Virus record (IMG/VR): IMGVR_UViG_3300018080_000240 | Location: 1-50,531 of that record | Strand: one strand, 5' to 3' | DNA: 50,531 nucleotides | From: a virus | In this document: in pieces, positions 1 through 50,531 of the stretch | Layout: every line of letters begins with the position of its first letter | Position numbering within the stretch: the first letter of the stretch is position 1 | Notes under the pieces: generated by a model | What the model saw: only the letters and a program-made list of their open reading frames with translations | Database searches by the model: none | What the model was told of the DNA's origin: nothing | Position numbers and translations under genes: made by a program

Positions 1-16
1 AAACCTCCTTTGGTGG

Positions 17-1861
17 TTATTTATCGACAACTAGATCGGCTTCTTTCCCATGGTTCATCTTGTAAGACTGTGGTGTTTCAGCCTTGGGAACGTATGGGTT
101 TTGCAACTCGGGCCATGTGTCGCCTGAGCCCCACTGTCCGGTTGCATCATTGGCTTTATCAACGCCCTTCTCGCCTTTCATGGTGTACGTACCAAATGGT
201 TTAGGAACGTATGGGTTCTGCAACGATGGATACGTGTCAGAACCAGCTTCGTTGCCCCAACTCCTGTTTCTCATTTCTTGGGCATCACCGGAGCCTTTAC
301 CCATGGACCAATCGCCTTGGCTTACGGGGGCCGGATCATTAAAGTTGCCACTGAAATCGCCTGCGGGAGCGTAGCTGTGACGTGCGTTTTGAGCCATTCT
401 GGGGTGATCGCCAGTTACCGTGATGTGCGGCGTGTTGGAGATGTTCCAACCTTGGGATTCCAGATTTGTTTCGACCAGCACTTCTAGCCACTCAGCAGCG
501 TCGGCAGCGAGTTCTAGGGTTGGTTCTTCGTCTTGCTTGATAACAGCGGCGAGATCATCGAGATAAGAAGCCGCTTCTACTTGCAATTCTTCGTTGCCTG
601 CTTCACCGGCCAGTACGTGAACTTCACGGATGGCCTCATAAAGATCAACGAACACCTGCATTTCCAGCATGTCGGATTCATCGAGGCTTGGATAAAACTG
701 AGAGACGACCTGCTCGAATTGTTCATATTGGTCACAATCTTCGCACGGTTCGGCACCAGCCATTTTCATAACCTTGCCTACTCGATCAACATAAGCCTCG
801 TGGGCCACACGTAGGATGCCTTCGGCCATGAAATCGCAGGTTTGGTCGTCGTAGTTCGTGGCCCCAACCGTTTCTAGAGCTTCTTTGATACTCGAAGCAA
901 GCTCTCGACGGGTTAAGAATAGAACGTTTGGCCAGCGACCAACAATGCTTTCAATGGCTTCTACAAGTGCGTCATTATCGGAGAGTGCGTTGTGCCTCTT
1001 GAGATCGGCGACGGCCTTGCAGAAATCGATGTCCTCGGCAACGGTCTTGCCGTTGTTCCTGAGAACCTTGGAATTGGCTTCTAGTGTTTTCCAGTTGAAG
1101 GACTTGAGTTCGTTTTCATTCCTAAGCTCTGTGTTGGGAATGCGGACGGCGGTGACACCACCTTCCTCATCGTGACGAACTACAGATTCTTTGATGGTTG
1201 GGCCGTTGATTTTGATGTCTACGTAGTCCAACACATTACTGGATAGGTTTGCCCACTCAGGCAAAGTTTTTCTGATTCTTTGTCTTTTGGCTCCAAGGTT
1301 CTTTTTGGCAGACTTGCTTCTTTTGCGGCCTGCAACCTTTTTGCCCCTCATTCTTGCGATGGTCTTGTCGGATCGCTCTCGTTTCTTCGGAGTGGTCTGC
1401 CAACGGACTTTCTTGTAGCCCTTGATGTTGCCTTCGCTGTCCCTTTCGGGCGCAACCCGCAATTTCTTCACTTCATTGAAGGTTCTGCGAACAAATGGCA
1501 TGGACAGATATTCATCCAACTTGTGCTCAGCTTCCTTTTCCTTCTCTTCGAGCAGCGAGTCTAGCATGTCGGATAGGAGTTCCCTAGCAGCGACTCGTTC
1601 TGTGTCTTCATTGATGACCAGTTGCTCAATGTTGTCAAATGTAATGTGCTTATCCTGCATGCCATAACTGGTGTGGACATATGAGCCGTCAGCAGCCTCA
1701 TATAAGGCGGCTTGCGGACCAAAATGACGAAGAGTAAGCCCTTCGACCTGCAACGCACGAGCCAAAATAGGCTCAGCGGCAACCAGTTCATTTTCGGCAC
1801 GGGACAAGGAATCACGCTCCATTTGTTCAAAAACATCGTAGTCGATGAGCTTTCTTTTCAT
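17..1861 (-). CDS. Hypothetical protein, possible head/core protein (614 aa)
   Basis: I do not recognise this family. The protein is highly charged. Residues about 155-200 form a very basic stretch rich in Lys and Arg that could bind DNA. The middle is acidic and helical. The C-terminal 110 residues are rich in Gly, Pro, Asn and Trp and contain an imperfect direct repeat: the element LQNPYVPK occurs twice, each time after an acidic Gly-Ser-Asp/Gly-Asp-Thr stretch and before a Tyr-Met/Lys segment. It starts with ATG after AAGGAG. It lies downstream of the portal gene on the same strand, where T4 keeps its prohead core and protease genes, so a core or internal head role is plausible but unproven. 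The 16 bases left of its stop carry, on the minus strand, an AAAGGAGG ribosome site for a next gene outside the window. Confidence 0.8.
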   Translation of the reverse strand: MKRKLIDYDVFEQMERDSLSRAENELVAAEPILARALQVEGLTLRHFGPQAALYEAADGSYVHTSYGMQDKHITFDNIEQLVINEDTERVAARELLSDMLDSLLEEKEKEAEHKLDEYLSMPFVRRTFNEVKKLRVAPERDSEGNIKGYKKVRWQTTPKKRERSDKTIARMRGKKVAGRKRSKSAKKNLGAKRQRIRKTLPEWANLSSNVLDYVDIKINGPTIKESVVRHDEEGGVTAVRIPNTELRNENELKSFNWKTLEANSKVLRNNGKTVAEDIDFCKAVADLKRHNALSDNDALVEAIESIVGRWPNVLFLTRRELASSIKEALETVGATNYDDQTCDFMAEGILRVAHEAYVDRVGKVMKMAGAEPCEDCDQYEQFEQVVSQFYPSLDESDMLEMQVFVDLYEAIREVHVLAGEAGNEELQVEAASYLDDLAAVIKQDEEPTLELAADAAEWLEVLVETNLESQGWNISNTPHITVTGDHPRMAQNARHSYAPAGDFSGNFNDPAPVSQGDWSMGKGSGDAQEMRNRSWGNEAGSDTYPSLQNPYVPKPFGTYTMKGEKGVDKANDATGQWGSGDTWPELQNPYVPKAETPQSYKMNHGKEADLVVDK

Positions 1862-1962
1862 AACGTAACTCCTTAATATTGTAGCTTCGAGTTTGCAGCA
1901 CTCTCTATTAACCGTATATAGTCGGCAGAGGCTTATTTTGCTGCGAAAACATGTTGGGCAGC

Positions 1963-1970
1963 TATAAATA
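1963..1970 (+). promoter_or_regulatory. T4-type late promoter TATAAATA
   Basis: The octamer TATAAATA is an exact match to the phage T4 late promoter, which is read by host RNA polymerase with a gp55-like sigma factor. It lies about 35 bases before the ATG at 2005. The sigma factor itself is not in this window, so the assignment rests on the sequence match and position. Confidence 0.65.
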
Positions 1971-2004
1971 TAGTATCCACGAGGTCACAAAAAAGGGTTG
2001 GCTA

Positions 2005-2310
2005 ATGATAAGAAAATTCGACGACTACATTAAGTTTCGTGAATCTGAAGGTTCTGCGGACACGGGATTTGCATTCGGAAATGAAGATGATTATGAGCCA
2101 ATTAAGATCGCATGGAAGAGATACCGTGCCCGTGTAATCGACTTCTTGAAGGAGTTGGATGACCCGGAAATTGCAGAAGCACTCAACCAAGTTGAAGATG
2201 GCGGCGAGAATAAAGAGCACAGACCTAAGGGCATCGGCGATGATGATAACTCCGTGGTCGTGCCCAAATCCGATGGGAATCCCGGAATGGAAGATGGGGG
2301 CTGGGATTAA
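2005..2310 (+). CDS. Small protein with capsid-targeting-like N-terminus (101 aa)
   Basis: No domain is recognised. The first residues, MIRKFDDYIKFRE, match the pattern shared by several genes here: hydrophobic and aromatic residues spaced like the T4 internal-protein capsid-targeting peptide, then Glu. The rest is acidic, with a Gly/Asp-rich tail ending GGWD. I chose the ATG at 2005 because AAAAGGG precedes it and because a TATAAATA promoter lies about 35 bases upstream. The longer reading from 1951 would start before that promoter. Its stop codon overlaps the stop of the convergent gene at 2307 in the palindrome TTAA. A protein packaged in the head is the inferred role. Confidence 0.65.
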   Translation: MIRKFDDYIKFRESEGSADTGFAFGNEDDYEPIKIAWKRYRARVIDFLKELDDPEIAEALNQVEDGGENKEHRPKGIGDDDNSVVVPKSDGNPGMEDGGWD

Positions 2311-2654
2311 ACTATTTCGTATTCTCGCCTGAGAGTGATGTGAATTCCCGGCTCGATGTCATCAGCGGTTAGATCCAGTGGTATCACCTCTATGTCTTTT
2401 CCAGGATCTAGCCCTCTGTCCCTAGCGGCGAAAAATCTTGCTGAATCGGGATCATCTGTCAAATAAGTTCCCGGTCGCAGTGTCTTATATTCGCTGCCTT
2501 TTGGCCTTCCATGGTATAAGACGAATCTGCCGTTTGACTGAACGGGTATCTTATGTCTGCTCAGGAATTCCCCAACAGTTTCTTTGCCGTAGGCGGGGTG
2601 GTCTAAATACACTCTGTTTAGGCCACGGTTTTCCATCCAAGTCTTGAATTTCAT
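2307..2654 (-). CDS. ADP-ribosyltransferase-like small protein with capsid-targeting-like N-terminus (115 aa)
   Basis: Residues 47-50 read YHGR, and residues 62-76 contain GTYLTDDPDSARFFA. The arrangement of a Tyr-His-Gly motif, then a Gly-x-Tyr/Phe-x-Thr-Asp-Asp-Pro-x-x-Ala segment, then a beta-strand ending in a Leu-Asp pair, is typical of small phage and bacterial proteins with the ADP-ribosyltransferase/RNA 2'-phosphotransferase fold. I cannot assign a catalytic Glu with confidence, although the C-terminal RREYEIV is a candidate region. The N-terminus MKFKTWMENRG fits the capsid-targeting-like pattern. At 115 residues it is a minimal fold and may be inactive. T4 Alt and Mod, which modify host RNA polymerase, are the functional precedent. 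The target here is unknown. Confidence 0.6.
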   Translation of the reverse strand: MKFKTWMENRGLNRVYLDHPAYGKETVGEFLSRHKIPVQSNGRFVLYHGRPKGSEYKTLRPGTYLTDDPDSARFFAARDRGLDPGKDIEVIPLDLTADDIEPGIHITLRREYEIV

Positions 2655-2683
2655 TGCAATTATCTACCCGCACTAGCTATAAT
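2654..2683 (+). promoter_or_regulatory. Sigma70-type promoter TTGCAA-N18-TATAAT
   Basis: A -35-like TTGCAA at 2654-2659 and a perfect -10 TATAAT at 2678-2683 are separated by 18 bases. They lie about 50 bases before the start of the plus-strand gene at 2734. This would allow early transcription by unmodified host polymerase. Confidence 0.5.
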
Positions 2684-2733
2684 ATCCTTGGACTTAGCCG
2701 TGAGGCACGGCGCATTTATTCAAGGAGACTACC

Positions 2734-3450
2734 ATGTTGGACATGGCATTCGGTTCTATTCGTTTCCCCCGTCTCATTCACCAGGGGGAAGACTACCGTC
2801 TTAAGGCTAATTGGCCACAATTAAGCAACCCCCATCAGCCCAATGAGATACCATCTGGCTATGAGAAGAAAAAAGTTCATTTATATAGTCTGGACTGGGG
2901 CTCGTTCGATGATAGGAAGAGGGAAAAGTTCTGGGACTGGGTAAAGAAACACCATCCTAAAAACGGGGATCTTCAATATGTCCCCTCCCTCCCAGAGAAG
3001 TACACGCAAGCTATCGATGATCTTGTGTTCTGCCTGGACACCCGTTATTTGGATGAAATCCACCGTTGTTCCAGAATGGCGTTTATGGAATGGAGCCAGC
3101 AGCGGCATTTTGATACCTCTGTGCGAGACATGTGTTTGGAACCGGCCAAGGCATATGTAACTGTGGCTTTTCGATTGATTTGTGACTGCCCCTTTGATAG
3201 GGCCGCACACAGGTTCAGAGAGCATGATTGGGTAAGACGCATTGCCTCCCATGCCATGCTGTATCGATTTTGGGATGGACAAACGGGTGGTGGGTTACTT
3301 TGGGATAATGCCGAAATGGAAAAGCTCAACCCGGAGAACTGGCCTGCCGTATGGAAGCCGATGGACCCAGAAGTGGCTCAATTTTATGCAGATATGAAGC
3401 TGCACGAAGAAGAGAAGTTCGAGAAAAGCAACGTTGCTCTTGAAATCTAA
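2734..3450 (+). CDS. Hypothetical protein (238 aa)
   Basis: Family not recognised. The sequence is rich in Trp, His and Arg with mixed helices and has no signal peptide or membrane segment. A C-terminal helical acidic tail follows residue 200. Four cysteines are scattered and do not form an obvious zinc site. It starts with ATG after CAAGGAG and is preceded by a sigma70-like promoter, so it may be expressed early, unlike the head genes around it. Its stop overlaps the convergent gene's stop in CTAA at 3447-3450. Confidence 0.8.
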   Translation: MLDMAFGSIRFPRLIHQGEDYRLKANWPQLSNPHQPNEIPSGYEKKKVHLYSLDWGSFDDRKREKFWDWVKKHHPKNGDLQYVPSLPEKYTQAIDDLVFCLDTRYLDEIHRCSRMAFMEWSQQRHFDTSVRDMCLEPAKAYVTVAFRLICDCPFDRAAHRFREHDWVRRIASHAMLYRFWDGQTGGGLLWDNAEMEKLNPENWPAVWKPMDPEVAQFYADMKLHEEEKFEKSNVALEI

Positions 3451-4088
3451 TCGCCATCCCAGCCGGTTTCCCACCCTCGGGGCCCATACCTCGTGGGTGG
3501 CTTGCCGGGCGGATTGGATAAATCATGCCACCACTTCTCCGAAGATTCTCCAGGCTTAGGTCGTTTTATTTTGGGGGTCTTTGGTGGAGGTAGTGGTATG
3601 TTGAATTTATCGGGTGCGCCCAATCCGGTGACTTCTCCGGTTCTTATGATGGCGTCTTTTAGTCCTGCATACTTGAAAACCCCACCATCTCTTTGAGATC
3701 TGACATATGCCTTTTTGTCATAGGGTTCCACACTGATGATGTTCTTCTTGACTAGAAGGTCTTCGATTGCAGCTTCTAGTTCTGCGTTAAGGATAACATT
3801 GACACTGGCCCAGATTTGCCATTCATGATAAGAAGCGAAGCCACCCTCCTCAACAAACGACCACCGCCCCATCAACAGTTGTTCTACCTCGTGGAAATTT
3901 TCGGCTGCCGCTTCAACAATATCGAGTTCCCAAGCGTCGTCATCCGCTTTGGGGTGTGAAGCTGGTATTTCTTCGTCATCGAGATCATAGGCGTGCCTCC
4001 CCGAACTGTAGGCATTGACATAGAGGATGGGCAGTTGTGTTCTGCCCACGCTCTCCTCTATGAAAGTTCTGAAATTAGCCCAACTCAC
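3447..4088 (-). CDS. Hypothetical protein after portal, capsid-targeting-like N-terminus (213 aa)
   Basis: It begins with GTG inside the last codons of the portal gene (14-base overlap) with GAGGAAAT just upstream, so translation is probably coupled to the portal. The first residues, MSWANFRTFIEESVG, resemble the capsid-targeting pattern seen elsewhere in the window. The body is acidic with a helical region around residues 60-130. The C-terminal 60 residues are rich in Pro, Lys, Gly and Trp and look disordered. Position next to the portal suggests a prohead or internal head protein. The family is not recognised. Confidence 0.7.
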   Translation of the reverse strand: MSWANFRTFIEESVGRTQLPILYVNAYSSGRHAYDLDDEEIPASHPKADDDAWELDIVEAAAENFHEVEQLLMGRWSFVEEGGFASYHEWQIWASVNVILNAELEAAIEDLLVKKNIISVEPYDKKAYVRSQRDGGVFKYAGLKDAIIRTGEVTGLGAPDKFNIPLPPPKTPKIKRPKPGESSEKWWHDLSNPPGKPPTRYGPRGWETGWDGD

Positions 4089-6633
4089 TGTAGTCGATTT
4101 CCTCGTCGTCTATTTGTGAGGCGTAGTTTTGAATCTCAAGATCGTACTTCTTGATCTCTTCTTCAGATGGCGTGGCCAATACGGCTGCCGCTCCAGGCGC
4201 TCCGCCTTGCGGAGGCTGACCACCGGGTACGGGCGCACCGCCTGCTTCAGGCCCACCTGGAGGCTGCTCACCTCCTGGTGGCGGGCCACCAGGAGGTGGT
4301 TGCCCCTCCGGACCCAACATTGGGTTCGGCCCACCTGCCTCTGTGCCCATTTGTGGTTCATTTTCTTCGCCCGGCGAACCAACACCCAAGAGTTGTGGGT
4401 TTTGACCGACGATCTGAAGTTTAAGATCCTCAAGTTTCTGGATTTTATTGCGAGAAAGCATTTCTTGGACTTCATCCTCGCTGTACTTCATCCACTTGAC
4501 CAAAATGTCAAAGTCGGACATCAGCATTGAACCTTTGAGGGCATTTGCATTGTTTATTCTGTTGGTGATGATTTCTTGGAAACTCAATTCCCTCCAAGCA
4601 GAGGGGGGAGTCATCACAAGTTCCAAGTCTTCGTAATCTTCCTCAGGATACCCCCGAAGCTCTAAATGCGTTTCGGCAATCTGAAGGAGACCATCAACTA
4701 GGTTGCCCTGAAGTCTCTCAATCAGCTTGGCGAATTTCACATCCTGTGCCGACAGGGTGATCCTTGTGGCTTGAGGATCTTCGCTTGCTTGGTAGTTCTT
4801 GGGGAAGTTCAATGCTGTGTATAGCTTGTTCCTGAAATAAACAGCATCGTCGATCTCGCCCAAGTTCTGTGCGCCCGGTAGGGTTTCCACTCGGGTGTTG
4901 GCGTTGGGTCGAATGGGAATCCAGTAATCCTCATCCGCCGAGGGGGCGTGCCATCTTTCTTCGACAGCCGAGGCACCTTGGCTGCCGCTCCTTGTGTTCG
5001 CCACTTTCTTTTTGCGGAACTGATCTTTCATTCTTTCAATGAAAGCTTCGGCCTTAAATGGTGGCAATTGGCCAACATCAATGTAAAAGACTCTTCTTTC
5101 CGGCGCTCTGGTCAGTCTATAAACGACCATGGCGTCCTCCATGAGCCTCAATTGATGTGCTGGGCCACGTGCTGGCTCGATTAAAGAGACGCCATAAGGA
5201 TAGAAGGTCTTACGGTCGTCACCCGTCTTCATGTGAACCACTTGTCTGGCTGCGAACCTTAATGCGGTAGCTTGCTGCAAGTCAGCTTCGGTGGCTTGCG
5301 GTACGGGCGGGCGTGTTAGACTTTGATAGTCGGGGCCTTCGTTCGATTGTTGGAACTCAATCAGTTTCCCCTTGGTTGTCTCGATGCGATACATGCTGTC
5401 CGGTGGAAGCTCTGTCATCTTCAGGATACCATCCTTCGGACTCTCTGGATCGATAACCACCTCCAAGAAAAAGTCCCCGAAGATGCACAGTTGTTTCATC
5501 CAGTGCCATGCACGTCTGTCAAGATTGAGCATCTTGCGGTGGAAGAACAACCATTCAAGTTCTTTTTGGATCTCTTCGTTGTTGACATTCACTTCGAGAA
5601 CGTGATCGTTCTCGCCTTTTTGACAGTTGTGGTAGATTACAGATTCGCCGCAGAAGTTTTCGTGCTCTTCAACCGACAAATCATAAACGTCTTGCTCTTC
5701 CCAATCTTCCACGTGCAATACCCGGCGTCGATCTTCGTATTTGCCCAGTCGTCTGATCTCTTTGAGGGAAAACCCTTCTTGGTGAATCCACTTGTTGATG
5801 CTGTTCCACTGATGTTGCATAATCTTGGCACATTCCATGATGGACGTGCCTTCTGCTAGGATGCGACAAGCTTGATTCACCTTTTGGAGCTTTTCTTCTG
5901 TTCTGCCCAATCTCCATTCATCAATAAACTGCCGTTCGTGCTTCCACCCGTCTTTGGTTGTGTATATTCTGGGGAATTGTTGCTTGACTAGACCTTCTTT
6001 CTCATTGAAGTATCGAGCAGCGGGCAGTCGATAAAAGGGCATCAAATCTTCGCCGTACTTTAATTCTCCTGCCATCTTCCATTCCCCCGAACGCAAAAGC
6101 ATCCGGTGGTCATAGGTAACTACAAAAGTCGAACCATCATCTAATTTCACCCGAATTGTCTTGGCAGTTTTTACTTTTCGAGGATCGTAGGCCCAACCCA
6201 ACGTGTAGTCCTCTTTCTCAAAGTCCCAGCAATATACCAAGAAACGCTCTTTGGCCTTGTTGTCAGCAAACCATTTGATGGGCTGAAGCCCGTAGAAAGG
6301 TGTGGCAATTTTCATATGCCCAGCCAAACAGGATTCATCTGCGAACACCGTCATGGCCGTCTCAATCTCTGGCACATTACGCAATCGCTCGTATTCTTTA
6401 TACCGGCTTTGTCGATTGGTGACTGTTGACAAGTCGATGAAATCTTGGCTATCTCGAAGCCTGACTAGGCCCCTGCCGCCACCCCAATAGCTTCCATCTT
6501 GGGCACGAATGTCTGGCAAAGCATCTGGTTGGCTGTGACCTGCGCCCGTAAGATCTCGCATTTTCCTGAGTTTGGTCTGCGGATCTTCCTCAAAGCTGTA
6601 GGTGAATAATTTGTAGTAATCCCACCATGCCAT
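4075..6633 (-). CDS. 20: Portal vertex protein (gp20-like) interrupted by an intein
   Basis: The precursor has 852 residues. Residues 102-336 are an intein, and the spliced portal would have 617 residues, against 524 in T4. The exteins match the T4 portal layout: an N-terminal region ending in an acidic aromatic segment (TVFADES, 95-101), then helices with WHWMKQLCIFGDFFLE, the stem/crown region with the FRKKK basic loop, and a long C-terminal tail very rich in Pro, Gly and Gln. The portal forms the dodecameric DNA channel and packaging-motor dock. The ATG follows GAGGAAAAATTACT. A CCTAAATA late-promoter-like site lies 38 bases upstream. The terminase gene lies upstream on the same strand, as in T4 gene order. 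Confidence 0.88.
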   Translation of the reverse strand: MAWWDYYKLFTYSFEEDPQTKLRKMRDLTGAGHSQPDALPDIRAQDGSYWGGGRGLVRLRDSQDFIDLSTVTNRQSRYKEYERLRNVPEIETAMTVFADESCLAGHMKIATPFYGLQPIKWFADNKAKERFLVYCWDFEKEDYTLGWAYDPRKVKTAKTIRVKLDDGSTFVVTYDHRMLLRSGEWKMAGELKYGEDLMPFYRLPAARYFNEKEGLVKQQFPRIYTTKDGWKHERQFIDEWRLGRTEEKLQKVNQACRILAEGTSIMECAKIMQHQWNSINKWIHQEGFSLKEIRRLGKYEDRRRVLHVEDWEEQDVYDLSVEEHENFCGESVIYHNCQKGENDHVLEVNVNNEEIQKELEWLFFHRKMLNLDRRAWHWMKQLCIFGDFFLEVVIDPESPKDGILKMTELPPDSMYRIETTKGKLIEFQQSNEGPDYQSLTRPPVPQATEADLQQATALRFAARQVVHMKTGDDRKTFYPYGVSLIEPARGPAHQLRLMEDAMVVYRLTRAPERRVFYIDVGQLPPFKAEAFIERMKDQFRKKKVANTRSGSQGASAVEERWHAPSADEDYWIPIRPNANTRVETLPGAQNLGEIDDAVYFRNKLYTALNFPKNYQASEDPQATRITLSAQDVKFAKLIERLQGNLVDGLLQIAETHLELRGYPEEDYEDLELVMTPPSAWRELSFQEIITNRINNANALKGSMLMSDFDILVKWMKYSEDEVQEMLSRNKIQKLEDLKLQIVGQNPQLLGVGSPGEENEPQMGTEAGGPNPMLGPEGQPPPGGPPPGGEQPPGGPEAGGAPVPGGQPPQGGAPGAAAVLATPSEEEIKKYDLEIQNYASQIDDEEIDYSELG
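5626..6330 (-). mobile_element. Intein inside the portal protein (235 aa)
   Basis: The intein begins with Cys (CLAGHMKIATP, block A), has a block B with VTYDH, a block F with VYDLSVEEHENF, and ends in VIYHN followed by Cys in the extein. These are the standard residues for Cys1, Thr-x-x-His, penultimate His, terminal Asn and Cys+1 splicing. At 235 residues it is larger than a mini-intein of about 140. The extra region, about residues 110-205, shows no LAGLIDADG or HNH motif. It holds a helix-turn-helix-like segment (LAEGTSIMECAKIM... NSINKWI), perhaps the remains of a homing-endonuclease DNA-binding part. All splicing residues are present, so splicing should be active. Confidence 0.88.
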
Positions 6634-6670
6634 AGTAATTTTTCCTCGTGACTGACCTTTCTAATGAAGT

Positions 6671-6678
6671 TATTTAGG
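6671..6678 (-). promoter_or_regulatory. Late-promoter-like site CCTAAATA before portal
   Basis: On the minus strand the octamer reads CCTAAATA, sharing the TAAATA core of the T4 late promoter TATAAATA, 38 bases before the portal ATG. Similar sites precede other genes here, at 25454-25461 and 25939-25946. Confidence 0.45.
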
Positions 6679-6704
6679 CCGACGATTGCTAATTTATTAC
6701 AGAA

Positions 6705-7298
6705 ATGAACACCGTCCTCTTTATCACAAGTCACTTAGGGGCTCGGCACAATCGCCTCGTAGCCCAACTGAATGAACACCCCCGAATCCTCATCCACAGT
6801 ATCTTGGGGACGTACAGCCACATCGGCGAGTTAGAGATGCTGGTAGCCGCTGGGCACAAGTCTCCAGGGCCGAGGGCCATTTATGGGGATCACCTGCTCT
6901 ACAATTACCAGTTCTACTTCAAGCCGTTATTGAAATGGTGCAAGTTCATCTATCTCATACGGAATCCCAAGGATGCTCTCGAAAGTATATTGGCAGAGGA
7001 AGAAGCGTACACCCCGCATACAGCGTTCAGGTATTACGCCTACCGGCTGCGGCGAATATGCGAGATGGCCAAGCGAACCCCAGGGGCGGTTCTTTTAAGA
7101 TGGCGAGATATGGTAGAGGGGGAAGCAAATACTTTGGTGCGAGACTACTTGAAGGTCAATGATCTTGATCTAAAGAAAGAATCCGCCGACGAAACGTCGG
7201 CGGATTCTGTGCCCTATGAAATCATTCGCAAAGCAGAAGACTGTTACGAACGACACTTCTATTATCTCAAGCACCTAGAGCTTCGGCGTGCCTTTTAG
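6705..7298 (+). CDS. Sulfotransferase-like protein (197 aa)
   Basis: The N-terminus VLFITSHLGARHNRLVAQL resembles the P-loop-like site that binds the 5'-phosphosulfate of PAPS. Residues 81-95 contain FIYLIRNPKDALESIL, the strand-Arg-Asn-Pro-helix motif that binds the 3'-phosphate of PAPS in sulfotransferases. Sulfotransferases move a sulfonate group from PAPS to a hydroxyl or amine. At 197 residues it is short for the family, and the first motif lacks the usual Ser-Gly-Thr. The gene sits alone on the plus strand inside the minus-strand head block, which suggests later acquisition. Its 3' end overlaps the convergent 2H gene by 24 bases and contains a strong hairpin. Confidence 0.62.
   Translation: MNTVLFITSHLGARHNRLVAQLNEHPRILIHSILGTYSHIGELEMLVAAGHKSPGPRAIYGDHLLYNYQFYFKPLLKWCKFIYLIRNPKDALESILAEEEAYTPHTAFRYYAYRLRRICEMAKRTPGAVLLRWRDMVEGEANTLVRDYLKVNDLDLKKESADETSADSVPYEIIRKAEDCYERHFYYLKHLELRRAF
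7178..7208 (-). terminator. Terminator hairpin for the minus-strand operon, embedded in a plus-strand gene
   Basis: A perfect 14-bp stem with a 3-base loop. On the minus strand it is followed by a T-rich tract (TTTCTTTAG), while the plus strand has no T run. It lies about 65 bases past the stop of the minus-strand 2H gene, so it probably ends the terminase-to-2H transcript. It is read as codons near the 3' end of the sulfotransferase-like gene. Confidence 0.65.
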
Positions 7299-7865
7299 TC
7301 TGATCCTGGTTTTCTCTCCATTTTTGGAACTGAATACGAGGTGGTCCAATTTTATTTTCTCACCCTTGAACGGGGCCATTCCAGTGTATTGGTCCGCCGT
7401 CCCCTTTTTCACGTAGGCTATCGTGCAGTGAGGTTGATACTTGGGATAGTCACTGGTGAATTCCAGACTCTCTTTTAGTCTTTTGTTGATGCGCCGAAGA
7501 TCGGGGCTGATAACGGTTATTTTGATGACATCGAATTTGGGGTTGTTGGTGAAAGCGGTTACTTCGCCTAACTCCAATACTATTGGCCTCTCCTTTTCCA
7601 CCACTTCACGAGTGCCATCTGGCTCTTCATCGTGCAATCCATATAAAACTGTTACGTGAATCTCATCTTCACGACCGAACTTCTCTCCCACCTCGTAGAC
7701 ATCCTCGTCTGCGATTTGCTCCTTCCCCCATGCGATGATCCTGTTGGAGATCCGAGTGGGCAGGTTGACCTGTGTGGAAGAGAAGTCGTACTTCACCTGG
7801 GTTTTCTCACCCCAGAAGCGTTCCCATGTCCGACTGCCCTTTAATTTGCTGGGGTATGGTGTCAT
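7275..7865 (-). CDS. 2H phosphoesterase (LigT / Acb1-like fold), 196 aa
   Basis: Two His-x-Thr motifs are present: IHVTVLYGL (His70, Thr72) and PHCTIAYV (His146, Thr148). They are 76 residues apart with a conserved pattern of strands between them. This is the signature of the 2H phosphoesterase superfamily, which includes 2'-5' RNA ligase-like enzymes, cyclic phosphodiesterases and the phage anti-CBASS enzyme Acb1 (T4 gp57B), which cleaves cyclic oligonucleotide signals. Its place in a phage makes an Acb1-like or RNA-repair role possible, but the motifs alone cannot decide. The start ATG overlaps the upstream gene by 59 bases and has only a weak GAAAG-like site, so coupling is likely. Confidence 0.75.
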   Translation of the reverse strand: MTPYPSKLKGSRTWERFWGEKTQVKYDFSSTQVNLPTRISNRIIAWGKEQIADEDVYEVGEKFGREDEIHVTVLYGLHDEEPDGTREVVEKERPIVLELGEVTAFTNNPKFDVIKITVISPDLRRINKRLKESLEFTSDYPKYQPHCTIAYVKKGTADQYTGMAPFKGEKIKLDHLVFSSKNGEKTRIRLKGTPKL

Positions 7866-8181
7866 CTTTTTTCTTTCTGTCAGCTAAATCATCTAACTTT
7901 TGTTGTTCGGCACTTATCATGTTGTCAAGAATATTGACGGCCAACTTTTGATCGTAGTCACTCACGAGCCTGCCCGTTTCCAAATCCAGCCTTTTCCTCC
8001 ATTGATCCCACGGTGTCGTTTGATCCGTTTTGGCGGCTCTTACCTCTTGTCTCTTGGTCAAGTGCCGTGCTTCGTTGAGGGCACGCATTATGTGAAGCCT
8101 TACGTCTCTGGCTCGATTATTGTCGGGCCCAATGTCTTGCAATGCCTTCTCAAGGAGGCCGATTGTTCTATGTAGGTTCAT
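7807..8181 (-). CDS. Hypothetical helical protein (124 aa)
   Basis: Family not recognised. It is predicted to be almost all helical and is rich in Arg, Lys, Asp and Leu, with a basic-acidic C-terminal half ending in KKKDDTIPQQIKGQ. I chose the ATG at 8181 because it overlaps the stop of the upstream homing endonuclease gene as ATGA, giving coupling. A start at 8208 would place the N-terminus further inside that gene. It overlaps the 2H gene downstream by 59 bases. Because it follows the endonuclease, it may originally have followed the terminase gene directly. Confidence 0.65.
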   Translation of the reverse strand: MNLHRTIGLLEKALQDIGPDNNRARDVRLHIMRALNEARHLTKRQEVRAAKTDQTTPWDQWRKRLDLETGRLVSDYDQKLAVNILDNMISAEQQKLDDLADRKKKDDTIPQQIKGQSDMGTLLG

Positions 8182-9095
8182 ATCAAATCCTTCGTCACAT
8201 GCTTCCAAGACCTGCCTTTAAGAATGTTTTCTATATTGCCAATGCTGATGTTTTTTGTGCTGGAAATATCTTTCAACTTCATTCCATTTTTTCTGAGGGA
8301 AATGATTTCTACAACATCATCTTCACACAGTTTGCTGCTTGAGTTTTTGCTACCAGTTTGGTTCCCTCTATATCTTCTTTTCTCAGTTGGAGCGTGATCT
8401 GCGACCCCTTTATTGTTGGCGATCCATTTGTTCCTGCATCTTACACAGCAAAATCTTTGCTTGGGGTAGTTTCTGAGAAACATATTGCCGCACAGTTCGC
8501 ATTTGTTTTTTGGTGCAGGCAACCCAGGCAAATCCCTGTCTAGATCTATTCCCAAATATTGCAAGTTCTTTTTTTGTAACACAGTCAGTTTGATGTTTGG
8601 GTGTTGTTTGCGAAAATTTGCAATGCGGTTTCTGTGTTTGCTTGTGAACCACCCTTTGATTTCAATATATTCATCATCATCTTCGATGTAGAAATCTGGT
8701 GTATAAGCAGATCCGTCACTTAAATTAAATGTGCGTGATTCGTATTGCCACGTTTTTTGATTTTCATTTAAGTATTCTGCGAAAGCCACTTCCCATCTGC
8801 TTCTCATGGAAACCACATTTCCATTCGGACATTTGTACCACAATCTCTTTCCGTGAATCTTGTTCTTGCCGCCAAAGTTTGGGTGGTTACTTCCTCTTTT
8901 TGAATTGCTTATTTTCCTTCTGTGCGATGCACTAAATTTTGTTCCTTTTGGGAAACCCGGTTTTCTTGCGGTGATTCCATGTCTTTTTATCCATTTACAT
9001 ACAGTGCTGATTGCACATCCCTTTAGCTCAGAGATTTCTTTTGTGTTCATGCCACACTGTACGTACAACATCTCTAGTTCTTTTTTGTCTAACAT
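8178..9095 (-). CDS. Free-standing homing endonuclease, PD-(D/E)xK/Vsr-like with NUMOD3 (305 aa)
   Basis: Domains in order: an N-terminal helix-turn-helix (1-40, CAISTVCKWIKRHG); a NUMOD3-like DNA-binding segment (50-75, FSASHRRKISNSKRG); a nuclease core (98-180) with E102, YTPDF (Asp134) and YIEIKG (Glu145, Lys147), like the Vsr/EDxHD homing endonucleases; a CxxC...CxxC zinc element (199-220); and a C-terminal helix-turn-helix (about 255-300). Such enzymes cut a homologous genome to copy their own gene. It starts 8 bases after the terminase stop. The gene is visibly AT-richer than its neighbours, consistent with recent transfer. No group I intron was identified around it. Confidence 0.82.
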   Translation of the reverse strand: MLDKKELEMLYVQCGMNTKEISELKGCAISTVCKWIKRHGITARKPGFPKGTKFSASHRRKISNSKRGSNHPNFGGKNKIHGKRLWYKCPNGNVVSMRSRWEVAFAEYLNENQKTWQYESRTFNLSDGSAYTPDFYIEDDDEYIEIKGWFTSKHRNRIANFRKQHPNIKLTVLQKKNLQYLGIDLDRDLPGLPAPKNKCELCGNMFLRNYPKQRFCCVRCRNKWIANNKGVADHAPTEKRRYRGNQTGSKNSSSKLCEDDVVEIISLRKNGMKLKDISSTKNISIGNIENILKGRSWKHVTKDLI

Positions 9096-9102
9096 GGCGT
9101 CT

Positions 9103-11109
9103 CTAACATAACATTTGTGACATTGTATATATCAAGCTACCACCCAAAAAGAACCAGTTTATCATCCACCCAAACTCCTTAAGTAACTTTTCGTGTTTCC
9201 TGCGGAATCCAAACGCTTCCAATAGGTTGTCTTCCCGCTCGGGGATGAGAATTGGATCTTCGACATCTTCTTCCAGCCAATCTTCGGGGGATTCGTTCAG
9301 GATTTCCTCTCTAATTTTCTTGAAAGTGTCGCTGTCAAAAACCTGTGTGATTTGCTCGGGCACATCTGCGCCAATAGGAATGTCACGCATGCGGTCTTCC
9401 CTAACTACCAAGGCAATGCACAGTGCCATAATTGCATCATCGTGTTCTCCCTTGCGTGCTTCCGCCCTTTTCTTCTTAGCATCGAAAATGAATGTTTTCA
9501 ACTCCTGCACCAATCGAAGGCTGTTAATCCTCACAGTGCCATTAACGATTCGGTGTTGCATGGATTCGAGATACACTGGTCTGTTGGGTGCTGTAATCTG
9601 AACACCTGATTTGCCAGATTTAGCCTTTTTGGCTTCGTAATAGAGGTTCTCGTAAGCCAAATCATATTGAAGATTACTGGCTACGGCTCCACCAACGCCA
9701 TTATTCTCCACTGCTACCAATGCCATATTGTAATAGATTCCTATTTGGTAAACAATCTGAGCGAAGACATTAGGCGGCACGGTGTTGCTGTAAAATTCAG
9801 CGACCTGTTCCAAGTTAGCCGCATCAAGAACTTGAAAGCAGTTGTAGTCGCCATCTGCTCCCACACCTTCGGCGCAGTCAACACCGATTATGTATTCATG
9901 CCCGTCAATGGGCTCTTTCCAAATCCAAAGGGCTCCTGCATCCCACCTCGCCTGCCTTCTTTTACGTTCGCCAACTATGGGCTTCCACTCCTCGAATGCA
10001 CAGCGGAGCGGCTCCATATCTTTGGCGAATTTCTCCATTGAAATGATAATCCTGGTTGGAATATAAGTTTCGCCCGAACCAAGGAATGAACGCAGAACTT
10101 CTTGGTCCCAGCCTCGCTCACCCAAGTTTGCATAGGTTTTCTTGGCCCATTCAGGATCACAATAATCGGGGTGTTCCCAGTAGTCGATTTCAATGACGTT
10201 GAAGTCGTTTTCCCCGGCTTCGGCTTCATGGTAGATCTCTTCATACCAGTTACCGACACCATTCACTGTGGAGATGACAACGCATGAACCACCAGTGGAG
10301 ATGACTGGGTACATAGCTTTCCAGTGCGTTTGCATGTCGGGGATGAACGCCGCTTCGTCGATGATTAGAATTGTAACGGACTTACCACGAGCAGCTTCGG
10401 GCGTGTAGAACTTCAAGGCTGAATCTGTTTCAGCGAAATGCTTCTCGTGCTTGCTATCTTCGGCCAAATCAGGTTTAAGCCATGCTGGCAATTTTTCAAT
10501 ACCTCTTTTCGCCACTTCTCCTGCGGATAGGGCTTCACGGTCTGTCTTGGATAGAAGCAATATCTGCTGGTTTGTTCTGAACATACATCGCCACAAACCC
10601 CACAACACACCCGTTGTGGTCAGGCCACCCTGACGACATTTGCTGAGGATGTTAAATCTGTGAGCTTCGTAGTTTTCGATGCATCGTTTCTGGAACTTGT
10701 AAATGATGCATGGCAAAATCCCGAAGACGGGATGGAGGATCTTTACGAACCGGTGGCAGAAGTAAGAGAAACTGGTTGCGCACTTAATGATTTCCCGTTG
10801 CACCCATCGAGGGTCGTAGTCGGGATGGTCTGGATCGCCCTTGTTTTCGATTTCACTTTCGGTGAGGGTGAGATCGATGTCCAACTCGTAATCATCAAAG
10901 TCAAAGAATTGTGAATATATCTGCTCCCACTCTGGTGTGGCAACGATGTCTCGTGGTGTTTTGAAACGACCCGACGCTACTCCTTCTGCATAAAATTCGT
11001 AGAAGGGTTCCGTGGGAACCTTCACGTCGGCTTCTTGCAATCCTGGAACTTTAATTCCTGCTTCCTCCAGGATCTCATACATGCTTTTAGTGGTTTCCAT
11101 TTGATTCAT
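9103..11109 (-). CDS. 17: Terminase large subunit (gp17-like), 668 aa
   Basis: This is the ATPase-nuclease motor that packages DNA into the prohead and cuts concatemers. The ATPase domain has a Walker-A-like SKCRQGGLTTT (156-166). The usual Lys of GKT is replaced by Leu, and Lys157 upstream may serve, as in other terminases with a shifted Lys. Walker B is VTILIIDEAAF (Asp251, Glu252). The RNase H-like nuclease has GVDCAEGVGADGDYN (about 415) and KGEHDDAIMA (about 578). T4 gp17 has 610 residues. The last 20 residues here are oddly hydrophobic (NWFFLGGSLIYTM), right next to the homing endonuclease gene. It starts with ATG after AAAGGTCAGT. Confidence 0.93.
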   Translation of the reverse strand: MNQMETTKSMYEILEEAGIKVPGLQEADVKVPTEPFYEFYAEGVASGRFKTPRDIVATPEWEQIYSQFFDFDDYELDIDLTLTESEIENKGDPDHPDYDPRWVQREIIKCATSFSYFCHRFVKILHPVFGILPCIIYKFQKRCIENYEAHRFNILSKCRQGGLTTTGVLWGLWRCMFRTNQQILLLSKTDREALSAGEVAKRGIEKLPAWLKPDLAEDSKHEKHFAETDSALKFYTPEAARGKSVTILIIDEAAFIPDMQTHWKAMYPVISTGGSCVVISTVNGVGNWYEEIYHEAEAGENDFNVIEIDYWEHPDYCDPEWAKKTYANLGERGWDQEVLRSFLGSGETYIPTRIIISMEKFAKDMEPLRCAFEEWKPIVGERKRRQARWDAGALWIWKEPIDGHEYIIGVDCAEGVGADGDYNCFQVLDAANLEQVAEFYSNTVPPNVFAQIVYQIGIYYNMALVAVENNGVGGAVASNLQYDLAYENLYYEAKKAKSGKSGVQITAPNRPVYLESMQHRIVNGTVRINSLRLVQELKTFIFDAKKKRAEARKGEHDDAIMALCIALVVREDRMRDIPIGADVPEQITQVFDSDTFKKIREEILNESPEDWLEEDVEDPILIPEREDNLLEAFGFRRKHEKLLKEFGWMINWFFLGGSLIYTMSQMLC

Positions 11110-11180
11110 GTGTACTGACCTTTCCCTAATAGACTAATCCGATTCTATATATGTTGGGGAGAGCCCATTTGGGAGGTAAT

Positions 11181-11405
11181 ATGAGACGCTACATGAAGCC
11201 AAATAAGAAGGATTTTGTTGAGGTGGGTGCGGCAGGAATTTTCATGTTCCTGCTGCATCACGCAGTCAACGCTGCCTTCGGATTCATTTTCTGGCAATTT
11301 GTTAAAGAGTTGTGGGAAAGGTACTGTGAACAGTGGTGGAACAAGTGGTGGGGCAAGGACGATGTGGCAGAGAATGCCACAAAAAAAATCGACCCAAGAG
11401 AATAA
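11181..11405 (+). CDS. Small membrane protein (74 aa)
   Basis: A basic N-terminus is followed by one hydrophobic segment, about residues 14-38 (VGAAGIFMFLLHHAVNAAFG), then an amphipathic Trp-rich region and a charged tail. I chose the ATG at 11181 because GGGAGGT precedes it. An upstream ATG at 11151 lies within the TATATA promoter-like region. It sits just before the membrane-anchored peptidase and may work with it in the host membrane. A holin-like role is possible but nothing specific supports it. Confidence 0.65.
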   Translation: MRRYMKPNKKDFVEVGAAGIFMFLLHHAVNAAFGFIFWQFVKELWERYCEQWWNKWWGKDDVAENATKKIDPRE

Positions 11406-11433
11406 CTAATTGCATACGAACTTGGGGGATCAC

Positions 11434-12534
11434 ATGGGGAATGAAGTGAACAAGTTGTTAGTTGCGCTGGTGCTTCTGATGACTGTGACGCTGGGTGGAG
11501 CCCTGTATTTCAAGTCTCAAGTTGGGCCATCCACCACAGCCGAAGAAGCAACACCTCGACTACTAAAGCCAAATCTGCCTGAGAAGCCATCGGAACCTCA
11601 GGTGACTTACGATGACGCTCTTCAATCTATCACCGAAGAAGAGCTTAAAGAGATGCTCTATCATCTCGCTGATTATGAAAAGTATAAAGGTCGTGCGACC
11701 GGTCAGCCCGGTAATGCTGCCGCTGCGGCATGGTTGAAAAAACAGTTCGAGAGCTATGGCCTTCCAACCATGTACGACGAATTCCGCACCAGTCGTGGGA
11801 ACACGAAGAATGTGTACGCCTGGATTGAAGGAAGTGAAGCTCCCGAGGAGATCATTGTTTTGGGTGCCCACTTCGATCACATCAGTAGCTCTCCAGGGGC
11901 CGATGACAATGCATCTGGGACCGTGTTAGTCTTGGAGACAGCAGAGGCGTTGGCAATGTTGCCACGAGAAGAGATTCGTCGAACGATTGTTTTCCAACTC
12001 TATTCTGGGGAAGAAATGGGCCTGTTGGGAAGTCGCCATTATTGTGCGAATCCAAAATTCCCAAAGAAAGCTCCCAGTATGCAGAAACATGTGTTCATGT
12101 TGAATGCCGATATGGTGGGTCGCCTCAATAGCCAGCAATATCTCATGCTCTTTGATGAAAAGATGGATGATGTGGGCCAGATGGTTCAGGACTTGAGCAA
12201 CAAGTATCCATTTGCTCTTTCTATTACCCGACGTGGGTCTGGCGGTAGCGATCAAACCCCGTTCTTGAACAAAGGGGTGGATGTGGCTTGGTTATTCACT
12301 GGACAACACAGAGACTACCATAGGCCAACCGATACGGCTGACAAAATTGATTATGATGGTTTGGAAAAAATCACTAGATATGCATACGAGCTTATTTACA
12401 GGGTGGACCACAACAAGCGACACTTGTGCATGTGGAATACGGACTATGGAGATCATATGGAGAAACCCACCCAGCATAAAGCCATGTTCGATCATGACAA
12501 TCCTAACGTGCCGTTCCCAGAACCGCTAGAGTAG
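11434..12534 (+). CDS. Membrane-anchored M28-family zinc aminopeptidase-like protein (366 aa)
   Basis: An N-terminal signal anchor (8-25) would hold the enzyme outside the cytoplasm. The catalytic domain has all M28 landmarks: GAHFDH (His147, Asp149), PGADDNASG (Asp157), YSGEEMGLLGS (Glu193, Glu194), NADMVG (Asp226) and a late His in DYHRPTDT. These bind two zinc ions and act in removal of N-terminal residues from peptides. Length is close to bacterial members. The ATG at 11434 follows GGGGGATC; an upstream TTG is less likely. It lies 28 bases after the small membrane protein. A phage-coded exported peptidase is unusual. It could process virion or host envelope proteins, or scavenge peptides. 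Confidence 0.88.
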   Translation: MGNEVNKLLVALVLLMTVTLGGALYFKSQVGPSTTAEEATPRLLKPNLPEKPSEPQVTYDDALQSITEEELKEMLYHLADYEKYKGRATGQPGNAAAAAWLKKQFESYGLPTMYDEFRTSRGNTKNVYAWIEGSEAPEEIIVLGAHFDHISSSPGADDNASGTVLVLETAEALAMLPREEIRRTIVFQLYSGEEMGLLGSRHYCANPKFPKKAPSMQKHVFMLNADMVGRLNSQQYLMLFDEKMDDVGQMVQDLSNKYPFALSITRRGSGGSDQTPFLNKGVDVAWLFTGQHRDYHRPTDTADKIDYDGLEKITRYAYELIYRVDHNKRHLCMWNTDYGDHMEKPTQHKAMFDHDNPNVPFPEPLE

Positions 12535-12546
12535 AAAGGCAACCAG

Positions 12547-13089
12547 ATGACCTTGATGGCCAGAGATAAAAGAAAGGATTTGGTTGACCTGCTAAAGAGA
12601 TGCCAATCCATTCTAGGAGAAGTGTGGGAGTGCGGTGTGTTTAGGGGCGGCTCGGCAGCCATCATGTCTCGACACACCAAAAAAGTCATGCGACTATTTG
12701 ATTCTTGGGAAGGATTGCCCGAGCCCACCAAAGAGGATAACGCCCACAAAAAAGGACACTTTTCCAATGTTGATTTCAATGCTGTCAGGGCACGTTTTAA
12801 GGGCTTGCCAAATGTTCATTTGCACAAGGGATGGATACCAGAAGTTTTTGAGGGACTGGAGAAGTCACGAATTTCTTTTGCCCACGTAGATCTAGATTTG
12901 TACCTTCCCTATCTTCGCACCATGGAATTCATTTACCCAAGACTGTCGGAGGGTGGGATTATGGTGTTCAATGATTATGGAGTCCCCTCTTGTAAGGGGG
13001 CCACCCAAGCTGTAGATGAGTTTTTCGAGGGCAAAGAAGAGATCTCGGCTAGGGGTCGAACACGCTACATTCTTAAAAAACCGTCTTGA
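12547..13089 (+). CDS. TylF/MycF-family SAM-dependent O-methyltransferase (180 aa)
   Basis: Residues 27-36 (VWECGVFRGG) form the SAM-binding loop. FAHVDLDLYLPY (111-122) carries the metal-binding acidic residues. GGIMVFNDYG (136-145) completes the TylF (macrocin O-methyltransferase) pattern. Known members methylate sugar hydroxyls on glycans or macrolides. Together with the sulfotransferases and glycosyltransferases in this window it may decorate a glycan, which is an inference. It is shorter than the usual 230-250 residues because the N-terminal part is reduced. It begins 12 bases after the peptidase stop, so the two are probably cotranscribed. Confidence 0.8.
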   Translation: MTLMARDKRKDLVDLLKRCQSILGEVWECGVFRGGSAAIMSRHTKKVMRLFDSWEGLPEPTKEDNAHKKGHFSNVDFNAVRARFKGLPNVHLHKGWIPEVFEGLEKSRISFAHVDLDLYLPYLRTMEFIYPRLSEGGIMVFNDYGVPSCKGATQAVDEFFEGKEEISARGRTRYILKKPS

Positions 13090-13148
13090 TTCATCTTTTG
13101 CACAATGGTAAAATCTTAAAGAATGAGACCTTTGTACAGAGGAGATGA

Positions 13149-13475
13149 ATGATGTCGTCTCAAAAAGTGAAACGCACTTTTCGTAGGAACCAGCCCGTAG
13201 CAAGGTTCTACTACCAAGGAAGCCATAGCCATCCTGTACGTCGCACCGTCCTCATCACCGAGTCCACGCCGAGGTACATTAAAGGTTATGAACTTCGGGA
13301 AGGGTCCACCGTGCGGACCTTTTCTCAAGCACCTGTCAAAACATACGCCAGAAGCAACATCGCTAAAGTTGGCCAGTGTGGTCGTCGGCTAAGGCGTCGA
13401 ACGCCTAAGAAATACCACAAAGACTCGACATTTCAGACCCTACCCCTGGTCGATCTGGTGCAGTCGGGTGCGTAA
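13149..13475 (+). CDS. Hypothetical basic protein (108 aa)
   Basis: Family not recognised. It is strongly basic, with Arg/Lys-rich N- and C-terminal parts around a short beta-rich centre (RRTVLITESTPRYIKGYELREG). Basic charge suggests nucleic-acid or ribosome binding, but no motif proves it. ATG codons at 13149 and 13152 are in the same frame after AGAGGAG. The first is used here. A strong terminator follows 30 bases after the stop, closing the transcript that begins with the membrane protein at 11181. Confidence 0.7.
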   Translation: MMSSQKVKRTFRRNQPVARFYYQGSHSHPVRRTVLITESTPRYIKGYELREGSTVRTFSQAPVKTYARSNIAKVGQCGRRLRRRTPKKYHKDSTFQTLPLVDLVQSGA

Positions 13476-13504
13476 TCCCAAGCGGGTAGCGGGCAGTATT
13501 CAAT

Positions 13505-13539
13505 CCTCGCACGGCAATGCCGTGCGAGGATTTTTTTTC
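13505..13539 (+). terminator. Rho-independent terminator
   Basis: A perfect 11-bp GC-rich stem (13505-13515 pairing with 13519-13529) with loop AAT, followed by eight T residues. It ends the 11.2-13.5 kb plus-strand transcript. Confidence 0.9.
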
Positions 13540-13589
13540 TAATAAGACTCGTAACTAGTATATAAGGAAGGATATGACAGGAGAACAGC

Positions 13590-14489
13590 ATGCCATTTTA
13601 CCAAAATCCATTTTCACGAGACTTCCGTGGCAACTGGGTTCTAGCTGATAGAAAGCAAGTTATCACATTTCCGGGCGACCGCAATACTTTCCGTAATCGT
13701 GGCCGAGGGGACGAAATAGTGATTGCCTGGAATGAGGGTCCATATGATTTGTCGGGAAATGATGTAGATGGTAACCCCCGCCAGGACTTGTACATCAACT
13801 TTGCTCTTGATGTCAATGACTTTAGGAATTGGGCCTCCATCTCCGTGGACATCTCAGGAGCAGCACCAGCTACTACGACACCAGCAGAAATCGTGGCAGC
13901 ATTAAATGCTGATACGGTTTTCGCCAGTTATTTCACAGCCGAGTTGGGTGAATTCGCCAGCGGAGCGCCCCGAGTATCCATCAGGCAGAAGTTGCCTACT
14001 ACAAGGCTTTGGTTCTACATGCCAAACGGTAACGCTGAAGAAGCCCTTCGGTTCAATGCACGGGCGGATGTGGCCGAGATGCCCGATTACTTCGACAGAC
14101 ACAAAATTTCCGAAGTGAATAACTTTCCCGATTGTCTCAACATGCTCATTGAACTAGATGTCTCCGGTTGGGCCACCGAGGGCGATAGCGTAGATGGCGA
14201 TGTTGTTTACCATGCGTTAGACGAAAAGGGTAGACCAGCGGGTCTTGATCCAACTGATCCCACAGAAGATTGGGAACACCTGGAAGGCCGCTCTGGACTA
14301 TTTGCTTTCCATAAAAATACTGTGGACGGCAGTAATAGGATCACCGAGAGTATCCAATATCACGCTGGAGCCAAAGAAGGCGACATGGCGAAGAAGATTA
14401 AGTACAGTTACACGGGTGCCAATACGGAGCCCGATCAAATGACTGAAGAGCCATACGTGTTGACCACCGGTGATTTGGTAACTCCTTAA
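13590..14489 (+). CDS. Putative virion structural protein (299 aa)
   Basis: No named domain, but the composition (beta-rich, many Asn, Asp, Gly, Trp, few Cys) and segments such as ITFPGDRNTFRNRGRGDEIVIAWNEGPYDLSG look like a phage capsid-associated or tail protein. A region around residues 75-120 resembles the pattern seen in decoration or tail proteins where a time- or coordinate-like grid is filled (PAEIVAALNADTVFASYFTA). Its own TATATA promoter-like site (about 13559) and AGGAGAAC ribosome site, directly after a strong terminator, make it an independent and probably well-expressed late gene. Confidence 0.7.
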   Translation: MPFYQNPFSRDFRGNWVLADRKQVITFPGDRNTFRNRGRGDEIVIAWNEGPYDLSGNDVDGNPRQDLYINFALDVNDFRNWASISVDISGAAPATTTPAEIVAALNADTVFASYFTAELGEFASGAPRVSIRQKLPTTRLWFYMPNGNAEEALRFNARADVAEMPDYFDRHKISEVNNFPDCLNMLIELDVSGWATEGDSVDGDVVYHALDEKGRPAGLDPTDPTEDWEHLEGRSGLFAFHKNTVDGSNRITESIQYHAGAKEGDMAKKIKYSYTGANTEPDQMTEEPYVLTTGDLVTP

Positions 14490-14564
14490 TTGTCCGAAAT
14501 TAGCACCTATTAACAATAGATATTTTCTAGGGTAGGCCCATACAATTTTCATAAGGGGGAATCC

Positions 14565-15149
14565 ATGGACGACGTTAAAGTTGAACAGATCTATCTTGAA
14601 GACGGTCGTGAGGCCGAACGTCACGTCAAGGAAGAGGGTGATGAACGTGTCTTGGAGCTTTACGTAGAGCCACCGAAGCCCGTACCTGTCAAGAACCTGG
14701 AAAAAAGGGTTATTGAAAAAAGGCGTCCGGTAGTTTATGAACGTGTTATCGAAACCATCGAGGGCGACAAAGTTCTTGACCGCAAGGTCGAAGCTATCGA
14801 TCCCAAGGTAGAGATGAAGCTTCTTGAACATCACGTCGCTGCGCAGCCCAAAGTAGAAGCCCAGGCGATTGCCGAGGCACCCAGGGAAGAGGAAAAAGAA
14901 TATGTTACCAAGGAAGATCTGCAAAAGGCTATTTTAGCGGCAGTCAAGGCCGTGAAGAAGCAGCGAGTCGTCGAGGAACCAGTAGCAGAAGAAGAGCCAG
15001 CAGAAGAAGTTCCCACAAAGCTTTCTATGCAGCAGGTCGTAGGTGAGAGGGTTCAAAAATCGAACACAGCAACACTCATCAACATCGGACTTGGAGTGTT
15101 GATTGCAGCACAAGTCGGAGCACTCGGCTACCTTCTGTTCTGGATGTAA
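14565..15149 (+). CDS. Tail-anchored acidic coiled protein (194 aa)
   Basis: The first 165 residues are very rich in Glu, Lys and Val and look like extended helix or coiled coil with Pro-Val-Ala-Glu-rich linkers. The last 25 residues (TLINIGLGVLIAAQVGALGYLL) form one transmembrane helix at the very C-terminus. That topology places the charged part in the cytoplasm. The family is unknown. A role in membrane attachment of phage complexes or in a host-membrane change is possible. The start ATG follows AAGGGGGAATCC. Confidence 0.72.
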   Translation: MDDVKVEQIYLEDGREAERHVKEEGDERVLELYVEPPKPVPVKNLEKRVIEKRRPVVYERVIETIEGDKVLDRKVEAIDPKVEMKLLEHHVAAQPKVEAQAIAEAPREEEKEYVTKEDLQKAILAAVKAVKKQRVVEEPVAEEEPAEEVPTKLSMQQVVGERVQKSNTATLINIGLGVLIAAQVGALGYLLFWM

Positions 15150-15267
15150 ACACTTGGAGTCAATACACGCTTCATAACCAGCCGTGGTACGAAGTCGCCA
15201 TTTTCATGAGCGACAGCGAACCCGGACTACACAAGCGAGTCACATATAGAAGCCTATACGAAATGCA

Positions 15268-15301
15268 AAGACCGATCAGCGAAGCTTCGCTGATCGGTCT
15301 T
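15268..15301. terminator. Bidirectional hairpin between convergent genes
   Basis: A perfect 34-base palindrome (17-bp arms, no spare loop bases) lies between the convergent genes ending at 15149 and 15323. Short T-rich tails are present on both sides. It probably ends transcription in both directions. Confidence 0.7.
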
Positions 15302-15322
15302 ATTGATTTGGGGTATCAAGGA

Positions 15323-15961
15323 TTATAGGCCCCACTTCTTACGAGTTTCTTCCCACCAACCTTCTTTCATCTTTTTGGCTTCGGCAATATCCTCTTTGCG
15401 ACTTTCCATCTTCTTGTCCATCTCCATGGGTTGGGCGATTTTGTAGAGCCGGTCGATCAGATCTTCCCACATGGGCGATGGAGCATAGGCATACAATTCA
15501 CCAGCTTCTTCTCGGTAGACTTCGTGTCCCTTAAATGTCACCGTAAGCAATTTGTTGAGATCTTCAAATTTGATTTCTAGGTGCATTCCTCGACTAAGGC
15601 CATCAAAGTGCCAGCCAATGTGATCGGTGCCGAAATAAGTTCGGTCATTGGGATCATCCCATTCTTTGCCTTCAACATCGGGGATGGGGTTGCCCAACTC
15701 ATCAAGAACTTCCATGGTGGGCAATCGGCGTTTGAGTTCATGCGTTGTTCGGAGATGTTCGAGAGGGGTGTCATTTTCGTAGGCTTCTTCATAACCAAAT
15801 GTGGGGCCCACATCATGCAAGCCACCACCCTGGCTGTGAGTGATAAGTGGTTGGCCAAGGTTCCTGACAATACACCCCAATTTGCCGTTGAACCCCATCA
15901 ACTTCTTCTTTGTGGCTTCTATACTCCGCTTCTCTTGGATGCGTCTTTCTAACTCTCTCAT
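15323..15961 (-). CDS. Hypothetical protein (212 aa)
   Basis: Family not recognised. It has a basic helical N-terminus (RELERRIQEKRSIEATKKK), an acidic middle with many His and Trp, and a basic, Lys/Glu-rich C-terminal helix ending KKWGL. It starts with ATG right after an in-frame TAG, so the start is well bounded. AAAGG lies 10 bases upstream and an ACTATATAAC promoter-like site about 55 bases upstream. An overlapping open frame upstream may encode a zinc-ribbon protein. Confidence 0.75.
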   Translation of the reverse strand: MRELERRIQEKRSIEATKKKLMGFNGKLGCIVRNLGQPLITHSQGGGLHDVGPTFGYEEAYENDTPLEHLRTTHELKRRLPTMEVLDELGNPIPDVEGKEWDDPNDRTYFGTDHIGWHFDGLSRGMHLEIKFEDLNKLLTVTFKGHEVYREEAGELYAYAPSPMWEDLIDRLYKIAQPMEMDKKMESRKEDIAEAKKMKEGWWEETRKKWGL

Positions 15962-16115
15962 CTATCCAGGGCCTTTCTTGAAACCAGGAAGTGCAACTTC
16001 CGCAATACCTGCTGTTATATAGTATCCTGGCCCCACATGTAGGACACGGAACTGTCCCGTGGAGTGCAAAAGAATCTCTTACGCTCCGCTCCAGTCTCCT
16101 TTTCACGGAACCCAC
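15813..16115 (-). CDS. Possible overlapping zinc-ribbon protein (100 aa, uncertain)
   Basis: This frame starts with GTG and overlaps the 212-residue gene by 149 bases in another frame. Residues 24-41 read CPTCGARILYNSRYCGSC, a clean CxxC-x10-CxxC zinc ribbon of the type common in small phage proteins. After residue 50 it looks like a shadow translation. Either a short genuine gene runs into the next gene, or a frameshift joins the ribbon to the downstream reading frame. No good ribosome site is visible before the GTG. Confidence 0.3.
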   Translation of the reverse strand: MGSVKRRLERSVRDSFALHGTVPCPTCGARILYNSRYCGSCTSWFQERPWIDERVRKTHPREAEYRSHKEEVDGVQRQIGVYCQEPWPTTYHSQPGWWLA

Positions 16116-16174
16116 CCTGGATCTGAATTATGAATCCTATATATCTACGTCTAATAAACGTGAAAGGGGTGCCG

Positions 16175-17659
16175 ATGTTTAAGTGGCTTTTAGAAAAGGT
16201 GAAAGAGTTGTTGGTGGAAAAAGAAGTGCCCGAAGCCGCACTCATTAAGCCCGGCATACGGTTCAATTATTTGATTAACGATCCAACCACTCCGAACCTC
16301 AAAACACAGGTGACAATTCCTCCTCCTCCAGCCGAAATGAGGCTGATAGTACATGGTCACAAATTGCACAGTGGTCCGCCGAGAGAGGGGTCGATGGAAG
16401 AGTTGGCTGCCAACTGCTACTACACCCTTGTGACAACAATTTGTGCGACCCGGCGAGCCATGGTGAACTACAGAAGGCCAATGGCGAAGTGGGCAGCAAC
16501 CAACAGGCTGAGCGTCTTTCCGGCTGCGGGGAAGGACTTCAATGCTTATTACAACCGAAGGGCGATCAAATTCTTTTACGACACCGACCCAGTGACTCGC
16601 AAGAGGGTCTACACCGCCGCTTCTTCTGACATTGTGGCTCATGAGTTGGGGCATGCCATTTTAGATGCCATCCGCCCAGATTTTTGGAGTGTGCAGGCCA
16701 TGGAAATTTGGGCTTATCACGAGGCTTTTTCGGACATTACGGCCCTGCTTCACGTGTTGGAGTTTGATGAGGTTTTGGAAAGAATGCTCAAGGAAACTGA
16801 TGGTGACATTAGCAAGCCCAATGTGGCCACTCGCTTGGCCGAACAAATGGGCAATGCAATCTACCATGTGACCAGAGGCCAATATGGTTACACGCCCGGA
16901 GCCTTGCGTGATGCCACAAATGATTTTAAGTATGTGCCTCTCAAAAAACTTCCGAAAGACGCTCCAGATGATAAGTTGGCCGCAGAATGCCACAGTTTCG
17001 GCAGGGTGTTTTTAGGAGCTTGGTACGATATGTTTGTGGGAATTCACAGACAGGAGGTTGAGGCGGGCAGAGAACCAATTGAAGCTCTGAAGATCGCTCG
17101 TAATGTAGGGCGTGACTATCTTCTAAGGGCCACTGGAATCGCCCCACGTGTGGCCAGATTCCACAACGCCATTGCCAGAGCGATTTTATCTGAAGACAGA
17201 AAGCAAGGCGGTCCTTATCAACAGGTTATTCGGAAAGCCTTCACCAACAGGGCTTTAATTGCCAAAGGTGTGCGAGCCTTATCAGGCAAAACTTTCGATG
17301 ACGTAAAGACCCAACTCAAGCCCGGCGATGAAGTGACTTGGGAGGATGATGGTGCAATTGTTCGCATGCAGGGTCTTCAAACCATTAAGCTTTCCGACTA
17401 CAGCAAGGGTAAAGTGAGTATGCTTTCAGTAAACGGTGTAGATCTGGCAGATGTTGAGTTGGAAGTGGCGATGGACTCCTACTATGAGTTCGATGGGGAT
17501 GGTGTGATGGTTGATGAGATTCTGCCGCTGCAAGAAGATGCAGTGGATGCCGCTAGGGCGTGCGTTCTCTCCATCCAGGCCGCAGGCAATATTGGTCCCA
17601 GTCCCGAACTAATGTGGGAAGTCGAAGATGGCAAGCTTGTGCGAACGTTGATTGAGTAA
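16175..17659 (+). CDS. HExxH zinc metallopeptidase, thermolysin-like gluzincin (494 aa)
   Basis: Residues 153-163 read IVAHELGHAIL (zinc ligands His156, His160, catalytic Glu157). The third ligand is Glu183 in YHEAFSDITALL, and this HExxH...EAFSD pattern matches the gluzincin/M4-like peptidases. A SFGRVFLGAWYDM segment further on (about 275) resembles the M4 active-site helix region. No signal peptide is seen, although the N-terminus has a short amphipathic helix. The last 130 residues form an extra beta-rich domain. I chose the ATG at 16175 after AAAGGGG over one at 16130. It could process virion proteins or attack host proteins. Confidence 0.82.
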   Translation: MFKWLLEKVKELLVEKEVPEAALIKPGIRFNYLINDPTTPNLKTQVTIPPPPAEMRLIVHGHKLHSGPPREGSMEELAANCYYTLVTTICATRRAMVNYRRPMAKWAATNRLSVFPAAGKDFNAYYNRRAIKFFYDTDPVTRKRVYTAASSDIVAHELGHAILDAIRPDFWSVQAMEIWAYHEAFSDITALLHVLEFDEVLERMLKETDGDISKPNVATRLAEQMGNAIYHVTRGQYGYTPGALRDATNDFKYVPLKKLPKDAPDDKLAAECHSFGRVFLGAWYDMFVGIHRQEVEAGREPIEALKIARNVGRDYLLRATGIAPRVARFHNAIARAILSEDRKQGGPYQQVIRKAFTNRALIAKGVRALSGKTFDDVKTQLKPGDEVTWEDDGAIVRMQGLQTIKLSDYSKGKVSMLSVNGVDLADVELEVAMDSYYEFDGDGVMVDEILPLQEDAVDAARACVLSIQAAGNIGPSPELMWEVEDGKLVRTLIE

Positions 17660-18091
17660 TCAGTCTTCGTCTTCACAAAAGACGGGTTCGCCACGTTCGT
17701 TGAATCGGATTGTGCTGAGTTGATCGTCCACCTTGGTGTAGAACAATTCAGCATAATCTTTGTCGCCCATGAAGTTGACCCGCAACCTCAATTCTGATAT
17801 GTCTTGTTTGACATTATCGACGTTGATTTTAAAGCGGTCCTCTTTCCCGGCAACCAAGTAATGCCCATCGTTGCTCTTGGCTTCATCTTTCGTGATTTCC
17901 AGCCCCATGTCGTCAAGGGCTCTCTTTGATGCTCTATACACCACATCTGCATCGTATGGGTAGTATTTGTGCGCTTCGCCTTCCACCCAAGTAAGCACAC
18001 CAGTTACAACAGGCCCAATGAATGGCACAGCGCTACAGCCTACCAAACTGAGAAAAATCAGAAAAATCGGAATCGTTAATAATTTTTTCAT
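17660..18091 (-). CDS. Lipoprotein, DUF3568-like (143 aa)
   Basis: A signal peptide (KKLLTIPIFLIFLSLVGC) ends in a lipobox, LVGC, with the lipidated Cys at 19. The mature part resembles DUF3568 lipoproteins: a TGVLTWVEGEA segment, a YPYDADVVYRASKRALDDMG helix, then four strands with alternating charges. Phage lipoproteins can block superinfection or alter the envelope, and this is the most likely role. AAGGAGGAACC precedes the ATG, and a TATAAA-like site lies just upstream. Its stop abuts the metallopeptidase stop on the opposite strand. Confidence 0.78.
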   Translation of the reverse strand: MKKLLTIPIFLIFLSLVGCSAVPFIGPVVTGVLTWVEGEAHKYYPYDADVVYRASKRALDDMGLEITKDEAKSNDGHYLVAGKEDRFKINVDNVKQDISELRLRVNFMGDKDYAELFYTKVDDQLSTIRFNERGEPVFCEDED

Positions 18092-18139
18092 GGTTCCTCC
18101 TTTTATATGTATTGAAATCCCACAAAAAAGGAGAAGATA

Positions 18140-18400
18140 ATGTGCCTTAGATTTGAAATCACCGAGCCTGTTCGCAGGGTGCGATATAGTTATTTACAAG
18201 GGGCTTTTCAGGCCATGGATGCAGATGACGATGGCTGGTATTACGACGATGAAGATGAGTGGGAAGAAGAATATGAAGACATGGATGATTGGGACGAAGG
18301 CGGTGATGATGACGATGACGACGATGAAGAAGATGAGGAGGATGAATGGGAAGAGGAAGAAACAGAAGATTGGGACGAGGGAGATGAGGAGTGGGACTAA
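18140..18400 (+). CDS. Polyacidic protein (86 aa)
   Basis: After a normal 25-residue N-terminus the protein is almost only Asp, Glu and Trp/Tyr, with a run of seven Asp (about 57-63) and repeated DDWDEG or EDWDEG elements. Net charge is extremely negative. Proteins of this kind can mimic DNA (compare T7 Ocr) and block DNA-binding host proteins, or coat basic partners. Neither is shown here. AAGGAGAAG precedes the ATG. Its stop overlaps the stop of the convergent sulfotransferase gene in CTAA. Confidence 0.75.
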   Translation: MCLRFEITEPVRRVRYSYLQGAFQAMDADDDGWYYDDEDEWEEEYEDMDDWDEGGDDDDDDDEEDEEDEWEEEETEDWDEGDEEWD

Positions 18401-19044
18401 CAGAAAGCGATTGGGTAGAAAAGATTGAGGTCTCTCTGAAATCTCTTTCTTACAGATTGGTAGATTTCTTGGGTGTAATGATTTCTCCAGTTTTTCACAC
18501 CGGATCGGTTGGTGTGTTTTATGTCTGGAAGAATTAGCCCCCTACTCGCAGAGAGTGATTGTATTTCCTTCCATGCAGGCGTCAGGTTTTCAAGTCGATA
18601 CCAGTGTGTCGGGAGGAATTTGTCTTTGAAAAACATGCCGAAGTGTTGGCTGCGGTAGTGCATGTTGCTGTTTATGTCTTTTTGCTTGCAGACAGCTTTT
18701 GCGAACTTTTCAAAAGAACACCGGAGGGGCACATTGAGTTCGGGCATCCGTAGGGGCGACTTCCACATTTTTGAGCGCCAACAACTAGCAAGGCGGGCGA
18801 ATGGATTGCGAACTATGGCAATCATTAGTAGATCTGGCACTTTTTGCCGCAAAGAATGAATTGCGGCGAGTGAGTGTAGGGTCCGATTCTGGAAGTATGG
18901 ATGTTGGTGAATGTTGACTGGATGTTTCTTCAACTTTTTGGCTTCTGAAATGGCGAACTTAATGCTGGTGTTTGCTACTTTTGGTAGACAACAGAAAATA
19001 ATGCGTTCTTTTTTTAGGTAGATGTGATTGTGGACTACTTTCAT
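18397..19044 (-). CDS. Sulfotransferase, Sulfotransfer_2-like (215 aa)
   Basis: IIFCCLPKVANTSIK (15-29) is the PAPS 5'-phosphosulfate loop of carbohydrate sulfotransferases. IAIVRNPFARLASCWR (75-90, Arg79) is the 3'-phosphate-binding motif, with the Pro-Phe-x-Arg-Leu signature of the HNK-1/chondroitin sulfotransferase group. A final basic region is also typical. It would transfer sulfate to a sugar. The ATG overlaps the TGA of the glycosyltransferase gene upstream (ATGA), so the two are translationally coupled and probably act on the same glycan. Length is near the short end for the family. Confidence 0.85.
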   Translation of the reverse strand: MKVVHNHIYLKKERIIFCCLPKVANTSIKFAISEAKKLKKHPVNIHQHPYFQNRTLHSLAAIHSLRQKVPDLLMIAIVRNPFARLASCWRSKMWKSPLRMPELNVPLRCSFEKFAKAVCKQKDINSNMHYRSQHFGMFFKDKFLPTHWYRLENLTPAWKEIQSLSASRGLILPDIKHTNRSGVKNWRNHYTQEIYQSVRKRFQRDLNLFYPIAFC

Positions 19045-19841
19045 TGCGGCTCCCAATCAAGTGCTGAAATGAATTCCTTTGGATTTTTAAAAAATCGCTC
19101 TGTGAGATGCATGTGGTCTTTTCTCAAAAAGCCACCCCCAAGGGGATCGTGAAAGTTTTGTCCCTTCCCTTTCAATTCTTTTTGTGTAAACCGTAGGGTT
19201 CTTGCGCCCGCCCCGTGATGGTAGAAATGATGGCCGTATATACCATAAAACAGAGGGTGTAGATTAACTCGATTTGTGCGAAAAATTGGCAGCAGTTTTT
19301 TGGTGGGCCAATCGACGCATGGATCTTCAACCCAATGGCCCAATAGATCTTGAGTGGGACACCCGATGAAGTTGACCCAAGGGGGAATGCCTTTGGGTTG
19401 GCTTCTAACAAAGACCACGGATGCGTGGGCAAACAGGTTCCAGTTTTCTGTTCGCACGATTGCCGATACTACTTTATTGGTCTTTTCCATTATGGATGTT
19501 AGTTTACGTTTCCATCCCTTTTTGTGCGGAAAGGCATCTATGTCCAAGAAAAGGAGGTCATTGTGGGGAGCCGCTTCTTTTTGGAAGTGTTTAAGAAGTT
19601 CTTGCAGGCCATGTGCGTGTTGATGAAAACCCGATGTTCCATCCGGCCACTTGTAAGATCCAAGCACCTTGTCGTTGCGTTCCACCTGCATCGCTGCTTC
19701 TTCTGTCCCATTGACCCACACCCAACGTTCCCACTCGCCATCTACAGTTTCTTCCAGGAATTGATGTTGTAAATTCAACCACCGCAAAGCATGCGGGTTT
19801 TCGTGCAATACTGTTCCTATCCAGATTTTGTTTTGGCACAT
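19041..19841 (-). CDS. Glycosyltransferase-like protein, GT-A fold with DxD (266 aa)
   Basis: FLDIDAFP (98-105) is a DxD motif that would hold the metal and nucleotide-sugar, following a helix and acidic loop as in GT-A enzymes. WIGTVLHENPHALRWL at the start resembles the first strand of such enzymes. A later NLHPLFYGIYGHHFYHHGAG segment with several His may close the active site. The sugar and acceptor are unknown. The gene overlaps the upstream small gene by 25 bases and is coupled to the sulfotransferase downstream. Confidence 0.7.
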   Translation of the reverse strand: MCQNKIWIGTVLHENPHALRWLNLQHQFLEETVDGEWERWVWVNGTEEAAMQVERNDKVLGSYKWPDGTSGFHQHAHGLQELLKHFQKEAAPHNDLLFLDIDAFPHKKGWKRKLTSIMEKTNKVVSAIVRTENWNLFAHASVVFVRSQPKGIPPWVNFIGCPTQDLLGHWVEDPCVDWPTKKLLPIFRTNRVNLHPLFYGIYGHHFYHHGAGARTLRFTQKELKGKGQNFHDPLGGGFLRKDHMHLTERFFKNPKEFISALDWEPQ

Positions 19842-20023
19842 TTAGAGGCCCCCTTTTTCATCTTCTTTTTAGACCAGCCGACAGGGGGTTTGTCGTCATT
19901 GCTGTAGTGCGGGAAAGCGTTGGTTCCCCGTTCCAAAGGATTAAGACGAGGGGGAGTTAGCCCGCCGCCCACGCCACCGGTTTGCCCCACTTCTATTAAC
20001 CACGTCTTGAAAGATAACTTCAT
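19817..20023 (-). CDS. Small basic protein with capsid-targeting-like N-terminus (68 aa)
   Basis: It starts MKLSFKTWLIEVGQ, one of the clearest cases of the shared N-terminal peptide in this window. It continues with a Gly/Pro-rich linker and a Lys-rich tail (WSKKKMKKGASKCAKTK). That layout, a tag plus a short basic body, resembles small internal head proteins. The ATG at 20023 follows AGGAG. A CATATATAG promoter-like site directly upstream is shared back-to-back with the plus-strand gene at 20045. It overlaps the glycosyltransferase start by 25 bases. Confidence 0.65.
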   Translation of the reverse strand: MKLSFKTWLIEVGQTGGVGGGLTPPRLNPLERGTNAFPHYSNDDKPPVGWSKKKMKKGASKCAKTKSG

Positions 20024-20044
20024 CACACTCCTATATATGGTATC

Positions 20045-20551
20045 ATGAAGCATTTACTCAGAATCGAAGAGATCCGACATGTAGGCAGAAATGGCGAAAC
20101 CCTATGGATCGCCCGCAATTTGCCAAACACTTTCCACAATGATGGAGAGGAATACATGCTCAAAGCCATTTTCACTGGTGATGAAGACATCCCCACCGAC
20201 TATTATTTCGGGCTGGATAAAAGGACAACCATTCGGGAAGAAGACAATTTGGCATCCTTGTTAGATGAGCCAGAGAATGCGTTCAATGGATATGCTCGCC
20301 AGCCAGTTGCTTCTTCTGGCCAGTTTGTGGTAGATACGTCGGAGGGGCACTATTATGCAAGAAGTCCCATTCTCCACTTTTCTGCAATTGGCGGTTCTTG
20401 GGGCCCGGTAAGAAACCTGTTTCTTTCCACCACTATACAAAGTGATTACGACGGATTCCTGGTTGCCTCTGTACCGCTAACTCAGACCGTAACCGTCACT
20501 GATGGCCAATCCATAAGCGTAAGGATGGGCCTCTCTTTGAAAGATTGTTAA
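20045..20551 (+). CDS. Putative minor structural protein (168 aa)
   Basis: The N-terminus (RIEEIRHVGRNGETLWIARNLPNTFHNDGEEYML) follows a pattern I know from phage minor virion proteins, in which an early strand pair with a W-x-A-x-N-L-P-N motif precedes a short acidic segment. The C-terminal half is beta-rich with a TVTVTDGQSISVRMGL strand ladder. The exact virion site is unknown. The ATG begins only about 6 bases after a TATATA promoter-like site at 20032-20039, with no clear ribosome site, so the message may be nearly leaderless. Confidence 0.7.
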   Translation: MKHLLRIEEIRHVGRNGETLWIARNLPNTFHNDGEEYMLKAIFTGDEDIPTDYYFGLDKRTTIREEDNLASLLDEPENAFNGYARQPVASSGQFVVDTSEGHYYARSPILHFSAIGGSWGPVRNLFLSTTIQSDYDGFLVASVPLTQTVTVTDGQSISVRMGLSLKDC

Positions 20552-21054
20552 GACACAAGGGATTTGTGTAACAATTCTATGGGCTTTATCTCAACTTGGT
20601 GGGATTGTTTGATGGCAAACTTAGATGCGCCTTGGATTTTCTTCATGCCCTCAAATTCGTATTGAAATTTCAAGTATTCCGCCCCTCCATCCAATCTATC
20701 TCGCAGCAATTCACCGTTGATGGGCGTCGGGTTTTCCCCGTACCATTCATCCTGCTGTTTCCTTGTCATTTTTCGCCACTCTTCGTCCGGAATCCTCTCG
20801 GGGGGCTCGTAATCTTCTGGCGTTTGTGGGATGTTGATTTTGTAGCCGCTTTTGATAGGATAGATGCGAGCGATTCCCGGTTTGTTGGTGAGTGTGTACT
20901 GGCAAAACACTTCTGTGGCCGGTTCAGAAGTATTGAATTGATAGAACCAAACTGGGACGCTAGGTGCAATTACTTTTACGCTCTCGCCATCGGCGAGAGC
21001 GTATCTTTCATCTCGGGTTAGGTAGATGTTGTGGGAAACAAATAAAACGAACAT
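20548..21054 (-). CDS. Hypothetical protein (168 aa)
   Basis: Family not recognised. The N-terminal 70 residues are beta-rich and hydrophobic with a FVLFVSHNIYL start. The centre is rich in Pro, Glu and Trp (EDYEPPERIPDEEWRKM) and the end is Lys-rich. It is not clearly membrane bound. A strong AGGAGGG site precedes the ATG. A perfect 11-bp hairpin (20978-21002) lies within codons 18-26. Its stop overlaps that of the gene at 20045 in TTAA. Confidence 0.72.
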   Translation of the reverse strand: MFVLFVSHNIYLTRDERYALADGESVKVIAPSVPVWFYQFNTSEPATEVFCQYTLTNKPGIARIYPIKSGYKINIPQTPEDYEPPERIPDEEWRKMTRKQQDEWYGENPTPINGELLRDRLDGGAEYLKFQYEFEGMKKIQGASKFAIKQSHQVEIKPIELLHKSLVS

Positions 21055-21103
21055 TTAACCCTCCTACATACATATTCTATATTAGTGCTTGTTAGGAAAG
21101 TAG

Positions 21104-21577
21104 ATGAAATTCCACGAATATTGCTTAATGAGAGAAGCCATGGAGGACGACATTGTAATCGGGGACATCCGTGTTCCTCGTGACGAACTTGTTTTTCGGT
21201 TCGACGCTAGTGGCGGACCTGGGGGACAGAATGTCAACAAAGTGGCCACAAAAGCAACCTTAAAGTGGAATGTAATGGCCAGTCAGGCGTGGATTGGGTA
21301 TGAAGACGCACGGGTGCGGTTTATGGAGTTTTTCGCCAAGCGGATCAACAAGCAGGGCGAGGTGGTCATTCAGTCCCAAAGGCATCGTAACCAGAGACAA
21401 AACATGTATGAATGCATTGTCAAACTGGGCGAGATGATTACTCAGGCGGCAGCCGCCCCAACCGTGCGAATCGAGACTAAACCTTCACGACGCCAAAGGG
21501 AAAAGCGACTGAGACAAAAGAACATGCAGGGTCGCAAAAAACAAGAACGACGTAGAAACAAAGGTGGTTGGGAATGA
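21104..21577 (+). CDS. GGQ-domain peptidyl-tRNA hydrolase, ArfB-like, with capsid-targeting-like N-terminus (157 aa)
   Basis: SGGPGGQNVNKVATK (36-50) is the GGQ loop of class-I release factors and of ArfB (YaeJ/ICT1). Gln42 positions water to cut peptidyl-tRNA on the ribosome. The Lys/Arg-rich C-terminal tail (SRRQREKRLRQKNMQGRKK) matches the ArfB tail that enters the empty mRNA channel of stalled ribosomes. No codon-recognition domain is present, so the rescue-factor type fits better than a termination factor. Unusually, the N-terminus MKFHEYCLMREAME resembles the capsid-targeting peptide, suggesting packaging and injection. AGGAAAG precedes the ATG. Confidence 0.85.
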   Translation: MKFHEYCLMREAMEDDIVIGDIRVPRDELVFRFDASGGPGGQNVNKVATKATLKWNVMASQAWIGYEDARVRFMEFFAKRINKQGEVVIQSQRHRNQRQNMYECIVKLGEMITQAAAAPTVRIETKPSRRQREKRLRQKNMQGRKKQERRRNKGGWE

Positions 21578-21633
21578 TAAATTTTAATGAGTGAGTTGCG
21601 TTACGAGAAAACGTGTTGGGATTTCCGATAGAG

Positions 21634-21834
21634 ATGAAATGGATGAATACGCCTCTTCCGATGTTGAAGAAGTATTTACAGCAGGCGATAGATGCACTCG
21701 AAGGCGACGACGACAACCCTCACATAATTGATCTAAAGGCAAGGTTGCGGGACATCATCCCTCAAATGCGACAACAACACGGCATCGCTCTGGATACAGA
21801 ATTGAGCATGTTGGATGCTCTATGTAACTCGTAG
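21634..21834 (+). CDS. Small helical protein (66 aa)
   Basis: Family not recognised. It appears to be almost entirely helical, with Leu-rich amphipathic segments. An ATG at 21634 and a GTG at 21613 are both possible starts, and neither has a strong ribosome site. It follows the GGQ gene by 57 bases and overlaps the end of the convergent nuclease gene by 15 bases, which lowers confidence. Confidence 0.45.
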   Translation: MKWMNTPLPMLKKYLQQAIDALEGDDDNPHIIDLKARLRDIIPQMRQQHGIALDTELSMLDALCNS

Positions 21835-22635
21835 AAACGGGCAAATCTTTCTGAATTTACATCGTTTGCAGTGATCGCCAACATTCCCCCACGCCTTATC
21901 GGGCGGCGTATTTTCGATCTCTCTGTAGACTTTCAGTAAATCCTGTTCGGCTTCATCGAGGCTCTTTTGACTGAACTGCGCCCCAATCAGATTTCCGCCT
22001 TCAAGGTAGTACAGGGCGGCGTAGATTTTGTGCGCCGGTACGCCAAATTCCTTTTGGACTACTTTGGCGTAGCATCTCAACTGAATGTCTTTTGTAACAG
22101 TTACAGGTGTTAATCGCCAGGGGCCTCGCTTTGTTGTCTTGTAATCCACGATGATCCATTTGTCGTCTCGTTGAATCAAACGGTCGATCAGCCCAGTTAC
22201 GCATTTGTCATTTGGAGGATCGAGATCATATCGGAACTGATGCTCAACGATGCCCTCAGTCCCCAGCTTGCGAGTTAGTTTTCGGATGGCTCGCAGCATG
22301 CCCGCCATACGTTTTTTTGCATCGGCTGGAAGTTTCTTGGGAGCGAAGACTGGTTCTTCTACCACTTTTTCTTCGCCGTCTTCGCCGATTGATTTCACCC
22401 GATTCATTTCGATGGGTATTTTGCCATTGATGACATCTCTTGAGACCTCTTCCAAGAGAAGTTCACCTCCAGATCTCACATACTCCTCGGCAATTTTGTG
22501 TAGGATTTTGCCGAATGTAAAGTAGAAGGGCTCTGGCTCATCGACTTCTGTTTTCAGGTGGTACTGATACTTGTACTGCTGCTGGCATTGTCTCCAGACG
22601 CCCCTACGGGAGACGCTAATATGTTGAATATCCAT
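21820..22635 (-). CDS. RecB/Cas4-like PD-(D/E)xK nuclease with Fe-S cluster (271 aa)
   Basis: The active-site pattern is complete: His46 in FGKILHKIAEEY, Asp151 in TGLIDRL, then Asp164-Tyr-Lys166 in IIVDYKTTK. Cys17 and Cys256, Cys259 and Cys265 form the four-Cys set that binds an iron-sulfur cluster in Cas4/AddB-type nucleases. Such enzymes are DNA exonucleases used in recombination and end processing. The gene sits divergently next to the primase, consistent with replication/recombination. The ATG at 22635 follows AGAGGAGATC. The longer reading to 22668 lacks a site. Cas4 as part of CRISPR is unlikely because no array or cas genes are present. Confidence 0.88.
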   Translation of the reverse strand: MDIQHISVSRRGVWRQCQQQYKYQYHLKTEVDEPEPFYFTFGKILHKIAEEYVRSGGELLLEEVSRDVINGKIPIEMNRVKSIGEDGEEKVVEEPVFAPKKLPADAKKRMAGMLRAIRKLTRKLGTEGIVEHQFRYDLDPPNDKCVTGLIDRLIQRDDKWIIVDYKTTKRGPWRLTPVTVTKDIQLRCYAKVVQKEFGVPAHKIYAALYYLEGGNLIGAQFSQKSLDEAEQDLLKVYREIENTPPDKAWGNVGDHCKRCKFRKICPFLRVT

Positions 22636-22708
22636 CAAGATCTCCTCTTGAGTATTTCGTGTAACCACTGTACCATAATTGCTGGATACGATCCAGGGAG
22701 ATTATCAC

Positions 22709-23758
22709 ATGGCTGTTGATTTCGACCGCTTTCTCGATTGGGTGGAAAATCGATTTTCTACCGTACAGGTCAAAGGAGATGAAATCAAGATTGATTCCAT
22801 CTTCGCCGAAGACACTAAACAACACATGTGGTGCAATCCTTACGGTGGTAAACACAATCGGGAGAACGGCGTATTTCACTGCTGGAAAACTGATAAATAT
22901 GGCAGCCTCGTCACACTGGTGATGATGGTCGATAAGTGCAGTTACGAGGAAGCCCTTGAAATCCTCGACACTGGCGATGCGACCATGATGCAATTGGAGC
23001 GGGAACTGGACCTGTTCCTGAATGAAAAATACTACTCGGACAAAAAGACGGAAGAAGAGGCGAAGCCCCTTGAAGAGCGAGCAAAAGGGGGGTTGCCGCC
23101 ACACACCCACCTCATTGCCGACTTGTCACCCAATAATCTCCATCGAGTCCAGTCTGAGGTTTATATGTTCGGGCGGGGTCTTGACACGAAAGGTCTTTAT
23201 GTCTGTACGGCTGGAAAATATCGCAACCGCATCATCATCCCATACTACGACCGGGAGGGAAACTTAATCTACTGGAACGGTCGCTACACCGGTAACCGCA
23301 AGGACATTCTTCGCTATCAAGGCCCCGACAAGGACGAATTTGGGGTCGGCAAGGACGATGTGATTTTCACTCCTGAATGGCCCCCTCTAGGTGCGAGGCT
23401 TCGCTTGACTGAGGGCGAGTTGGATGCTTTAACTTTGAAATTGGCGGGAATGGCGAGCGGGGCATTTGGCGGTAAAAATCTCTCTGATCCACAACTGGTG
23501 ATGCTCAAAGGATACAGAATTACGCTTTGCTTGGACAATGACGAGGCGGGCAAGTATTCACTGCCAATCATGGGTAACAAGCTCAAAGCGTGGGGATTCG
23601 CCGACGTGCGATACGTGCGCCCGCCCGTGCAGTACAAGGACTGGAACAAGATGCTGGAAAGCACTAGTGCCAAGTTGATCGCCGCCTATATTCGCAGAAG
23701 AGAAAAGCCCTACACTGCATGGACTGGCGAGGAGATGGTTATCGAACAAATCCACTAG
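22709..23758 (+). CDS. DnaG-type DNA primase (349 aa)
   Basis: The N-terminus contains a reduced zinc-binding domain with Cys42, His49 and Cys58 and the WCNPYGGKHN segment, as in CHC2 primases. The Toprim domain has LTEGELDALTL (Glu235) and CLDNDEAGK (Asp276, Asp278), the metal-binding acidic residues. It makes RNA primers for lagging-strand synthesis. At 349 residues it is close to T4 gp61 (342). The ATG at 22709 follows GGGAG. The gene is divergent to the RecB-like nuclease, and the helicase must lie elsewhere. Confidence 0.87.
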   Translation: MAVDFDRFLDWVENRFSTVQVKGDEIKIDSIFAEDTKQHMWCNPYGGKHNRENGVFHCWKTDKYGSLVTLVMMVDKCSYEEALEILDTGDATMMQLERELDLFLNEKYYSDKKTEEEAKPLEERAKGGLPPHTHLIADLSPNNLHRVQSEVYMFGRGLDTKGLYVCTAGKYRNRIIIPYYDREGNLIYWNGRYTGNRKDILRYQGPDKDEFGVGKDDVIFTPEWPPLGARLRLTEGELDALTLKLAGMASGAFGGKNLSDPQLVMLKGYRITLCLDNDEAGKYSLPIMGNKLKAWGFADVRYVRPPVQYKDWNKMLESTSAKLIAAYIRRREKPYTAWTGEEMVIEQIH

Positions 23759-24434
23759 ACCAAGCTCTCAGTTGCTCTTCAGCATCTTTTCTTGAAGCAC
23801 CCATAACGGTTTTGACCGCTTTGTCTCTGGGAATGCCTCTTTTGATCGCCATTTTGATGAGTCGATCACGCTCGTATTTGTCGAAGTCTTGGTCGGTGGT
23901 TCCGTATGGGGTGGGAGGCAATTCACCATGTCTTTTCAGGAATTTCATTAAAGCGGTGCCCCGAATGAAGGCGTCCCCTCCAGCAGATTGAGCATAGTAG
24001 TCTCCTGGTTCTGCACCTACGGGCGGGTCTTTGTATGCCCACTTCATATCATCTGGATCATATTGATCGTAACCATCCTCCCATTCATCGTGATCGGAGT
24101 CGTCGATGATCTTCACCAGGAGGCCGTGGTTCCTGATGTCGGTTGCCGTTACATCATGAAAGCCTTTGTTGAGCTTTTTAGAAATGTGGTGAATCATGGC
24201 GTTGACCGCTTTGCCGATTTCGGGCTTATCGGTCATGAAGATGACGGCTTCATCTTCATCCGGCTCTATACCCGCTGCGGAATACTCGCTGCCATACATA
24301 TCTTGAACGAACGGGCCCATAGCGCCATGCCAACCCCCTTGAAGGCCGTATTTTCTTATGGAGTCTTCATAGTCCACTATGGTTCCATGGTACAGACTCT
24401 TCTCCTGGAGGTTTAGCCATTGTTTGAAGTTCAT
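23739..24434 (-). CDS. ADP-ribosyltransferase-like protein with capsid-targeting-like N-terminus (231 aa)
   Basis: After the tag MNFKQWLNLQEK come LYHGT (14-18) and a helix ending RKYGLQGG. FMTDKPEIGKAVNA (66-79) is a Phe-x-Thr-Asp-x-Pro segment like the ADP-ribosyltransferase/Tpt1 fold. The first motif matches the NAD-binding Tyr-His-Gly-Thr of many toxins and of RNA 2'-phosphotransferases. The C-terminal helical part (150-231) may bind a target. T4 Alt, packaged in the head and injected to modify RNA polymerase, is the closest functional model. It is last of four overlapping genes, and its ATG overlaps the preceding stop by 4 bases. Confidence 0.65.
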   Translation of the reverse strand: MNFKQWLNLQEKSLYHGTIVDYEDSIRKYGLQGGWHGAMGPFVQDMYGSEYSAAGIEPDEDEAVIFMTDKPEIGKAVNAMIHHISKKLNKGFHDVTATDIRNHGLLVKIIDDSDHDEWEDGYDQYDPDDMKWAYKDPPVGAEPGDYYAQSAGGDAFIRGTALMKFLKRHGELPPTPYGTTDQDFDKYERDRLIKMAIKRGIPRDKAVKTVMGASRKDAEEQLRAWSSGFVR

Positions 24435-24742
24435 TTCTTTTTGTTTTTGGCATGTTTTTCACATGGCTTATCTGGTCTACAACCGCAGCTTTTCTTGGAT
24501 CTCATATCAGGCGCTTTGATACCTGCTTTTCGGGCGGCATCAAAGTGAACTCCGCTGCTTCCAAACACACCCTCTTTCTTCGGTTCGCATTTTTCGCAAG
24601 TCTTGTTGCCAATACACCCGCAAGGCTTGGGTTTTCTGGCGGCTTTCTCTTCCCGGTCTTTTTTGTGCCATTGCACATATTGAAGTGCTGCTTCAGAGAG
24701 TTCCGGATCTTCTTGTTCTAGGTAATCTAAAAAATTTCTCAT
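24431..24742 (-). CDS. Cys-rich protein with capsid-targeting-like N-terminus (103 aa)
   Basis: It begins MRNFLDYLEQEDPE, fitting the shared N-terminal pattern. Two similar Cys clusters follow: CGCIGNKTCEKC (about 42-53) and CGCRPDKPCEKH (about 87-98). Both have CxC-x5-CxxC/H spacing and look like small zinc knuckles. The rest is Lys-rich, ending in KNKKK. It overlaps genes on both sides by 4 bases (ATGA) and is thus coupled within the operon. The role is unknown; a zinc-binding internal protein is possible. Confidence 0.7.
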   Translation of the reverse strand: MRNFLDYLEQEDPELSEAALQYVQWHKKDREEKAARKPKPCGCIGNKTCEKCEPKKEGVFGSSGVHFDAARKAGIKAPDMRSKKSCGCRPDKPCEKHAKNKKK

Positions 24743-25203
24743 GATTGTTCCTTGTTTTTCATTTTAAGCATAACAGCGTAAGCGAGCGGTCCCATACCGT
24801 TAGGTCGGGACATGCGCTTCACTTTTTGTGCTAATTGGAATGGGGTTAATGTGGCGATTTCATCTGGCGAAGGGCCCATGGCCTCTTCCAGGGGCAACTC
24901 TTTTTCGGCTGCCCACTCCTTGAATGTCTTTAATTTACCCTTTTTTTTCTTCTTTTTTGGCTTGTCTTCGTCCTTGAATTTTTTCTTCTTCTCGGGCACC
25001 TTGCCTTTGGTGGTGTCTTTGTCTTTCTTCTCTTTGTAGTGCCACTCAGCACCTTTTTTATGTTGTGCCCAGGCGATGGCGTAGGGGTTGAGCTTTCCAT
25101 CCTTTCCCTCGGGGTCGAACTTGTCGCCATGTTTCTTTATCATAGCTCGAACACTCCCGGAACTTCCCGGTGGAGCGACTTCGTTTATTTTTTTCTCATC
25201 CAT
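24739..25203 (-). CDS. Lys-rich two-part protein with an internal capsid-targeting-like segment (154 aa)
   Basis: Residues 1-60 hold a segment with KLNPYAIAWAQHKKGAEWHYK, a motif of small phage proteins with NP-(Y/W)-A-(I/L)-AW. A highly basic Lys-rich linker follows (KKKKKGKLKTF). After it comes KTFKEWAAEKELPLEE, which matches the capsid-targeting pattern but lies inside the protein. No ATG, GTG or TTG codes that point (the Leu is TTA), so it is not a second start. The start TGATG overlaps the previous stop. It may be a fusion of two small genes. Confidence 0.7.
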   Translation of the reverse strand: MDEKKINEVAPPGSSGSVRAMIKKHGDKFDPEGKDGKLNPYAIAWAQHKKGAEWHYKEKKDKDTTKGKVPEKKKKFKDEDKPKKKKKKGKLKTFKEWAAEKELPLEEAMGPSPDEIATLTPFQLAQKVKRMSRPNGMGPLAYAVMLKMKNKEQS

Positions 25204-25433
25204 CAGTCCAAAAACCCCGCACGTTTCATGTGATCTGCTAAATTGGCTAACGCCTCCCATCCGGAACCACCAGTGGCAGATGTGGTGAGCCCCATGCCTG
25301 AGAGATACCGGTCGTCCGCAGGTTTGCCATCCAACTCGGCAATCTTGGCCATCCACAGTTCTTGGCCACCTTCCACTACTACAGTTACAGACGTTTTCTC
25401 TTGTTGTTCTCTGAACTCACGGAAACTCTGCAT
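25203..25433 (-). CDS. Small protein with capsid-targeting-like N-terminus, first gene of operon (76 aa)
   Basis: It starts MQSFREFREQQEK after GGAGG. The remainder has an acidic-hydrophobic half and a Gly-rich patch (GLTTSATGGSGWEAL), then an amphipathic helix (ALANLADHMKRAGF) at the end. No family is recognised. A late-promoter-like AGTAAATA lies 21 bases upstream of the ATG and would drive all four coupled genes down to 23739. Confidence 0.7.
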   Translation of the reverse strand: MQSFREFREQQEKTSVTVVVEGGQELWMAKIAELDGKPADDRYLSGMGLTTSATGGSGWEALANLADHMKRAGFLD

Positions 25434-25453
25434 GCGACCTCCAATCGTAGAGT

Positions 25454-25461
25454 TATTTACT
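25454..25461 (-). promoter_or_regulatory. Late-promoter-like site AGTAAATA
   Basis: The minus-strand octamer AGTAAATA shares the TAAATA core of the T4 late promoter and lies 21 bases before the ATG at 25433 of the four-gene operon. Confidence 0.45.
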
Positions 25462-25471
25462 AGTTTAGGGT

Positions 25472-25921
25472 ATGAAAATTCCAAATGAGCATCGACAACA
25501 CTTTCTCGGCAAGATCTGCACGATCTTCACAACTCCTATGAACCGGGACTTTCAGCAGGAAGATCCCCAGAAATACCCAGAGCAGGTTTTCAAGTATTTT
25601 ATAGGGGTAATTCATGACATCACGGATTATGGCCTTCTGATTCAACAGGTGACGACCGGCCTGAAGTCCTGGATCTTTCTATCTCACGTTATTTGCATTG
25701 CTGAAGAGCAGGTGGAATATCTTACCGAGCAAGATGTAACTCATATGCAGAAGCCCGAACATACGGCCAGAACTTCGGATCTAAAGAGGCAATTTCCCAA
25801 CGAATTCCCCGAATTGAACTCTGACGACCCTTCGGCTAATGTTGACGCTCTGAAAAAGATTGCTGATCTTGTGAAGAAGCAGCAGAGCCAACAGGGGCAG
25901 TTACCGCCGACTGGGCCATGA
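25472..25921 (+). CDS. Hypothetical protein (149 aa)
   Basis: Family not recognised. The first 90 residues look like a compact mixed fold with many Phe, Ile and Gln (GKICTIFTTPMNRDF, VFKYFIGVIHDITDYGLLI). The last 50 are helical and Gln-rich, with an acidic patch. There is no signal or membrane segment. The ATG has only a weak AGGGT site. It is divergent to the tagged operon and is followed by a late-promoter-like site for the next large gene. Confidence 0.7.
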   Translation: MKIPNEHRQHFLGKICTIFTTPMNRDFQQEDPQKYPEQVFKYFIGVIHDITDYGLLIQQVTTGLKSWIFLSHVICIAEEQVEYLTEQDVTHMQKPEHTARTSDLKRQFPNEFPELNSDDPSANVDALKKIADLVKKQQSQQGQLPPTGP

Positions 25922-25938
25922 AAAACCTGGGATGCCAA

Positions 25939-25946
25939 GCTAAATA
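25939..25946 (+). promoter_or_regulatory. Late-promoter-like site GCTAAATA
   Basis: The octamer GCTAAATA lies 25 bases before the ATG of the 1040-residue gene at 25971 and matches the TAAATA core of the T4 late promoter. Confidence 0.45.
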
Positions 25947-25970
25947 AGTAGTAGCTGAGGTATCACGTAG

Positions 25971-28900
25971 ATGAGAGAGTATTTCACCACCTCCTTCGCA
26001 GATTATTATGACACCAGGGAAGAATTGGGCTCTGCGGATCGACAACTTCGTATTGAAGAGCTATTGGTTCAGACTGGAGTAGTGGAAGATGCGGAGGAGG
26101 CATATAGTCTTCTGGGGTATATTGATCTCCGGGAAATGGCCGCTACAGCGACCTACAAGGGCCAGGAATATTGGGATACGCCCAAGGTTCCTCTTTTCAT
26201 GGACAATGAAGACATCTACTACCTCAGGCAGTTCCCGCCCATGTTCTGGAAACAGGCCCTCTCGAATCGGTATAATCATCTTATCATCGATACACATCAG
26301 GCGAGGGCCCAAGGCCAGGATGTGCCTGATTGGCAGTGGATAGAACTTCGTAGTCGTGGAGCACAATTTCGTTTCTTTGTTGATACAGGCGCTAACGCAC
26401 TCTACGACAAGTTGACCCAACAGATGGACGCCGATGCTTTGCGGCAGATGTCCCATGAAGATAGAGATGCTTATGAAGGCGGCAACAGGCGATATTGGAA
26501 CTTCCAATTCGATGATCCAGTCTTTGTAGACACCGAAGAAGAAATGGAGAGGCGTAAAGAGACACAGCAGGGGGAATCTTCGGGGAAAAAGAAGCCTAGA
26601 AAGAAGCGGGCGAATCCTGTGTGGGTGACCAAGGATTTTGTAGGCGTTGGTGAATTCACTGCTGAAAAGAGGTTGGATCAATGGTTGTCTGGAATTGCAG
26701 AAGGTTGGCTTGGGAAAACTGGACCTCAAACCATGCGACATAGTGATGCGTGGGGCGGTGGCGGCAAAAAAGAACGAATCGTTCACAGTCCCGAGTGGGT
26801 GGATCAATTCGTTAATGCATGGCGTCGAAATATGAAGCTTGCTCTTTATCAATCTTATCTTGCCCAAGAAGAGGCAATTGCATCTGGGAAAAGACAGAAG
26901 CGAACCCTCAGTAAAAGAATGATTGAAAGCATGCTTATAGAACATGATGGCCAAGGCGGCGTTATTTGGAAAGCCTTGAGGCCCGATGGAAGGATTTACA
27001 CTTCTAAAGCTGCTCGACTCCCCGTCCTCTTGCCAGCCAAACTCATAGATTCCAGGGTTAAAAAACAACACGATAGGTACATGAGTGCTGCTGATGAAGT
27101 GCGTGAAGCCCTATCGCACCGAGGGGAGAGGAACATTCCGTCCGATCAGAAGCTCAAAGAACTGCTCACTCGCATGAAAGGCAAGAAGCTTGTGCAGTGG
27201 GTAGAAGATGAGCAGTCTGAATTGCGAGATGCCGCAGGCCGACTCAAGCCCGATGTGTTGGAAAGGCGGTTGGACAGCTTGGCCCGATCTGAAGCACTTC
27301 TGGCAGTGAAATATTGGCTGAAAGAAAATGACGTTGATGTAGATGAAATCAATGTGGAAGATCTTTCCAGCAATGCAGAGATTCGCAGGCTCATTCGCAA
27401 GAAAATGGCCGAATTTCTTCTCTATGCAAAGAGAAGAGCCGCTAAGATCAAAAAGACTGCTCAAAGATATGACGCCTGGGATTATGCGCTGGGAGATCAC
27501 AACGACAACTATGATCGTCTGTACCACACAGTTGGATTTGGCACTATTCACCCCAACCGTCAGCAAAAGATGCAAATGATGGACAATCCCGATGATTGGT
27601 GGAAGATTTTGTATCACTATTTTGCGCACTCTACCACCATCAATGGAACGCCCGTTGTCCTTCCTTTTAGCGTAACAGACGTGGAAGATAGACACAACTT
27701 GCCAAGGTCATTGAAACATTGGCAAGAGAATGGTGCTATCCGTTCTGGCATCGATGCAGCCTTGAACAGTGAAAGAATGCAAGGGCATGTGCCTGAGTGG
27801 GTTGCTCTCAATAATGCCCGAGGAGAGTTGTTCCAAGTCATCACACATTGGATGATGTTTCAGACTGGGCACGGCACGTTCCGAAACTTTCTCGATGCCT
27901 ACAGGCATCAAGATCCCGAAGAGATGGAAAGTACGGGAAAGCGTTTGCGACAAAGAATTCGCACCATGTCTCGCAATTTTGTTTATAGCCTGTTCCAGCT
28001 AGACATTGCGGGCCGAGGTTCCGTGCGCACACGAGATGCGTCGTTTGAGGGAGGTGAGACCGCAGCGTTGGGAGACTTCTTGGCCAGCCAAGAGGCTGAT
28101 TTGCAGGACATAGCCAAAGAATTGCACCCTCACCAGCACAGACGCACACGGCCACAATCTCAGGGGGCTTCCATGCGAATTGGACATAGCATTGAAGTGG
28201 TTAGGGCGCAATCGAGAGCCGTAGAAATTGCTCGTCAATCTCCAGAACTAGGCCCAGCCTACGAGAAGTTGGCGGCTAAACTCACTGGCGACCTTACACG
28301 CTTTATCATCTACCGCAACCTTTACATCTATGACGCCAAGCGACAAAACAAGCGGTGGACTATGGATGCTGCTAATAAATATGCAATTGAGATGCTCAAG
28401 AAAGAAGCTCAAGATACGGCAGCCGCAGCAGGATACGGCGCAGAGGGCGAAGAAGAACGTGTTGTCCTCCAAAGGAAGGTTGCCATGTTCGACCGCTTCA
28501 AGGATGTGGTGGATGGCAATATCACTGATGATCTAAGCGGCCTGGATCAGTTCGTCAAGGCGGGCGTTGAAAAGATCAGTGGTATGTCCGCCAAAGAGAA
28601 GGGTGCCCAATTACGTGGTTTGCGTGAACGCTTATCATCCCAGGCGATAAAGCAAACGGCCCAAAGATTGAAAGTAGATCCCGAACAGGCACAAACGGCC
28701 ATGGAGTTTATCTTGTTCTACTTTGGGAAACACGAAGGTCCACACAAGCGGTTCCAGCAATTGCAAAGTCAGGTTCCTCCCGAGAGGCAGGGGGAGATGG
28801 ATCGAGCATTTTTGCAAACGTTCTCCATGTCTCTTGTGGGCGAGGGCTTTGCCAAGAGCGGTGTGCCCAGACAAACGGTGGTAAGCATCGCCCAAGAACA

Positions 28901-29093
28901 CGATGGGTCTACTTATCGGGAATTGCGAGACTACTTACATTCCAAGAGGCTGGGCGACATCGATTTGTCTCAACACCCAGACTTCTTAAAAGTTCTGCAA
29001 TCTGTGCTTACAGCCGTTGATGAAGAGTTGAGAAAGACCGGTGGACGAGTGGGTGGAAGTGAGCCCGATGTGGGACTGGGTGGCGCTCTTTAG
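25971..29093 (+). CDS. Large hypothetical protein (1040 aa), possible internal virion protein
   Basis: No known enzymatic motif is visible. The protein is mostly helical and highly charged, with many Arg, Glu and Gln. It has no signal peptide, membrane segment or simple repeat. A basic stretch (GKKKPRKKRANP, about 205-216) follows a Glu/Arg-rich helix. The N-terminus (MREYFTTSFADYYDTREELG) has aromatic residues and Glu spaced in a manner similar to the tagged proteins, so a packaged or injected protein is a possible role. It has its own late-like promoter. Its stop overlaps that of the next gene in TTAG. Confidence 0.72.
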   Translation: MREYFTTSFADYYDTREELGSADRQLRIEELLVQTGVVEDAEEAYSLLGYIDLREMAATATYKGQEYWDTPKVPLFMDNEDIYYLRQFPPMFWKQALSNRYNHLIIDTHQARAQGQDVPDWQWIELRSRGAQFRFFVDTGANALYDKLTQQMDADALRQMSHEDRDAYEGGNRRYWNFQFDDPVFVDTEEEMERRKETQQGESSGKKKPRKKRANPVWVTKDFVGVGEFTAEKRLDQWLSGIAEGWLGKTGPQTMRHSDAWGGGGKKERIVHSPEWVDQFVNAWRRNMKLALYQSYLAQEEAIASGKRQKRTLSKRMIESMLIEHDGQGGVIWKALRPDGRIYTSKAARLPVLLPAKLIDSRVKKQHDRYMSAADEVREALSHRGERNIPSDQKLKELLTRMKGKKLVQWVEDEQSELRDAAGRLKPDVLERRLDSLARSEALLAVKYWLKENDVDVDEINVEDLSSNAEIRRLIRKKMAEFLLYAKRRAAKIKKTAQRYDAWDYALGDHNDNYDRLYHTVGFGTIHPNRQQKMQMMDNPDDWWKILYHYFAHSTTINGTPVVLPFSVTDVEDRHNLPRSLKHWQENGAIRSGIDAALNSERMQGHVPEWVALNNARGELFQVITHWMMFQTGHGTFRNFLDAYRHQDPEEMESTGKRLRQRIRTMSRNFVYSLFQLDIAGRGSVRTRDASFEGGETAALGDFLASQEADLQDIAKELHPHQHRRTRPQSQGASMRIGHSIEVVRAQSRAVEIARQSPELGPAYEKLAAKLTGDLTRFIIYRNLYIYDAKRQNKRWTMDAANKYAIEMLKKEAQDTAAAAGYGAEGEEERVVLQRKVAMFDRFKDVVDGNITDDLSGLDQFVKAGVEKISGMSAKEKGAQLRGLRERLSSQAIKQTAQRLKVDPEQAQTAMEFILFYFGKHEGPHKRFQQLQSQVPPERQGEMDRAFLQTFSMSLVGEGFAKSGVPRQTVVSIAQEHDGSTYRELRDYLHSKRLGDIDLSQHPDFLKVLQSVLTAVDEELRKTGGRVGGSEPDVGLGGAL

Positions 29094-30211
29094 CCAAATT
29101 CTTCTGTTTCTGGTTCCCCTAGATCATAATTGCCGGGCTCACCCTCTGTCCCTCTGAAATCATATCCCGATTGCTCTTTTTCTCTGCTAAGCCGCTCTAT
29201 TTCTGCACGGATTTCCTCAGGTGTGGCATGTTCTGGGTCTTTCCCGTCCACCCCTTGAATGCCCAGGTGGGCTAAAATAGCTTCGTCATCATTGGGGTCC
29301 AGTCCCACAGCCTTACCATAAAGTGCCAACAAGTTGCCGCCGTCTTCGTATTTATCACTTGCCAGTTTTTCTATTGCGTGGCGAACATCAATTGGGCTGG
29401 TGATGTCATAGCCATGTTCGTGTAGAAACCTTAACGCCGCCTCTAGCTCGCTTGCTTTCAACGGTGGTCTCTTGCGAAGATGTTTTCTTGATTGAGGGGT
29501 TAAAATAGCTTGCAGGGGGTTTAGGTTTTCATTAGGCTTGACGCTTGGTTCTTTTCGCCTAGATCGTTTTTTCTTTTCTGGCTCTGTGGGCTCTGGTGGT
29601 GCTTGTGCGCCTTTGTTGGTTGGCTCAGGTGTTATTGGTCCCTCTTCACCTTTTGAGACGGGCGCAACATCTTCGGGCGGCACATCCGTTCCTTTGGTGG
29701 CTTGCATGGCATTTTGTTGGCCCACTTGATACAGGGCTATCATGTACCTCTTGAGTAGTTCTGCCAGATTCTTTCTGAAGTCGTCGAAATATCCTCGAAT
29801 TGCGTCGGTGAAGTTAGCCTCTTCAAGCAACTCGTCTATTTCTTCATTTACAACTTTCTCTAAGTGAAGATACTCTTGAATGGTCATTCGCCCCTTAGTC
29901 CAATCCATTTTATCCCAGTCTGGGTTGTTGGGGTGATCTCCGTACCACATTTTCCTTAAGAACCCTCGAACGCCGTGCTTGAACCACGGAAGAGAGCCAG
30001 TGCGGGTTTGTCTGCCTAATGGGGTGGGTTTGCGTGGTGGTATTCCAGACGGTGCCTGTTGCGGCTGAGTCGGTTGCGCCGACAACAGTCGCTTCTCTAG
30101 TTCATCGACGAGGTGATTTGCCTGTTGAACAAGTTGGTTGAAAAGATCATTTCTAATGGTCTCAAAAGGGGTTCCCTTGGGCCATTCGGTTCGTATATTT
30201 GCTTCGGCCAT
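29090..30211 (-). CDS. Hypothetical protein with Pro-rich linkers (373 aa)
   Basis: Family not recognised. Residues 1-60 are helical, 60-80 Pro/Gln-rich, 85-175 helical with WKxMDW-like Trp, then a long Pro, Glu and Lys-rich linker (about 180-240). A conserved-looking helical region (LNPLQAILTPQSRKHLRKRP ... LHEHGYDITSPIDVRHAIEKLASDKY) and an acidic C-terminal tail follow. No membrane segment is seen. The ATG at 30211 is preceded by a GTATATAA promoter-like site about 30 bases upstream; the longer reading from 30247 would include it. It could be a scaffold or tail-associated protein. Confidence 0.7.
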   Translation of the reverse strand: MAEANIRTEWPKGTPFETIRNDLFNQLVQQANHLVDELEKRLLSAQPTQPQQAPSGIPPRKPTPLGRQTRTGSLPWFKHGVRGFLRKMWYGDHPNNPDWDKMDWTKGRMTIQEYLHLEKVVNEEIDELLEEANFTDAIRGYFDDFRKNLAELLKRYMIALYQVGQQNAMQATKGTDVPPEDVAPVSKGEEGPITPEPTNKGAQAPPEPTEPEKKKRSRRKEPSVKPNENLNPLQAILTPQSRKHLRKRPPLKASELEAALRFLHEHGYDITSPIDVRHAIEKLASDKYEDGGNLLALYGKAVGLDPNDDEAILAHLGIQGVDGKDPEHATPEEIRAEIERLSREKEQSGYDFRGTEGEPGNYDLGEPETEEFG

Positions 30212-30249
30212 AGTACATTCCACGGTTTCAATTATATACGAACCCAAAA

Positions 30250-30495
30250 TTACCTTTTGTCTGGCATATATTCGCCGATCTTCTTCAACGACATTAAGCA
30301 GGAATCGAAGCGGTGAAAATCGCTGGAAAGGTATTCCATGGTGCGTTGCTCAAAGAGGCGGACGCCATCTTCTTCAACCTCAAATACAATCGACTTGCCT
30401 TTTCTGCCGATTACCTTGTAACCATGCATCATAAGGTAGGCACCTGCTCCTAGATCGCTCACTTCTTTTTCTACTACGTTTTCATTGTCAGACAT
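30250..30495 (-). CDS. DUF5659-like small protein (81 aa)
   Basis: The segment DLGAGAYLMMHGYKVIGRKGKSIVFEVEE followed by Phe/Arg and a helix ending KKIGEYM matches the DUF5659 pattern, in which a leading D-x-x-x-A-x-Y-L-x-x-x-G-x-K segment precedes two strands and a C-terminal helix. Such proteins are short, mostly phage-borne, and of unknown role. An AAAGGAGCA site precedes the ATG. A hairpin lies 29 bases upstream, between this gene and the one at 30561. Confidence 0.68.
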   Translation of the reverse strand: MSDNENVVEKEVSDLGAGAYLMMHGYKVIGRKGKSIVFEVEEDGVRLFEQRTMEYLSSDFHRFDSCLMSLKKIGEYMPDKR

Positions 30496-30523
30496 CGTGC
30501 TCCTTTTCTCTCATTGCAGCATA

Positions 30524-30551
30524 AGCTCGCCCGCCCATAGGCGGGCGAGCT
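30524..30551. terminator. GC-rich hairpin between two minus-strand genes
   Basis: A perfect 12-bp stem with 4-base loop CATA. No run of T follows on either strand, so it may be an attenuator or an RNA-processing or stability element rather than a full terminator. It sits 10 bases past the stop of the gene at 30561 and would reduce read-through to the DUF5659-like gene. Confidence 0.5.
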
Positions 30552-30560
30552 ATACATAAT

Positions 30561-31334
30561 CTATTTACATGCCGCCATTTTTTTCAAGAGTCTCAACTCA
30601 AATTCCAATTCTTTTATTTGATTTGACATCAATCTGGAATACTCTTGGATACTCTCTATTAGCTTGTCGGCCTTGTCGAAGCTGTTGGCTTCACGCTTCA
30701 GCCCTGCCAAAATCTTCAGATCGGCAACCCCCTTGTTAGCATCATCCTCTGCTTTTTGCCAGAGCGTGGTTTCCTTGACGTGTTCCAATTTGGCGTCAAT
30801 TCCCCCCCAATGAAGCTTTTTCTTTTTTGCTCGTTGGCTGTGGGCGATACGGAGATCTACAACCGGGTCGGCACATATGTCTTCAATGCAGGAGTCGTCC
30901 AATTTTTGGGGCTTGCGACTTTCTTTTTTGGCTTTCACGCCTTCTACCACTTGCAACGCCTCTTGGCGAGCAATGCCAAGTAGTTCCGCCACAACATCTA
31001 AACGTTCAATTGTCTGAACACCGCTGTGTTGTTGGGGTGTGGCTAAGGGCTTTTCCATCAGGACGGGCTCTTTCCAGAAGTAGTGGCTGTCCACATACCT
31101 TATGTTGCCCTCATCATCCCTGACCAAACAAGAAATACCGCAGTTGTGTGTGCCGTATGGATTGCGACCACTGCCAAAGATGCTCTCTTTATCACCGGGC
31201 AGGTAGGTTAGCTTCTCGTCAAAGATGCTGTAGGTTTTGCCCTCGGTGAATCCGGGGATTGGTTTTAATTTCGTACCGTCTTCGAGTTGGGGGCGGTACA
31301 CCTCCCTCTTCAAGACCTTTCTAGGCTCGTTCAT
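30561..31334 (-). CDS. Hypothetical protein (257 aa)
   Basis: Family not recognised. The first 110 residues look folded (strands with GRNPYGTHNCGISCLVRDDEGNIRYVDSHYFWK). The middle is basic (HSQRAKKKKLHWG) and the last 90 are amphipathic helix, likely coiled coil (FDKADKLIESIQEYSRLMSNQIKELEFELRLLKK). The ATG follows AGAAAGGTC, a short leader also seen before the terminase and portal genes, with a TATATTTA sequence upstream. It lies just downstream of the actin-like gene. Confidence 0.7.
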   Translation of the reverse strand: MNEPRKVLKREVYRPQLEDGTKLKPIPGFTEGKTYSIFDEKLTYLPGDKESIFGSGRNPYGTHNCGISCLVRDDEGNIRYVDSHYFWKEPVLMEKPLATPQQHSGVQTIERLDVVAELLGIARQEALQVVEGVKAKKESRKPQKLDDSCIEDICADPVVDLRIAHSQRAKKKKLHWGGIDAKLEHVKETTLWQKAEDDANKGVADLKILAGLKREANSFDKADKLIESIQEYSRLMSNQIKELEFELRLLKKMAACK

Positions 31335-31363
31335 GATATAGACCTTTCTAAATATAGCTGACC

Positions 31364-32380
31364 TTAGCCCTGGTCGGCGGCTTCAGCCGCTATTAAGCAA
31401 CCACGGGCTACGCTATATAGAGGGTCTTTTGGACGAATTATATTACCAATTTCAATTGGCAGGTTGGCTCGTCCGACCAGTTCCTTGAACATTGTGTCGA
31501 AACCGGGCGGCTGGCTCGTTCCGCCAGCAATCACAATGTCAATGGGATTATCGTGGCGAGCTTTATTGCCCTTCTCTTCCAGTCCACCTTTGATGCCGGT
31601 GATGGTTTTGGACATCATTATCTCGTACTGGGCCTTGATGGCTCGCTGCACAAGCGATTCGGGCTCAATGGTGAGATCCGCTTTCATCTTTTCTTTGTTG
31701 ATGAAGGTTGGCGTTTCACCAGTGGCTTTGGCAGACATCTTGTCAATCCAGTCGCCGGAATTTACGAGTGAGAATTGGAAGATAGGAGCGCCATAGATGG
31801 CAAAGCACAGATTGACCATGCCCGCCCCAAAGCTGATGCCAATGCCTGTGTAAGCCTTGTCGGCCAATTCGGCATACACCAATGCTAGACCTTCGTTTAT
31901 GGGGTGGGCGGAAATCTTGCGACCTTCGCCATCCTTGAAGGCTCTAAAGATCTGTTCCAACACTTTGGCGTGGTAGTCGGCATCCGTTTCTTCGTTGATG
32001 GCATTTGCGGGAACACTGTAGTACAGGGTTTCGCCATCCGACTTCACTTCGTCCAAGAGGCTGTGAATCATGATGCTCATTATTTGCTGGGCACTTTTTT
32101 CTTGTGGATTGAGACATCCAGCATTCATGGGTCTGCGGAGTTCTATGCCTGTCATGGTGTAGGCCATGTTGACGGCGGCTTCGCCCAATGCATAGGCCGT
32201 GTTGTTGTCTTTTCTTTCAATGAGGGGCACGCCAGCCTTCTTCATCATGTTGAAGACGAATCTGTTTTCCAGAGGCATACGCAGGAAGGCATTGACTTCT
32301 CGTTTGTTAACGAAGTTGCCCTCATCATCCCTTTTGCAGCAAACTAGGTTGTATGTGCCGCAGTCAAAACCGATTGCCAT
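31364..32380 (-). CDS. Actin-like ATPase (ParM/Hsp70-actin superfamily), 338 aa
   Basis: Phosphate-1 loop IGFDCGTYNLV (3-13), phosphate-2 loop GIGISFGAGMVNL (179-191) and adenosine motif IVIAGGTSQPPGF (282-294) are the three signature segments of the actin/Hsp70/ParM fold. Length is typical of ParM-type filament proteins (about 320-340). A phage actin-like protein could form filaments that position DNA or virions. Phage tubulins do this in jumbo phages, and actin-like proteins are also known. The start at 32380 has GGAGG 5 bases upstream. The longer reading to 32455 lacks a site. It follows a small gene by one base, suggesting a two-gene unit. Confidence 0.83.
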   Translation of the reverse strand: MAIGFDCGTYNLVCCKRDDEGNFVNKREVNAFLRMPLENRFVFNMMKKAGVPLIERKDNNTAYALGEAAVNMAYTMTGIELRRPMNAGCLNPQEKSAQQIMSIMIHSLLDEVKSDGETLYYSVPANAINEETDADYHAKVLEQIFRAFKDGEGRKISAHPINEGLALVYAELADKAYTGIGISFGAGMVNLCFAIYGAPIFQFSLVNSGDWIDKMSAKATGETPTFINKEKMKADLTIEPESLVQRAIKAQYEIMMSKTITGIKGGLEEKGNKARHDNPIDIVIAGGTSQPPGFDTMFKELVGRANLPIEIGNIIRPKDPLYSVARGCLIAAEAADQG

Positions 32381-32381
32381 T

Positions 32382-32624
32382 TTAATCCTCCACTTGTTTT
32401 CCGAATTGAAGCTTTTCGCCGCCAAAGTCTGGAATTGCCCAGTTGATCTCGTCATCGTCAGCTTGTTGGGCCTTAAGGGTGGAGGCGCTAACTTTCACCC
32501 CCTCGGCATTGATGTTGATGTCGAGATGTAGGTTAATGTCCAGTTTTACTTCACCATTTTTCGTAACCACTTTTTTGGTTACAATTTCTTTGGTGACCTG
32601 TGATCCTCTAACGACGTTTGGCAT
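32382..32624 (-). CDS. Small partner of the actin-like gene (80 aa)
   Basis: It begins MPNVVRGSQVTKEIVTKK; the middle strand-rich part (EVKLDINLHLDININAEGV) alternates charged and hydrophobic residues. The C-terminal part is acidic with a PDFGGEKL motif. Its stop is one base before the ATG of the actin-like gene, whose GGAGG site lies inside its last codons, so the two are made together. Plasmid actin systems pair a filament protein with a small DNA-binding adaptor (ParR). No DNA-binding motif proves this one is such an adaptor. Confidence 0.65.
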   Translation of the reverse strand: MPNVVRGSQVTKEIVTKKVVTKNGEVKLDINLHLDININAEGVKVSASTLKAQQADDDEINWAIPDFGGEKLQFGKQVED

Positions 32625-32686
32625 GTTAGTATCTACTGTTCTATCGGCAATAATAGAGTGTTTTGAGCGACATTCTGCCACCAGCG

Positions 32687-33646
32687 TTAATAAGGCCACC
32701 TCTGGAACATCTTGTCCACAGCCTGGATGATTTCCTCAGCCGTGATTTCAGTTAAGCAGGGTTTCGGCACTCCTTTTCCTTTATGGCAGTTGGCCCAGTT
32801 GTAGCAAGGACCACAATCCCAGCCGTCGTCTCGGTGTTTCTGAACCAGGAAAAAATCGAAATATTTTCCGTACACCTTGCCGTCTGCAAAGGTGAAAATG
32901 CCCACAAGAGGCTTCTTCAATTCTCCCGCCAGATGGAAATGGCTCGTGTCTACAGTGATGACGTAATCCGCCTCGTTGACCACCCCCATCCATTGGGCGA
33001 AAGAGATGTTGTAAATAACCGGTACGTTGATCTCGTGTAGCTCAGGGATGGGGTACTTATGTGTGGAGAAAACAAAACAACCCTTGGATCGCAGATGGTC
33101 TATGACTGGATTCATTTGGTGAGGCAAAAGGTCTTTGACCTTCATGGCGGAAATGGGACAGAACAGGACTTTGGGGCTCTTGCCATCCCAGATTTCCCCC
33201 ACCAGTCGTTTGCCCTCTTCCTTCATTTCCTCCGTGATAGTGAGGTGCATGTTGTGGTTGTGAAGGAACACGCCGCAATGTTGTGCCCAGATGTCGCTCC
33301 GGTGGAGTCCGGAAAAGGGTGCCATGCCGATCTCGTATCTTGTGCATGCACTCGTCGTGTTGTAGTGGACTATCCAGTCCAGGGGCTCTATCTTCATGCA
33401 GTCGGCAAGGTGGTCTATGTGGGGGTGTCCTTCCATCACAGGAAAATAGGTAGATCTACACGCCAATGTAATTTCGGCCTCTGGCATCAATTTCTTAAAG
33501 TCCTCGAACATCATACGATGAATGAGCATGTCGCCGAGTCCGCCCGTCTCCCGCACCACCAACACCTTGTTTCTTTTCTTGTGGAATTCACGTAGCGTAA
33601 GTGGGGCAGGTATCTTAATCTCTTTCTTCTTGATGAACTTGGGCAT
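32687..33646 (-). CDS. Glycosyltransferase family 9-like (heptosyltransferase-like) protein (319 aa)
   Basis: GGLGDMLIHRMMFEDFKK (35-52) is the N-terminal loop and helix of GT-9 enzymes. A late TVDTSHFHLAGELKKPLVGIF segment matches the conserved C-terminal Asp-Thr/Ser-x-x-x-His-x-Ala pattern that binds ADP-heptose. ADP-heptose:LPS heptosyltransferases are the known members, but related phage enzymes may use other sugars. A Cys-rich end (CGPCYNWANCHKGKGVPKPC) is unusual for the family. Start at 33646; GAAAGGTC lies about 18 bases upstream. This is probably part of the phage's glycan gene set. Confidence 0.78.
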   Translation of the reverse strand: MPKFIKKKEIKIPAPLTLREFHKKRNKVLVVRETGGLGDMLIHRMMFEDFKKLMPEAEITLACRSTYFPVMEGHPHIDHLADCMKIEPLDWIVHYNTTSACTRYEIGMAPFSGLHRSDIWAQHCGVFLHNHNMHLTITEEMKEEGKRLVGEIWDGKSPKVLFCPISAMKVKDLLPHQMNPVIDHLRSKGCFVFSTHKYPIPELHEINVPVIYNISFAQWMGVVNEADYVITVDTSHFHLAGELKKPLVGIFTFADGKVYGKYFDFFLVQKHRDDGWDCGPCYNWANCHKGKGVPKPCLTEITAEEIIQAVDKMFQRWPY

Positions 33647-33659
33647 GAGCTTAATAGAG

Positions 33660-33688
33660 TTGCGCTTAGACCTTTCTTGTGTTATAAT
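33660..33688 (+). promoter_or_regulatory. Sigma70-type promoter TTGCGC-N17-TATAAT
   Basis: A -35-like TTGCGC at 33660 and perfect -10 TATAAT at 33683-33688 have the ideal 17-base spacing. The ATG at 33695 is six bases after the -10, so transcription would begin at or very near the start codon, giving a leaderless message. Confidence 0.6.
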
Positions 33689-33694
33689 GATGGT

Positions 33695-33988
33695 ATGGAA
33701 ATACAAGAATACGTAGCGAAATACTCGGAAGACCTGAAAAGACGACTACAGGAAACGCCTGATTTTCCCAAAAGTAGTCCGCCAGCAAATCCTGCGTGGG
33801 CTGATAACGTTGAGTGCGTCTTGTATGTCGCTCTGGATCAATTCCAAAGCCAAGAACTAGACTACCTTTCAGAGGCAGCCGATCAAGTGCGTCGTGAAAT
33901 GGAAGCTCTGGCGGACTCTATTCAGGAGCAGTACCCTGACTACGAGTTCGAGGATTGGGTTCACTGGGCCTACTGGTCTGCCGAATAA
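33695..33988 (+). CDS. Small acidic helical protein (97 aa), likely early gene
   Basis: Family not recognised. It appears to be mostly helical, rich in Glu, Asp, Gln and Trp, with a Trp-rich end (FEDWVHWAYWSAE). A sigma70-type promoter with optimal spacing lies directly upstream, making it a probable early gene inside an otherwise late, minus-strand region. The start codon is at the expected transcription start, without a ribosome site. Its 3' end overlaps the convergent sulfotransferase-like gene by 71 bases. Confidence 0.7.
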   Translation: MEIQEYVAKYSEDLKRRLQETPDFPKSSPPANPAWADNVECVLYVALDQFQSQELDYLSEAADQVRREMEALADSIQEQYPDYEFEDWVHWAYWSAE

Positions 33989-34682
33989 CCTCCCTGGTAA
34001 TATCTGGGTAGATGGCCTCGGCATATTCCCAAAGCTTCTTTCTCTTCATCAATGTTCGCCATGATTTGCGATCAACAGCGCACTTCCATCGATTGTGTGT
34101 GACTTGTATGTCTTTTTGGGCAAATTCCCCCTCTTGTCCTTTCTTGAAAAAGCCGCCACGAATCGCCCTTCTATTGCGTGCTATCTTGTCTTTGTGAGGG
34201 AAGAACTTCATTCCCAATTCTTCAGCCTTGGACTTTCGATAGTCTACGCTGTCGCACCAAGAGTTGTAATTACACTTATAGAAACTAGGCAGTACATGTG
34301 TTTCTCCCAGCCATTCAGCAGCGTATGCCTCCCACTTATCCAGTATTTTCGCTACAGGTTTGTGGTTTTCTCGGAATGTGTGTATGAAACTGGCAAGTGT
34401 GTTAAATGGGTCTCGCAGATGTATGATGTACTTCTGCTCTTGGAATTCCACGTTATTACTGTTGACGACAACAAGATCTCTTGTCTCATAATTAGAAATA
34501 ATAGTTCGCCATTCATCTTCACAGTCGCCTTTGAGTCTTTTTACATCCAAAGGAAGTTCGGGAAGGACATCGTTCCAATGGGCTCGTGGAGCAGGGCTTA
34601 ACGCCAGAATCCATTTGATGGCGGCGTGGCAGCCGCTTCTTCTCGTCGAAAAGAAACAGAACCATGTGTGTGTTTGAATCAT
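33918..34682 (-). CDS. Sulfotransferase-like protein (254 aa)
   Basis: FFSTRRSGCHAAIKWIL (about 10-26) is the PAPS 5'-phosphosulfate loop (Arg-Arg-Ser-Gly-x-His, as in other sulfotransferase-like proteins). YIIHLRDPFNTLASFIHTF (about 90-108) is the 3'-phosphate-binding Arg-Asp-Pro segment. The C-terminal helical part has several basic segments. It is the third member of this superfamily in the window, but sequence between motifs differs from the other two, so they are not recent copies. I chose 34682 because a terminator hairpin lies just upstream of it. A start at 34742 would run through the hairpin. Confidence 0.72.
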   Translation of the reverse strand: MIQTHTWFCFFSTRRSGCHAAIKWILALSPAPRAHWNDVLPELPLDVKRLKGDCEDEWRTIISNYETRDLVVVNSNNVEFQEQKYIIHLRDPFNTLASFIHTFRENHKPVAKILDKWEAYAAEWLGETHVLPSFYKCNYNSWCDSVDYRKSKAEELGMKFFPHKDKIARNRRAIRGGFFKKGQEGEFAQKDIQVTHNRWKCAVDRKSWRTLMKRKKLWEYAEAIYPDITREVIRQTSRPSEPNPRTRSQGTAPE

Positions 34683-34701
34683 ATAAGTATCTAGACATAA
34701 T

Positions 34702-34733
34702 AAAAAACCCTCCGACCTTTGGTCGGAGGGTTT
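34702..34733 (-). terminator. Strong terminator after the structural gene
   Basis: A perfect 13-bp stem with loop AAA (minus strand), followed on the minus strand by six T residues. It lies 26 bases past the stop at 34759 and ends the structural gene's transcript. Confidence 0.88.
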
Positions 34734-34758
34734 CTGTATCAATGTTGTCGAATCAAGC

Positions 34759-35379
34759 TTAGCTCTTGCACACGGACTTGACGGACAGAAGAATTTCTAC
34801 CACGACAGGACCAGTAGCGCCAGATTCGTTGTTGGCGATTTCGATCTTGCTGATGGAAAGATCGCCAGCGTTGAAGATCTGGACTTCGGAAGCGGACAGT
34901 GTGAAGACTGCATCGGTGTTCCCATTCAGTCGAACGGTAACGGCCTGAGCGCCGTGGCTGTTGGTTAGCTGTGCGAAGGACGCATAGCCGCCAGTGTCGC
35001 CAAGGATGTCTGCCACGTTGTCTGCAAAACCGGTGCCTGCGCCAACACTGAGGCTGTAAACCTTCGGGTAGGTGTTCTCGCCAGGAACGTCGCTGTAAAC
35101 GCTGCCATCGTCAGAAACGATTTCAACGACTGCGTGCTCAAGGGCGCACCCTTCCGGGTTTGCTGTCGGATGATAAGGCGCAAATCTCTTCCAGTAGTTG
35201 CAATCTGTGAACTGCTCACCATCCACCATCAGGCGGTTGACCTTGTTCGGGCCCATTACATAGACCTGACGTTGAAGACTGGTGGCCATTTGACCTGCGG
35301 CCTTCAGTGGATTGGCAGTGGGCTGACGGTCCAAAAGACCCTGTGCCGTAGAGTTGAGGTTTACTTTGAATACGCTCAT
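34759..35379 (-). CDS. Virion structural protein, probably abundant (206 aa)
   Basis: Composition is typical of a virion protein: beta-rich, many Ala, Gly, Val, Ser, Asn, few charged runs. A C-terminal strand-rich domain (SISKIEIANNESGATGPVVVEILLSVKS) looks like a decoration or tail component. The exact role is not known. It is transcribed alone, from a TATATAA-type promoter-like site about 45 bases upstream, and stopped by a strong terminator 26 bases downstream. That layout is common for a highly expressed capsid-decorating or tail-tube gene. GGGAGAAACA precedes the ATG at 35379. Confidence 0.75.
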   Translation of the reverse strand: MSVFKVNLNSTAQGLLDRQPTANPLKAAGQMATSLQRQVYVMGPNKVNRLMVDGEQFTDCNYWKRFAPYHPTANPEGCALEHAVVEIVSDDGSVYSDVPGENTYPKVYSLSVGAGTGFADNVADILGDTGGYASFAQLTNSHGAQAVTVRLNGNTDAVFTLSASEVQIFNAGDLSISKIEIANNESGATGPVVVEILLSVKSVCKS

Positions 35380-35424
35380 TGTTTCTCCCAAGAAATTTAG
35401 AGGTTCTCATGGTCCATCTTCAAG

Positions 35425-35432
35425 GTTATATA
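35425..35432 (-). promoter_or_regulatory. Late-promoter-like TATATAAC
   Basis: The minus-strand octamer TATATAAC lies about 45 bases before the ATG at 35379. Similar TATATA-core octamers precede other genes in the window, at about 1914, 11146, 13557, 16019, 20032 and 36930. Confidence 0.4.
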
Positions 35433-35436
35433 TGCA

Positions 35437-36060
35437 TCAGAAGATAAGTTTCAACACTTCTCCTTGTGGAAACATTTTTTCGTAAAGCCTTGTGCCCACG
35501 CCTGTGGGCACAAGGCTTGTTTTGATGCCCGCAACTCCTGCTTGGAACAGGGCTTCGTTTTCCACCCCAATAACCCAGCCGCATGACTTAACGTCCGGGT
35601 CTACAACCGGATGGTAGCCTTTAGTGCGGGCCATTCGCTTAATGCTTTCTGTTTGCTCCCCGCTGAGCGATTTAACTGGCAAATCGCCATTGGGGAATAT
35701 TCCACATTTTTTGATTTCTGAATTGATTGGCTGTGGTGGCGACAGGTGGGAGAGCAAAAGGCTTGATTCTTGTAGCAACCCCCAAATGGGATGTTCTGCG
35801 GGAGTTCCTTTCAATTGTCTGATATAGGCAAACTCTCGTTTCTTTTCTTGGATGTTGGAGGCTGGGATGATTCTTTCTTGTCCCCTTACTAAATAAGAGA
35901 GATGGTCGGGATAGCAGATCCACACCTGGATTCCGGGAAGTTCTTGTTCGATTGCTGGTCGCAGATAAAGCAGTTGAACAATGTATTCTCGGTGGCTTCC
36001 TGCGTAAGATATGCAATACCTATCTTTAATTTGGGCATATTGAGGAAATGGAAATGCCAT
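35437..36060 (-). CDS. Possible GT-B-like glycosyltransferase (207 aa, uncertain)
   Basis: Residues 120-190 (GIFPNGDLPVKSLSGEQTESIKRMA... WVIGVENEALFQAGVAGIKTSLVP) follow the C-terminal GT-B pattern of a Gly-rich loop, a Lys, a helix and an E-x-x-x-x-Q-A-G-x-A-G-I-x-T motif that binds a nucleotide sugar. The N-terminal half (YCISYAGSHREYIVQLLYLRPAIEQELPGIQ) fits the first Rossmann domain. Total length is only about half that of a usual GT-B enzyme, so it may be reduced or a related fold. A 15-bp hairpin (35485-35518) lies within its last 30 codons. Confidence 0.5.
   Translation of the reverse strand: MAFPFPQYAQIKDRYCISYAGSHREYIVQLLYLRPAIEQELPGIQVWICYPDHLSYLVRGQERIIPASNIQEKKREFAYIRQLKGTPAEHPIWGLLQESSLLLSHLSPPQPINSEIKKCGIFPNGDLPVKSLSGEQTESIKRMARTKGYHPVVDPDVKSCGWVIGVENEALFQAGVAGIKTSLVPTGVGTRLYEKMFPQGEVLKLIF
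35485..35518. other. Perfect 15-bp hairpin inside a coding region
   Basis: 15-bp stem with 4-base loop GCCT, inside the last codons of the GT-B-like gene. The plus strand has GTTTTG after it and the minus strand a mixed sequence, so terminator function is uncertain. It may insulate the divergent structural gene's promoter or protect RNA ends. Confidence 0.55.
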
Positions 36061-36295
36061 GAAAAGTAACCTGCGTAATATACGTGATTGCCAAGAAACA
36101 ATGGGTGCCTTTTTTCAGCAATTCGGCAACCCTGACGTTCATACTAAAGTAGTGTTAGAAGAGTTTTTCAAGGAGCTATATGCGAGACGCACCAACAAGC
36201 AGGCTGTATTTGTATCTGGCGAGGCGAGACAAGAAAGAGATAAAAGTGCTGACAACATTTCAGGGCCATGCGGTTCCCCCGACACGAGTCCGTGA
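36059..36295 (+). CDS. Small helical protein (78 aa, uncertain)
   Basis: The ATG sits in the four-base palindrome CATG, where it overlaps the divergent gene's ATG by two bases, and GAGGAAAT lies just upstream. The first 45 residues look like a genuine amphipathic helix. It overlaps the next gene by 116 bases, and after residue 40 the sequence (SGEARQERDKSADNISG) could be a shadow of that gene. Either both are real with a long overlap, or only the second is. Confidence 0.4.
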   Translation: MKSNLRNIRDCQETMGAFFQQFGNPDVHTKVVLEEFFKELYARRTNKQAVFVSGEARQERDKSADNISGPCGSPDTSP

Positions 36296-36578
36296 TGTGA
36301 AGCATCTGGGTCTCCCTCGGGAATTAACCGCTAAGTTGAGCCAAGAAATTCATGAAGATCGTCTTCTGTGGGAGCCTTGGGTGGAAGCAGCGGATTCTTT
36401 TGAGCAACTGCGAGAATCTCTGAAAAAAAGAGGGTACAAGGCTCCTCGTCGTTCTAAGTCTAGGTTTGCACCTGAGGGTCTAATTGAAAGCAACGTAAGG
36501 GGTTTGGATAAGATCGCCCCTTCTCCTCGAACACAAACCAACAGAATGCCCATCAGGAAGACCATGTTGGGCGGTTAA
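36180..36578 (+). CDS. Hypothetical basic protein (132 aa)
   Basis: AAGGAG precedes the ATG at 36180 by the best spacing in this region. The protein is basic, with a beta-rich start (RLYLYLARRDKKEIKVLTTFQGHAVPPTRV) that looks like a small folded domain, a helical middle, and a Pro, Arg and Lys-rich tail (KAPRRSKSRF, RTQTNRMPIRK). The family is not recognised. Its stop overlaps the convergent gene at 36575 in TTAA. Confidence 0.7.
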   Translation: MRDAPTSRLYLYLARRDKKEIKVLTTFQGHAVPPTRVRDVKHLGLPRELTAKLSQEIHEDRLLWEPWVEAADSFEQLRESLKKRGYKAPRRSKSRFAPEGLIESNVRGLDKIAPSPRTQTNRMPIRKTMLGG

Positions 36579-36883
36579 GCTTTTCGCACGTAGCATCGAT
36601 GGATGTTGAATGAGCCTCCATCTACCTCAATCAAGAAGGTTTTGTCGTCCACATCAATGATGGTTCCGCCATCTTCCATGAATCGTTCTGCTAGGTCTTC
36701 TGCAACTCCTTCGTTGGCATCCATTTTAGCCAGTAGTCTTTCAGTGTCTATTTTGGATTCGACAGCTACGCCAACGAAGGGTTTGGGTCGTCGTGTAATG
36801 CCACTAGGTTCATCGGATGGGTCTTGATTCCTCATCCATTTCTTAAAGTGTTCAAGTGAGAATCTATGCTCTTTATAATCCAT
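36575..36883 (-). CDS. Small protein, weak capsid-targeting-like segment near N-terminus (102 aa)
   Basis: Residues 8-18 (FSLEHFKKWMRN) partly fit the shared N-terminal pattern but start seven residues later than in the other tagged proteins. A compact domain follows (VGVAVESKIDTERLLAKMDANEGVAEDLAERFMEDGGTIIDVDDKTFLIEVDGG), with alternating helix and strands, of unknown family. It overlaps the upstream gene by 11 bases (ATGGATTATAA contains both start and stop), so translation is coupled. Confidence 0.65.
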   Translation of the reverse strand: MDYKEHRFSLEHFKKWMRNQDPSDEPSGITRRPKPFVGVAVESKIDTERLLAKMDANEGVAEDLAERFMEDGGTIIDVDDKTFLIEVDGGSFNIHRCYVRKA

Positions 36884-37739
36884 CGTGCTGTTCTTCCTTG
36901 AAGAATTCAGGTAACTCGCTGTCTGTTATATATGTAGCATTATTAAGATTTATCCCACTTGAGTGAGATCCAATTTGTACGTTTGCCTTTCGCAGCCAAT
37001 AGAGCATCCCATCGATCACCCTCTGCCCGGTTGCTTGTTGGGGGTATGTCCAAAGGCCATTCTCCAATTGTATTGCGGCAGGCCGTTCGTCCTCAAATGA
37101 GTCATCACAACAAAAGAGAAGTAGCTTCTTCACTCCGAATTTATAGGCCAGATGAATGCCTGCGCAGATGGGATTGCGATAGTCATCTACATAGAAATGC
37201 CCCTCAAATCTTGGCCCCGAATAAAATCTGCTAGGTGTTGTTCGATAGGTGTAAATGGTACTTCGGTAAGCCTCTAAGAATTCGGGATTGGTTCGGTTAG
37301 CGGCGATGCAGGGAGGACAATAATTATGCTTGGGCAAATATGTCACACATTGAATAAAGGGGTTGTTGACCACATAGCACGAAATGCCCCGTCTTGTTTC
37401 TCTGGTTTTTTCGTGGAGTTTCCACTTTGCTAGAGCGCCATTTGTTGCCATCACCACCACTCTTCCTTCTAGTTGACAGAGCAACTCCTGCTTTGCCTCA
37501 AAATCGTATCCATCTGATACAATTACCAAATTGGAAAAATCGTAGTGCTCCTGTTCAACAACGGCATATCTTCCCTTGATGTTCTTAAATTCATTTTGGA
37601 GGAATAGGGCGTGGTCCTCTTTCGTGCATAGGTTGTTTAGATCCACAGCCTTTGCATGGCGTTTACAGAGGTTTCTCACCCAAATGCCGTCTTCAGTAAG
37701 AAGGTATTCGTTTTTGTTGGAGTGTTTCTTTATTCTCAT
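36873..37739 (-). CDS. DUF115 / MAF-like protein (288 aa)
   Basis: NLVIVSDGYDFEAKQELLCQL followed by VVVMATNGALAKWKLHEK, and later AGIHLAYKFGVKKLLLFCCDDSFE, is the pattern of the DUF115/MptE-like fold. It includes MAF enzymes thought to transfer nonulosonic acids to flagellin and 6-hydroxymethylpterin pyrophosphokinase. The match to the G-I-H-x-A-x-x-x-G-x-K-x-x-x-L-x-x-x-D core is clear, but the phage protein is shorter than MAF enzymes. With the other glycan genes it suggests a sugar or nonulosonate modification. Its ATG overlaps the stop of the giant repeat gene (ATGA). Confidence 0.62.
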   Translation of the reverse strand: MRIKKHSNKNEYLLTEDGIWVRNLCKRHAKAVDLNNLCTKEDHALFLQNEFKNIKGRYAVVEQEHYDFSNLVIVSDGYDFEAKQELLCQLEGRVVVMATNGALAKWKLHEKTRETRRGISCYVVNNPFIQCVTYLPKHNYCPPCIAANRTNPEFLEAYRSTIYTYRTTPSRFYSGPRFEGHFYVDDYRNPICAGIHLAYKFGVKKLLLFCCDDSFEDERPAAIQLENGLWTYPQQATGQRVIDGMLYWLRKANVQIGSHSSGINLNNATYITDSELPEFFKEEQHDGL

Positions 37740-40700
37740 TTTTTACCACATGGGACTAAACGGAAGCAGTCATCTCCAAGTTCCTCGGTGACTTTTTCCA
37801 TATTCAGTTCTAGAGGTACTGGACCGCCTCTATAAACAAGTGGAACTTCGACGTTTTCAGGCACCTTAAGGTGGATCTCGTCGGGCAGGTTGTGTTTGAG
37901 TTCAATGGATTCAGGAATGCCCTTCACTTGGATGTGTGTGGGCCAACCGGATGCATCCAGCTTGATTGCCGATGGGAAGTTTTTGGGCATCTCCAAACGG
38001 ATCGCTCCAGGTATGTTGGATTCGACTTTGATCGATTCCGGGAGATCGGATACCACCTTAATCTTCCAGGGGATCTTCGGTACGTCTACAAAACTTATTT
38101 CCTTCGGTAGCGGTTCCTCTGGTCCCACAAGTCGCACATCGGGGATTGCAGGAACATTCAGGTCGATGCTTACCGGCAAGTCGTGGACGATCTTGATGTT
38201 GGGCAATTTGGGCGCTACGATTTTGATCTCGGAGGGGATGCCCAAGTCTGCTGTTTCGACGTTGGCTGTAATGTCGAATCCGTCCTCGAAGTCTTCGATG
38301 TCGGCACTTTCCATGTAGTTGAGTGCTCGCATGCTTGCCGCTGCGGCTGATGGACAGGTTACCGTGACCGTGCATGAGCAAACAATGGGATCGGGACTGC
38401 CCCACTCAACGGAGATCATGGGAGCCTCTTCTGCGTTCCAATCAATACCAATTGTTGCGGTATCCAAAGCGGAGGCGTCAACCGAAATGGTTTGCCCTTC
38501 CAGGCAAGAACAGTCGAGGCTGATGGTTTCGGGCACACTTGAAGCATCAACAGATATGGAAAAATCTGGTTCACACAGAGAAATACACCATGTAGGTTCC
38601 TTGAATGAAAAATCACTGATCCATGCGGGCATTTGGAATTCAGCACTGGCCCACCAACCGGGCTCCTTGAATTCGGCGTCATCCCACCAAGCGGGCGGTC
38701 CTTTGAATTCGGCGCTATTCCACCAACCGGGCTGTGCCTTGAAGTCTACTTGTTGCCACCAAGCGGGCATTCCTGCAAAATCTACTTGGTCCCACCAAGC
38801 GGGCTCGTATATTGTCAAGGGATCTAATGGTTCTACGCTCACGCTGATTGCCGCACTACCGCTGGTATCAAGCGAAATCACGCAGTCAGTGCAATCAATG
38901 GGAATAGAGCAGTTGCTTGGGCATTGAAGGTCTACGGTACAATTCGTGGGGCATTCTAATGAAACGTTCCACGTGGGTTCGTTAATGTCCAGGTTCCATG
39001 AGGGTTCGCTGATCGATAGATCCCATGCGGGCTCGGCCAGTTCTACGCTGCAATCGGTGGGACAAACCAAATCAATGGTGCAATCGCTTGGGCACTCTAA
39101 TTGAATTGCCCACGTGGGTTGTTTCAGGTCAATTGACCAAGTGGGCTCATCTACTGAGATGGACCAGTTGGGTTCGGCAACGGAAAGATCCCATGCTGGT
39201 TGTGTTAGTTCAACGGAACAGTTTGCGCAGTCCAATGTTATACTACAATCTGTGGGGCATTCTACAGATAGGTTCCATGACGGTTCGGCAACGTTGAGAT
39301 CCCAAGTGGGCTCTGTTAATTCCACCGAACAACTTGTGCAATCCAATTCGACACTGCAATCTGTGGGACAGTTGAGATCAATGCTGCATTCAGAAGGGCA
39401 ATGAACGTTGAGGTTGACATCGACCGTTGCGTTGTCTAGTTGCGAGGCGTCGAGGATAACGCTGGCATTGTCCAAACAAGAACAATCCAAAGAAATGTTC
39501 TGTAAACCCGAAGTGTCCAGGGAAATGTTTTCCAATCCGGTGGTGTCCAAGGAAATGGTGCAGTCTGTGGGGCACTCCAAGCTGACTATGCAATTAGATG
39601 GGCATTCCAGCGGGATACTCCAGGTGGGTTGCTCTAGCTCGATAGTTTTCCCTGTGGTGTCCAGTTCGACGGAACATTGCTCGCAATCCAAGGTGACACT
39701 GCAATCTGTGGGACAGACCAAATCGACCGAGCATTCTTCCGGGCACTCCAAAGACATTCTGCAATCCGATGGGCACTCAATGCTGATGTTCACTTCAATG
39801 GGGTCCACTTCCAGCGAGATATTTTGTAATCCGGATGTGTCCAGTGAAATATTCTGCAAATCTGCAATAAGCGATACGTTGTGCAACCCTACCGTAATCA
39901 AGGATATGTTGTCTATTGGCGGCACGATCAGTGACGGGTTGTTGATCGTAATGGGCGGCACGATCAGCGACGGGTTGTTGATCGTAATGGGCGGCACGAT
40001 CAGCGACGGATTCGGAATATCTCCGATGGTCACTGATACCTGAACTGGTGGAATGTTAATTGGTGGTACAATCAACGATGGGTTGTTGATCGTGATTGGT
40101 GGTACGATCAGCGACGGATTGTTGATTGTCATTGGCGGCACGATCAGCGATATATTTCCAATTGGCGGAACAACCAGTGACGGATTTGGAATCGGCGGCA
40201 CTATCAACGACGGATTGTTGATGTTGATCGGCGGCACGATTAGTGACGGGTTGTTCAATTGCGGCACATTAACCGTTACTGAAACTGGAGGAATGTTGAT
40301 CGGCGGCACGATCAGCGATGGATTCTTAATGTCGGGCATAAACACTGTGACCGAGATCGGCGGAATGTTCGGTGGGATAACCGAGATCGGCGGAATGTTC
40401 GGTGTGTTGATATGAATCGACGTGGGAATCTGTGGTGTATTTATGTGAATCGATGTTGGAATGTTCGGGCTGTTGATATGGATCGAAGTCGGAATATTCG
40501 GCGTATTTATGTGAATCGAAGTGGGGATCTTCGGTGTGTTAATGTAAATTGAAGTTGGTATCTTCGGACTGTTAATATGGATCGATGTGGGGATGTTCGG
40601 GCTGTTCACATGGATCGACGTTGGAATGTTCGGACTGTTGATATGGATCGACGTTGGTATCTTCGGTGTGTTGATATGGATCGACGTTGGGATCTTCGGT

Positions 40701-42388
40701 GTGTTAATGTGGATCGATGTTGGAATGTTCGGCGTATTTATGTGAATCGATGTTGGAATCTTCGGTGTGTTAATGTGGATCGATGTTGGAATGTTCGGCG
40801 TATTTATGTGAATCGACGTTGGGATCTTCGGTGTATTGATATGAATCGAAGTCGGAATGTTCGGCGTATTTATGTGGATCGACGTTGGTATCTTCGGTGT
40901 GTTGATATGGATCGAAGTCGGGATCTTTGGCGTATTGATGTGAATCGACGTTGGGATGTTCGGTGTATTGATGTGGATCGAAGTCGGGATCTTTGGCGTA
41001 TTGATATGGATCGAAGTCGGGATCTTCGGTGTGTTAATGTGGATCGAAGTCGGGATCTTTGGCGTATTGATATGGATCGAAGTCGGGATCTTCGGTGTGT
41101 TAATGTGTATCGACGTTGGAATATTCGGCGTATTGATGTGTATCGACGTTGGAATATTCGGCGTATTGATGTGTATCGACGTTGGGATCTTCGGCACGAT
41201 CAACGAGATGTTTGGAATCGACGGCACGATCAACGAGATGTTTGGAATCGACGGCACGATCATTGAAATGATCGAGGGGAATTCGGGTACATCCAAAAAG
41301 ACCACGACACTGGGGATGTTGAAGTCCGGGATGTCAAATTGCACCACACTGGGCAAGTCGAACTCTGGAATGTCGAACAATATCACACTGGGAAGTTCTA
41401 TTTCGGGCGTAATCAAAATCACACTGGGGATATTCAGATCCGGCGTGATGAGAATTACGCTGGGGATTCCCAAGCCCAGGTCAAATTCCGGAATCGATAT
41501 GTTGATATAAATCGATGGGAATTCAATGTCTGGGATGTCAAAACAAGGGAATGTAATTGGTGGCGTAGTCCAGTCAGTGGATAGGTTGAAGTCGGGTACG
41601 CTACAATTTGGGAAGTCAGGAACTTCACATGTGGGAACCTCAAACGGTTCCGGTTCTTCGCTGGGCGGCGGCTCTTCTGGATCTTGCCTTTCTATGGGCG
41701 TAATGACCACCTGACAATCTTCATTAGATACCGTGACCACTGGATCGGGCAGGGTGTTTGGAGGGTAAACATGTGTTCCAGTTAAATTCGTGGTCGTAGA
41801 ACCATCGCCAAAATCCAAAGTGTATTGAGTGTAGTCCCCCTCGATGGCCACTCTGTATTCAACAGTGATTCCTCGGAGCGGGTCTTCCGTGGTGATGATG
41901 TCAAAATCCACGATGACGCACTGCTTGTCATCAATGATGTCGTCTTCTTCAATCGCCAGTTCTAAATCATCGAATTTCTCAAGGATGAACCCCTCTACGA
42001 TTTCAATCGTATCCACTAGTTGGTTGTGGTGCTCGGCCATCACAAAGCCTCTTGCCCAACTGCGATTACATCCCCCTTGACGAGCGGAATTGAACTTTGT
42101 GCCGCTTCCTCCCAAATTTCGGGCGCATCTTTTGAGTTTATTCACCTTGCCGTAGGCGTCTTTTTCAACACTGTCGTAGTAAATGATCTCGCCCGCAATG
42201 TTGCAAAAGCCGTTGTCAGGCCATATTTCTTCCTCATCCGGATGCACGGGAACGATGTCGATCTCTTCAGCCCAAGCTTCATTGTCTGAAGCCAGACGAG
42301 ATTCTGTCGTGTTGTACACCTTGAAAAGCGTGTAGTCCGAATCAATTGCGAGTGGATAAACGGGATGTGGAGGAAATCCTACTGCCAT
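37736..42388 (-). CDS. Giant repeat protein, putative tail fibre or whisker (1550 aa)
   Basis: N-terminal module (1-140) with MAEHHN (117-122), shared with the two upstream genes, then a PKD-like LDFGDG (191-196) domain. The rest is repeats: IPSVILI/LPSVV units (about 290-400); 24 tandem 11-residue IPTSIHINTP(K/N) units (about 400-663); NPSLIVPPI units (about 664-830); NISLDTSGLQ units; Cys-rich CP(S/T)(D/N)C-SVEL units with EPTW(D/N)LSV units (about 850-1180); W-rich PAWWxxxEFK units (1186-1276); and a final region of degenerate IPxSIxL units. The protein has very many Ile, Pro and Cys. A beta-solenoid or fibrous structure is likely. It is late in a tail operon. Confidence 0.88.
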   Translation of the reverse strand: MAVGFPPHPVYPLAIDSDYTLFKVYNTTESRLASDNEAWAEEIDIVPVHPDEEEIWPDNGFCNIAGEIIYYDSVEKDAYGKVNKLKRCARNLGGSGTKFNSARQGGCNRSWARGFVMAEHHNQLVDTIEIVEGFILEKFDDLELAIEEDDIIDDKQCVIVDFDIITTEDPLRGITVEYRVAIEGDYTQYTLDFGDGSTTTNLTGTHVYPPNTLPDPVVTVSNEDCQVVITPIERQDPEEPPPSEEPEPFEVPTCEVPDFPNCSVPDFNLSTDWTTPPITFPCFDIPDIEFPSIYINISIPEFDLGLGIPSVILITPDLNIPSVILITPEIELPSVILFDIPEFDLPSVVQFDIPDFNIPSVVVFLDVPEFPSIISMIVPSIPNISLIVPSIPNISLIVPKIPTSIHINTPNIPTSIHINTPNIPTSIHINTPKIPTSIHINTPKIPTSIHINTPKIPTSIHINTPKIPTSIHINTPNIPTSIHINTPKIPTSIHINTPKIPTSIHINTPNIPTSIHINTPKIPTSIHINTPNIPTSIHINTPKIPTSIHINTPNIPTSIHINTPKIPTSIHINTPKIPTSIHINSPNIPTSIHVNSPNIPTSIHINSPKIPTSIYINTPKIPTSIHINTPNIPTSIHINSPNIPTSIHINTPQIPTSIHINTPNIPPISVIPPNIPPISVTVFMPDIKNPSLIVPPINIPPVSVTVNVPQLNNPSLIVPPININNPSLIVPPIPNPSLVVPPIGNISLIVPPMTINNPSLIVPPITINNPSLIVPPINIPPVQVSVTIGDIPNPSLIVPPITINNPSLIVPPITINNPSLIVPPIDNISLITVGLHNVSLIADLQNISLDTSGLQNISLEVDPIEVNISIECPSDCRMSLECPEECSVDLVCPTDCSVTLDCEQCSVELDTTGKTIELEQPTWSIPLECPSNCIVSLECPTDCTISLDTTGLENISLDTSGLQNISLDCSCLDNASVILDASQLDNATVDVNLNVHCPSECSIDLNCPTDCSVELDCTSCSVELTEPTWDLNVAEPSWNLSVECPTDCSITLDCANCSVELTQPAWDLSVAEPNWSISVDEPTWSIDLKQPTWAIQLECPSDCTIDLVCPTDCSVELAEPAWDLSISEPSWNLDINEPTWNVSLECPTNCTVDLQCPSNCSIPIDCTDCVISLDTSGSAAISVSVEPLDPLTIYEPAWWDQVDFAGMPAWWQQVDFKAQPGWWNSAEFKGPPAWWDDAEFKEPGWWASAEFQMPAWISDFSFKEPTWCISLCEPDFSISVDASSVPETISLDCSCLEGQTISVDASALDTATIGIDWNAEEAPMISVEWGSPDPIVCSCTVTVTCPSAAAASMRALNYMESADIEDFEDGFDITANVETADLGIPSEIKIVAPKLPNIKIVHDLPVSIDLNVPAIPDVRLVGPEEPLPKEISFVDVPKIPWKIKVVSDLPESIKVESNIPGAIRLEMPKNFPSAIKLDASGWPTHIQVKGIPESIELKHNLPDEIHLKVPENVEVPLVYRGGPVPLELNMEKVTEELGDDCFRLVPCGKK
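40398..41189 (-). repeat. 24 tandem 33-bp coding repeats (IPTSIHINTPK/N)
   Basis: The array codes 24 copies of an 11-residue unit with almost constant residues IPTSIHINTP. The eleventh residue is mostly Lys or Asn, once Gln. DNA copies differ mainly at third positions, so both protein sequence and period are selected. Such in-frame tandem repeats can gain or lose copies by recombination, changing fibre length. Confidence 0.92.
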
Positions 42389-42415
42389 ACTTGTCCTTTT
42401 ATTTCATGGTGGTAT

Positions 42416-44785
42416 TTAGTAGACTCCCATGGTAAATTGCTCACCTGTTGGCCTTGCTGTTATGACGGTAAATGTAATGTCTTGACCGTTAAACTTAATG
42501 AACGCATTGGGGCTGTAATCGTAACTTAGGTATGCCGCCCGATCATCGTCCGAGGCTGCCAGTAATGTGTGGGCTTGATTGTCGAAACCCAAAACACTGA
42601 TGTCTTGCACTGATCTGAAGCTCAAAGAACTCAGCGATGGCCCACCTGTTTCCCATGAACCGGTGGTCGTATTATATGCTGAAACGTTGCCCGAGTTATT
42701 AAAGAAGAAGACGCCGTTTGTTAGTGAAACAAATTGTCCTTCTAGTTTTGTTGGCCCCGCCATATCAGGCAGCTTTTTAATCGTTTGGAATTCTGAGCCC
42801 ACTATGCCTTCTGTGCGGTAGAAACTTTTGATCTTGAAGAAGGGGTCAACGCCATCGTTTCTTGCGAAGTAGCCCGAACTGTCTTTCCAGCAACCCCGAT
42901 AAACAGCAAAATAGCCATTTTCTGGCTCGCCAGATTCATAACCCGAGGTGGCATGTTCACGAAGTTCATCAGCACCGTTTTCGTAGTCGCTTAGATCGAA
43001 AGTATAACTATCATTGTAGGTGCCATCGGCCTTGTCGAACACACCTTTCGTTTGATCTGATGGATTGGTGTCGGGTAGTATTGATCCAGTTGGCAATGAT
43101 CCGAATAAGAAATAACTCGTCGTGGGTGAATTAAGACATAGCCAGTTCCAATAGCGGTCGAGGGAAGGCTCTCCAGTATAGTATGTGTCTCGGAACCCCT
43201 CGTATTCTACCACTCGGATAGATTGACTGGCAGCAGGATTGAAGCCGCCCTGAGCCCAATAAAGCATTGCCAGACCCCGTTCGCCAGAGTTGGTGAGTGT
43301 TTTTGCAGAGAAGGACACGTTTCTATTGAACTCCCTTTCTGCTTGATCTTGATTGTTGCTACCTTCCAGGAAAGAGTCGTTCCTTTCTATTGAGAGCGTA
43401 ACGGGCAATGTCTTGAATGTCTCACTCACCAACCCGAATTCGCAAGCAGATGCAGTGGGACTATTGAACAGCCATAACCACAAATTCCTCTCTTCTACAA
43501 TATCCAGCGCATCTTCATATGTAGTGATTCGGTAGGCTCCATTTTGGGTATTGACCCTAACCTTCAGATCGTAAACGCCTCCAATGCTGTAAAGTCCCTT
43601 AGTGTAATTCAATTTGGCGTGATCCAAATCGTCGCCCATAGACCAAATGTATTCCACCACCGGGTCGTATTTCGCTTCTGTCACAGGATCGAGCCACTCG
43701 CCAGCTTGTGATCTCAATGGGTCGGAACCCAAAACAGCACTGTCTGGTATTTCCACGCTTATGAAATTCGTGGTGGGCGCACGAAGCACTGGGGTGACTG
43801 AATAAGGCCCTCCTACTGGTTCCCCTGATCTCACAAAGAATTGTTGGTTGATAGGGATGATGTCAATTACAGCTTCTTCGGGGGCCTCAACTCTTGGGTT
43901 GATTACTTCGGGGAAGGACACCGTGTCAGTTCCGTAGGCATTGCTGACGGTTAAAGACGGGCTATAGTAGCCCGCACTGGAGTATGGCTTAATGATGGTC
44001 TTTTTCAAGTAGGCGATTGAAGGATATTCATTGGTAAAATCAAGGACGCTCAGAACATTCACTTCTGGCCCCACCGAGATGACACTTAATGTGGGATCGG
44101 TAATAGAAACAACCTCGGTGCAGATGTTGGAAACACCGTCGCCGAAATCCCATACGAAGGTTAGATCTCCAGGCCCTAGTCTAAAACACTGTTCTTGAAA
44201 AGTTATTTCCAGGGGGGTCAATCCCAACGTCGCCCCTATGATCTTGAACCAAGCTTTGGGCGTAAACATTATTTTCAGAAGAAAGTTCAACCGGCCAGTA
44301 ATGGTGTCGCCTCGTGGCAGCGTGTCAACTGTGCCTTTCACGCCCATGAATTCTTCAATGGCAATTAGAGCTTCTTTTAAGTTGTTGTGATGGGAAGCTA
44401 TAACGTTCAATGTCACGTTGGTGAGTTCTTTTGGCTTAACCACTTCTGGGAACCCAGGCAGTGCCTCCAAGCTGCTGAATGTCGCCAATCGTTCTCCTGA
44501 AGCAGTGGTGGTGCCCAGAACGTAACTTGAATAATACAGACTGATTGCTCGTAGATCTCTTTCAAATTCACCTACGTCTAGAATGGTGCTGCACTGTTCA
44601 GTAAGCGTGATTATTCCGGATGGGGGGAATTTCTCCATCACTTTTATGTCACCGCTGACAGTGATGCTTGTATCTCCCGGTGTGTAATCTGCGACTAGTG
44701 TGCCTCGCAAAGCGTCGTGGACAAGATAGAGATTAGTATCACTGTCGAGGCTCTCGGGGTAGTTGGATGCTGTGGGTATAGTCAT
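42416..44785 (-). CDS. Large structural protein with shared N-terminal module and PKD domains (789 aa)
   Basis: The N-terminus matches the two neighbours: a segment with FPPSGIITL (53-61), then ASHHNN (130-135) followed by a helix (LKEALIAIEEFMG). A PKD domain has VWDFGDG (211-217), with a second WSMGDD-like strand near 390. The C-terminal half is beta-rich, with Tyr, Ser and Gly patterns like tail or receptor-binding proteins (GGFNPAASQSIRVVEYEGF, YEGCW-like). It is coupled between the giant repeat gene and the 420-residue gene, and ATAGGAGCAAA precedes the ATG. Probably part of the same fibre or baseplate complex. Confidence 0.8.
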   Translation of the reverse strand: MTIPTASNYPESLDSDTNLYLVHDALRGTLVADYTPGDTSITVSGDIKVMEKFPPSGIITLTEQCSTILDVGEFERDLRAISLYYSSYVLGTTTASGERLATFSSLEALPGFPEVVKPKELTNVTLNVIASHHNNLKEALIAIEEFMGVKGTVDTLPRGDTITGRLNFLLKIMFTPKAWFKIIGATLGLTPLEITFQEQCFRLGPGDLTFVWDFGDGVSNICTEVVSITDPTLSVISVGPEVNVLSVLDFTNEYPSIAYLKKTIIKPYSSAGYYSPSLTVSNAYGTDTVSFPEVINPRVEAPEEAVIDIIPINQQFFVRSGEPVGGPYSVTPVLRAPTTNFISVEIPDSAVLGSDPLRSQAGEWLDPVTEAKYDPVVEYIWSMGDDLDHAKLNYTKGLYSIGGVYDLKVRVNTQNGAYRITTYEDALDIVEERNLWLWLFNSPTASACEFGLVSETFKTLPVTLSIERNDSFLEGSNNQDQAEREFNRNVSFSAKTLTNSGERGLAMLYWAQGGFNPAASQSIRVVEYEGFRDTYYTGEPSLDRYWNWLCLNSPTTSYFLFGSLPTGSILPDTNPSDQTKGVFDKADGTYNDSYTFDLSDYENGADELREHATSGYESGEPENGYFAVYRGCWKDSSGYFARNDGVDPFFKIKSFYRTEGIVGSEFQTIKKLPDMAGPTKLEGQFVSLTNGVFFFNNSGNVSAYNTTTGSWETGGPSLSSLSFRSVQDISVLGFDNQAHTLLAASDDDRAAYLSYDYSPNAFIKFNGQDITFTVITARPTGEQFTMGVY

Positions 44786-44792
44786 TTTGCTC

Positions 44793-46055
44793 CTATATTA
44801 CCGTCAAAAGATCCGTGGCGGGCATAAACACCCTCTTCGTGCGCTGATCTGCAAACACCAACAATAGGGTCGCATTGTAAGATCCGGGCGATTCATATGT
44901 ATGGGTTGTGGAGTGTAAATCTGGGTCCAATTGTTCATGGGTTTCACCGTCGCCGAAAACCCAATATCTTCCGCCAATTTGGCCATCAGATTGGTCCACA
45001 AACTTGAACACTGTTGCTGTTGCCGTGGGTTCCACACCAGAGGCTACTCGGGCGTCTGCTGTCTGCTGAGAATAGAAAGCCTTCCTTATGGTGGCTCCGG
45101 TTTCATGATTGGCTGCATCCGTTTCCCCATAGCCACGCACTAAAGTTTTGAAAGATGTGGAGGTTTTGTTCCTGTATGCTATCTGTTCGTTCCCAATGAC
45201 CACCACCCCTTGGCTGGGAAACTCTGATGTGTCGGTCACAGGAATGATGGTATCGGTGGCAGCAAAGTTGGCTGTAAGTGCAGTTTCAATTTTTTCCGGA
45301 ATCACAATGTAGAAGAAAGAGGGTTTCTTTTCTTCCGAAACATGAATGTAGTTGTATTTGGTGGCTGCGCCTTGTCCGCCAGAAGAAGTGACGACATTCA
45401 ATTTGACCGTATAAATCCCCTCTGTGGCGTACACGTGCTCGGGGCTGTTTTCGTTTGAGTAAGTGCCGTCTCCAAAGTCCCAAAAACTGCGAACTACATC
45501 CCCGCCAGAGAAATTCTGAAATCTGACTTTAAGAGATGGTGGTCCCACTCTGGGATGGCCGAAGAAGGCGGCTTTGGGGGTCAAAAATCGTGCTTCTTGT
45601 TCCCTAAGTTTATAATTAAAAGAACCTTCAGCCGGATCGTTCCGAATGCCCAGAAAAGTCTCGATGTTAATGAGAGCATCTTTCACTGCGTTATGGTGTT
45701 CGGCCATTACAGCAGCGGTAACCGCTACGCCTGCTGGCCACGCACTCTGACGAGAACCAGCAAAACCTCTAATCAGATCCTTGAAGATGGTGTTGCCACG
45801 ACTTCCATAGAACACCAGTTCAGCATTGCCTGATTCGCCAGGGGCTACACCCACACGAATTAGCCCTTGGGCAGGAAAAGACGAGGCATCATCGACAATG
45901 ATTCTTTTGGCGTTGTATGTTAGACCTTGCTTTAGGAAAGTCTCCCCGTTATTGGCAGCCTCATATAAAGTTTCTCGGTCATCTACAGCGTCAGGAAAAA
46001 CAGAAAGGTCGCCCGGTTGGTAGCCATCATCTAAGCTTGATACTCTAGTCGGCAT
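44793..46055 (-). CDS. Structural protein with two copies of shared module and PKD domains (420 aa)
   Basis: MAEHHN is at 117-122, as in the giant protein, preceded by FPAQGLIRVG and a GSRGNTIFKDLIRG strand pair and followed by INIETFLGI. A first PKD domain has FWDFGDGTYSNE (191-202). The FP-S/A-QG-V/L module occurs a second time (SQGVVVIGNEQIAY...TLVRGYGE), with a second PKD (YWVFGDGETHE). It looks like an internally duplicated, shorter relative of its neighbours, likely a connector or adaptor in the same complex. It starts after AAAGGAGAAAG and overlaps the upstream gene by 11 bases. Confidence 0.82.
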   Translation of the reverse strand: MPTRVSSLDDGYQPGDLSVFPDAVDDRETLYEAANNGETFLKQGLTYNAKRIIVDDASSFPAQGLIRVGVAPGESGNAELVFYGSRGNTIFKDLIRGFAGSRQSAWPAGVAVTAAVMAEHHNAVKDALINIETFLGIRNDPAEGSFNYKLREQEARFLTPKAAFFGHPRVGPPSLKVRFQNFSGGDVVRSFWDFGDGTYSNENSPEHVYATEGIYTVKLNVVTSSGGQGAATKYNYIHVSEEKKPSFFYIVIPEKIETALTANFAATDTIIPVTDTSEFPSQGVVVIGNEQIAYRNKTSTSFKTLVRGYGETDAANHETGATIRKAFYSQQTADARVASGVEPTATATVFKFVDQSDGQIGGRYWVFGDGETHEQLDPDLHSTTHTYESPGSYNATLLLVFADQRTKRVFMPATDLLTVI

Positions 46056-46788
46056 CTTTCTCCTTTGACTTTTTCTTGGTTATGGCCTTCTTTTGGGCCT
46101 CAGTCGCCAAAACAGGAGCCTGCTCTAATTGCTTGAGCAATCCAATGGTCTGCTGCTTAATCGGCGTTTCGTCATTGAGAGCCAGAATGGTTTTCACCAG
46201 TTCCAAATCCAGCGGGCTGCGGGTTAACAGGCGAAGGTTCAACTCTTGGGTGAGTTTCTCATTCCAGTATTCCGTCTGAGACCTCAAATCGTCGTATGGC
46301 TTGAGGGGCTCTTTTTTCTCAAGTTGGCGATAAGCCATGGCCAGGAAAGCCGCCTCTTCTTCGGCATCTTTCAATTTCTTCTGGTGTTCCAGAATGGTGT
46401 CGTCCAACGCATCACCCTTGCGTTTCATCTTGCGAATATGGATTTCTCGCTCTTTCTTATCTATCTCTGAAGGGTCGGATTCTATGCCAAACTGACTTGG
46501 CGGATTGTCTAGCCTCACAATTTCCAGTTGGACCAACTCCCTGTCGTCCTTCAACTCCTCAATTTGGCGCTTTAAGGAAACAATGGAATTTTTCCGTGCT
46601 TGAAGCTCCCGTATGCAACACCACATCCGACTCTGGGTAGTATATTCCTTCGCAACGATGAAATACTTTAATTGGAAAAAGCTGTGGCGATTTGCAATAT
46701 CACAGTCGAGGATTTCTTCCATTTCCTCGTTGAGTTTTTCTGGTTCGACGGCGAACGGCATTTCCTGGGCAATAATCTCACTTGACAT
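46045..46788 (-). CDS. Coiled-coil protein upstream of the fibre genes (247 aa)
   Basis: Mostly alpha-helical. Residues about 60-160 form a strong coiled coil (RQIEELKDDRELVQLEIVRL, KLKDAEEEAAFLAMAYRQLEKK). A short folded N-terminus and a helical C-terminus ending KKKSKEKDAD complete it. The family is not recognised. It is first in the minus operon that makes the three module-sharing proteins. An assembly chaperone or fibre-attachment role is possible. AAAGGAGAAATT precedes the ATG. Confidence 0.7.
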   Translation of the reverse strand: MSSEIIAQEMPFAVEPEKLNEEMEEILDCDIANRHSFFQLKYFIVAKEYTTQSRMWCCIRELQARKNSIVSLKRQIEELKDDRELVQLEIVRLDNPPSQFGIESDPSEIDKKEREIHIRKMKRKGDALDDTILEHQKKLKDAEEEAAFLAMAYRQLEKKEPLKPYDDLRSQTEYWNEKLTQELNLRLLTRSPLDLELVKTILALNDETPIKQQTIGLLKQLEQAPVLATEAQKKAITKKKSKEKDAD

Positions 46789-46842
46789 AATTTCTCCTTT
46801 GGAGTCTAATTCTGTAGAATAATGGAGTATTTGGAGGCAAAT

Positions 46843-47355
46843 ATGGGATACCTTGCTAACACAAGATGCTATTTATCGGGGCCAATTGAAAATGACAGCG
46901 GCCCAAACTGGCGGGTGGAAATCAAAAAGGTGCTAACAGAAGAACTCGGCGTTCGGGTCTTCGACCCGAACGCCGATCCGAAGCAACAATTCAAGCCCGC
47001 ACTCGACGAGGCTCGCAATAATGGAGATCGAGAAACCATGCGAGAAATCGCACGATCTTTCGTTCGCAAAGATCTATCTCTCGTAGATCGATGCGACTTC
47101 TTTATAGCCAACCTGCCTTACGGAGTAGCGACCGCAGGAACCCACCACGAAATAACCCAGAGCAATGATCGGAAGAAGCCGACGCTACTTCACTGCTCGA
47201 AGGGTTGGGAGTGGAATCCCCTGTGGTACTTTGGCTTTGTCCCTCTGGACTACTTTTTTGGTAGTTGGGACGGGGTTGCTGAGTATCTGCGAAAGGTGGA
47301 TCGGGGGGAGTGCTCGGAGGATGATCGCTGGCACTTCGTAATGGGCCTGATTTAG
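46843..47355 (+). CDS. Nucleoside 2-deoxyribosyltransferase-like protein (170 aa)
   Basis: YLSGPIE (10-16), a VFDPNAD strand-turn (39-45), VDRCDFFIANL (81-91) and GTHHEI (99-104) follow the order and spacing of nucleoside 2-deoxyribosyltransferase family proteins, which swap the base on a deoxyribonucleoside. The helix ARSFVRKDLSL and the C-terminal Trp-rich part (GWEWNPLWYFGF) also fit. It could adjust nucleotide pools or degrade a signal nucleotide. I chose the ATG at 46843 after TTGGAGG. It is a lone plus-strand gene inserted in the tail module. Its last 254 bases overlap a minus-strand gene. Confidence 0.72.
   Translation: MGYLANTRCYLSGPIENDSGPNWRVEIKKVLTEELGVRVFDPNADPKQQFKPALDEARNNGDRETMREIARSFVRKDLSLVDRCDFFIANLPYGVATAGTHHEITQSNDRKKPTLLHCSKGWEWNPLWYFGFVPLDYFFGSWDGVAEYLRKVDRGECSEDDRWHFVMGLI
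46947..46975 (-). terminator. Hairpin ending the tail-tube operon, inside a plus-strand gene
   Basis: A perfect 13-bp stem with a 3-base loop. On the minus strand the next bases are T-rich (GTTCTTCTGTTAG), while the plus strand continues without T. It lies about 130 bases past the minus-strand gene's stop at 47102, so it may end that operon while coding in the plus direction. The T tract is imperfect. Confidence 0.5.
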
Positions 47356-47944
47356 TTGCTTGCGTGCATTTGGGGTGGTGATCTTGAATCCCAAGCACGC
47401 CCAGGTTCAGGTTCATGGGAGATGCCGAAGAGGCATGTGGTACGGACTTGGGCAGCTTGGGACAGTAGTTCTCGTATTCCGCCTCTTCGTACTTCCATGT
47501 TAATTCTATTGTGATCGACTCGCTGCTTGAGAAGTCTAGATCGCCGAAGTTAATGGCGGTGGGATGAGCCTTTTTTAAAATCCATCTTTCTAAAGGTTTG
47601 TACTCCCGCACGGTCATTAGGCAGGCCGGGCAACGCTCGGGGATCATCAATTTAAGTGTTATGGTGGCCCTCAACTCATCTGGCACATCCTCTTTCTTTT
47701 CCCAGTAGGAGTAAACTTTAGCCATGTAATCCCATAACGGTTTCATGGTTTCATCGGTTTGATCGAAGTGGGTGATTGTAATCGCCTCCCATGTGCCCTT
47801 TGTGGGAACCCATGTTTTAGCGCTTAGGTAGTTAATCTCCGTTTCCTCGATGGTGATATTGGGGCGTGCTGCCACCTTGACGCAATCCGTTACTGTGGTG
47901 TCGCCCAGGTCATATTCTACGAGCCATCTCCATCTTCTACTCAT
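47102..47944 (-). CDS. Tail-tube (gp19-like) protein with unusual C-terminal extension (280 aa)
   Basis: Residues 1-175 are a gp19-type tail-tube domain: a basic-Trp start (RRWRWLVEY), IEETEINYLSAKTWVP (31-46), a middle strand pair, and PTAINFGDLDFSS...LTWKYEEAEYE (about 128-157). T4 gp19 forms the inner tube of the contractile tail. The last 105 residues are Pro, Ser and Gln-rich and run antisense to the plus-strand gene without a stop. They look like a chance read-through. The true end may be near residue 175, with a frameshift or with loss of the original stop. GGAGG precedes the ATG. Confidence 0.72.
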   Translation of the reverse strand: MSRRWRWLVEYDLGDTTVTDCVKVAARPNITIEETEINYLSAKTWVPTKGTWEAITITHFDQTDETMKPLWDYMAKVYSYWEKKEDVPDELRATITLKLMIPERCPACLMTVREYKPLERWILKKAHPTAINFGDLDFSSSESITIELTWKYEEAEYENYCPKLPKSVPHASSASPMNLNLGVLGIQDHHPKCTQATKSGPLRSASDHPPSTPPDPPFADTQQPRPNYQKSSPEGQSQSTTGDSTPNPSSSEVASASSDHCSGLFRGGFLRSLLRKAGWL

Positions 47945-47952
47945 TTGCCTCC

Positions 47953-48171
47953 TTATATATCAAAGGCAGGACGCACGAGCGGTGGCATCTTTATTTCCAC
48001 CACCTCTAGGTCCAGCCAGTAGTTTTTAGTGCGTATTCTTCCGGGCGGGATCTTCAGATCTACGGGATCTGTGGCAATCACGCTTATAGCGGGGCCGCTC
48101 GGTGTGCTGACATAAACAATGCTCGGGATGACCCCGCTTGGAAAGCTTGTGCAGATGGGGCCAGCATTCAT
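47953..48171 (-). CDS. Small protein with tail-tube-like element (72 aa)
   Basis: The segment IRTKNYWLDLEVVEIKMPP resembles the KNYW strand region of the gp19-like protein upstream (LCTKNYWLGSDL). The first 40 residues are short strands with Pro. It may be a displaced fragment of a tail-tube domain or a small neighbour of the tube. Its ATG overlaps the preceding stop by four bases (ATGA). Confidence 0.62.
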   Translation of the reverse strand: MNAGPICTSFPSGVIPSIVYVSTPSGPAISVIATDPVDLKIPPGRIRTKNYWLDLEVVEIKMPPLVRPAFDI

Positions 48172-48770
48172 TTGCTTCCTTGTCCGAAGTCAAATGGCTC
48201 CATGGATCGTTCCCATTTAACCTTCCCTGGAATCCAATACTTGTCGCTCAAGTAGTTGATTTCGGTTTCTTCCAAATTGTTTTCATAGTCCACAGAATCA
48301 TACTTCCACTCTACTTCAAGCATCTCGTCGCCGTTGTAGCTCAAATCTCCGAAGTTGATTTGTACGGGCGTAGCTCCATGAATGTGCCATGTTTCCAGGG
48401 GCGTTCCACAGCCGTCGTATAGCACTAGCGACAACTCGATCTTGGGGGGCTTGGGGTCTCCTTTTGTGTTTGCCTCCCAGGTCTTTGCAAAGTATTCATA
48501 GAGCGGCTCATGCATATCCTTTGGCATGTCGCCCAGGTGTGTAACTAAGATTCGCCTTTTTTCGTCCAGATCGGAACCAAGCCAATAATTCTTGGTGCAT
48601 AGTTCCCCAGGTTCCGCTAGGCATTCATCCGGGCGGGGGCGCACGGAGACTTTTACAAAGCCGCTGATTACTTTTGGGCCAAGCACGTAAGTGATGTACC
48701 ATCTGAACTTGCGCCTCACCAGTATGTTGCTGTTGCCCATGAGGCCGAGCCCCATATTACCTATTTTCAT
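48168..48770 (-). CDS. Tail-tube-like protein with extra C-terminal partial domain (200 aa)
   Basis: Residues 18-165 form one gp19-like domain: VRRKFRWYITY, then KNYWLGSDLDEKRRILVTH, YDGCGTPLETWHI and TPVQINFGDLSYNG...VEWKYDSVDYE. The last 35 residues (NLEETEINYLSDKYWIPGKVKWERS) repeat the EETEINYL element that, in the neighbouring gene, belongs near the start of the domain. So a second domain appears to start here and is cut off, with pieces continuing in the next small gene. AGGAGATAC precedes the ATG. Confidence 0.72.
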   Translation of the reverse strand: MKIGNMGLGLMGNSNILVRRKFRWYITYVLGPKVISGFVKVSVRPRPDECLAEPGELCTKNYWLGSDLDEKRRILVTHLGDMPKDMHEPLYEYFAKTWEANTKGDPKPPKIELSLVLYDGCGTPLETWHIHGATPVQINFGDLSYNGDEMLEVEWKYDSVDYENNLEETEINYLSDKYWIPGKVKWERSMEPFDFGQGSK

Positions 48771-49614
48771 TTTGTATCTCCTGTGTGTTCATGTATTCCG
48801 CCACGCCAAAGCGGATGATTATTCTTGGTCGCACTTCATTATCATTCGTCTTTACACTCTGCATCCAAACGTCCTTGAGTAACCACGTCTCCAAGTGGGT
48901 TGATCCGTCCATGGTATAGAGGTCCAGATAGACACCCAGACCCGGCTCGTAATCTAACAGAGCTTTCAGAATGCCACTATCTTGATGATTTTGTGGAAGT
49001 GTCACATGCAGTGATTTCCAGGAAGCTTTACCAGGAATGAAAGTCTTGGCATTCAAGAAGTTGATTTCTGCCTCTTCAATGGATAACTGGGGTCGTCCAG
49101 ATCCCAGAGATACTTTAATGGCGGGGCCATCCTTCAGCCGCATTTTCCATATGTACTTCTTTTTGAGTGGTCCGACGTGTTTGTGTTTGTCATTTGCAAC
49201 AAAGGTTCTGGTATAGTCCTCGAACTTTACAGATACCTTGCGAACACTTTCTTCGCTGTTGGCATAATCAAAATCAAGCGTGTCATGAACGACAACGGGA
49301 TTGAAAAAGGTGTACTTGTATAATGGGTTTCCGCAGCCATCATAGGTGGTCAGCATTAGTAATTCACTGTCGTGTGACTCTTTGTCCAACCACTCTTGAA
49401 TTTGCAAATCCTCTGCATCTTTGCTGATGACCTCGTATGCCTGAAAATCAAGCTGGTTGCGACTGAAGTCTATGTTCAGTGTCTTGAACCAGTGTTCATC
49501 TAGCACTACGTTGTCATCAAAGTCCTTTCCTTGAAGTGTCCATCTGAATTTGCGCACAAATACCATGTCGGAACGACCCAGCGGGCCGATCCCCATAGAC
49601 TTTACATCTGTCAT
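48757..49614 (-). CDS. Two-domain tail-tube-like protein (285 aa)
   Basis: Two gp19-like units follow one another: FVRKFRWTLQG...YDGCGNPLYKYTFFNPVVV (first), then KKKYIWKMRLKDG...IEEAEINFLNAKTFIPGKASW...MDGSTHLETWLLKDVWMQ (second). In T4, gp48 and gp54 carry tube-like folds at the baseplate end of the tube, and a double unit may play such a role. AAGGAGAAAC precedes the ATG at 49614. It overlaps the next gene by 14 bases. Confidence 0.75.
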   Translation of the reverse strand: MTDVKSMGIGPLGRSDMVFVRKFRWTLQGKDFDDNVVLDEHWFKTLNIDFSRNQLDFQAYEVISKDAEDLQIQEWLDKESHDSELLMLTTYDGCGNPLYKYTFFNPVVVHDTLDFDYANSEESVRKVSVKFEDYTRTFVANDKHKHVGPLKKKYIWKMRLKDGPAIKVSLGSGRPQLSIEEAEINFLNAKTFIPGKASWKSLHVTLPQNHQDSGILKALLDYEPGLGVYLDLYTMDGSTHLETWLLKDVWMQSVKTNDNEVRPRIIIRFGVAEYMNTQEIQNENR

Positions 49615-49622
49615 GTTTCTCC

Positions 49623-50192
49623 TTAGATAAGCTTTGTGCCCAGGACTGCCTTGAATTGGCACCCTTTTTCTCGGGCATCGGTAGCCCAGAGCACTCGTTC
49701 GATTTCGAGGGGATTGTCCCCGAATGGCTTGACCGCCTTGAAGGTGTCGTAGTGCATGAAAAGGCCGTTGATAGAGGAATCAACGAAATTGGCGTGTGTA
49801 TCTACTACGTTTCCCTCACGATCATAATCCATCACGATGGGGAATAGTATGTCTTTCTCACTTTCGACAAAGCGTGCGTACTTGCACATGATGCCCCTGC
49901 GTAGGACTGTGCCTTCTACCATTATCAGATTCCATCCTTTATGCCCCTTTTGCATTCCCTTGTTAATCAGCGAGGTTATGGTGTCCTTACCTCGGTGGCT
50001 GTTGGGACACACCTCCTTCATCTCCTTGAGTTCGGCTACTGTTGTGTCCTTGGCGCACGCCACTACGCAGGGGGCGTTTTCATCATCGTTTCTTTTAATT
50101 GAGTTGATGGTTGTTTTAATTCTTCCAATATCCCGGTCGGGAGAGAGGATCACAAAGCCATAACTCAGGCTTTTGTTTCTATGTAGTTCCAT
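49623..50192 (-). CDS. GT2-like glycosyltransferase (189 aa)
   Basis: The first strand-loop-helix (GFVILSPDRDIGRIKTTINSI) is the classic start of GT-2 nucleotide-sugar enzymes. A later NLIMVEGTVLRRGIMCKYARF plus DYDREGN segment holds the acidic residues where a DxD would be. The size is at the short end, with no membrane part. It lies in the tail operon, so it may modify tail proteins or act on host glycan with the other sugar genes. The ATG at 50192 is more likely than a GTG at 50213, as the upstream gene ends between them. Confidence 0.62.
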   Translation of the reverse strand: MELHRNKSLSYGFVILSPDRDIGRIKTTINSIKRNDDENAPCVVACAKDTTVAELKEMKEVCPNSHRGKDTITSLINKGMQKGHKGWNLIMVEGTVLRRGIMCKYARFVESEKDILFPIVMDYDREGNVVDTHANFVDSSINGLFMHYDTFKAVKPFGDNPLEIERVLWATDAREKGCQFKAVLGTKLI

Positions 50193-50202
50193 TGTGTGCT
50201 TT

Positions 50203-50531
50203 CTATGACGCACTGACCGCTAGGTCAAAATCAACATAAATCACATCGTCTGGGTCGATTGCCCGGTTCAGGACGAACTTGCCATTCTCATGGTCGGGCG
50301 TAAAGGTGGTTAAATACCAAGTGCTGGTAGGACCGGTCGGCCCAGGGACATATACTTCTTCGGTTGTGCTCACTCGAAACCCGTTAATGTAAACTCGCAG
50401 TGAATCCTCGATGTAAGGGCTGGCAATAGAATTCACCTTGTAAGTCTGATAGTCCGGGCTCGTTAAGTTGTCGTGTACAGGCGCAACATCATAGATGTGC
50501 CTGTGGGCAATAGATGGCGGGAAATTCATGT
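50203..50531 (-). CDS. Structural protein, start uncertain at window edge (at least 108 aa)
   Basis: The visible part is beta-rich with a sequence (LTSPDYQTYKVNSIASPYIEDSLRVYINGFRVSTTEEVY) typical of phage tail or baseplate proteins, where a strand pair precedes an INGFR/INGxR turn. The end (RAIDPDDVIYVDFDLAVSAS) is also strand-like. An ATG lies at 50527-50529, only two bases from the edge, so the gene may extend beyond the window. Confidence 0.65.
   Translation of the reverse strand, partial: MNFPPSIAHRHIYDVAPVHDNLTSPDYQTYKVNSIASPYIEDSLRVYINGFRVSTTEEVYVPGPTGPTSTWYLTTFTPDHENGKFVLNRAIDPDDVIYVDFDLAVSAS

Follow-up and report, generated by a model that had tools for sequence, protein, structure and literature searches.

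A leader resembling the T4 capsid-targeting sequence on proteins with unrelated bodies in a phage fragment and its huge relatives

Introduction

Why should many otherwise unrelated small proteins of one virus begin with the same short peptide? The question is raised by a DNA stretch of 50,531 nt from an uncultured bacterial virus (IMG/VR record IMGVR_UViG_3300018080_000240, positions 1–50,531; hereafter the window). A preliminary description had reported a common N-terminal pattern on at least seven of its proteins and had read it as a capsid-targeting sequence that loads a set of proteins into the phage head. The pattern, its distribution, the bodies behind it and the genes around it were analysed computationally in the window and in related contigs.

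Gene prediction and leader statistics

Genes were predicted with a codon-usage caller, which returned 57 genes in the window; a hexamer-based caller, which returned 29, was rejected because it overfitted and overlooked small genes. Start codons were present at all seven listed N-termini (2005+, 2654−, 20023−, 24742−, 24434−, 25433− and 21104+), and the common leader could be described as K-[TSN]-F-x-x-[WFY]-L-x-E-like. The regular expression F..[FWY][LMI], applied to residues 2–15 of the called window proteins of at least 50 aa, matched 6 of 56 N-termini compared with 4 of 962 internal 14-mers and 3 of the 260 14-mers that follow an internal Met. Two matches were judged false positives, namely the primase (22709–23758), whose start is conserved in relatives, and the hydrophobic, signal-like start of 17660–18091; the remaining 4/56 were still significant (P = 9e-5). 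Matches to the regular expression do include chance ones, and a filter removed 6 of 105 across the window, seven relative contigs and the 595 kb phage record LR756511. In all three of these sets the leader was enriched over internal positions.

A PWM trained on 84 dereplicated N-termini from relatives, none of them from the window, placed 6 of 57 window N-termini above 99.9% of the null, where 0.06 were expected (23739, 2307, 19817, 24431, 25203 and 3447); the starts of 2005 and 3447 were set by hand, and the raw gene calls gave 5/56 above the threshold. Five of the six proteins first listed as clear cases were confirmed in this way, and the sixth, 2005, turned out to be weak (p = 7e-3). The start at 21104, described earlier as close, indeed scored lower (p = 4e-3). 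Neither 21104 nor 2005 scored better than the primase (3e-3), 36873 or 25971 (both 7e-3); the first two were retained because orthologs support both, and 36873 and 25971 were excluded from the count of leader-bearing proteins.

All counts refer to contigs that are fragments, and they include related contigs and members of one family, which are not independent of each other. Stretches were called separately, with loss of genes spanning the 20-kb borders, and G006 60001–64278, G008 120001–122654, 200 kb of LR756511 and some stretches of several control phages fell outside the counts. Primase-like starts were excluded from the logo, the PWM training and the promoter and Shine-Dalgarno counts given below.

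Leader-bearing proteins of the window

The protein at 2005..2310 (+, 101 aa, MIRKFDDYIKFRES...) is located in the head gene cluster, between the portal protein of T4 gp20 type (4075..6633, −) and a 614-aa head-cluster protein (17..1861, −), which in relatives is encoded immediately upstream of the gp21-type protease. Among the 18 sequences of the 2005 ortholog family, no column other than the motif Phe is invariant. The large terminase (9103..11109, −) served as the query by which relatives were collected. Next to 2005 lies 2307..2654 (−, 115 aa, MKFKTWMENRG...). A tagged protein absent from the preliminary list, 3447..4088 (−, 213 aa, GTG start, MSWANFRTFIEES...), overlaps the end of the portal gene and carries an IEE cut-type site.

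The remaining leaders are found on 19817..20023 (−, 68 aa, MKLSFKTWLIEVG...), a small Gly-rich protein with an LIE site and look-alikes of 59–78 aa; on 21104..21577 (+, 157 aa, MKFHEYCLMREAM...), whose L024 ortholog also bears the motif (MRSFQEYVVLREAM); on 23739..24434 (−, 231 aa, MNFKQWLNLQEK...), the best-scoring tag, with an LQE site and a homolog in L085 that is tagged too (best segment 46%); on the Cys-rich 24431..24742 (−, 103 aa, MRNFLDYLEQEDPEL...); and on 25203..25433 (−, 76 aa, MQSFREFREQQEK...). BLAST among the relative loci returned no ortholog for 3447, 24431 or 25203. A look-alike of 24431, MRNFNDFLEEIDPEL, adjoins the portal in G004; it was seen by eye and gave no BLAST hit at 1e-3.

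A W-variant of the leader, RTWERFWGEK, occupies residues 12–21 of the Acb1/2H phosphoesterase-like protein at 7275..7865 (−, 196 aa); it is conserved in orthologs, which carry MKTWQQFLQEK and MSFKQFLVNE. Two further proteins are doubtful members: 36575..36883 (−, 102 aa, MDYKEHRFSLEHFKKWMRNQD...), with a displaced FKKWM at residues 13–17 that is conserved in close orthologs, and the NEVAPPG-type protein at 24739..25203 (−, 154 aa), with an internal KTFKEWAAEKE and a G007 ortholog that starts MVQSLVEWIEEN.

Likeness to the T4 targeting sequence and the prohead protease

The proposed likeness to the T4 capsid-targeting sequence held position by position. The leader matches the T4 type in length (approximately 10–19 residues), and its logo superimposes on T4 residues 4, 7, 8 and 10, named as key residues in PMC9026906; F(0) and [WFY](+3) correspond to T4 positions 4 and 7. 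When the same regular expression and PWM scans were applied to 243 called T4 proteins, the five hits were ipI, ipII, ipIII, 61.1 and one 87-aa protein, four of the five names being read from the T4 record.

Among relatives, an S77 (gp21-type) protease was present in 5/6 plus 16/20, that is 21 of 26, records, and a tagged protein is conserved inside their portal-protease-capsid gene cluster; the 50.5 kb window fragment itself gave no gp21 match. The search for a prohead protease and its consensus, suggested earlier, thus gave a protease and a likely substrate motif in the relatives and no protease in the window fragment. A protein of approximately 300 aa between the protease and capsid genes of relatives weakly matches a PHROG without assigned function and is a scaffold candidate.

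The tripeptide LxE occurred in 63 of 121 tagged N-termini compared with 2038 of 9393 (21.7%) matched internal windows, with spacing peaks at +6, the T4 spacing, and at +8; it was absent from 58/121 over the 14 residues examined. In relatives, observed/expected ratios of [LI]xE and of its mirror motif were 2.11 and 0.96 for the scaffold candidate, 1.91 and 1.12 for the protease and 1.41 and 0.90 for the capsid protein, compared with 1.17 and 1.20 over all proteins. Judged from these sequence ratios, [LI]xE is likely the cut motif of the gp21-type protease in relatives. The LxE enrichment of the 614-aa family was dropped as evidence, the mirror motif being equally enriched (1.88 vs 1.84). In the window, an LxE-type site directly follows the motif in 19817, 21104 and 23739, three of the seven proteins first listed, and also in 3447; 24431 has LSE at residue 15, 25203 has only VVE at residue 19, and 2005 and 2307 have no LxE-type site within 24 residues.

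It is unlikely that the peptide addresses proteins to some other site in infected cells, such as the membrane, the replication compartment or the host RNA polymerase, rather than to the prohead. A leader that is amphipathic and aromatic could have other binding partners, and about half of the tagged N-termini are without LxE; however, the alignment with T4 and the recovery of ipI, ipII and ipIII, the tagged protein inside the portal-protease-capsid cluster and the LxE enrichment common to scaffold candidate, protease and capsid all argue for the head.

Bodies behind the leader

The tagged bodies of the window and its relatives include an Acb1-like nuclease, cREC, RNA-repair enzymes, RF-1, a SAM lyase and a sigma factor, while a Pfam match could be found for at most 35 of 118 tagged proteins (a set of 117, minus 8 judged unlikely by eye, plus 9 orthologs or variants that include window proteins 2005, 7275 and 21104). 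The GGQ body noticed earlier was verified, 21104 being an RF-1 (GGQ) domain protein. The 7275 protein matched Pfam Acb1 with 32.8 bits, above the curated cut-off of 27, and 2_5_RNA_ligase2 with a slightly higher 34.4 bits; Acb1-like activity is a prediction. The ADP-ribosyltransferase label given to 2307 and 23739 found no support: neither had an ART Pfam match at E ≤ 10, and the predicted structure of 2307 (pLDDT 65.7, moderate) matched no PDB fold at E ≤ 0.001. The prediction for 23739 (pLDDT 44.9) was too poor for a fold search. A scan of viral contigs with 23739 and 7275 returned no relatives, though relatives of both are known, because it requires exact short peptides and is hence insensitive.

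The leader is separable from the body. The same body occurs with and without it, as seen in the 58% identical, untagged homolog of 2307 in another virus (G027/L262), and the tag is absent from several Acb1-like relatives. On these observations, paralogy among the tagged proteins, or common inheritance of one small N-terminal domain, with no targeting role in either case, is highly improbable; some families are orthologous between relatives, as common descent would have it, but the bodies belong to different, unrelated Pfam families and the logo survives in 121 entries dereplicated by body.

Promoter-like elements at the start codons

Tagged genes often carry a late-promoter-like TANATA approximately 10 nt before the ATG, without a Shine-Dalgarno motif. 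In the first eight contigs, TANATA near the ATG was found at 29 of 79 tagged genes, signal-like starts still being among the 79, compared with 54 of 1103 other genes. LR756511 was used as a hold-out, because the TANATA form had been chosen after viewing the first eight contigs, and gave 10/22 tagged compared with 28/658 other genes. A search for the exact TATAAATA upstream revealed only a weak excess (13/79 vs 83/1105 at 7 or more of 8 positions; 0/79 vs 6/1105 at 8 of 8), and the useful form of the promoter is the hexamer TANATA plus its position.

This enrichment of TANATA without Shine-Dalgarno could suggest that the bias at the N-termini arises as a side effect of how translation starts on late or leaderless mRNAs, but that account deserves almost no credence, since a Shine-Dalgarno motif without TANATA precedes 50 of the 101 tagged genes (counts that are not neutral, because the gene caller rewards Shine-Dalgarno motifs), 82 untagged genes carry TANATA too, and the Phe varies in codon position while W, F and Y alternate.

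Proposed function

The peptide is very likely a capsid-targeting sequence like that of the T4 internal proteins, and the bodies behind it would be packaged, many of them cut, and injected. The preliminary reading is strengthened by the T4 match, the protease and head cluster of relatives, the LxE enrichment, the modularity and the late-type promoter elements, and is weakened by the LxE site directly behind the motif in only three of seven proteins, by the 58/121 leaders that lack LxE, by the missing gp21 match in the window fragment and by the little or no enrichment in CBB and other phages that have an S77 protease. Because the peptide matches the T4 head-loading tag, it probably marks a kit that enters the cell together with the DNA. 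The amphipathic leader, with two aromatics three residues apart, Leu and Glu, would attach each freshly synthesised late protein to the core of the prohead. As the head matures, many leaders would be cut at (L/I)xE by the gp21-type protease, and the bodies thus released would travel in the head and be injected along with the DNA. Fused to bodies as different as an anti-CBASS-like nuclease, cREC, RNA repair, an RF-1-like factor, a SAM lyase, a sigma factor and proteins of no known kind, the tag would deliver a kit that may act ahead of any phage gene expression.

The balance tips slightly towards a broader reading, in which huge T4-like phages would possess a modular injection programme: one leader, often with a late promoter at the start codon, and exchangeable effectors that pre-empt defence before the first transcript, so that the leader could read the effector set from metagenomes. 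The effectors would comprise the anti-CBASS-like nuclease, cREC, a tRNA/RNA repair cassette, the RF-1-like factor, the SAM lyase, the sigma factor and many unknowns, and where a late promoter directly adjoins the start codon the mRNA would be nearly leaderless.

If this is true, the leader would be a sequence-only marker of injected proteins in uncultured giant phages, which are beyond the reach of virion proteomics. Many proteins, most of them without a Pfam match, could then be ranked as candidates for early roles in anti-defence and takeover, and known kinds of anti-defence enzymes (Acb1-like, SAM lyase, cREC, RNA repair) would be predicted to be pre-packaged cargo here. A literature search, whose coverage mostly left out subscription journals, found no report of tags of this kind in huge or jumbo phages.

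Comparison with known systems

The leader motif was not enriched in SPO1, phiKZ, CBB or phiM12, and an S77 protease was present in phiM12, Syn9, P-SSM2, Atu_ph07 and CBB with the strict motif little or not enriched. CBB is a T4-like jumbo phage for which mass spectrometry of virions has been published; here 0/148 proteins exceeded the PWM threshold in 2 of 8 50-kb stretches; N-terminal LxE was weakly associated with virion proteins in one 50-kb stretch (7/14 vs 9/43, P = 0.04). The phages phiKZ and SPN3US are described, in PMC5694885, PMC10052503, PMC7411985 and PMC9026906, as having sets of head-packaged ejection proteins and a prohead protease; phiKZ differs from the present case in that the motif was found in 0/103 proteins in 100 kb and the model used gave no S77 match. 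Polyvalent proteins, according to PMC7824862, combine ART and other conflict domains and are injected with phage DNA. They are large and multidomain, whereas here each domain forms a protein by itself and bears a tag of its own. T4 Alt is a head-packaged, injected and gp21-cut effector (PMC9026906); no Alt homolog could be identified here.

The closest counterparts are T4 IPI, IPII and IPIII, which share with the present proteins the leader length and the aromatic-x-x-aromatic-Leu/Ile-x-Glu spacing, the combination of one leader with unrelated bodies, and a gp21-type protease in phages of this kind, known here from the relatives. The ip genes number three in T4, and at least ten are reported for related phages in PMC12373910, whereas here 4–10% of the called genes per contig pass the PWM, a share that is independent of the training only for the window. 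Furthermore, Trp is here the commonest second aromatic, the second Glu spacing (+8) is common, some bodies can be recognised as enzymes, and a promoter-like element sits right at the start codon of many genes. The mechanism would be a known one, T4 capsid targeting, and the present case a new and much expanded variant of it.

Occurrence of a shared N-terminal peptide

The preliminary description had listed seven proteins that begin with a common peptide, here called the tag; the pattern derived for it in the present analysis resembles K-[TSN]-F-x-x-[WFY]-L-x-E. All seven N-termini were present at the positions given, on genes 2005–2310 and 21104–21577 of the plus strand and 2307–2654, 19817–20023, 23739–24434, 24431–24742 and 25203–25433 of the minus strand; 3447–4088 and a W-variant on 7275–7865 had been missed. 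Using genes called by a codon-usage caller, the pattern F..[FWY][LMI] within residues 2–15 matched 6 of 56 window proteins compared to 4 of 962 internal 14-mers (raw). The matches at the primase (22709) and at a signal-like start (17660) were judged false positives, and their removal left 4/56 (P = 9e-5). The raw counts of the seven relative contigs were 15/167 (G004), 7/77 (G006), 13/177 (G007), 8/147 (G008), 6/142 (G020), 20/286 (G009) and 8/132 (G012); each exceeded its own internal rate, also with filtered counts, G020 being the weakest (P = 0.008). Record LR756511 gave 22/680 over 395 kb, 3.7 times the internal rate. In raw counts, no clear excess over the internal rate was found in T4 (2/243), SPO1 (1/147), phiKZ (0/103), CBB (1/148), Syn9 (1/149), phiM12 (4/325), P-SSM2 (4/266) or Atu_ph07 (4/257). 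KVP40 (9/321) was the only control clearly above it, and just 2/321 of its proteins matched the profile described below.

A weight-matrix profile trained on 84 N-termini from relatives and none from the window was applied at a 99.9% null threshold. It was exceeded by 6 of 57 window N-termini, a count which includes two hand-set starts, against 0.06 expected; raw calls gave 5/56. The starts at 21104 and 2005 scored lower, no better than some uncounted starts, and their orthologs retain the motif. The other contigs, all of which had contributed to the training while the window alone had not, gave 14/167 (G004), 5/77 (G006), 11/177 (G007), 9/147 (G008), 7/142 (G020), 25/286 (G009), 13/132 (G012) and 25/680 (LR756511); T4 gave 2/243. 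The shared N-terminal pattern of the window is confirmed.

Consensus of the tag and the T4 leader

The consensus was derived from 121 dereplicated N-termini aligned on the tag Phe (position 0). Enrichment was observed for K at −2 (3.4-fold), T (4.8-fold), S (3.4-fold) or N (2.8-fold) at −1, K at +1 (4.0-fold), E (4.0-fold) or Q (3.9-fold) at +2, and Glu at +5 (4.0-fold), +6 (2.7-fold) and +8 (3.2-fold), with W/F/Y at +3 and L at +4. Since the search pattern contained 0, +3 and +4 only, the remaining columns are independent signal. According to a review (PMC9026906), the first 10 residues of T4 IPIII are enough for packaging, and in the T4 leader targeting depends mainly on residues 4 and 7 and processing on residues 8 and 10. 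IPIII positions 4, 7, 8 and 10 correspond to tag positions 0, +3, +4 and +6. Scanning T4 by both methods returned five of its 243 proteins: ipII, ipIII, 61.1 and one 87-aa protein by the pattern, and ipI and 61.1 by the profile. The names ipI, ipII, ipIII and 61.1 come from the T4 record annotation. The hypothetical gp61.1 (18966–19130) starts MKTFKEFIKED and scored above ipI.

Head genes, protease and putative cut site

The window, which makes up an entire IMG/VR virus record of 50,531 bases, carries genes for a T4-type portal (4075–6633; PHROG 213, E = 3.7e-76) and, at 9103–11109, for the large terminase. Terminase relatives lie on contigs of up to 527 kb, and the terminase of the 595 kb record LR756511.1 was 47.7% identical to that of the window; cultured T4-like phages showed ~28% identity among the matches listed. 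Based on these proteins and terminase relatives, the window is a fragment of an uncultured, T4-like and probably huge phage. The portal match begins at residue 341 but at profile position 92, so that a few hundred extra residues, possibly intein-like, seem to be inserted in the protein; portals of relatives measure 831–1260 aa. Directly behind the terminase gene, 8178–9095 encodes a 305-aa protein, possibly a homing-type endonuclease, and similar-looking genes occupy the same place in two other stretches (L022, L023). A 1550-aa protein with many PTSIHINTP-type repeats (37736–42388) is probably a fibre.

The gp21-type protease (PF03420) was found in 5/6 and 16/20 relative records of two sets, and no match was obtained in the 50,531-base window fragment. 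In the relatives whose layout was compared, the head genes run portal, small opposite-strand protein, ~600-aa protein, protease, ~300-aa protein and capsid; PHROG matches in one relative identified the capsid (phrog_138) and protease (phrog_207). The small protein is tagged in most relatives, the called start in G007 being without the tag. The ~600-aa protein corresponds to window 17–1861, a 614-aa protein starting MKRKLI.YDVF, kept between portal and prohead protease in 29 distinct sequences; the window copy had no PHROG match.

The ratio of observed [LI]xE to that given by composition was 2.11 in the scaffold (the ~300-aa protein, so assigned by position only), 1.91 in the protease and 1.41 in the capsid, with 0.96, 1.12 and 0.90 for the mirror motif E.[LI]; all proteins gave 1.17 and 1.20, respectively. 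FLNEA occurred in 11 of 17 distinct capsid N-termini, and [LIM]xE within 16 residues in 16/17 compared to 671/2524 proteins generally. Among tagged N-termini, 63/121 contained [LIMV]xE compared to 2038/9393 matched internal windows, Glu peaking at +6, as in T4, and again at +8; in the window an LxE-type site directly follows the motif in 3447, 19817, 21104 and 23739. These excesses make (L/I)xE the probable cleavage site of this clade's protease. Such a site is present in about half of the tags and is not obvious in the others. This is not fatal to a targeting function, since T4 mutants described in the review can be targeted without processing (PMC9026906).

The suggested likeness to T4 capsid targeting gains from the position match, the recovery of ipI, ipII and ipIII, and the protease and (L/I)xE sites of relatives, but not from the window fragment, which yielded no protease, nor from the tags without an obvious site. 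Reading the tag as a capsid-targeting leader of the T4 type, with a great expansion in huge phages, is well supported. The tagged proteins would then reach the head by T4-type targeting and be carried in the virion.

The tag as a module and its putative cargo

The homolog of 2307–2654 in another virus record (G027, 38 kb), which had no match to the gp21-type family S77, was 58% identical over residues 11–114 with a different, longer N-terminus. Within the Acb1-like family of 7275–7865, the proteins of many relatives begin with a tag-like sequence (MKTWQQFLQEK, MSFKQFLVNE, MEFKQFLDDK) and those of others lack one. The RF-1-like window protein and its L024 ortholog carry a tagged extension ahead of the GGQ domain, and homologs in L251, L255 and L261 have possible starts close to that domain. 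The cREC domain follows the tag immediately in two proteins, where the Pfam match begins at residue 14 or 15 and at position 1 of the profile; in the 2005–2310 family (18 sequences) the tag Phe is the sole invariant column. Together, these comparisons indicate that the tag is a module separable from the body.

Pfam analysis of 118 tagged or tag-like proteins gave 22 families of at most 3 members each, and at least 83 members had no match. The bodies include Acb1/2H phosphoesterase (7275–7865, W-variant), cREC, HAD_SAK_1, CCA/poly(A) polymerase, RF-1, ART-PolyVal (L127:18943–19296), SAM lyase (L147:5301–5987) and, from the family tally alone, DnaJ. A sigma-70 factor (L014:8900–9556; regions 2 and 4) has the tag-like N-terminus MMDFRDWL and is possibly an injected sigma factor. 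In G007, G009 and LR756511, tagged CCA-type and tagged HAD_SAK_1 genes are no more than 2 kb apart. Judging from family names, many bodies would target nucleotide signals, damaged RNA, restriction or transcription, which would fit immediate-early effectors. An ADP-ribosyltransferase label proposed earlier for 2307 and 23739 found no support in sequence searches, nor, for 2307, in a fold search. The protein at 19817–20023 and its look-alikes (L004, L031, L035, L040, L044, L091, L096), all of 59–74 aa, combine the tag with a Gly-rich stretch, often followed by AF..Y; the L004/L005 copy alone passes BLAST at 1e-3.

A promoter-like sequence next to the start codon

In the first eight contigs, TANATA starting 13–9 nt before ATG was observed in 29/79 tagged genes compared to 54/1103 others (P = 6e-16); the −40 to −21 interval showed no such excess (12/79 vs 151/1103). 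In LR756511, held out from finding the rule, the counts were 10/22 and 28/658 (P = 3.5e-8), the −40 to −21 control also being somewhat raised (5/22 vs 46/658, P = 0.02). G006 had the element in 0/7 tagged genes. Window numbers were too small (1/5 vs 2/51, P = 0.25; at −20 to −14, 2/5 vs 1/51, P = 0.02). Of the tagged genes with TANATA, 38/39 had no Shine-Dalgarno motif, which the caller favours elsewhere. The −13 to −9 placement occurred 0 or 1 times in T4, KVP40, phiM12, Syn9 and SPO1; in T4 and Syn9 TANATA lies mostly 35–26 nt upstream. P-SSM2 has nine such placements among 288 genes; huge phages are therefore not the only ones with this arrangement. The element resembles the T4 late promoter TATAAATA, and CBB is described as having ATAAATA ahead of structural genes (PMC5259590). 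Its position suggests late, nearly leaderless mRNAs. Across the window, L012–L021, L118–L154 and L231–L250, TANATA stands 9–13 nt before ATG in 121/1862 genes, 108 of the 121 without Shine-Dalgarno; in huge T4-like phages they may mark a class of leaderless late promoters, which is most frequent on tagged genes.

Comparison with known systems

For the cultured phage CBB, which has published mass-spectrometry lists, the motif was not evident in the 100 kb examined, and the association of N-terminal LxE with virion proteins there was weak. Ten neighbouring Atu_ph07 genes (L155:39484–49507) start M[KR]W..L[TNI]E, a short leader that is unlike the tag but includes an LxE site, in a cluster reported as rich in virion proteins (PMC6102473); the ten may simply be paralogs. 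According to a 2025 paper (PMC12373910), T-even ip genes have long been recognised by their leader and number at least 10 in related phages; the same paper demonstrates that type IV restriction is blocked by T4 Ip2 and Ip3. Within the portions of the literature searched, no report of such an expanded tag set was found. Compared to the T4 ip genes, the present set differs in its larger scale (profile matches per contig against 2/243 in T4), in recognisable enzymes as cargo, and in having a promoter-like sequence next to ATG.

Follow-up and report, generated by a model that had tools for sequence, protein, structure and literature searches.

A block-built repeat protein of large tailed phages, probably a virion fibre with an expandable shaft between conserved ends

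The 1550-residue repeat protein described here is best explained as a virion fibre or tether that is attached to the tail or baseplate and carries an expandable beta-repeat shaft, in large to huge tailed phages (probability about 0.68). The role with the best support, from the homology of the head domain and the synteny with a tail module, is that of a virion fibre. The protein likely works like a tail fibre, and its repeat type and C-terminus are without a match in the libraries searched. The fibre or tether shape, and the function of changes in its length, are what we infer.

The window, meaning the whole stretch of DNA that was analysed, spans the 50,531 bases of an IMG/VR virus record. It represents part of the genome of a large tailed phage that is uncultured, and has genes for a portal, a terminase with matches in the T4-like supergroup, a tail tube and a primase. 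The nearest named relative is LR756511.1, an uncultured phage of 595 kb. Elsewhere in the window, a 509-residue ORF (16130-17659, plus strand) matches Peptidase_M4 below threshold (E 0.014).

A preliminary description of this DNA, made from the sequence alone, had placed an ORF of 1550 residues at 37736-42388. This ORF is present, is on the minus strand and is open throughout. Its ATG is preceded by a Shine-Dalgarno-like AAAAGGA, and it ends in a TGA that overlaps the start codon of the gene after it (ATGA). The encoded protein has a head domain, a PKD domain, about 1050 residues of 9- to 13-residue repeats and a conserved C-terminus, with 51 Cys in total. Successive blocks of repeats are present, as had been described, although there are at least seven of them rather than six. 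The parts of the protein, all on the minus strand, are as follows.

41939..42388, minus: head domain, residues 1-150 (DSDYTLF..NGF..YYD..C.R..G..AEHHNQL), conserved in orthologues and proposed to attach to the virion
41684..41926, minus: PKD domain, residues 155-235 (Pfam PKD_4 E 0.0012, below cut-off; Foldseek on the model of an orthologue)
41489..41683, minus: Pro/Glu-rich linker and start of the shaft, residues 236-300, from sequence; orthologues keep a P-rich motif near residue 280
41189..41488, minus: PSVILI block, residues 301-400, from motif counts and periodicity
40397..41188, minus: 24 tandem 11-residue units IPTSI[HY][IV]N[TS]P[KNQ], residues 401-664, from counts, TRF and pN/pS
39896..40396, minus: NPSLIVPP block with a 12-residue period, residues 665-831, from motif counts and periodicity
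39776..39895, minus: NISLDTSGLQ block with a 10-residue period, residues 832-871 and again at 954-971, from periodicity
38819..39775, minus: CPxDC-SVEL and EPTW block of 9-10-residue units, residues 872-1190, from sequence and motif counts
38597..38812, minus: PAWW-EFK block with a 12-residue period, residues 1193-1264, from motif counts and periodicity
38348..38596, minus: mixed units and the end-of-array motif ISVEWGSPDPIVCSCTVTVTCPS, residues 1265-1347; the motif is kept in orthologues
37799..38248, minus: C-terminal region of degenerate IPxxIxL units, residues 1381-1530 (48% identity to orthologue L015; found in 67 viral loci)
37736..37798, minus: C-terminal tail, which contains two Cys (CFRLVPC) and is conserved in the subgroup of the window, and stop

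The evidence for attachment to the virion comes from the head domain and from the position of the gene. Alignment of the head with that of the protein encoded at 44793-46055 gives an hhalign probability of 99.7% (E 2.4e-25). Within the family of this neighbour, 10 of 12 members match the virion protein phrog_4406 and 9 of 12 the baseplate wedge phrog_2885. The head of one orthologue (L081) matches baseplate wedge PHROGs directly (E 1.6e-6 and 5.9e-6); together the neighbours and this orthologue match PHROGs for baseplate wedge, tail fibre and virion protein. The head of the window protein itself has no direct PHROG match, and the link is made via its orthologues and the neighbour. A head-domain motif is common to the repeat-protein family and to phrog_2885, phrog_438 and phrog_4406, all baseplate wedge or virion structural families, although these profiles match the head stretch only and leave the array and C-terminus uncovered.

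The genes surrounding the repeat gene are likewise conserved between related loci.

42416..44785, minus: PKD paralogue of 789 residues (PKD_4 E 3e-6), upstream in 50 of 50 loci
44793..46055, minus: PKD paralogue of 420 residues with the same head domain, upstream in 50 of 50 loci
36873..37739, minus: MptE-like gene overlapping the stop of the repeat gene, downstream in 66 of 66 loci and often overlapping
34759-35391, minus: 210-residue protein without a Pfam match, downstream in 41 of 42 related loci
32687..33706, minus: GT9 (heptosyltransferase-like; PF01075 E 5.3e-8), in 28 of 42 loci, a possible modifier that is not universal
31364-32455, minus: actin-like protein, Pfam Volactin, named for Haloferax (PF25216 E 1.5e-71), downstream in 38 of 42 loci

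A tail tube homologue is near the repeat gene in the window, and the corresponding gene run of LR756511 includes, upstream, a gene for a baseplate wedge (phrog_219, E 2e-31). With the PKD paralogues, these place the repeat gene in a tail/baseplate module. A sulfotransferase-like ORF (33918-34742, minus strand), with a PF00685 match below cut-off (E 0.045), was a candidate member of the cassette but was rejected, as no homologue of it was found in related loci.

No entry in Pfam, NCBIfam, PHROG or the PDB covers the repeats or the C-terminus. Pfam and PHROG scans of the long orthologues found nothing for the arrays, a PDB profile search with the C-terminus had no match (best E 0.27), and the Cys/Trp block searched alone against phages returned chance matches only. 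The match of this block to phrog_32118 (E 1.1e-5) does not recur in relatives and was set aside. The view that the layout belongs to no described family thus stands for Pfam, PHROGs, NCBIfam, the PDB and the open-licence literature searched.

The central block of the array contains exactly 24 copies of IPTSI[HY][IV]N[TS]P, each step being 11 residues, in agreement with the 24 tandem copies first reported. TRF finds the matching array in the DNA (24.2 x 33 bp, 81% matches). Other motifs recur less often: PSV[IV] five times, NPSL[IV]VPP nine, CP[STE][DEN]C twelve, DCxxC four, [EQ]P[TSNA]W twelve and P[AG]WW five. Each block was compared with 1000 composition shuffles of itself. In five blocks the periodicity was matched by none of the shuffles: the 24-unit block at a lag of 11, the Cys/Trp block at a lag of 10, and the NPSLIVPP, PAWW and mixed blocks at a lag of 12. 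Periodicity is weaker in the PSVILI block (reached by 1 of 1000 shuffles), the NISLDTSGLQ block (9 of 1000) and the C-terminal IPxxIxL region (6 of 1000). The core P-x(1-3)-phi-x-phi is present 80 times, where 37.5 +/- 5.6 would be found by chance.

Between the 24 units pS is 0.65 and pN 0.05 (pN/pS 0.077), values that may also be shaped by gene conversion between units. On these ratios the units are kept by selection. The high pS and low pN indicate drift in the DNA with the protein unit retained, and the array is therefore not a recent product of slippage. At a lag of two units pS is lower (0.48), hinting that the unit spread in two-unit steps.

Short repeats can be misassembled, in which case the length of the array would be wrong. 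In the related loci, contigs often end inside this gene: 39 of 154 ORFs bearing the N-terminus are cut at the 3' end, by the contig end or the flank limit, while 28 ORFs bearing the C-terminus begin at the end of a stretch. The reading frame, however, has no interruption, long arrays are found again in independent contigs, and the differences at synonymous sites mean that ordinary reads can tell the 24 units apart. A wrong array length through misassembly is highly improbable.

The family was reached via relatives of the terminase and then through alignment searches with the head and C-terminus. Protein BLAST against phages had found one record, LR756511.1 (29% identity), and a single-protein search of viral contigs (query P0001) had no match. 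The terminase relatives led to two contigs (G004 and G005), identical over the stretch compared, that encode a 727-residue homologue with both ends alike (48–49%) and a short array. The head and C-terminus searches reached 31, 67 and 80 (of 154) viral loci. After the removal of incomplete and near-duplicate entries there are 66 distinct complete orthologues of 488 to 2049 residues (median 767), the window protein being the second longest. The ends are stable at about 285 (N-terminal) and 215 (C-terminal) residues, and the array ranges from almost nothing to about 1550. The orthologues in LR756511.1 and the IMG/VR contigs have the head, PKD domain, C-terminus and gene order of the window. That of LR756511.1, which is unannotated there, differs in the sequence and length of its array (for example PPSFDCISFC units), the whole protein being ~674 residues. 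Outside the 66 is a protein of 2944 residues (L034:2545-11376) that keeps the head and lacks the usual C-terminus; in place of the array it has PATP linkers and about 2000 residues of GYxxGG-type repeats, and it matches phrog_19111. One orthologue (L113, RXKI01000071.1) is on a contig labelled as a Neisseriaceae bacterium MAG, which is probably a phage contig binned with that MAG.

Across the family the common unit is I-P-[TS]-x-I-[TS]-[FI]-[TG]-P-V-x. Among 890 unit-to-unit distances, 400 are exactly 11 residues, 191 are 10, 124 are 12 and 94 are 13. Repeat types by phage include FGPAPTIPTSIT, ITITPVTIPT, SFSWGTPPKIEGG, DDIPTTIYVY and PPSFDCISFC. This one grammar supports the original suggestion that a single short beta-like unit has diversified block by block. 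The comparison of repeat number that had been proposed as a check was made on close relatives, in which whole units have been gained or lost: L044 and L045 differ by six 11-residue gaps, among others, L036 and L045 by one 31-residue gap, and L067 and L069 by one 13-residue gap. In five of seven close pairs the pN/pS of the array is above that of both ends, although array alignments may be out of register and pN inflated by this; the pair L022/L024 does not follow this, and in L067/L069 the array and ends are almost level. In these five pairs the array appears to be under weaker purifying selection than the C-terminus, rather than under positive selection.

The content of Cys in the array is 8–12% in one group of relatives, 3.6% in the window and, for most of the family, no more than about 1%. 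The many CPxDC pairs had initially been taken to suggest metal or disulfide cross-links in a fibre. The window protein does have 16 CPxxC/DCxxC pairs (residues 872-1169) and the Cys-rich subgroup is consistent with cross-linking, yet the Cys of the window are confined to one block. As a mechanism for the family, cross-linking is not supported, given the Cys content of most relatives; for the same reason the pairs look like lineage-specific decoration. Such cross-linking might apply at most to lineages with Cys-rich arrays, and a fibre held together in this way is quite improbable.

In the AF2 model of the closest orthologue (721 residues), pLDDT is about 74–86 in the head, about 90 in the PKD domain and 30–45 in the array. 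Foldseek identifies PKD domains in this model at a probability of 1.00, which upholds the PKD assignment in the orthologue, while the Pfam score of the window protein itself falls short of the cut-off. Modelling of window residues 380-1550 gives one 5-residue strand per 11 residues in the 24-unit block (pLDDT ~73), a weaker beta pattern at the junction of the NISLDTSGLQ and CPxDC blocks (pLDDT ~52–65) and low values in the rest. AF2 is known to invent regular solenoids for near-perfect repeats, so that the strands of the 24-unit block may be an artefact (PMC11795689). A Foldseek search with the array model had no match below E 0.68. The rung of a solenoid is about 0.48 nm; if one unit were one rung, the shaft of the window protein would be a few tens of nm long, and an extended fibre would be longer.

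The low pLDDT over most of the array would also be expected of a flexible or disordered Pro-rich spacer that joins a docked head to a C-terminal contact domain, and the free mixing of 9- to 13-residue units fits one rigid geometry poorly. The arrays, however, are hydrophobic and low in charge, with all 60 tested on the folded side of a charge-hydropathy plot, a crude test that is independent of AF2. In addition, the phi-x-phi core is held in hundreds of units and the unit sequence is under strong purifying selection. A disordered spacer is therefore considered unlikely.

Trimeric shafts are known in other viral fibres, including the triple beta-spiral of adenovirus and reovirus and the triple beta-helix of T4 gp5. 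Like the repeat protein, these have short beta repeats between an anchoring and a C-terminal end, with Pro/Gly at the turns and a length set by copy number. Their repeats are of about 15 or 8 residues, against about 11 for the unit here, and no sequence match was found in the PDB. The ~15-residue phi-rich repeat of a triple beta-spiral is likewise not seen, the modal unit being 11 residues. A host-range tip is not usually conserved in the way that the C-terminus is here, and this counts against the fibre reading.

The neighbouring enzymes raise the potential for modification of the array. The MptE-like gene is translationally coupled to the repeat gene, and PF01973 is matched by 16 of 26 members of its family. 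The GT9 family has an invariant C-terminal cluster of four Cys, CxxC...C...C (C298, C301, C307 and C317). In BAHT systems, enzymes such as TibC glycosylate autotransporter repeats, and there too the repeat protein has as its neighbour a GT9-type enzyme that bears a cluster of four Cys (PMC4358343). By this analogy, glycosylation of the array by the neighbouring enzymes is plausible. The array would then carry glycans, its Ser/Thr-rich repeats (Ser+Thr 19.6% in the window) being decorated by the GT9 and the MptE-like enzyme, the latter encoded beside it in all 66 loci; the GT9 cluster recalls the iron finger of TibC (Cys339/342/358/370; PMC4358343). A dedicated GT9 is not always alongside, however, being absent within reach in 14 of 42 loci. 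The spacing of its Cys differs from TibC, and its profile matches LPS heptosyltransferases and not TibC (PDB, E <= 0.1). The role of the MptE-like enzyme is putative, with modification of DNA or of the host envelope equally possible. Glycosylation is here a candidate only, and an array that carries glycans is distinctly unlikely.

As a fibre, the protein would be docked on the tail or baseplate by the head and PKD domains that it has in common with two upstream genes, as their homology and synteny suggest. Its shaft would be one Pro-bounded unit of about 11 residues, repeated, with each copy adding one short beta-strand (phi-x-phi). Whole-unit gain, loss and local spreading, seen in the comparison of orthologues, would change both the length and the surface chemistry of the shaft. 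The C-terminal IPxxIxL region may be a conserved cap, or a region for oligomerisation or contact. The number and type of units would then tune reach and surface properties, leaving the ends for attachment unchanged.

Knowledge of large and huge phages comes mostly from metagenomes, and their appendages are still to be characterised. It is possible, and proposed tentatively, that the repeat protein represents a new 11-residue, Pro-bounded beta-fibre architecture: a tail appendage tunable in length and surface, which has fixed ends, evolves block by block in unit number and unit type between them, and may be decorated with sugars by phage enzymes. The complete relatives number more than 60, have fixed ends and arrays from near zero to about 1550 residues, and form a natural series of fibres of varied length and chemistry. 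Through this series the relation of repeat number to fibre length, the spread of new repeat types within one gene and whether the reach of the appendage matters for infection can be addressed, and the grammar of the unit may be a template for designed fibres.
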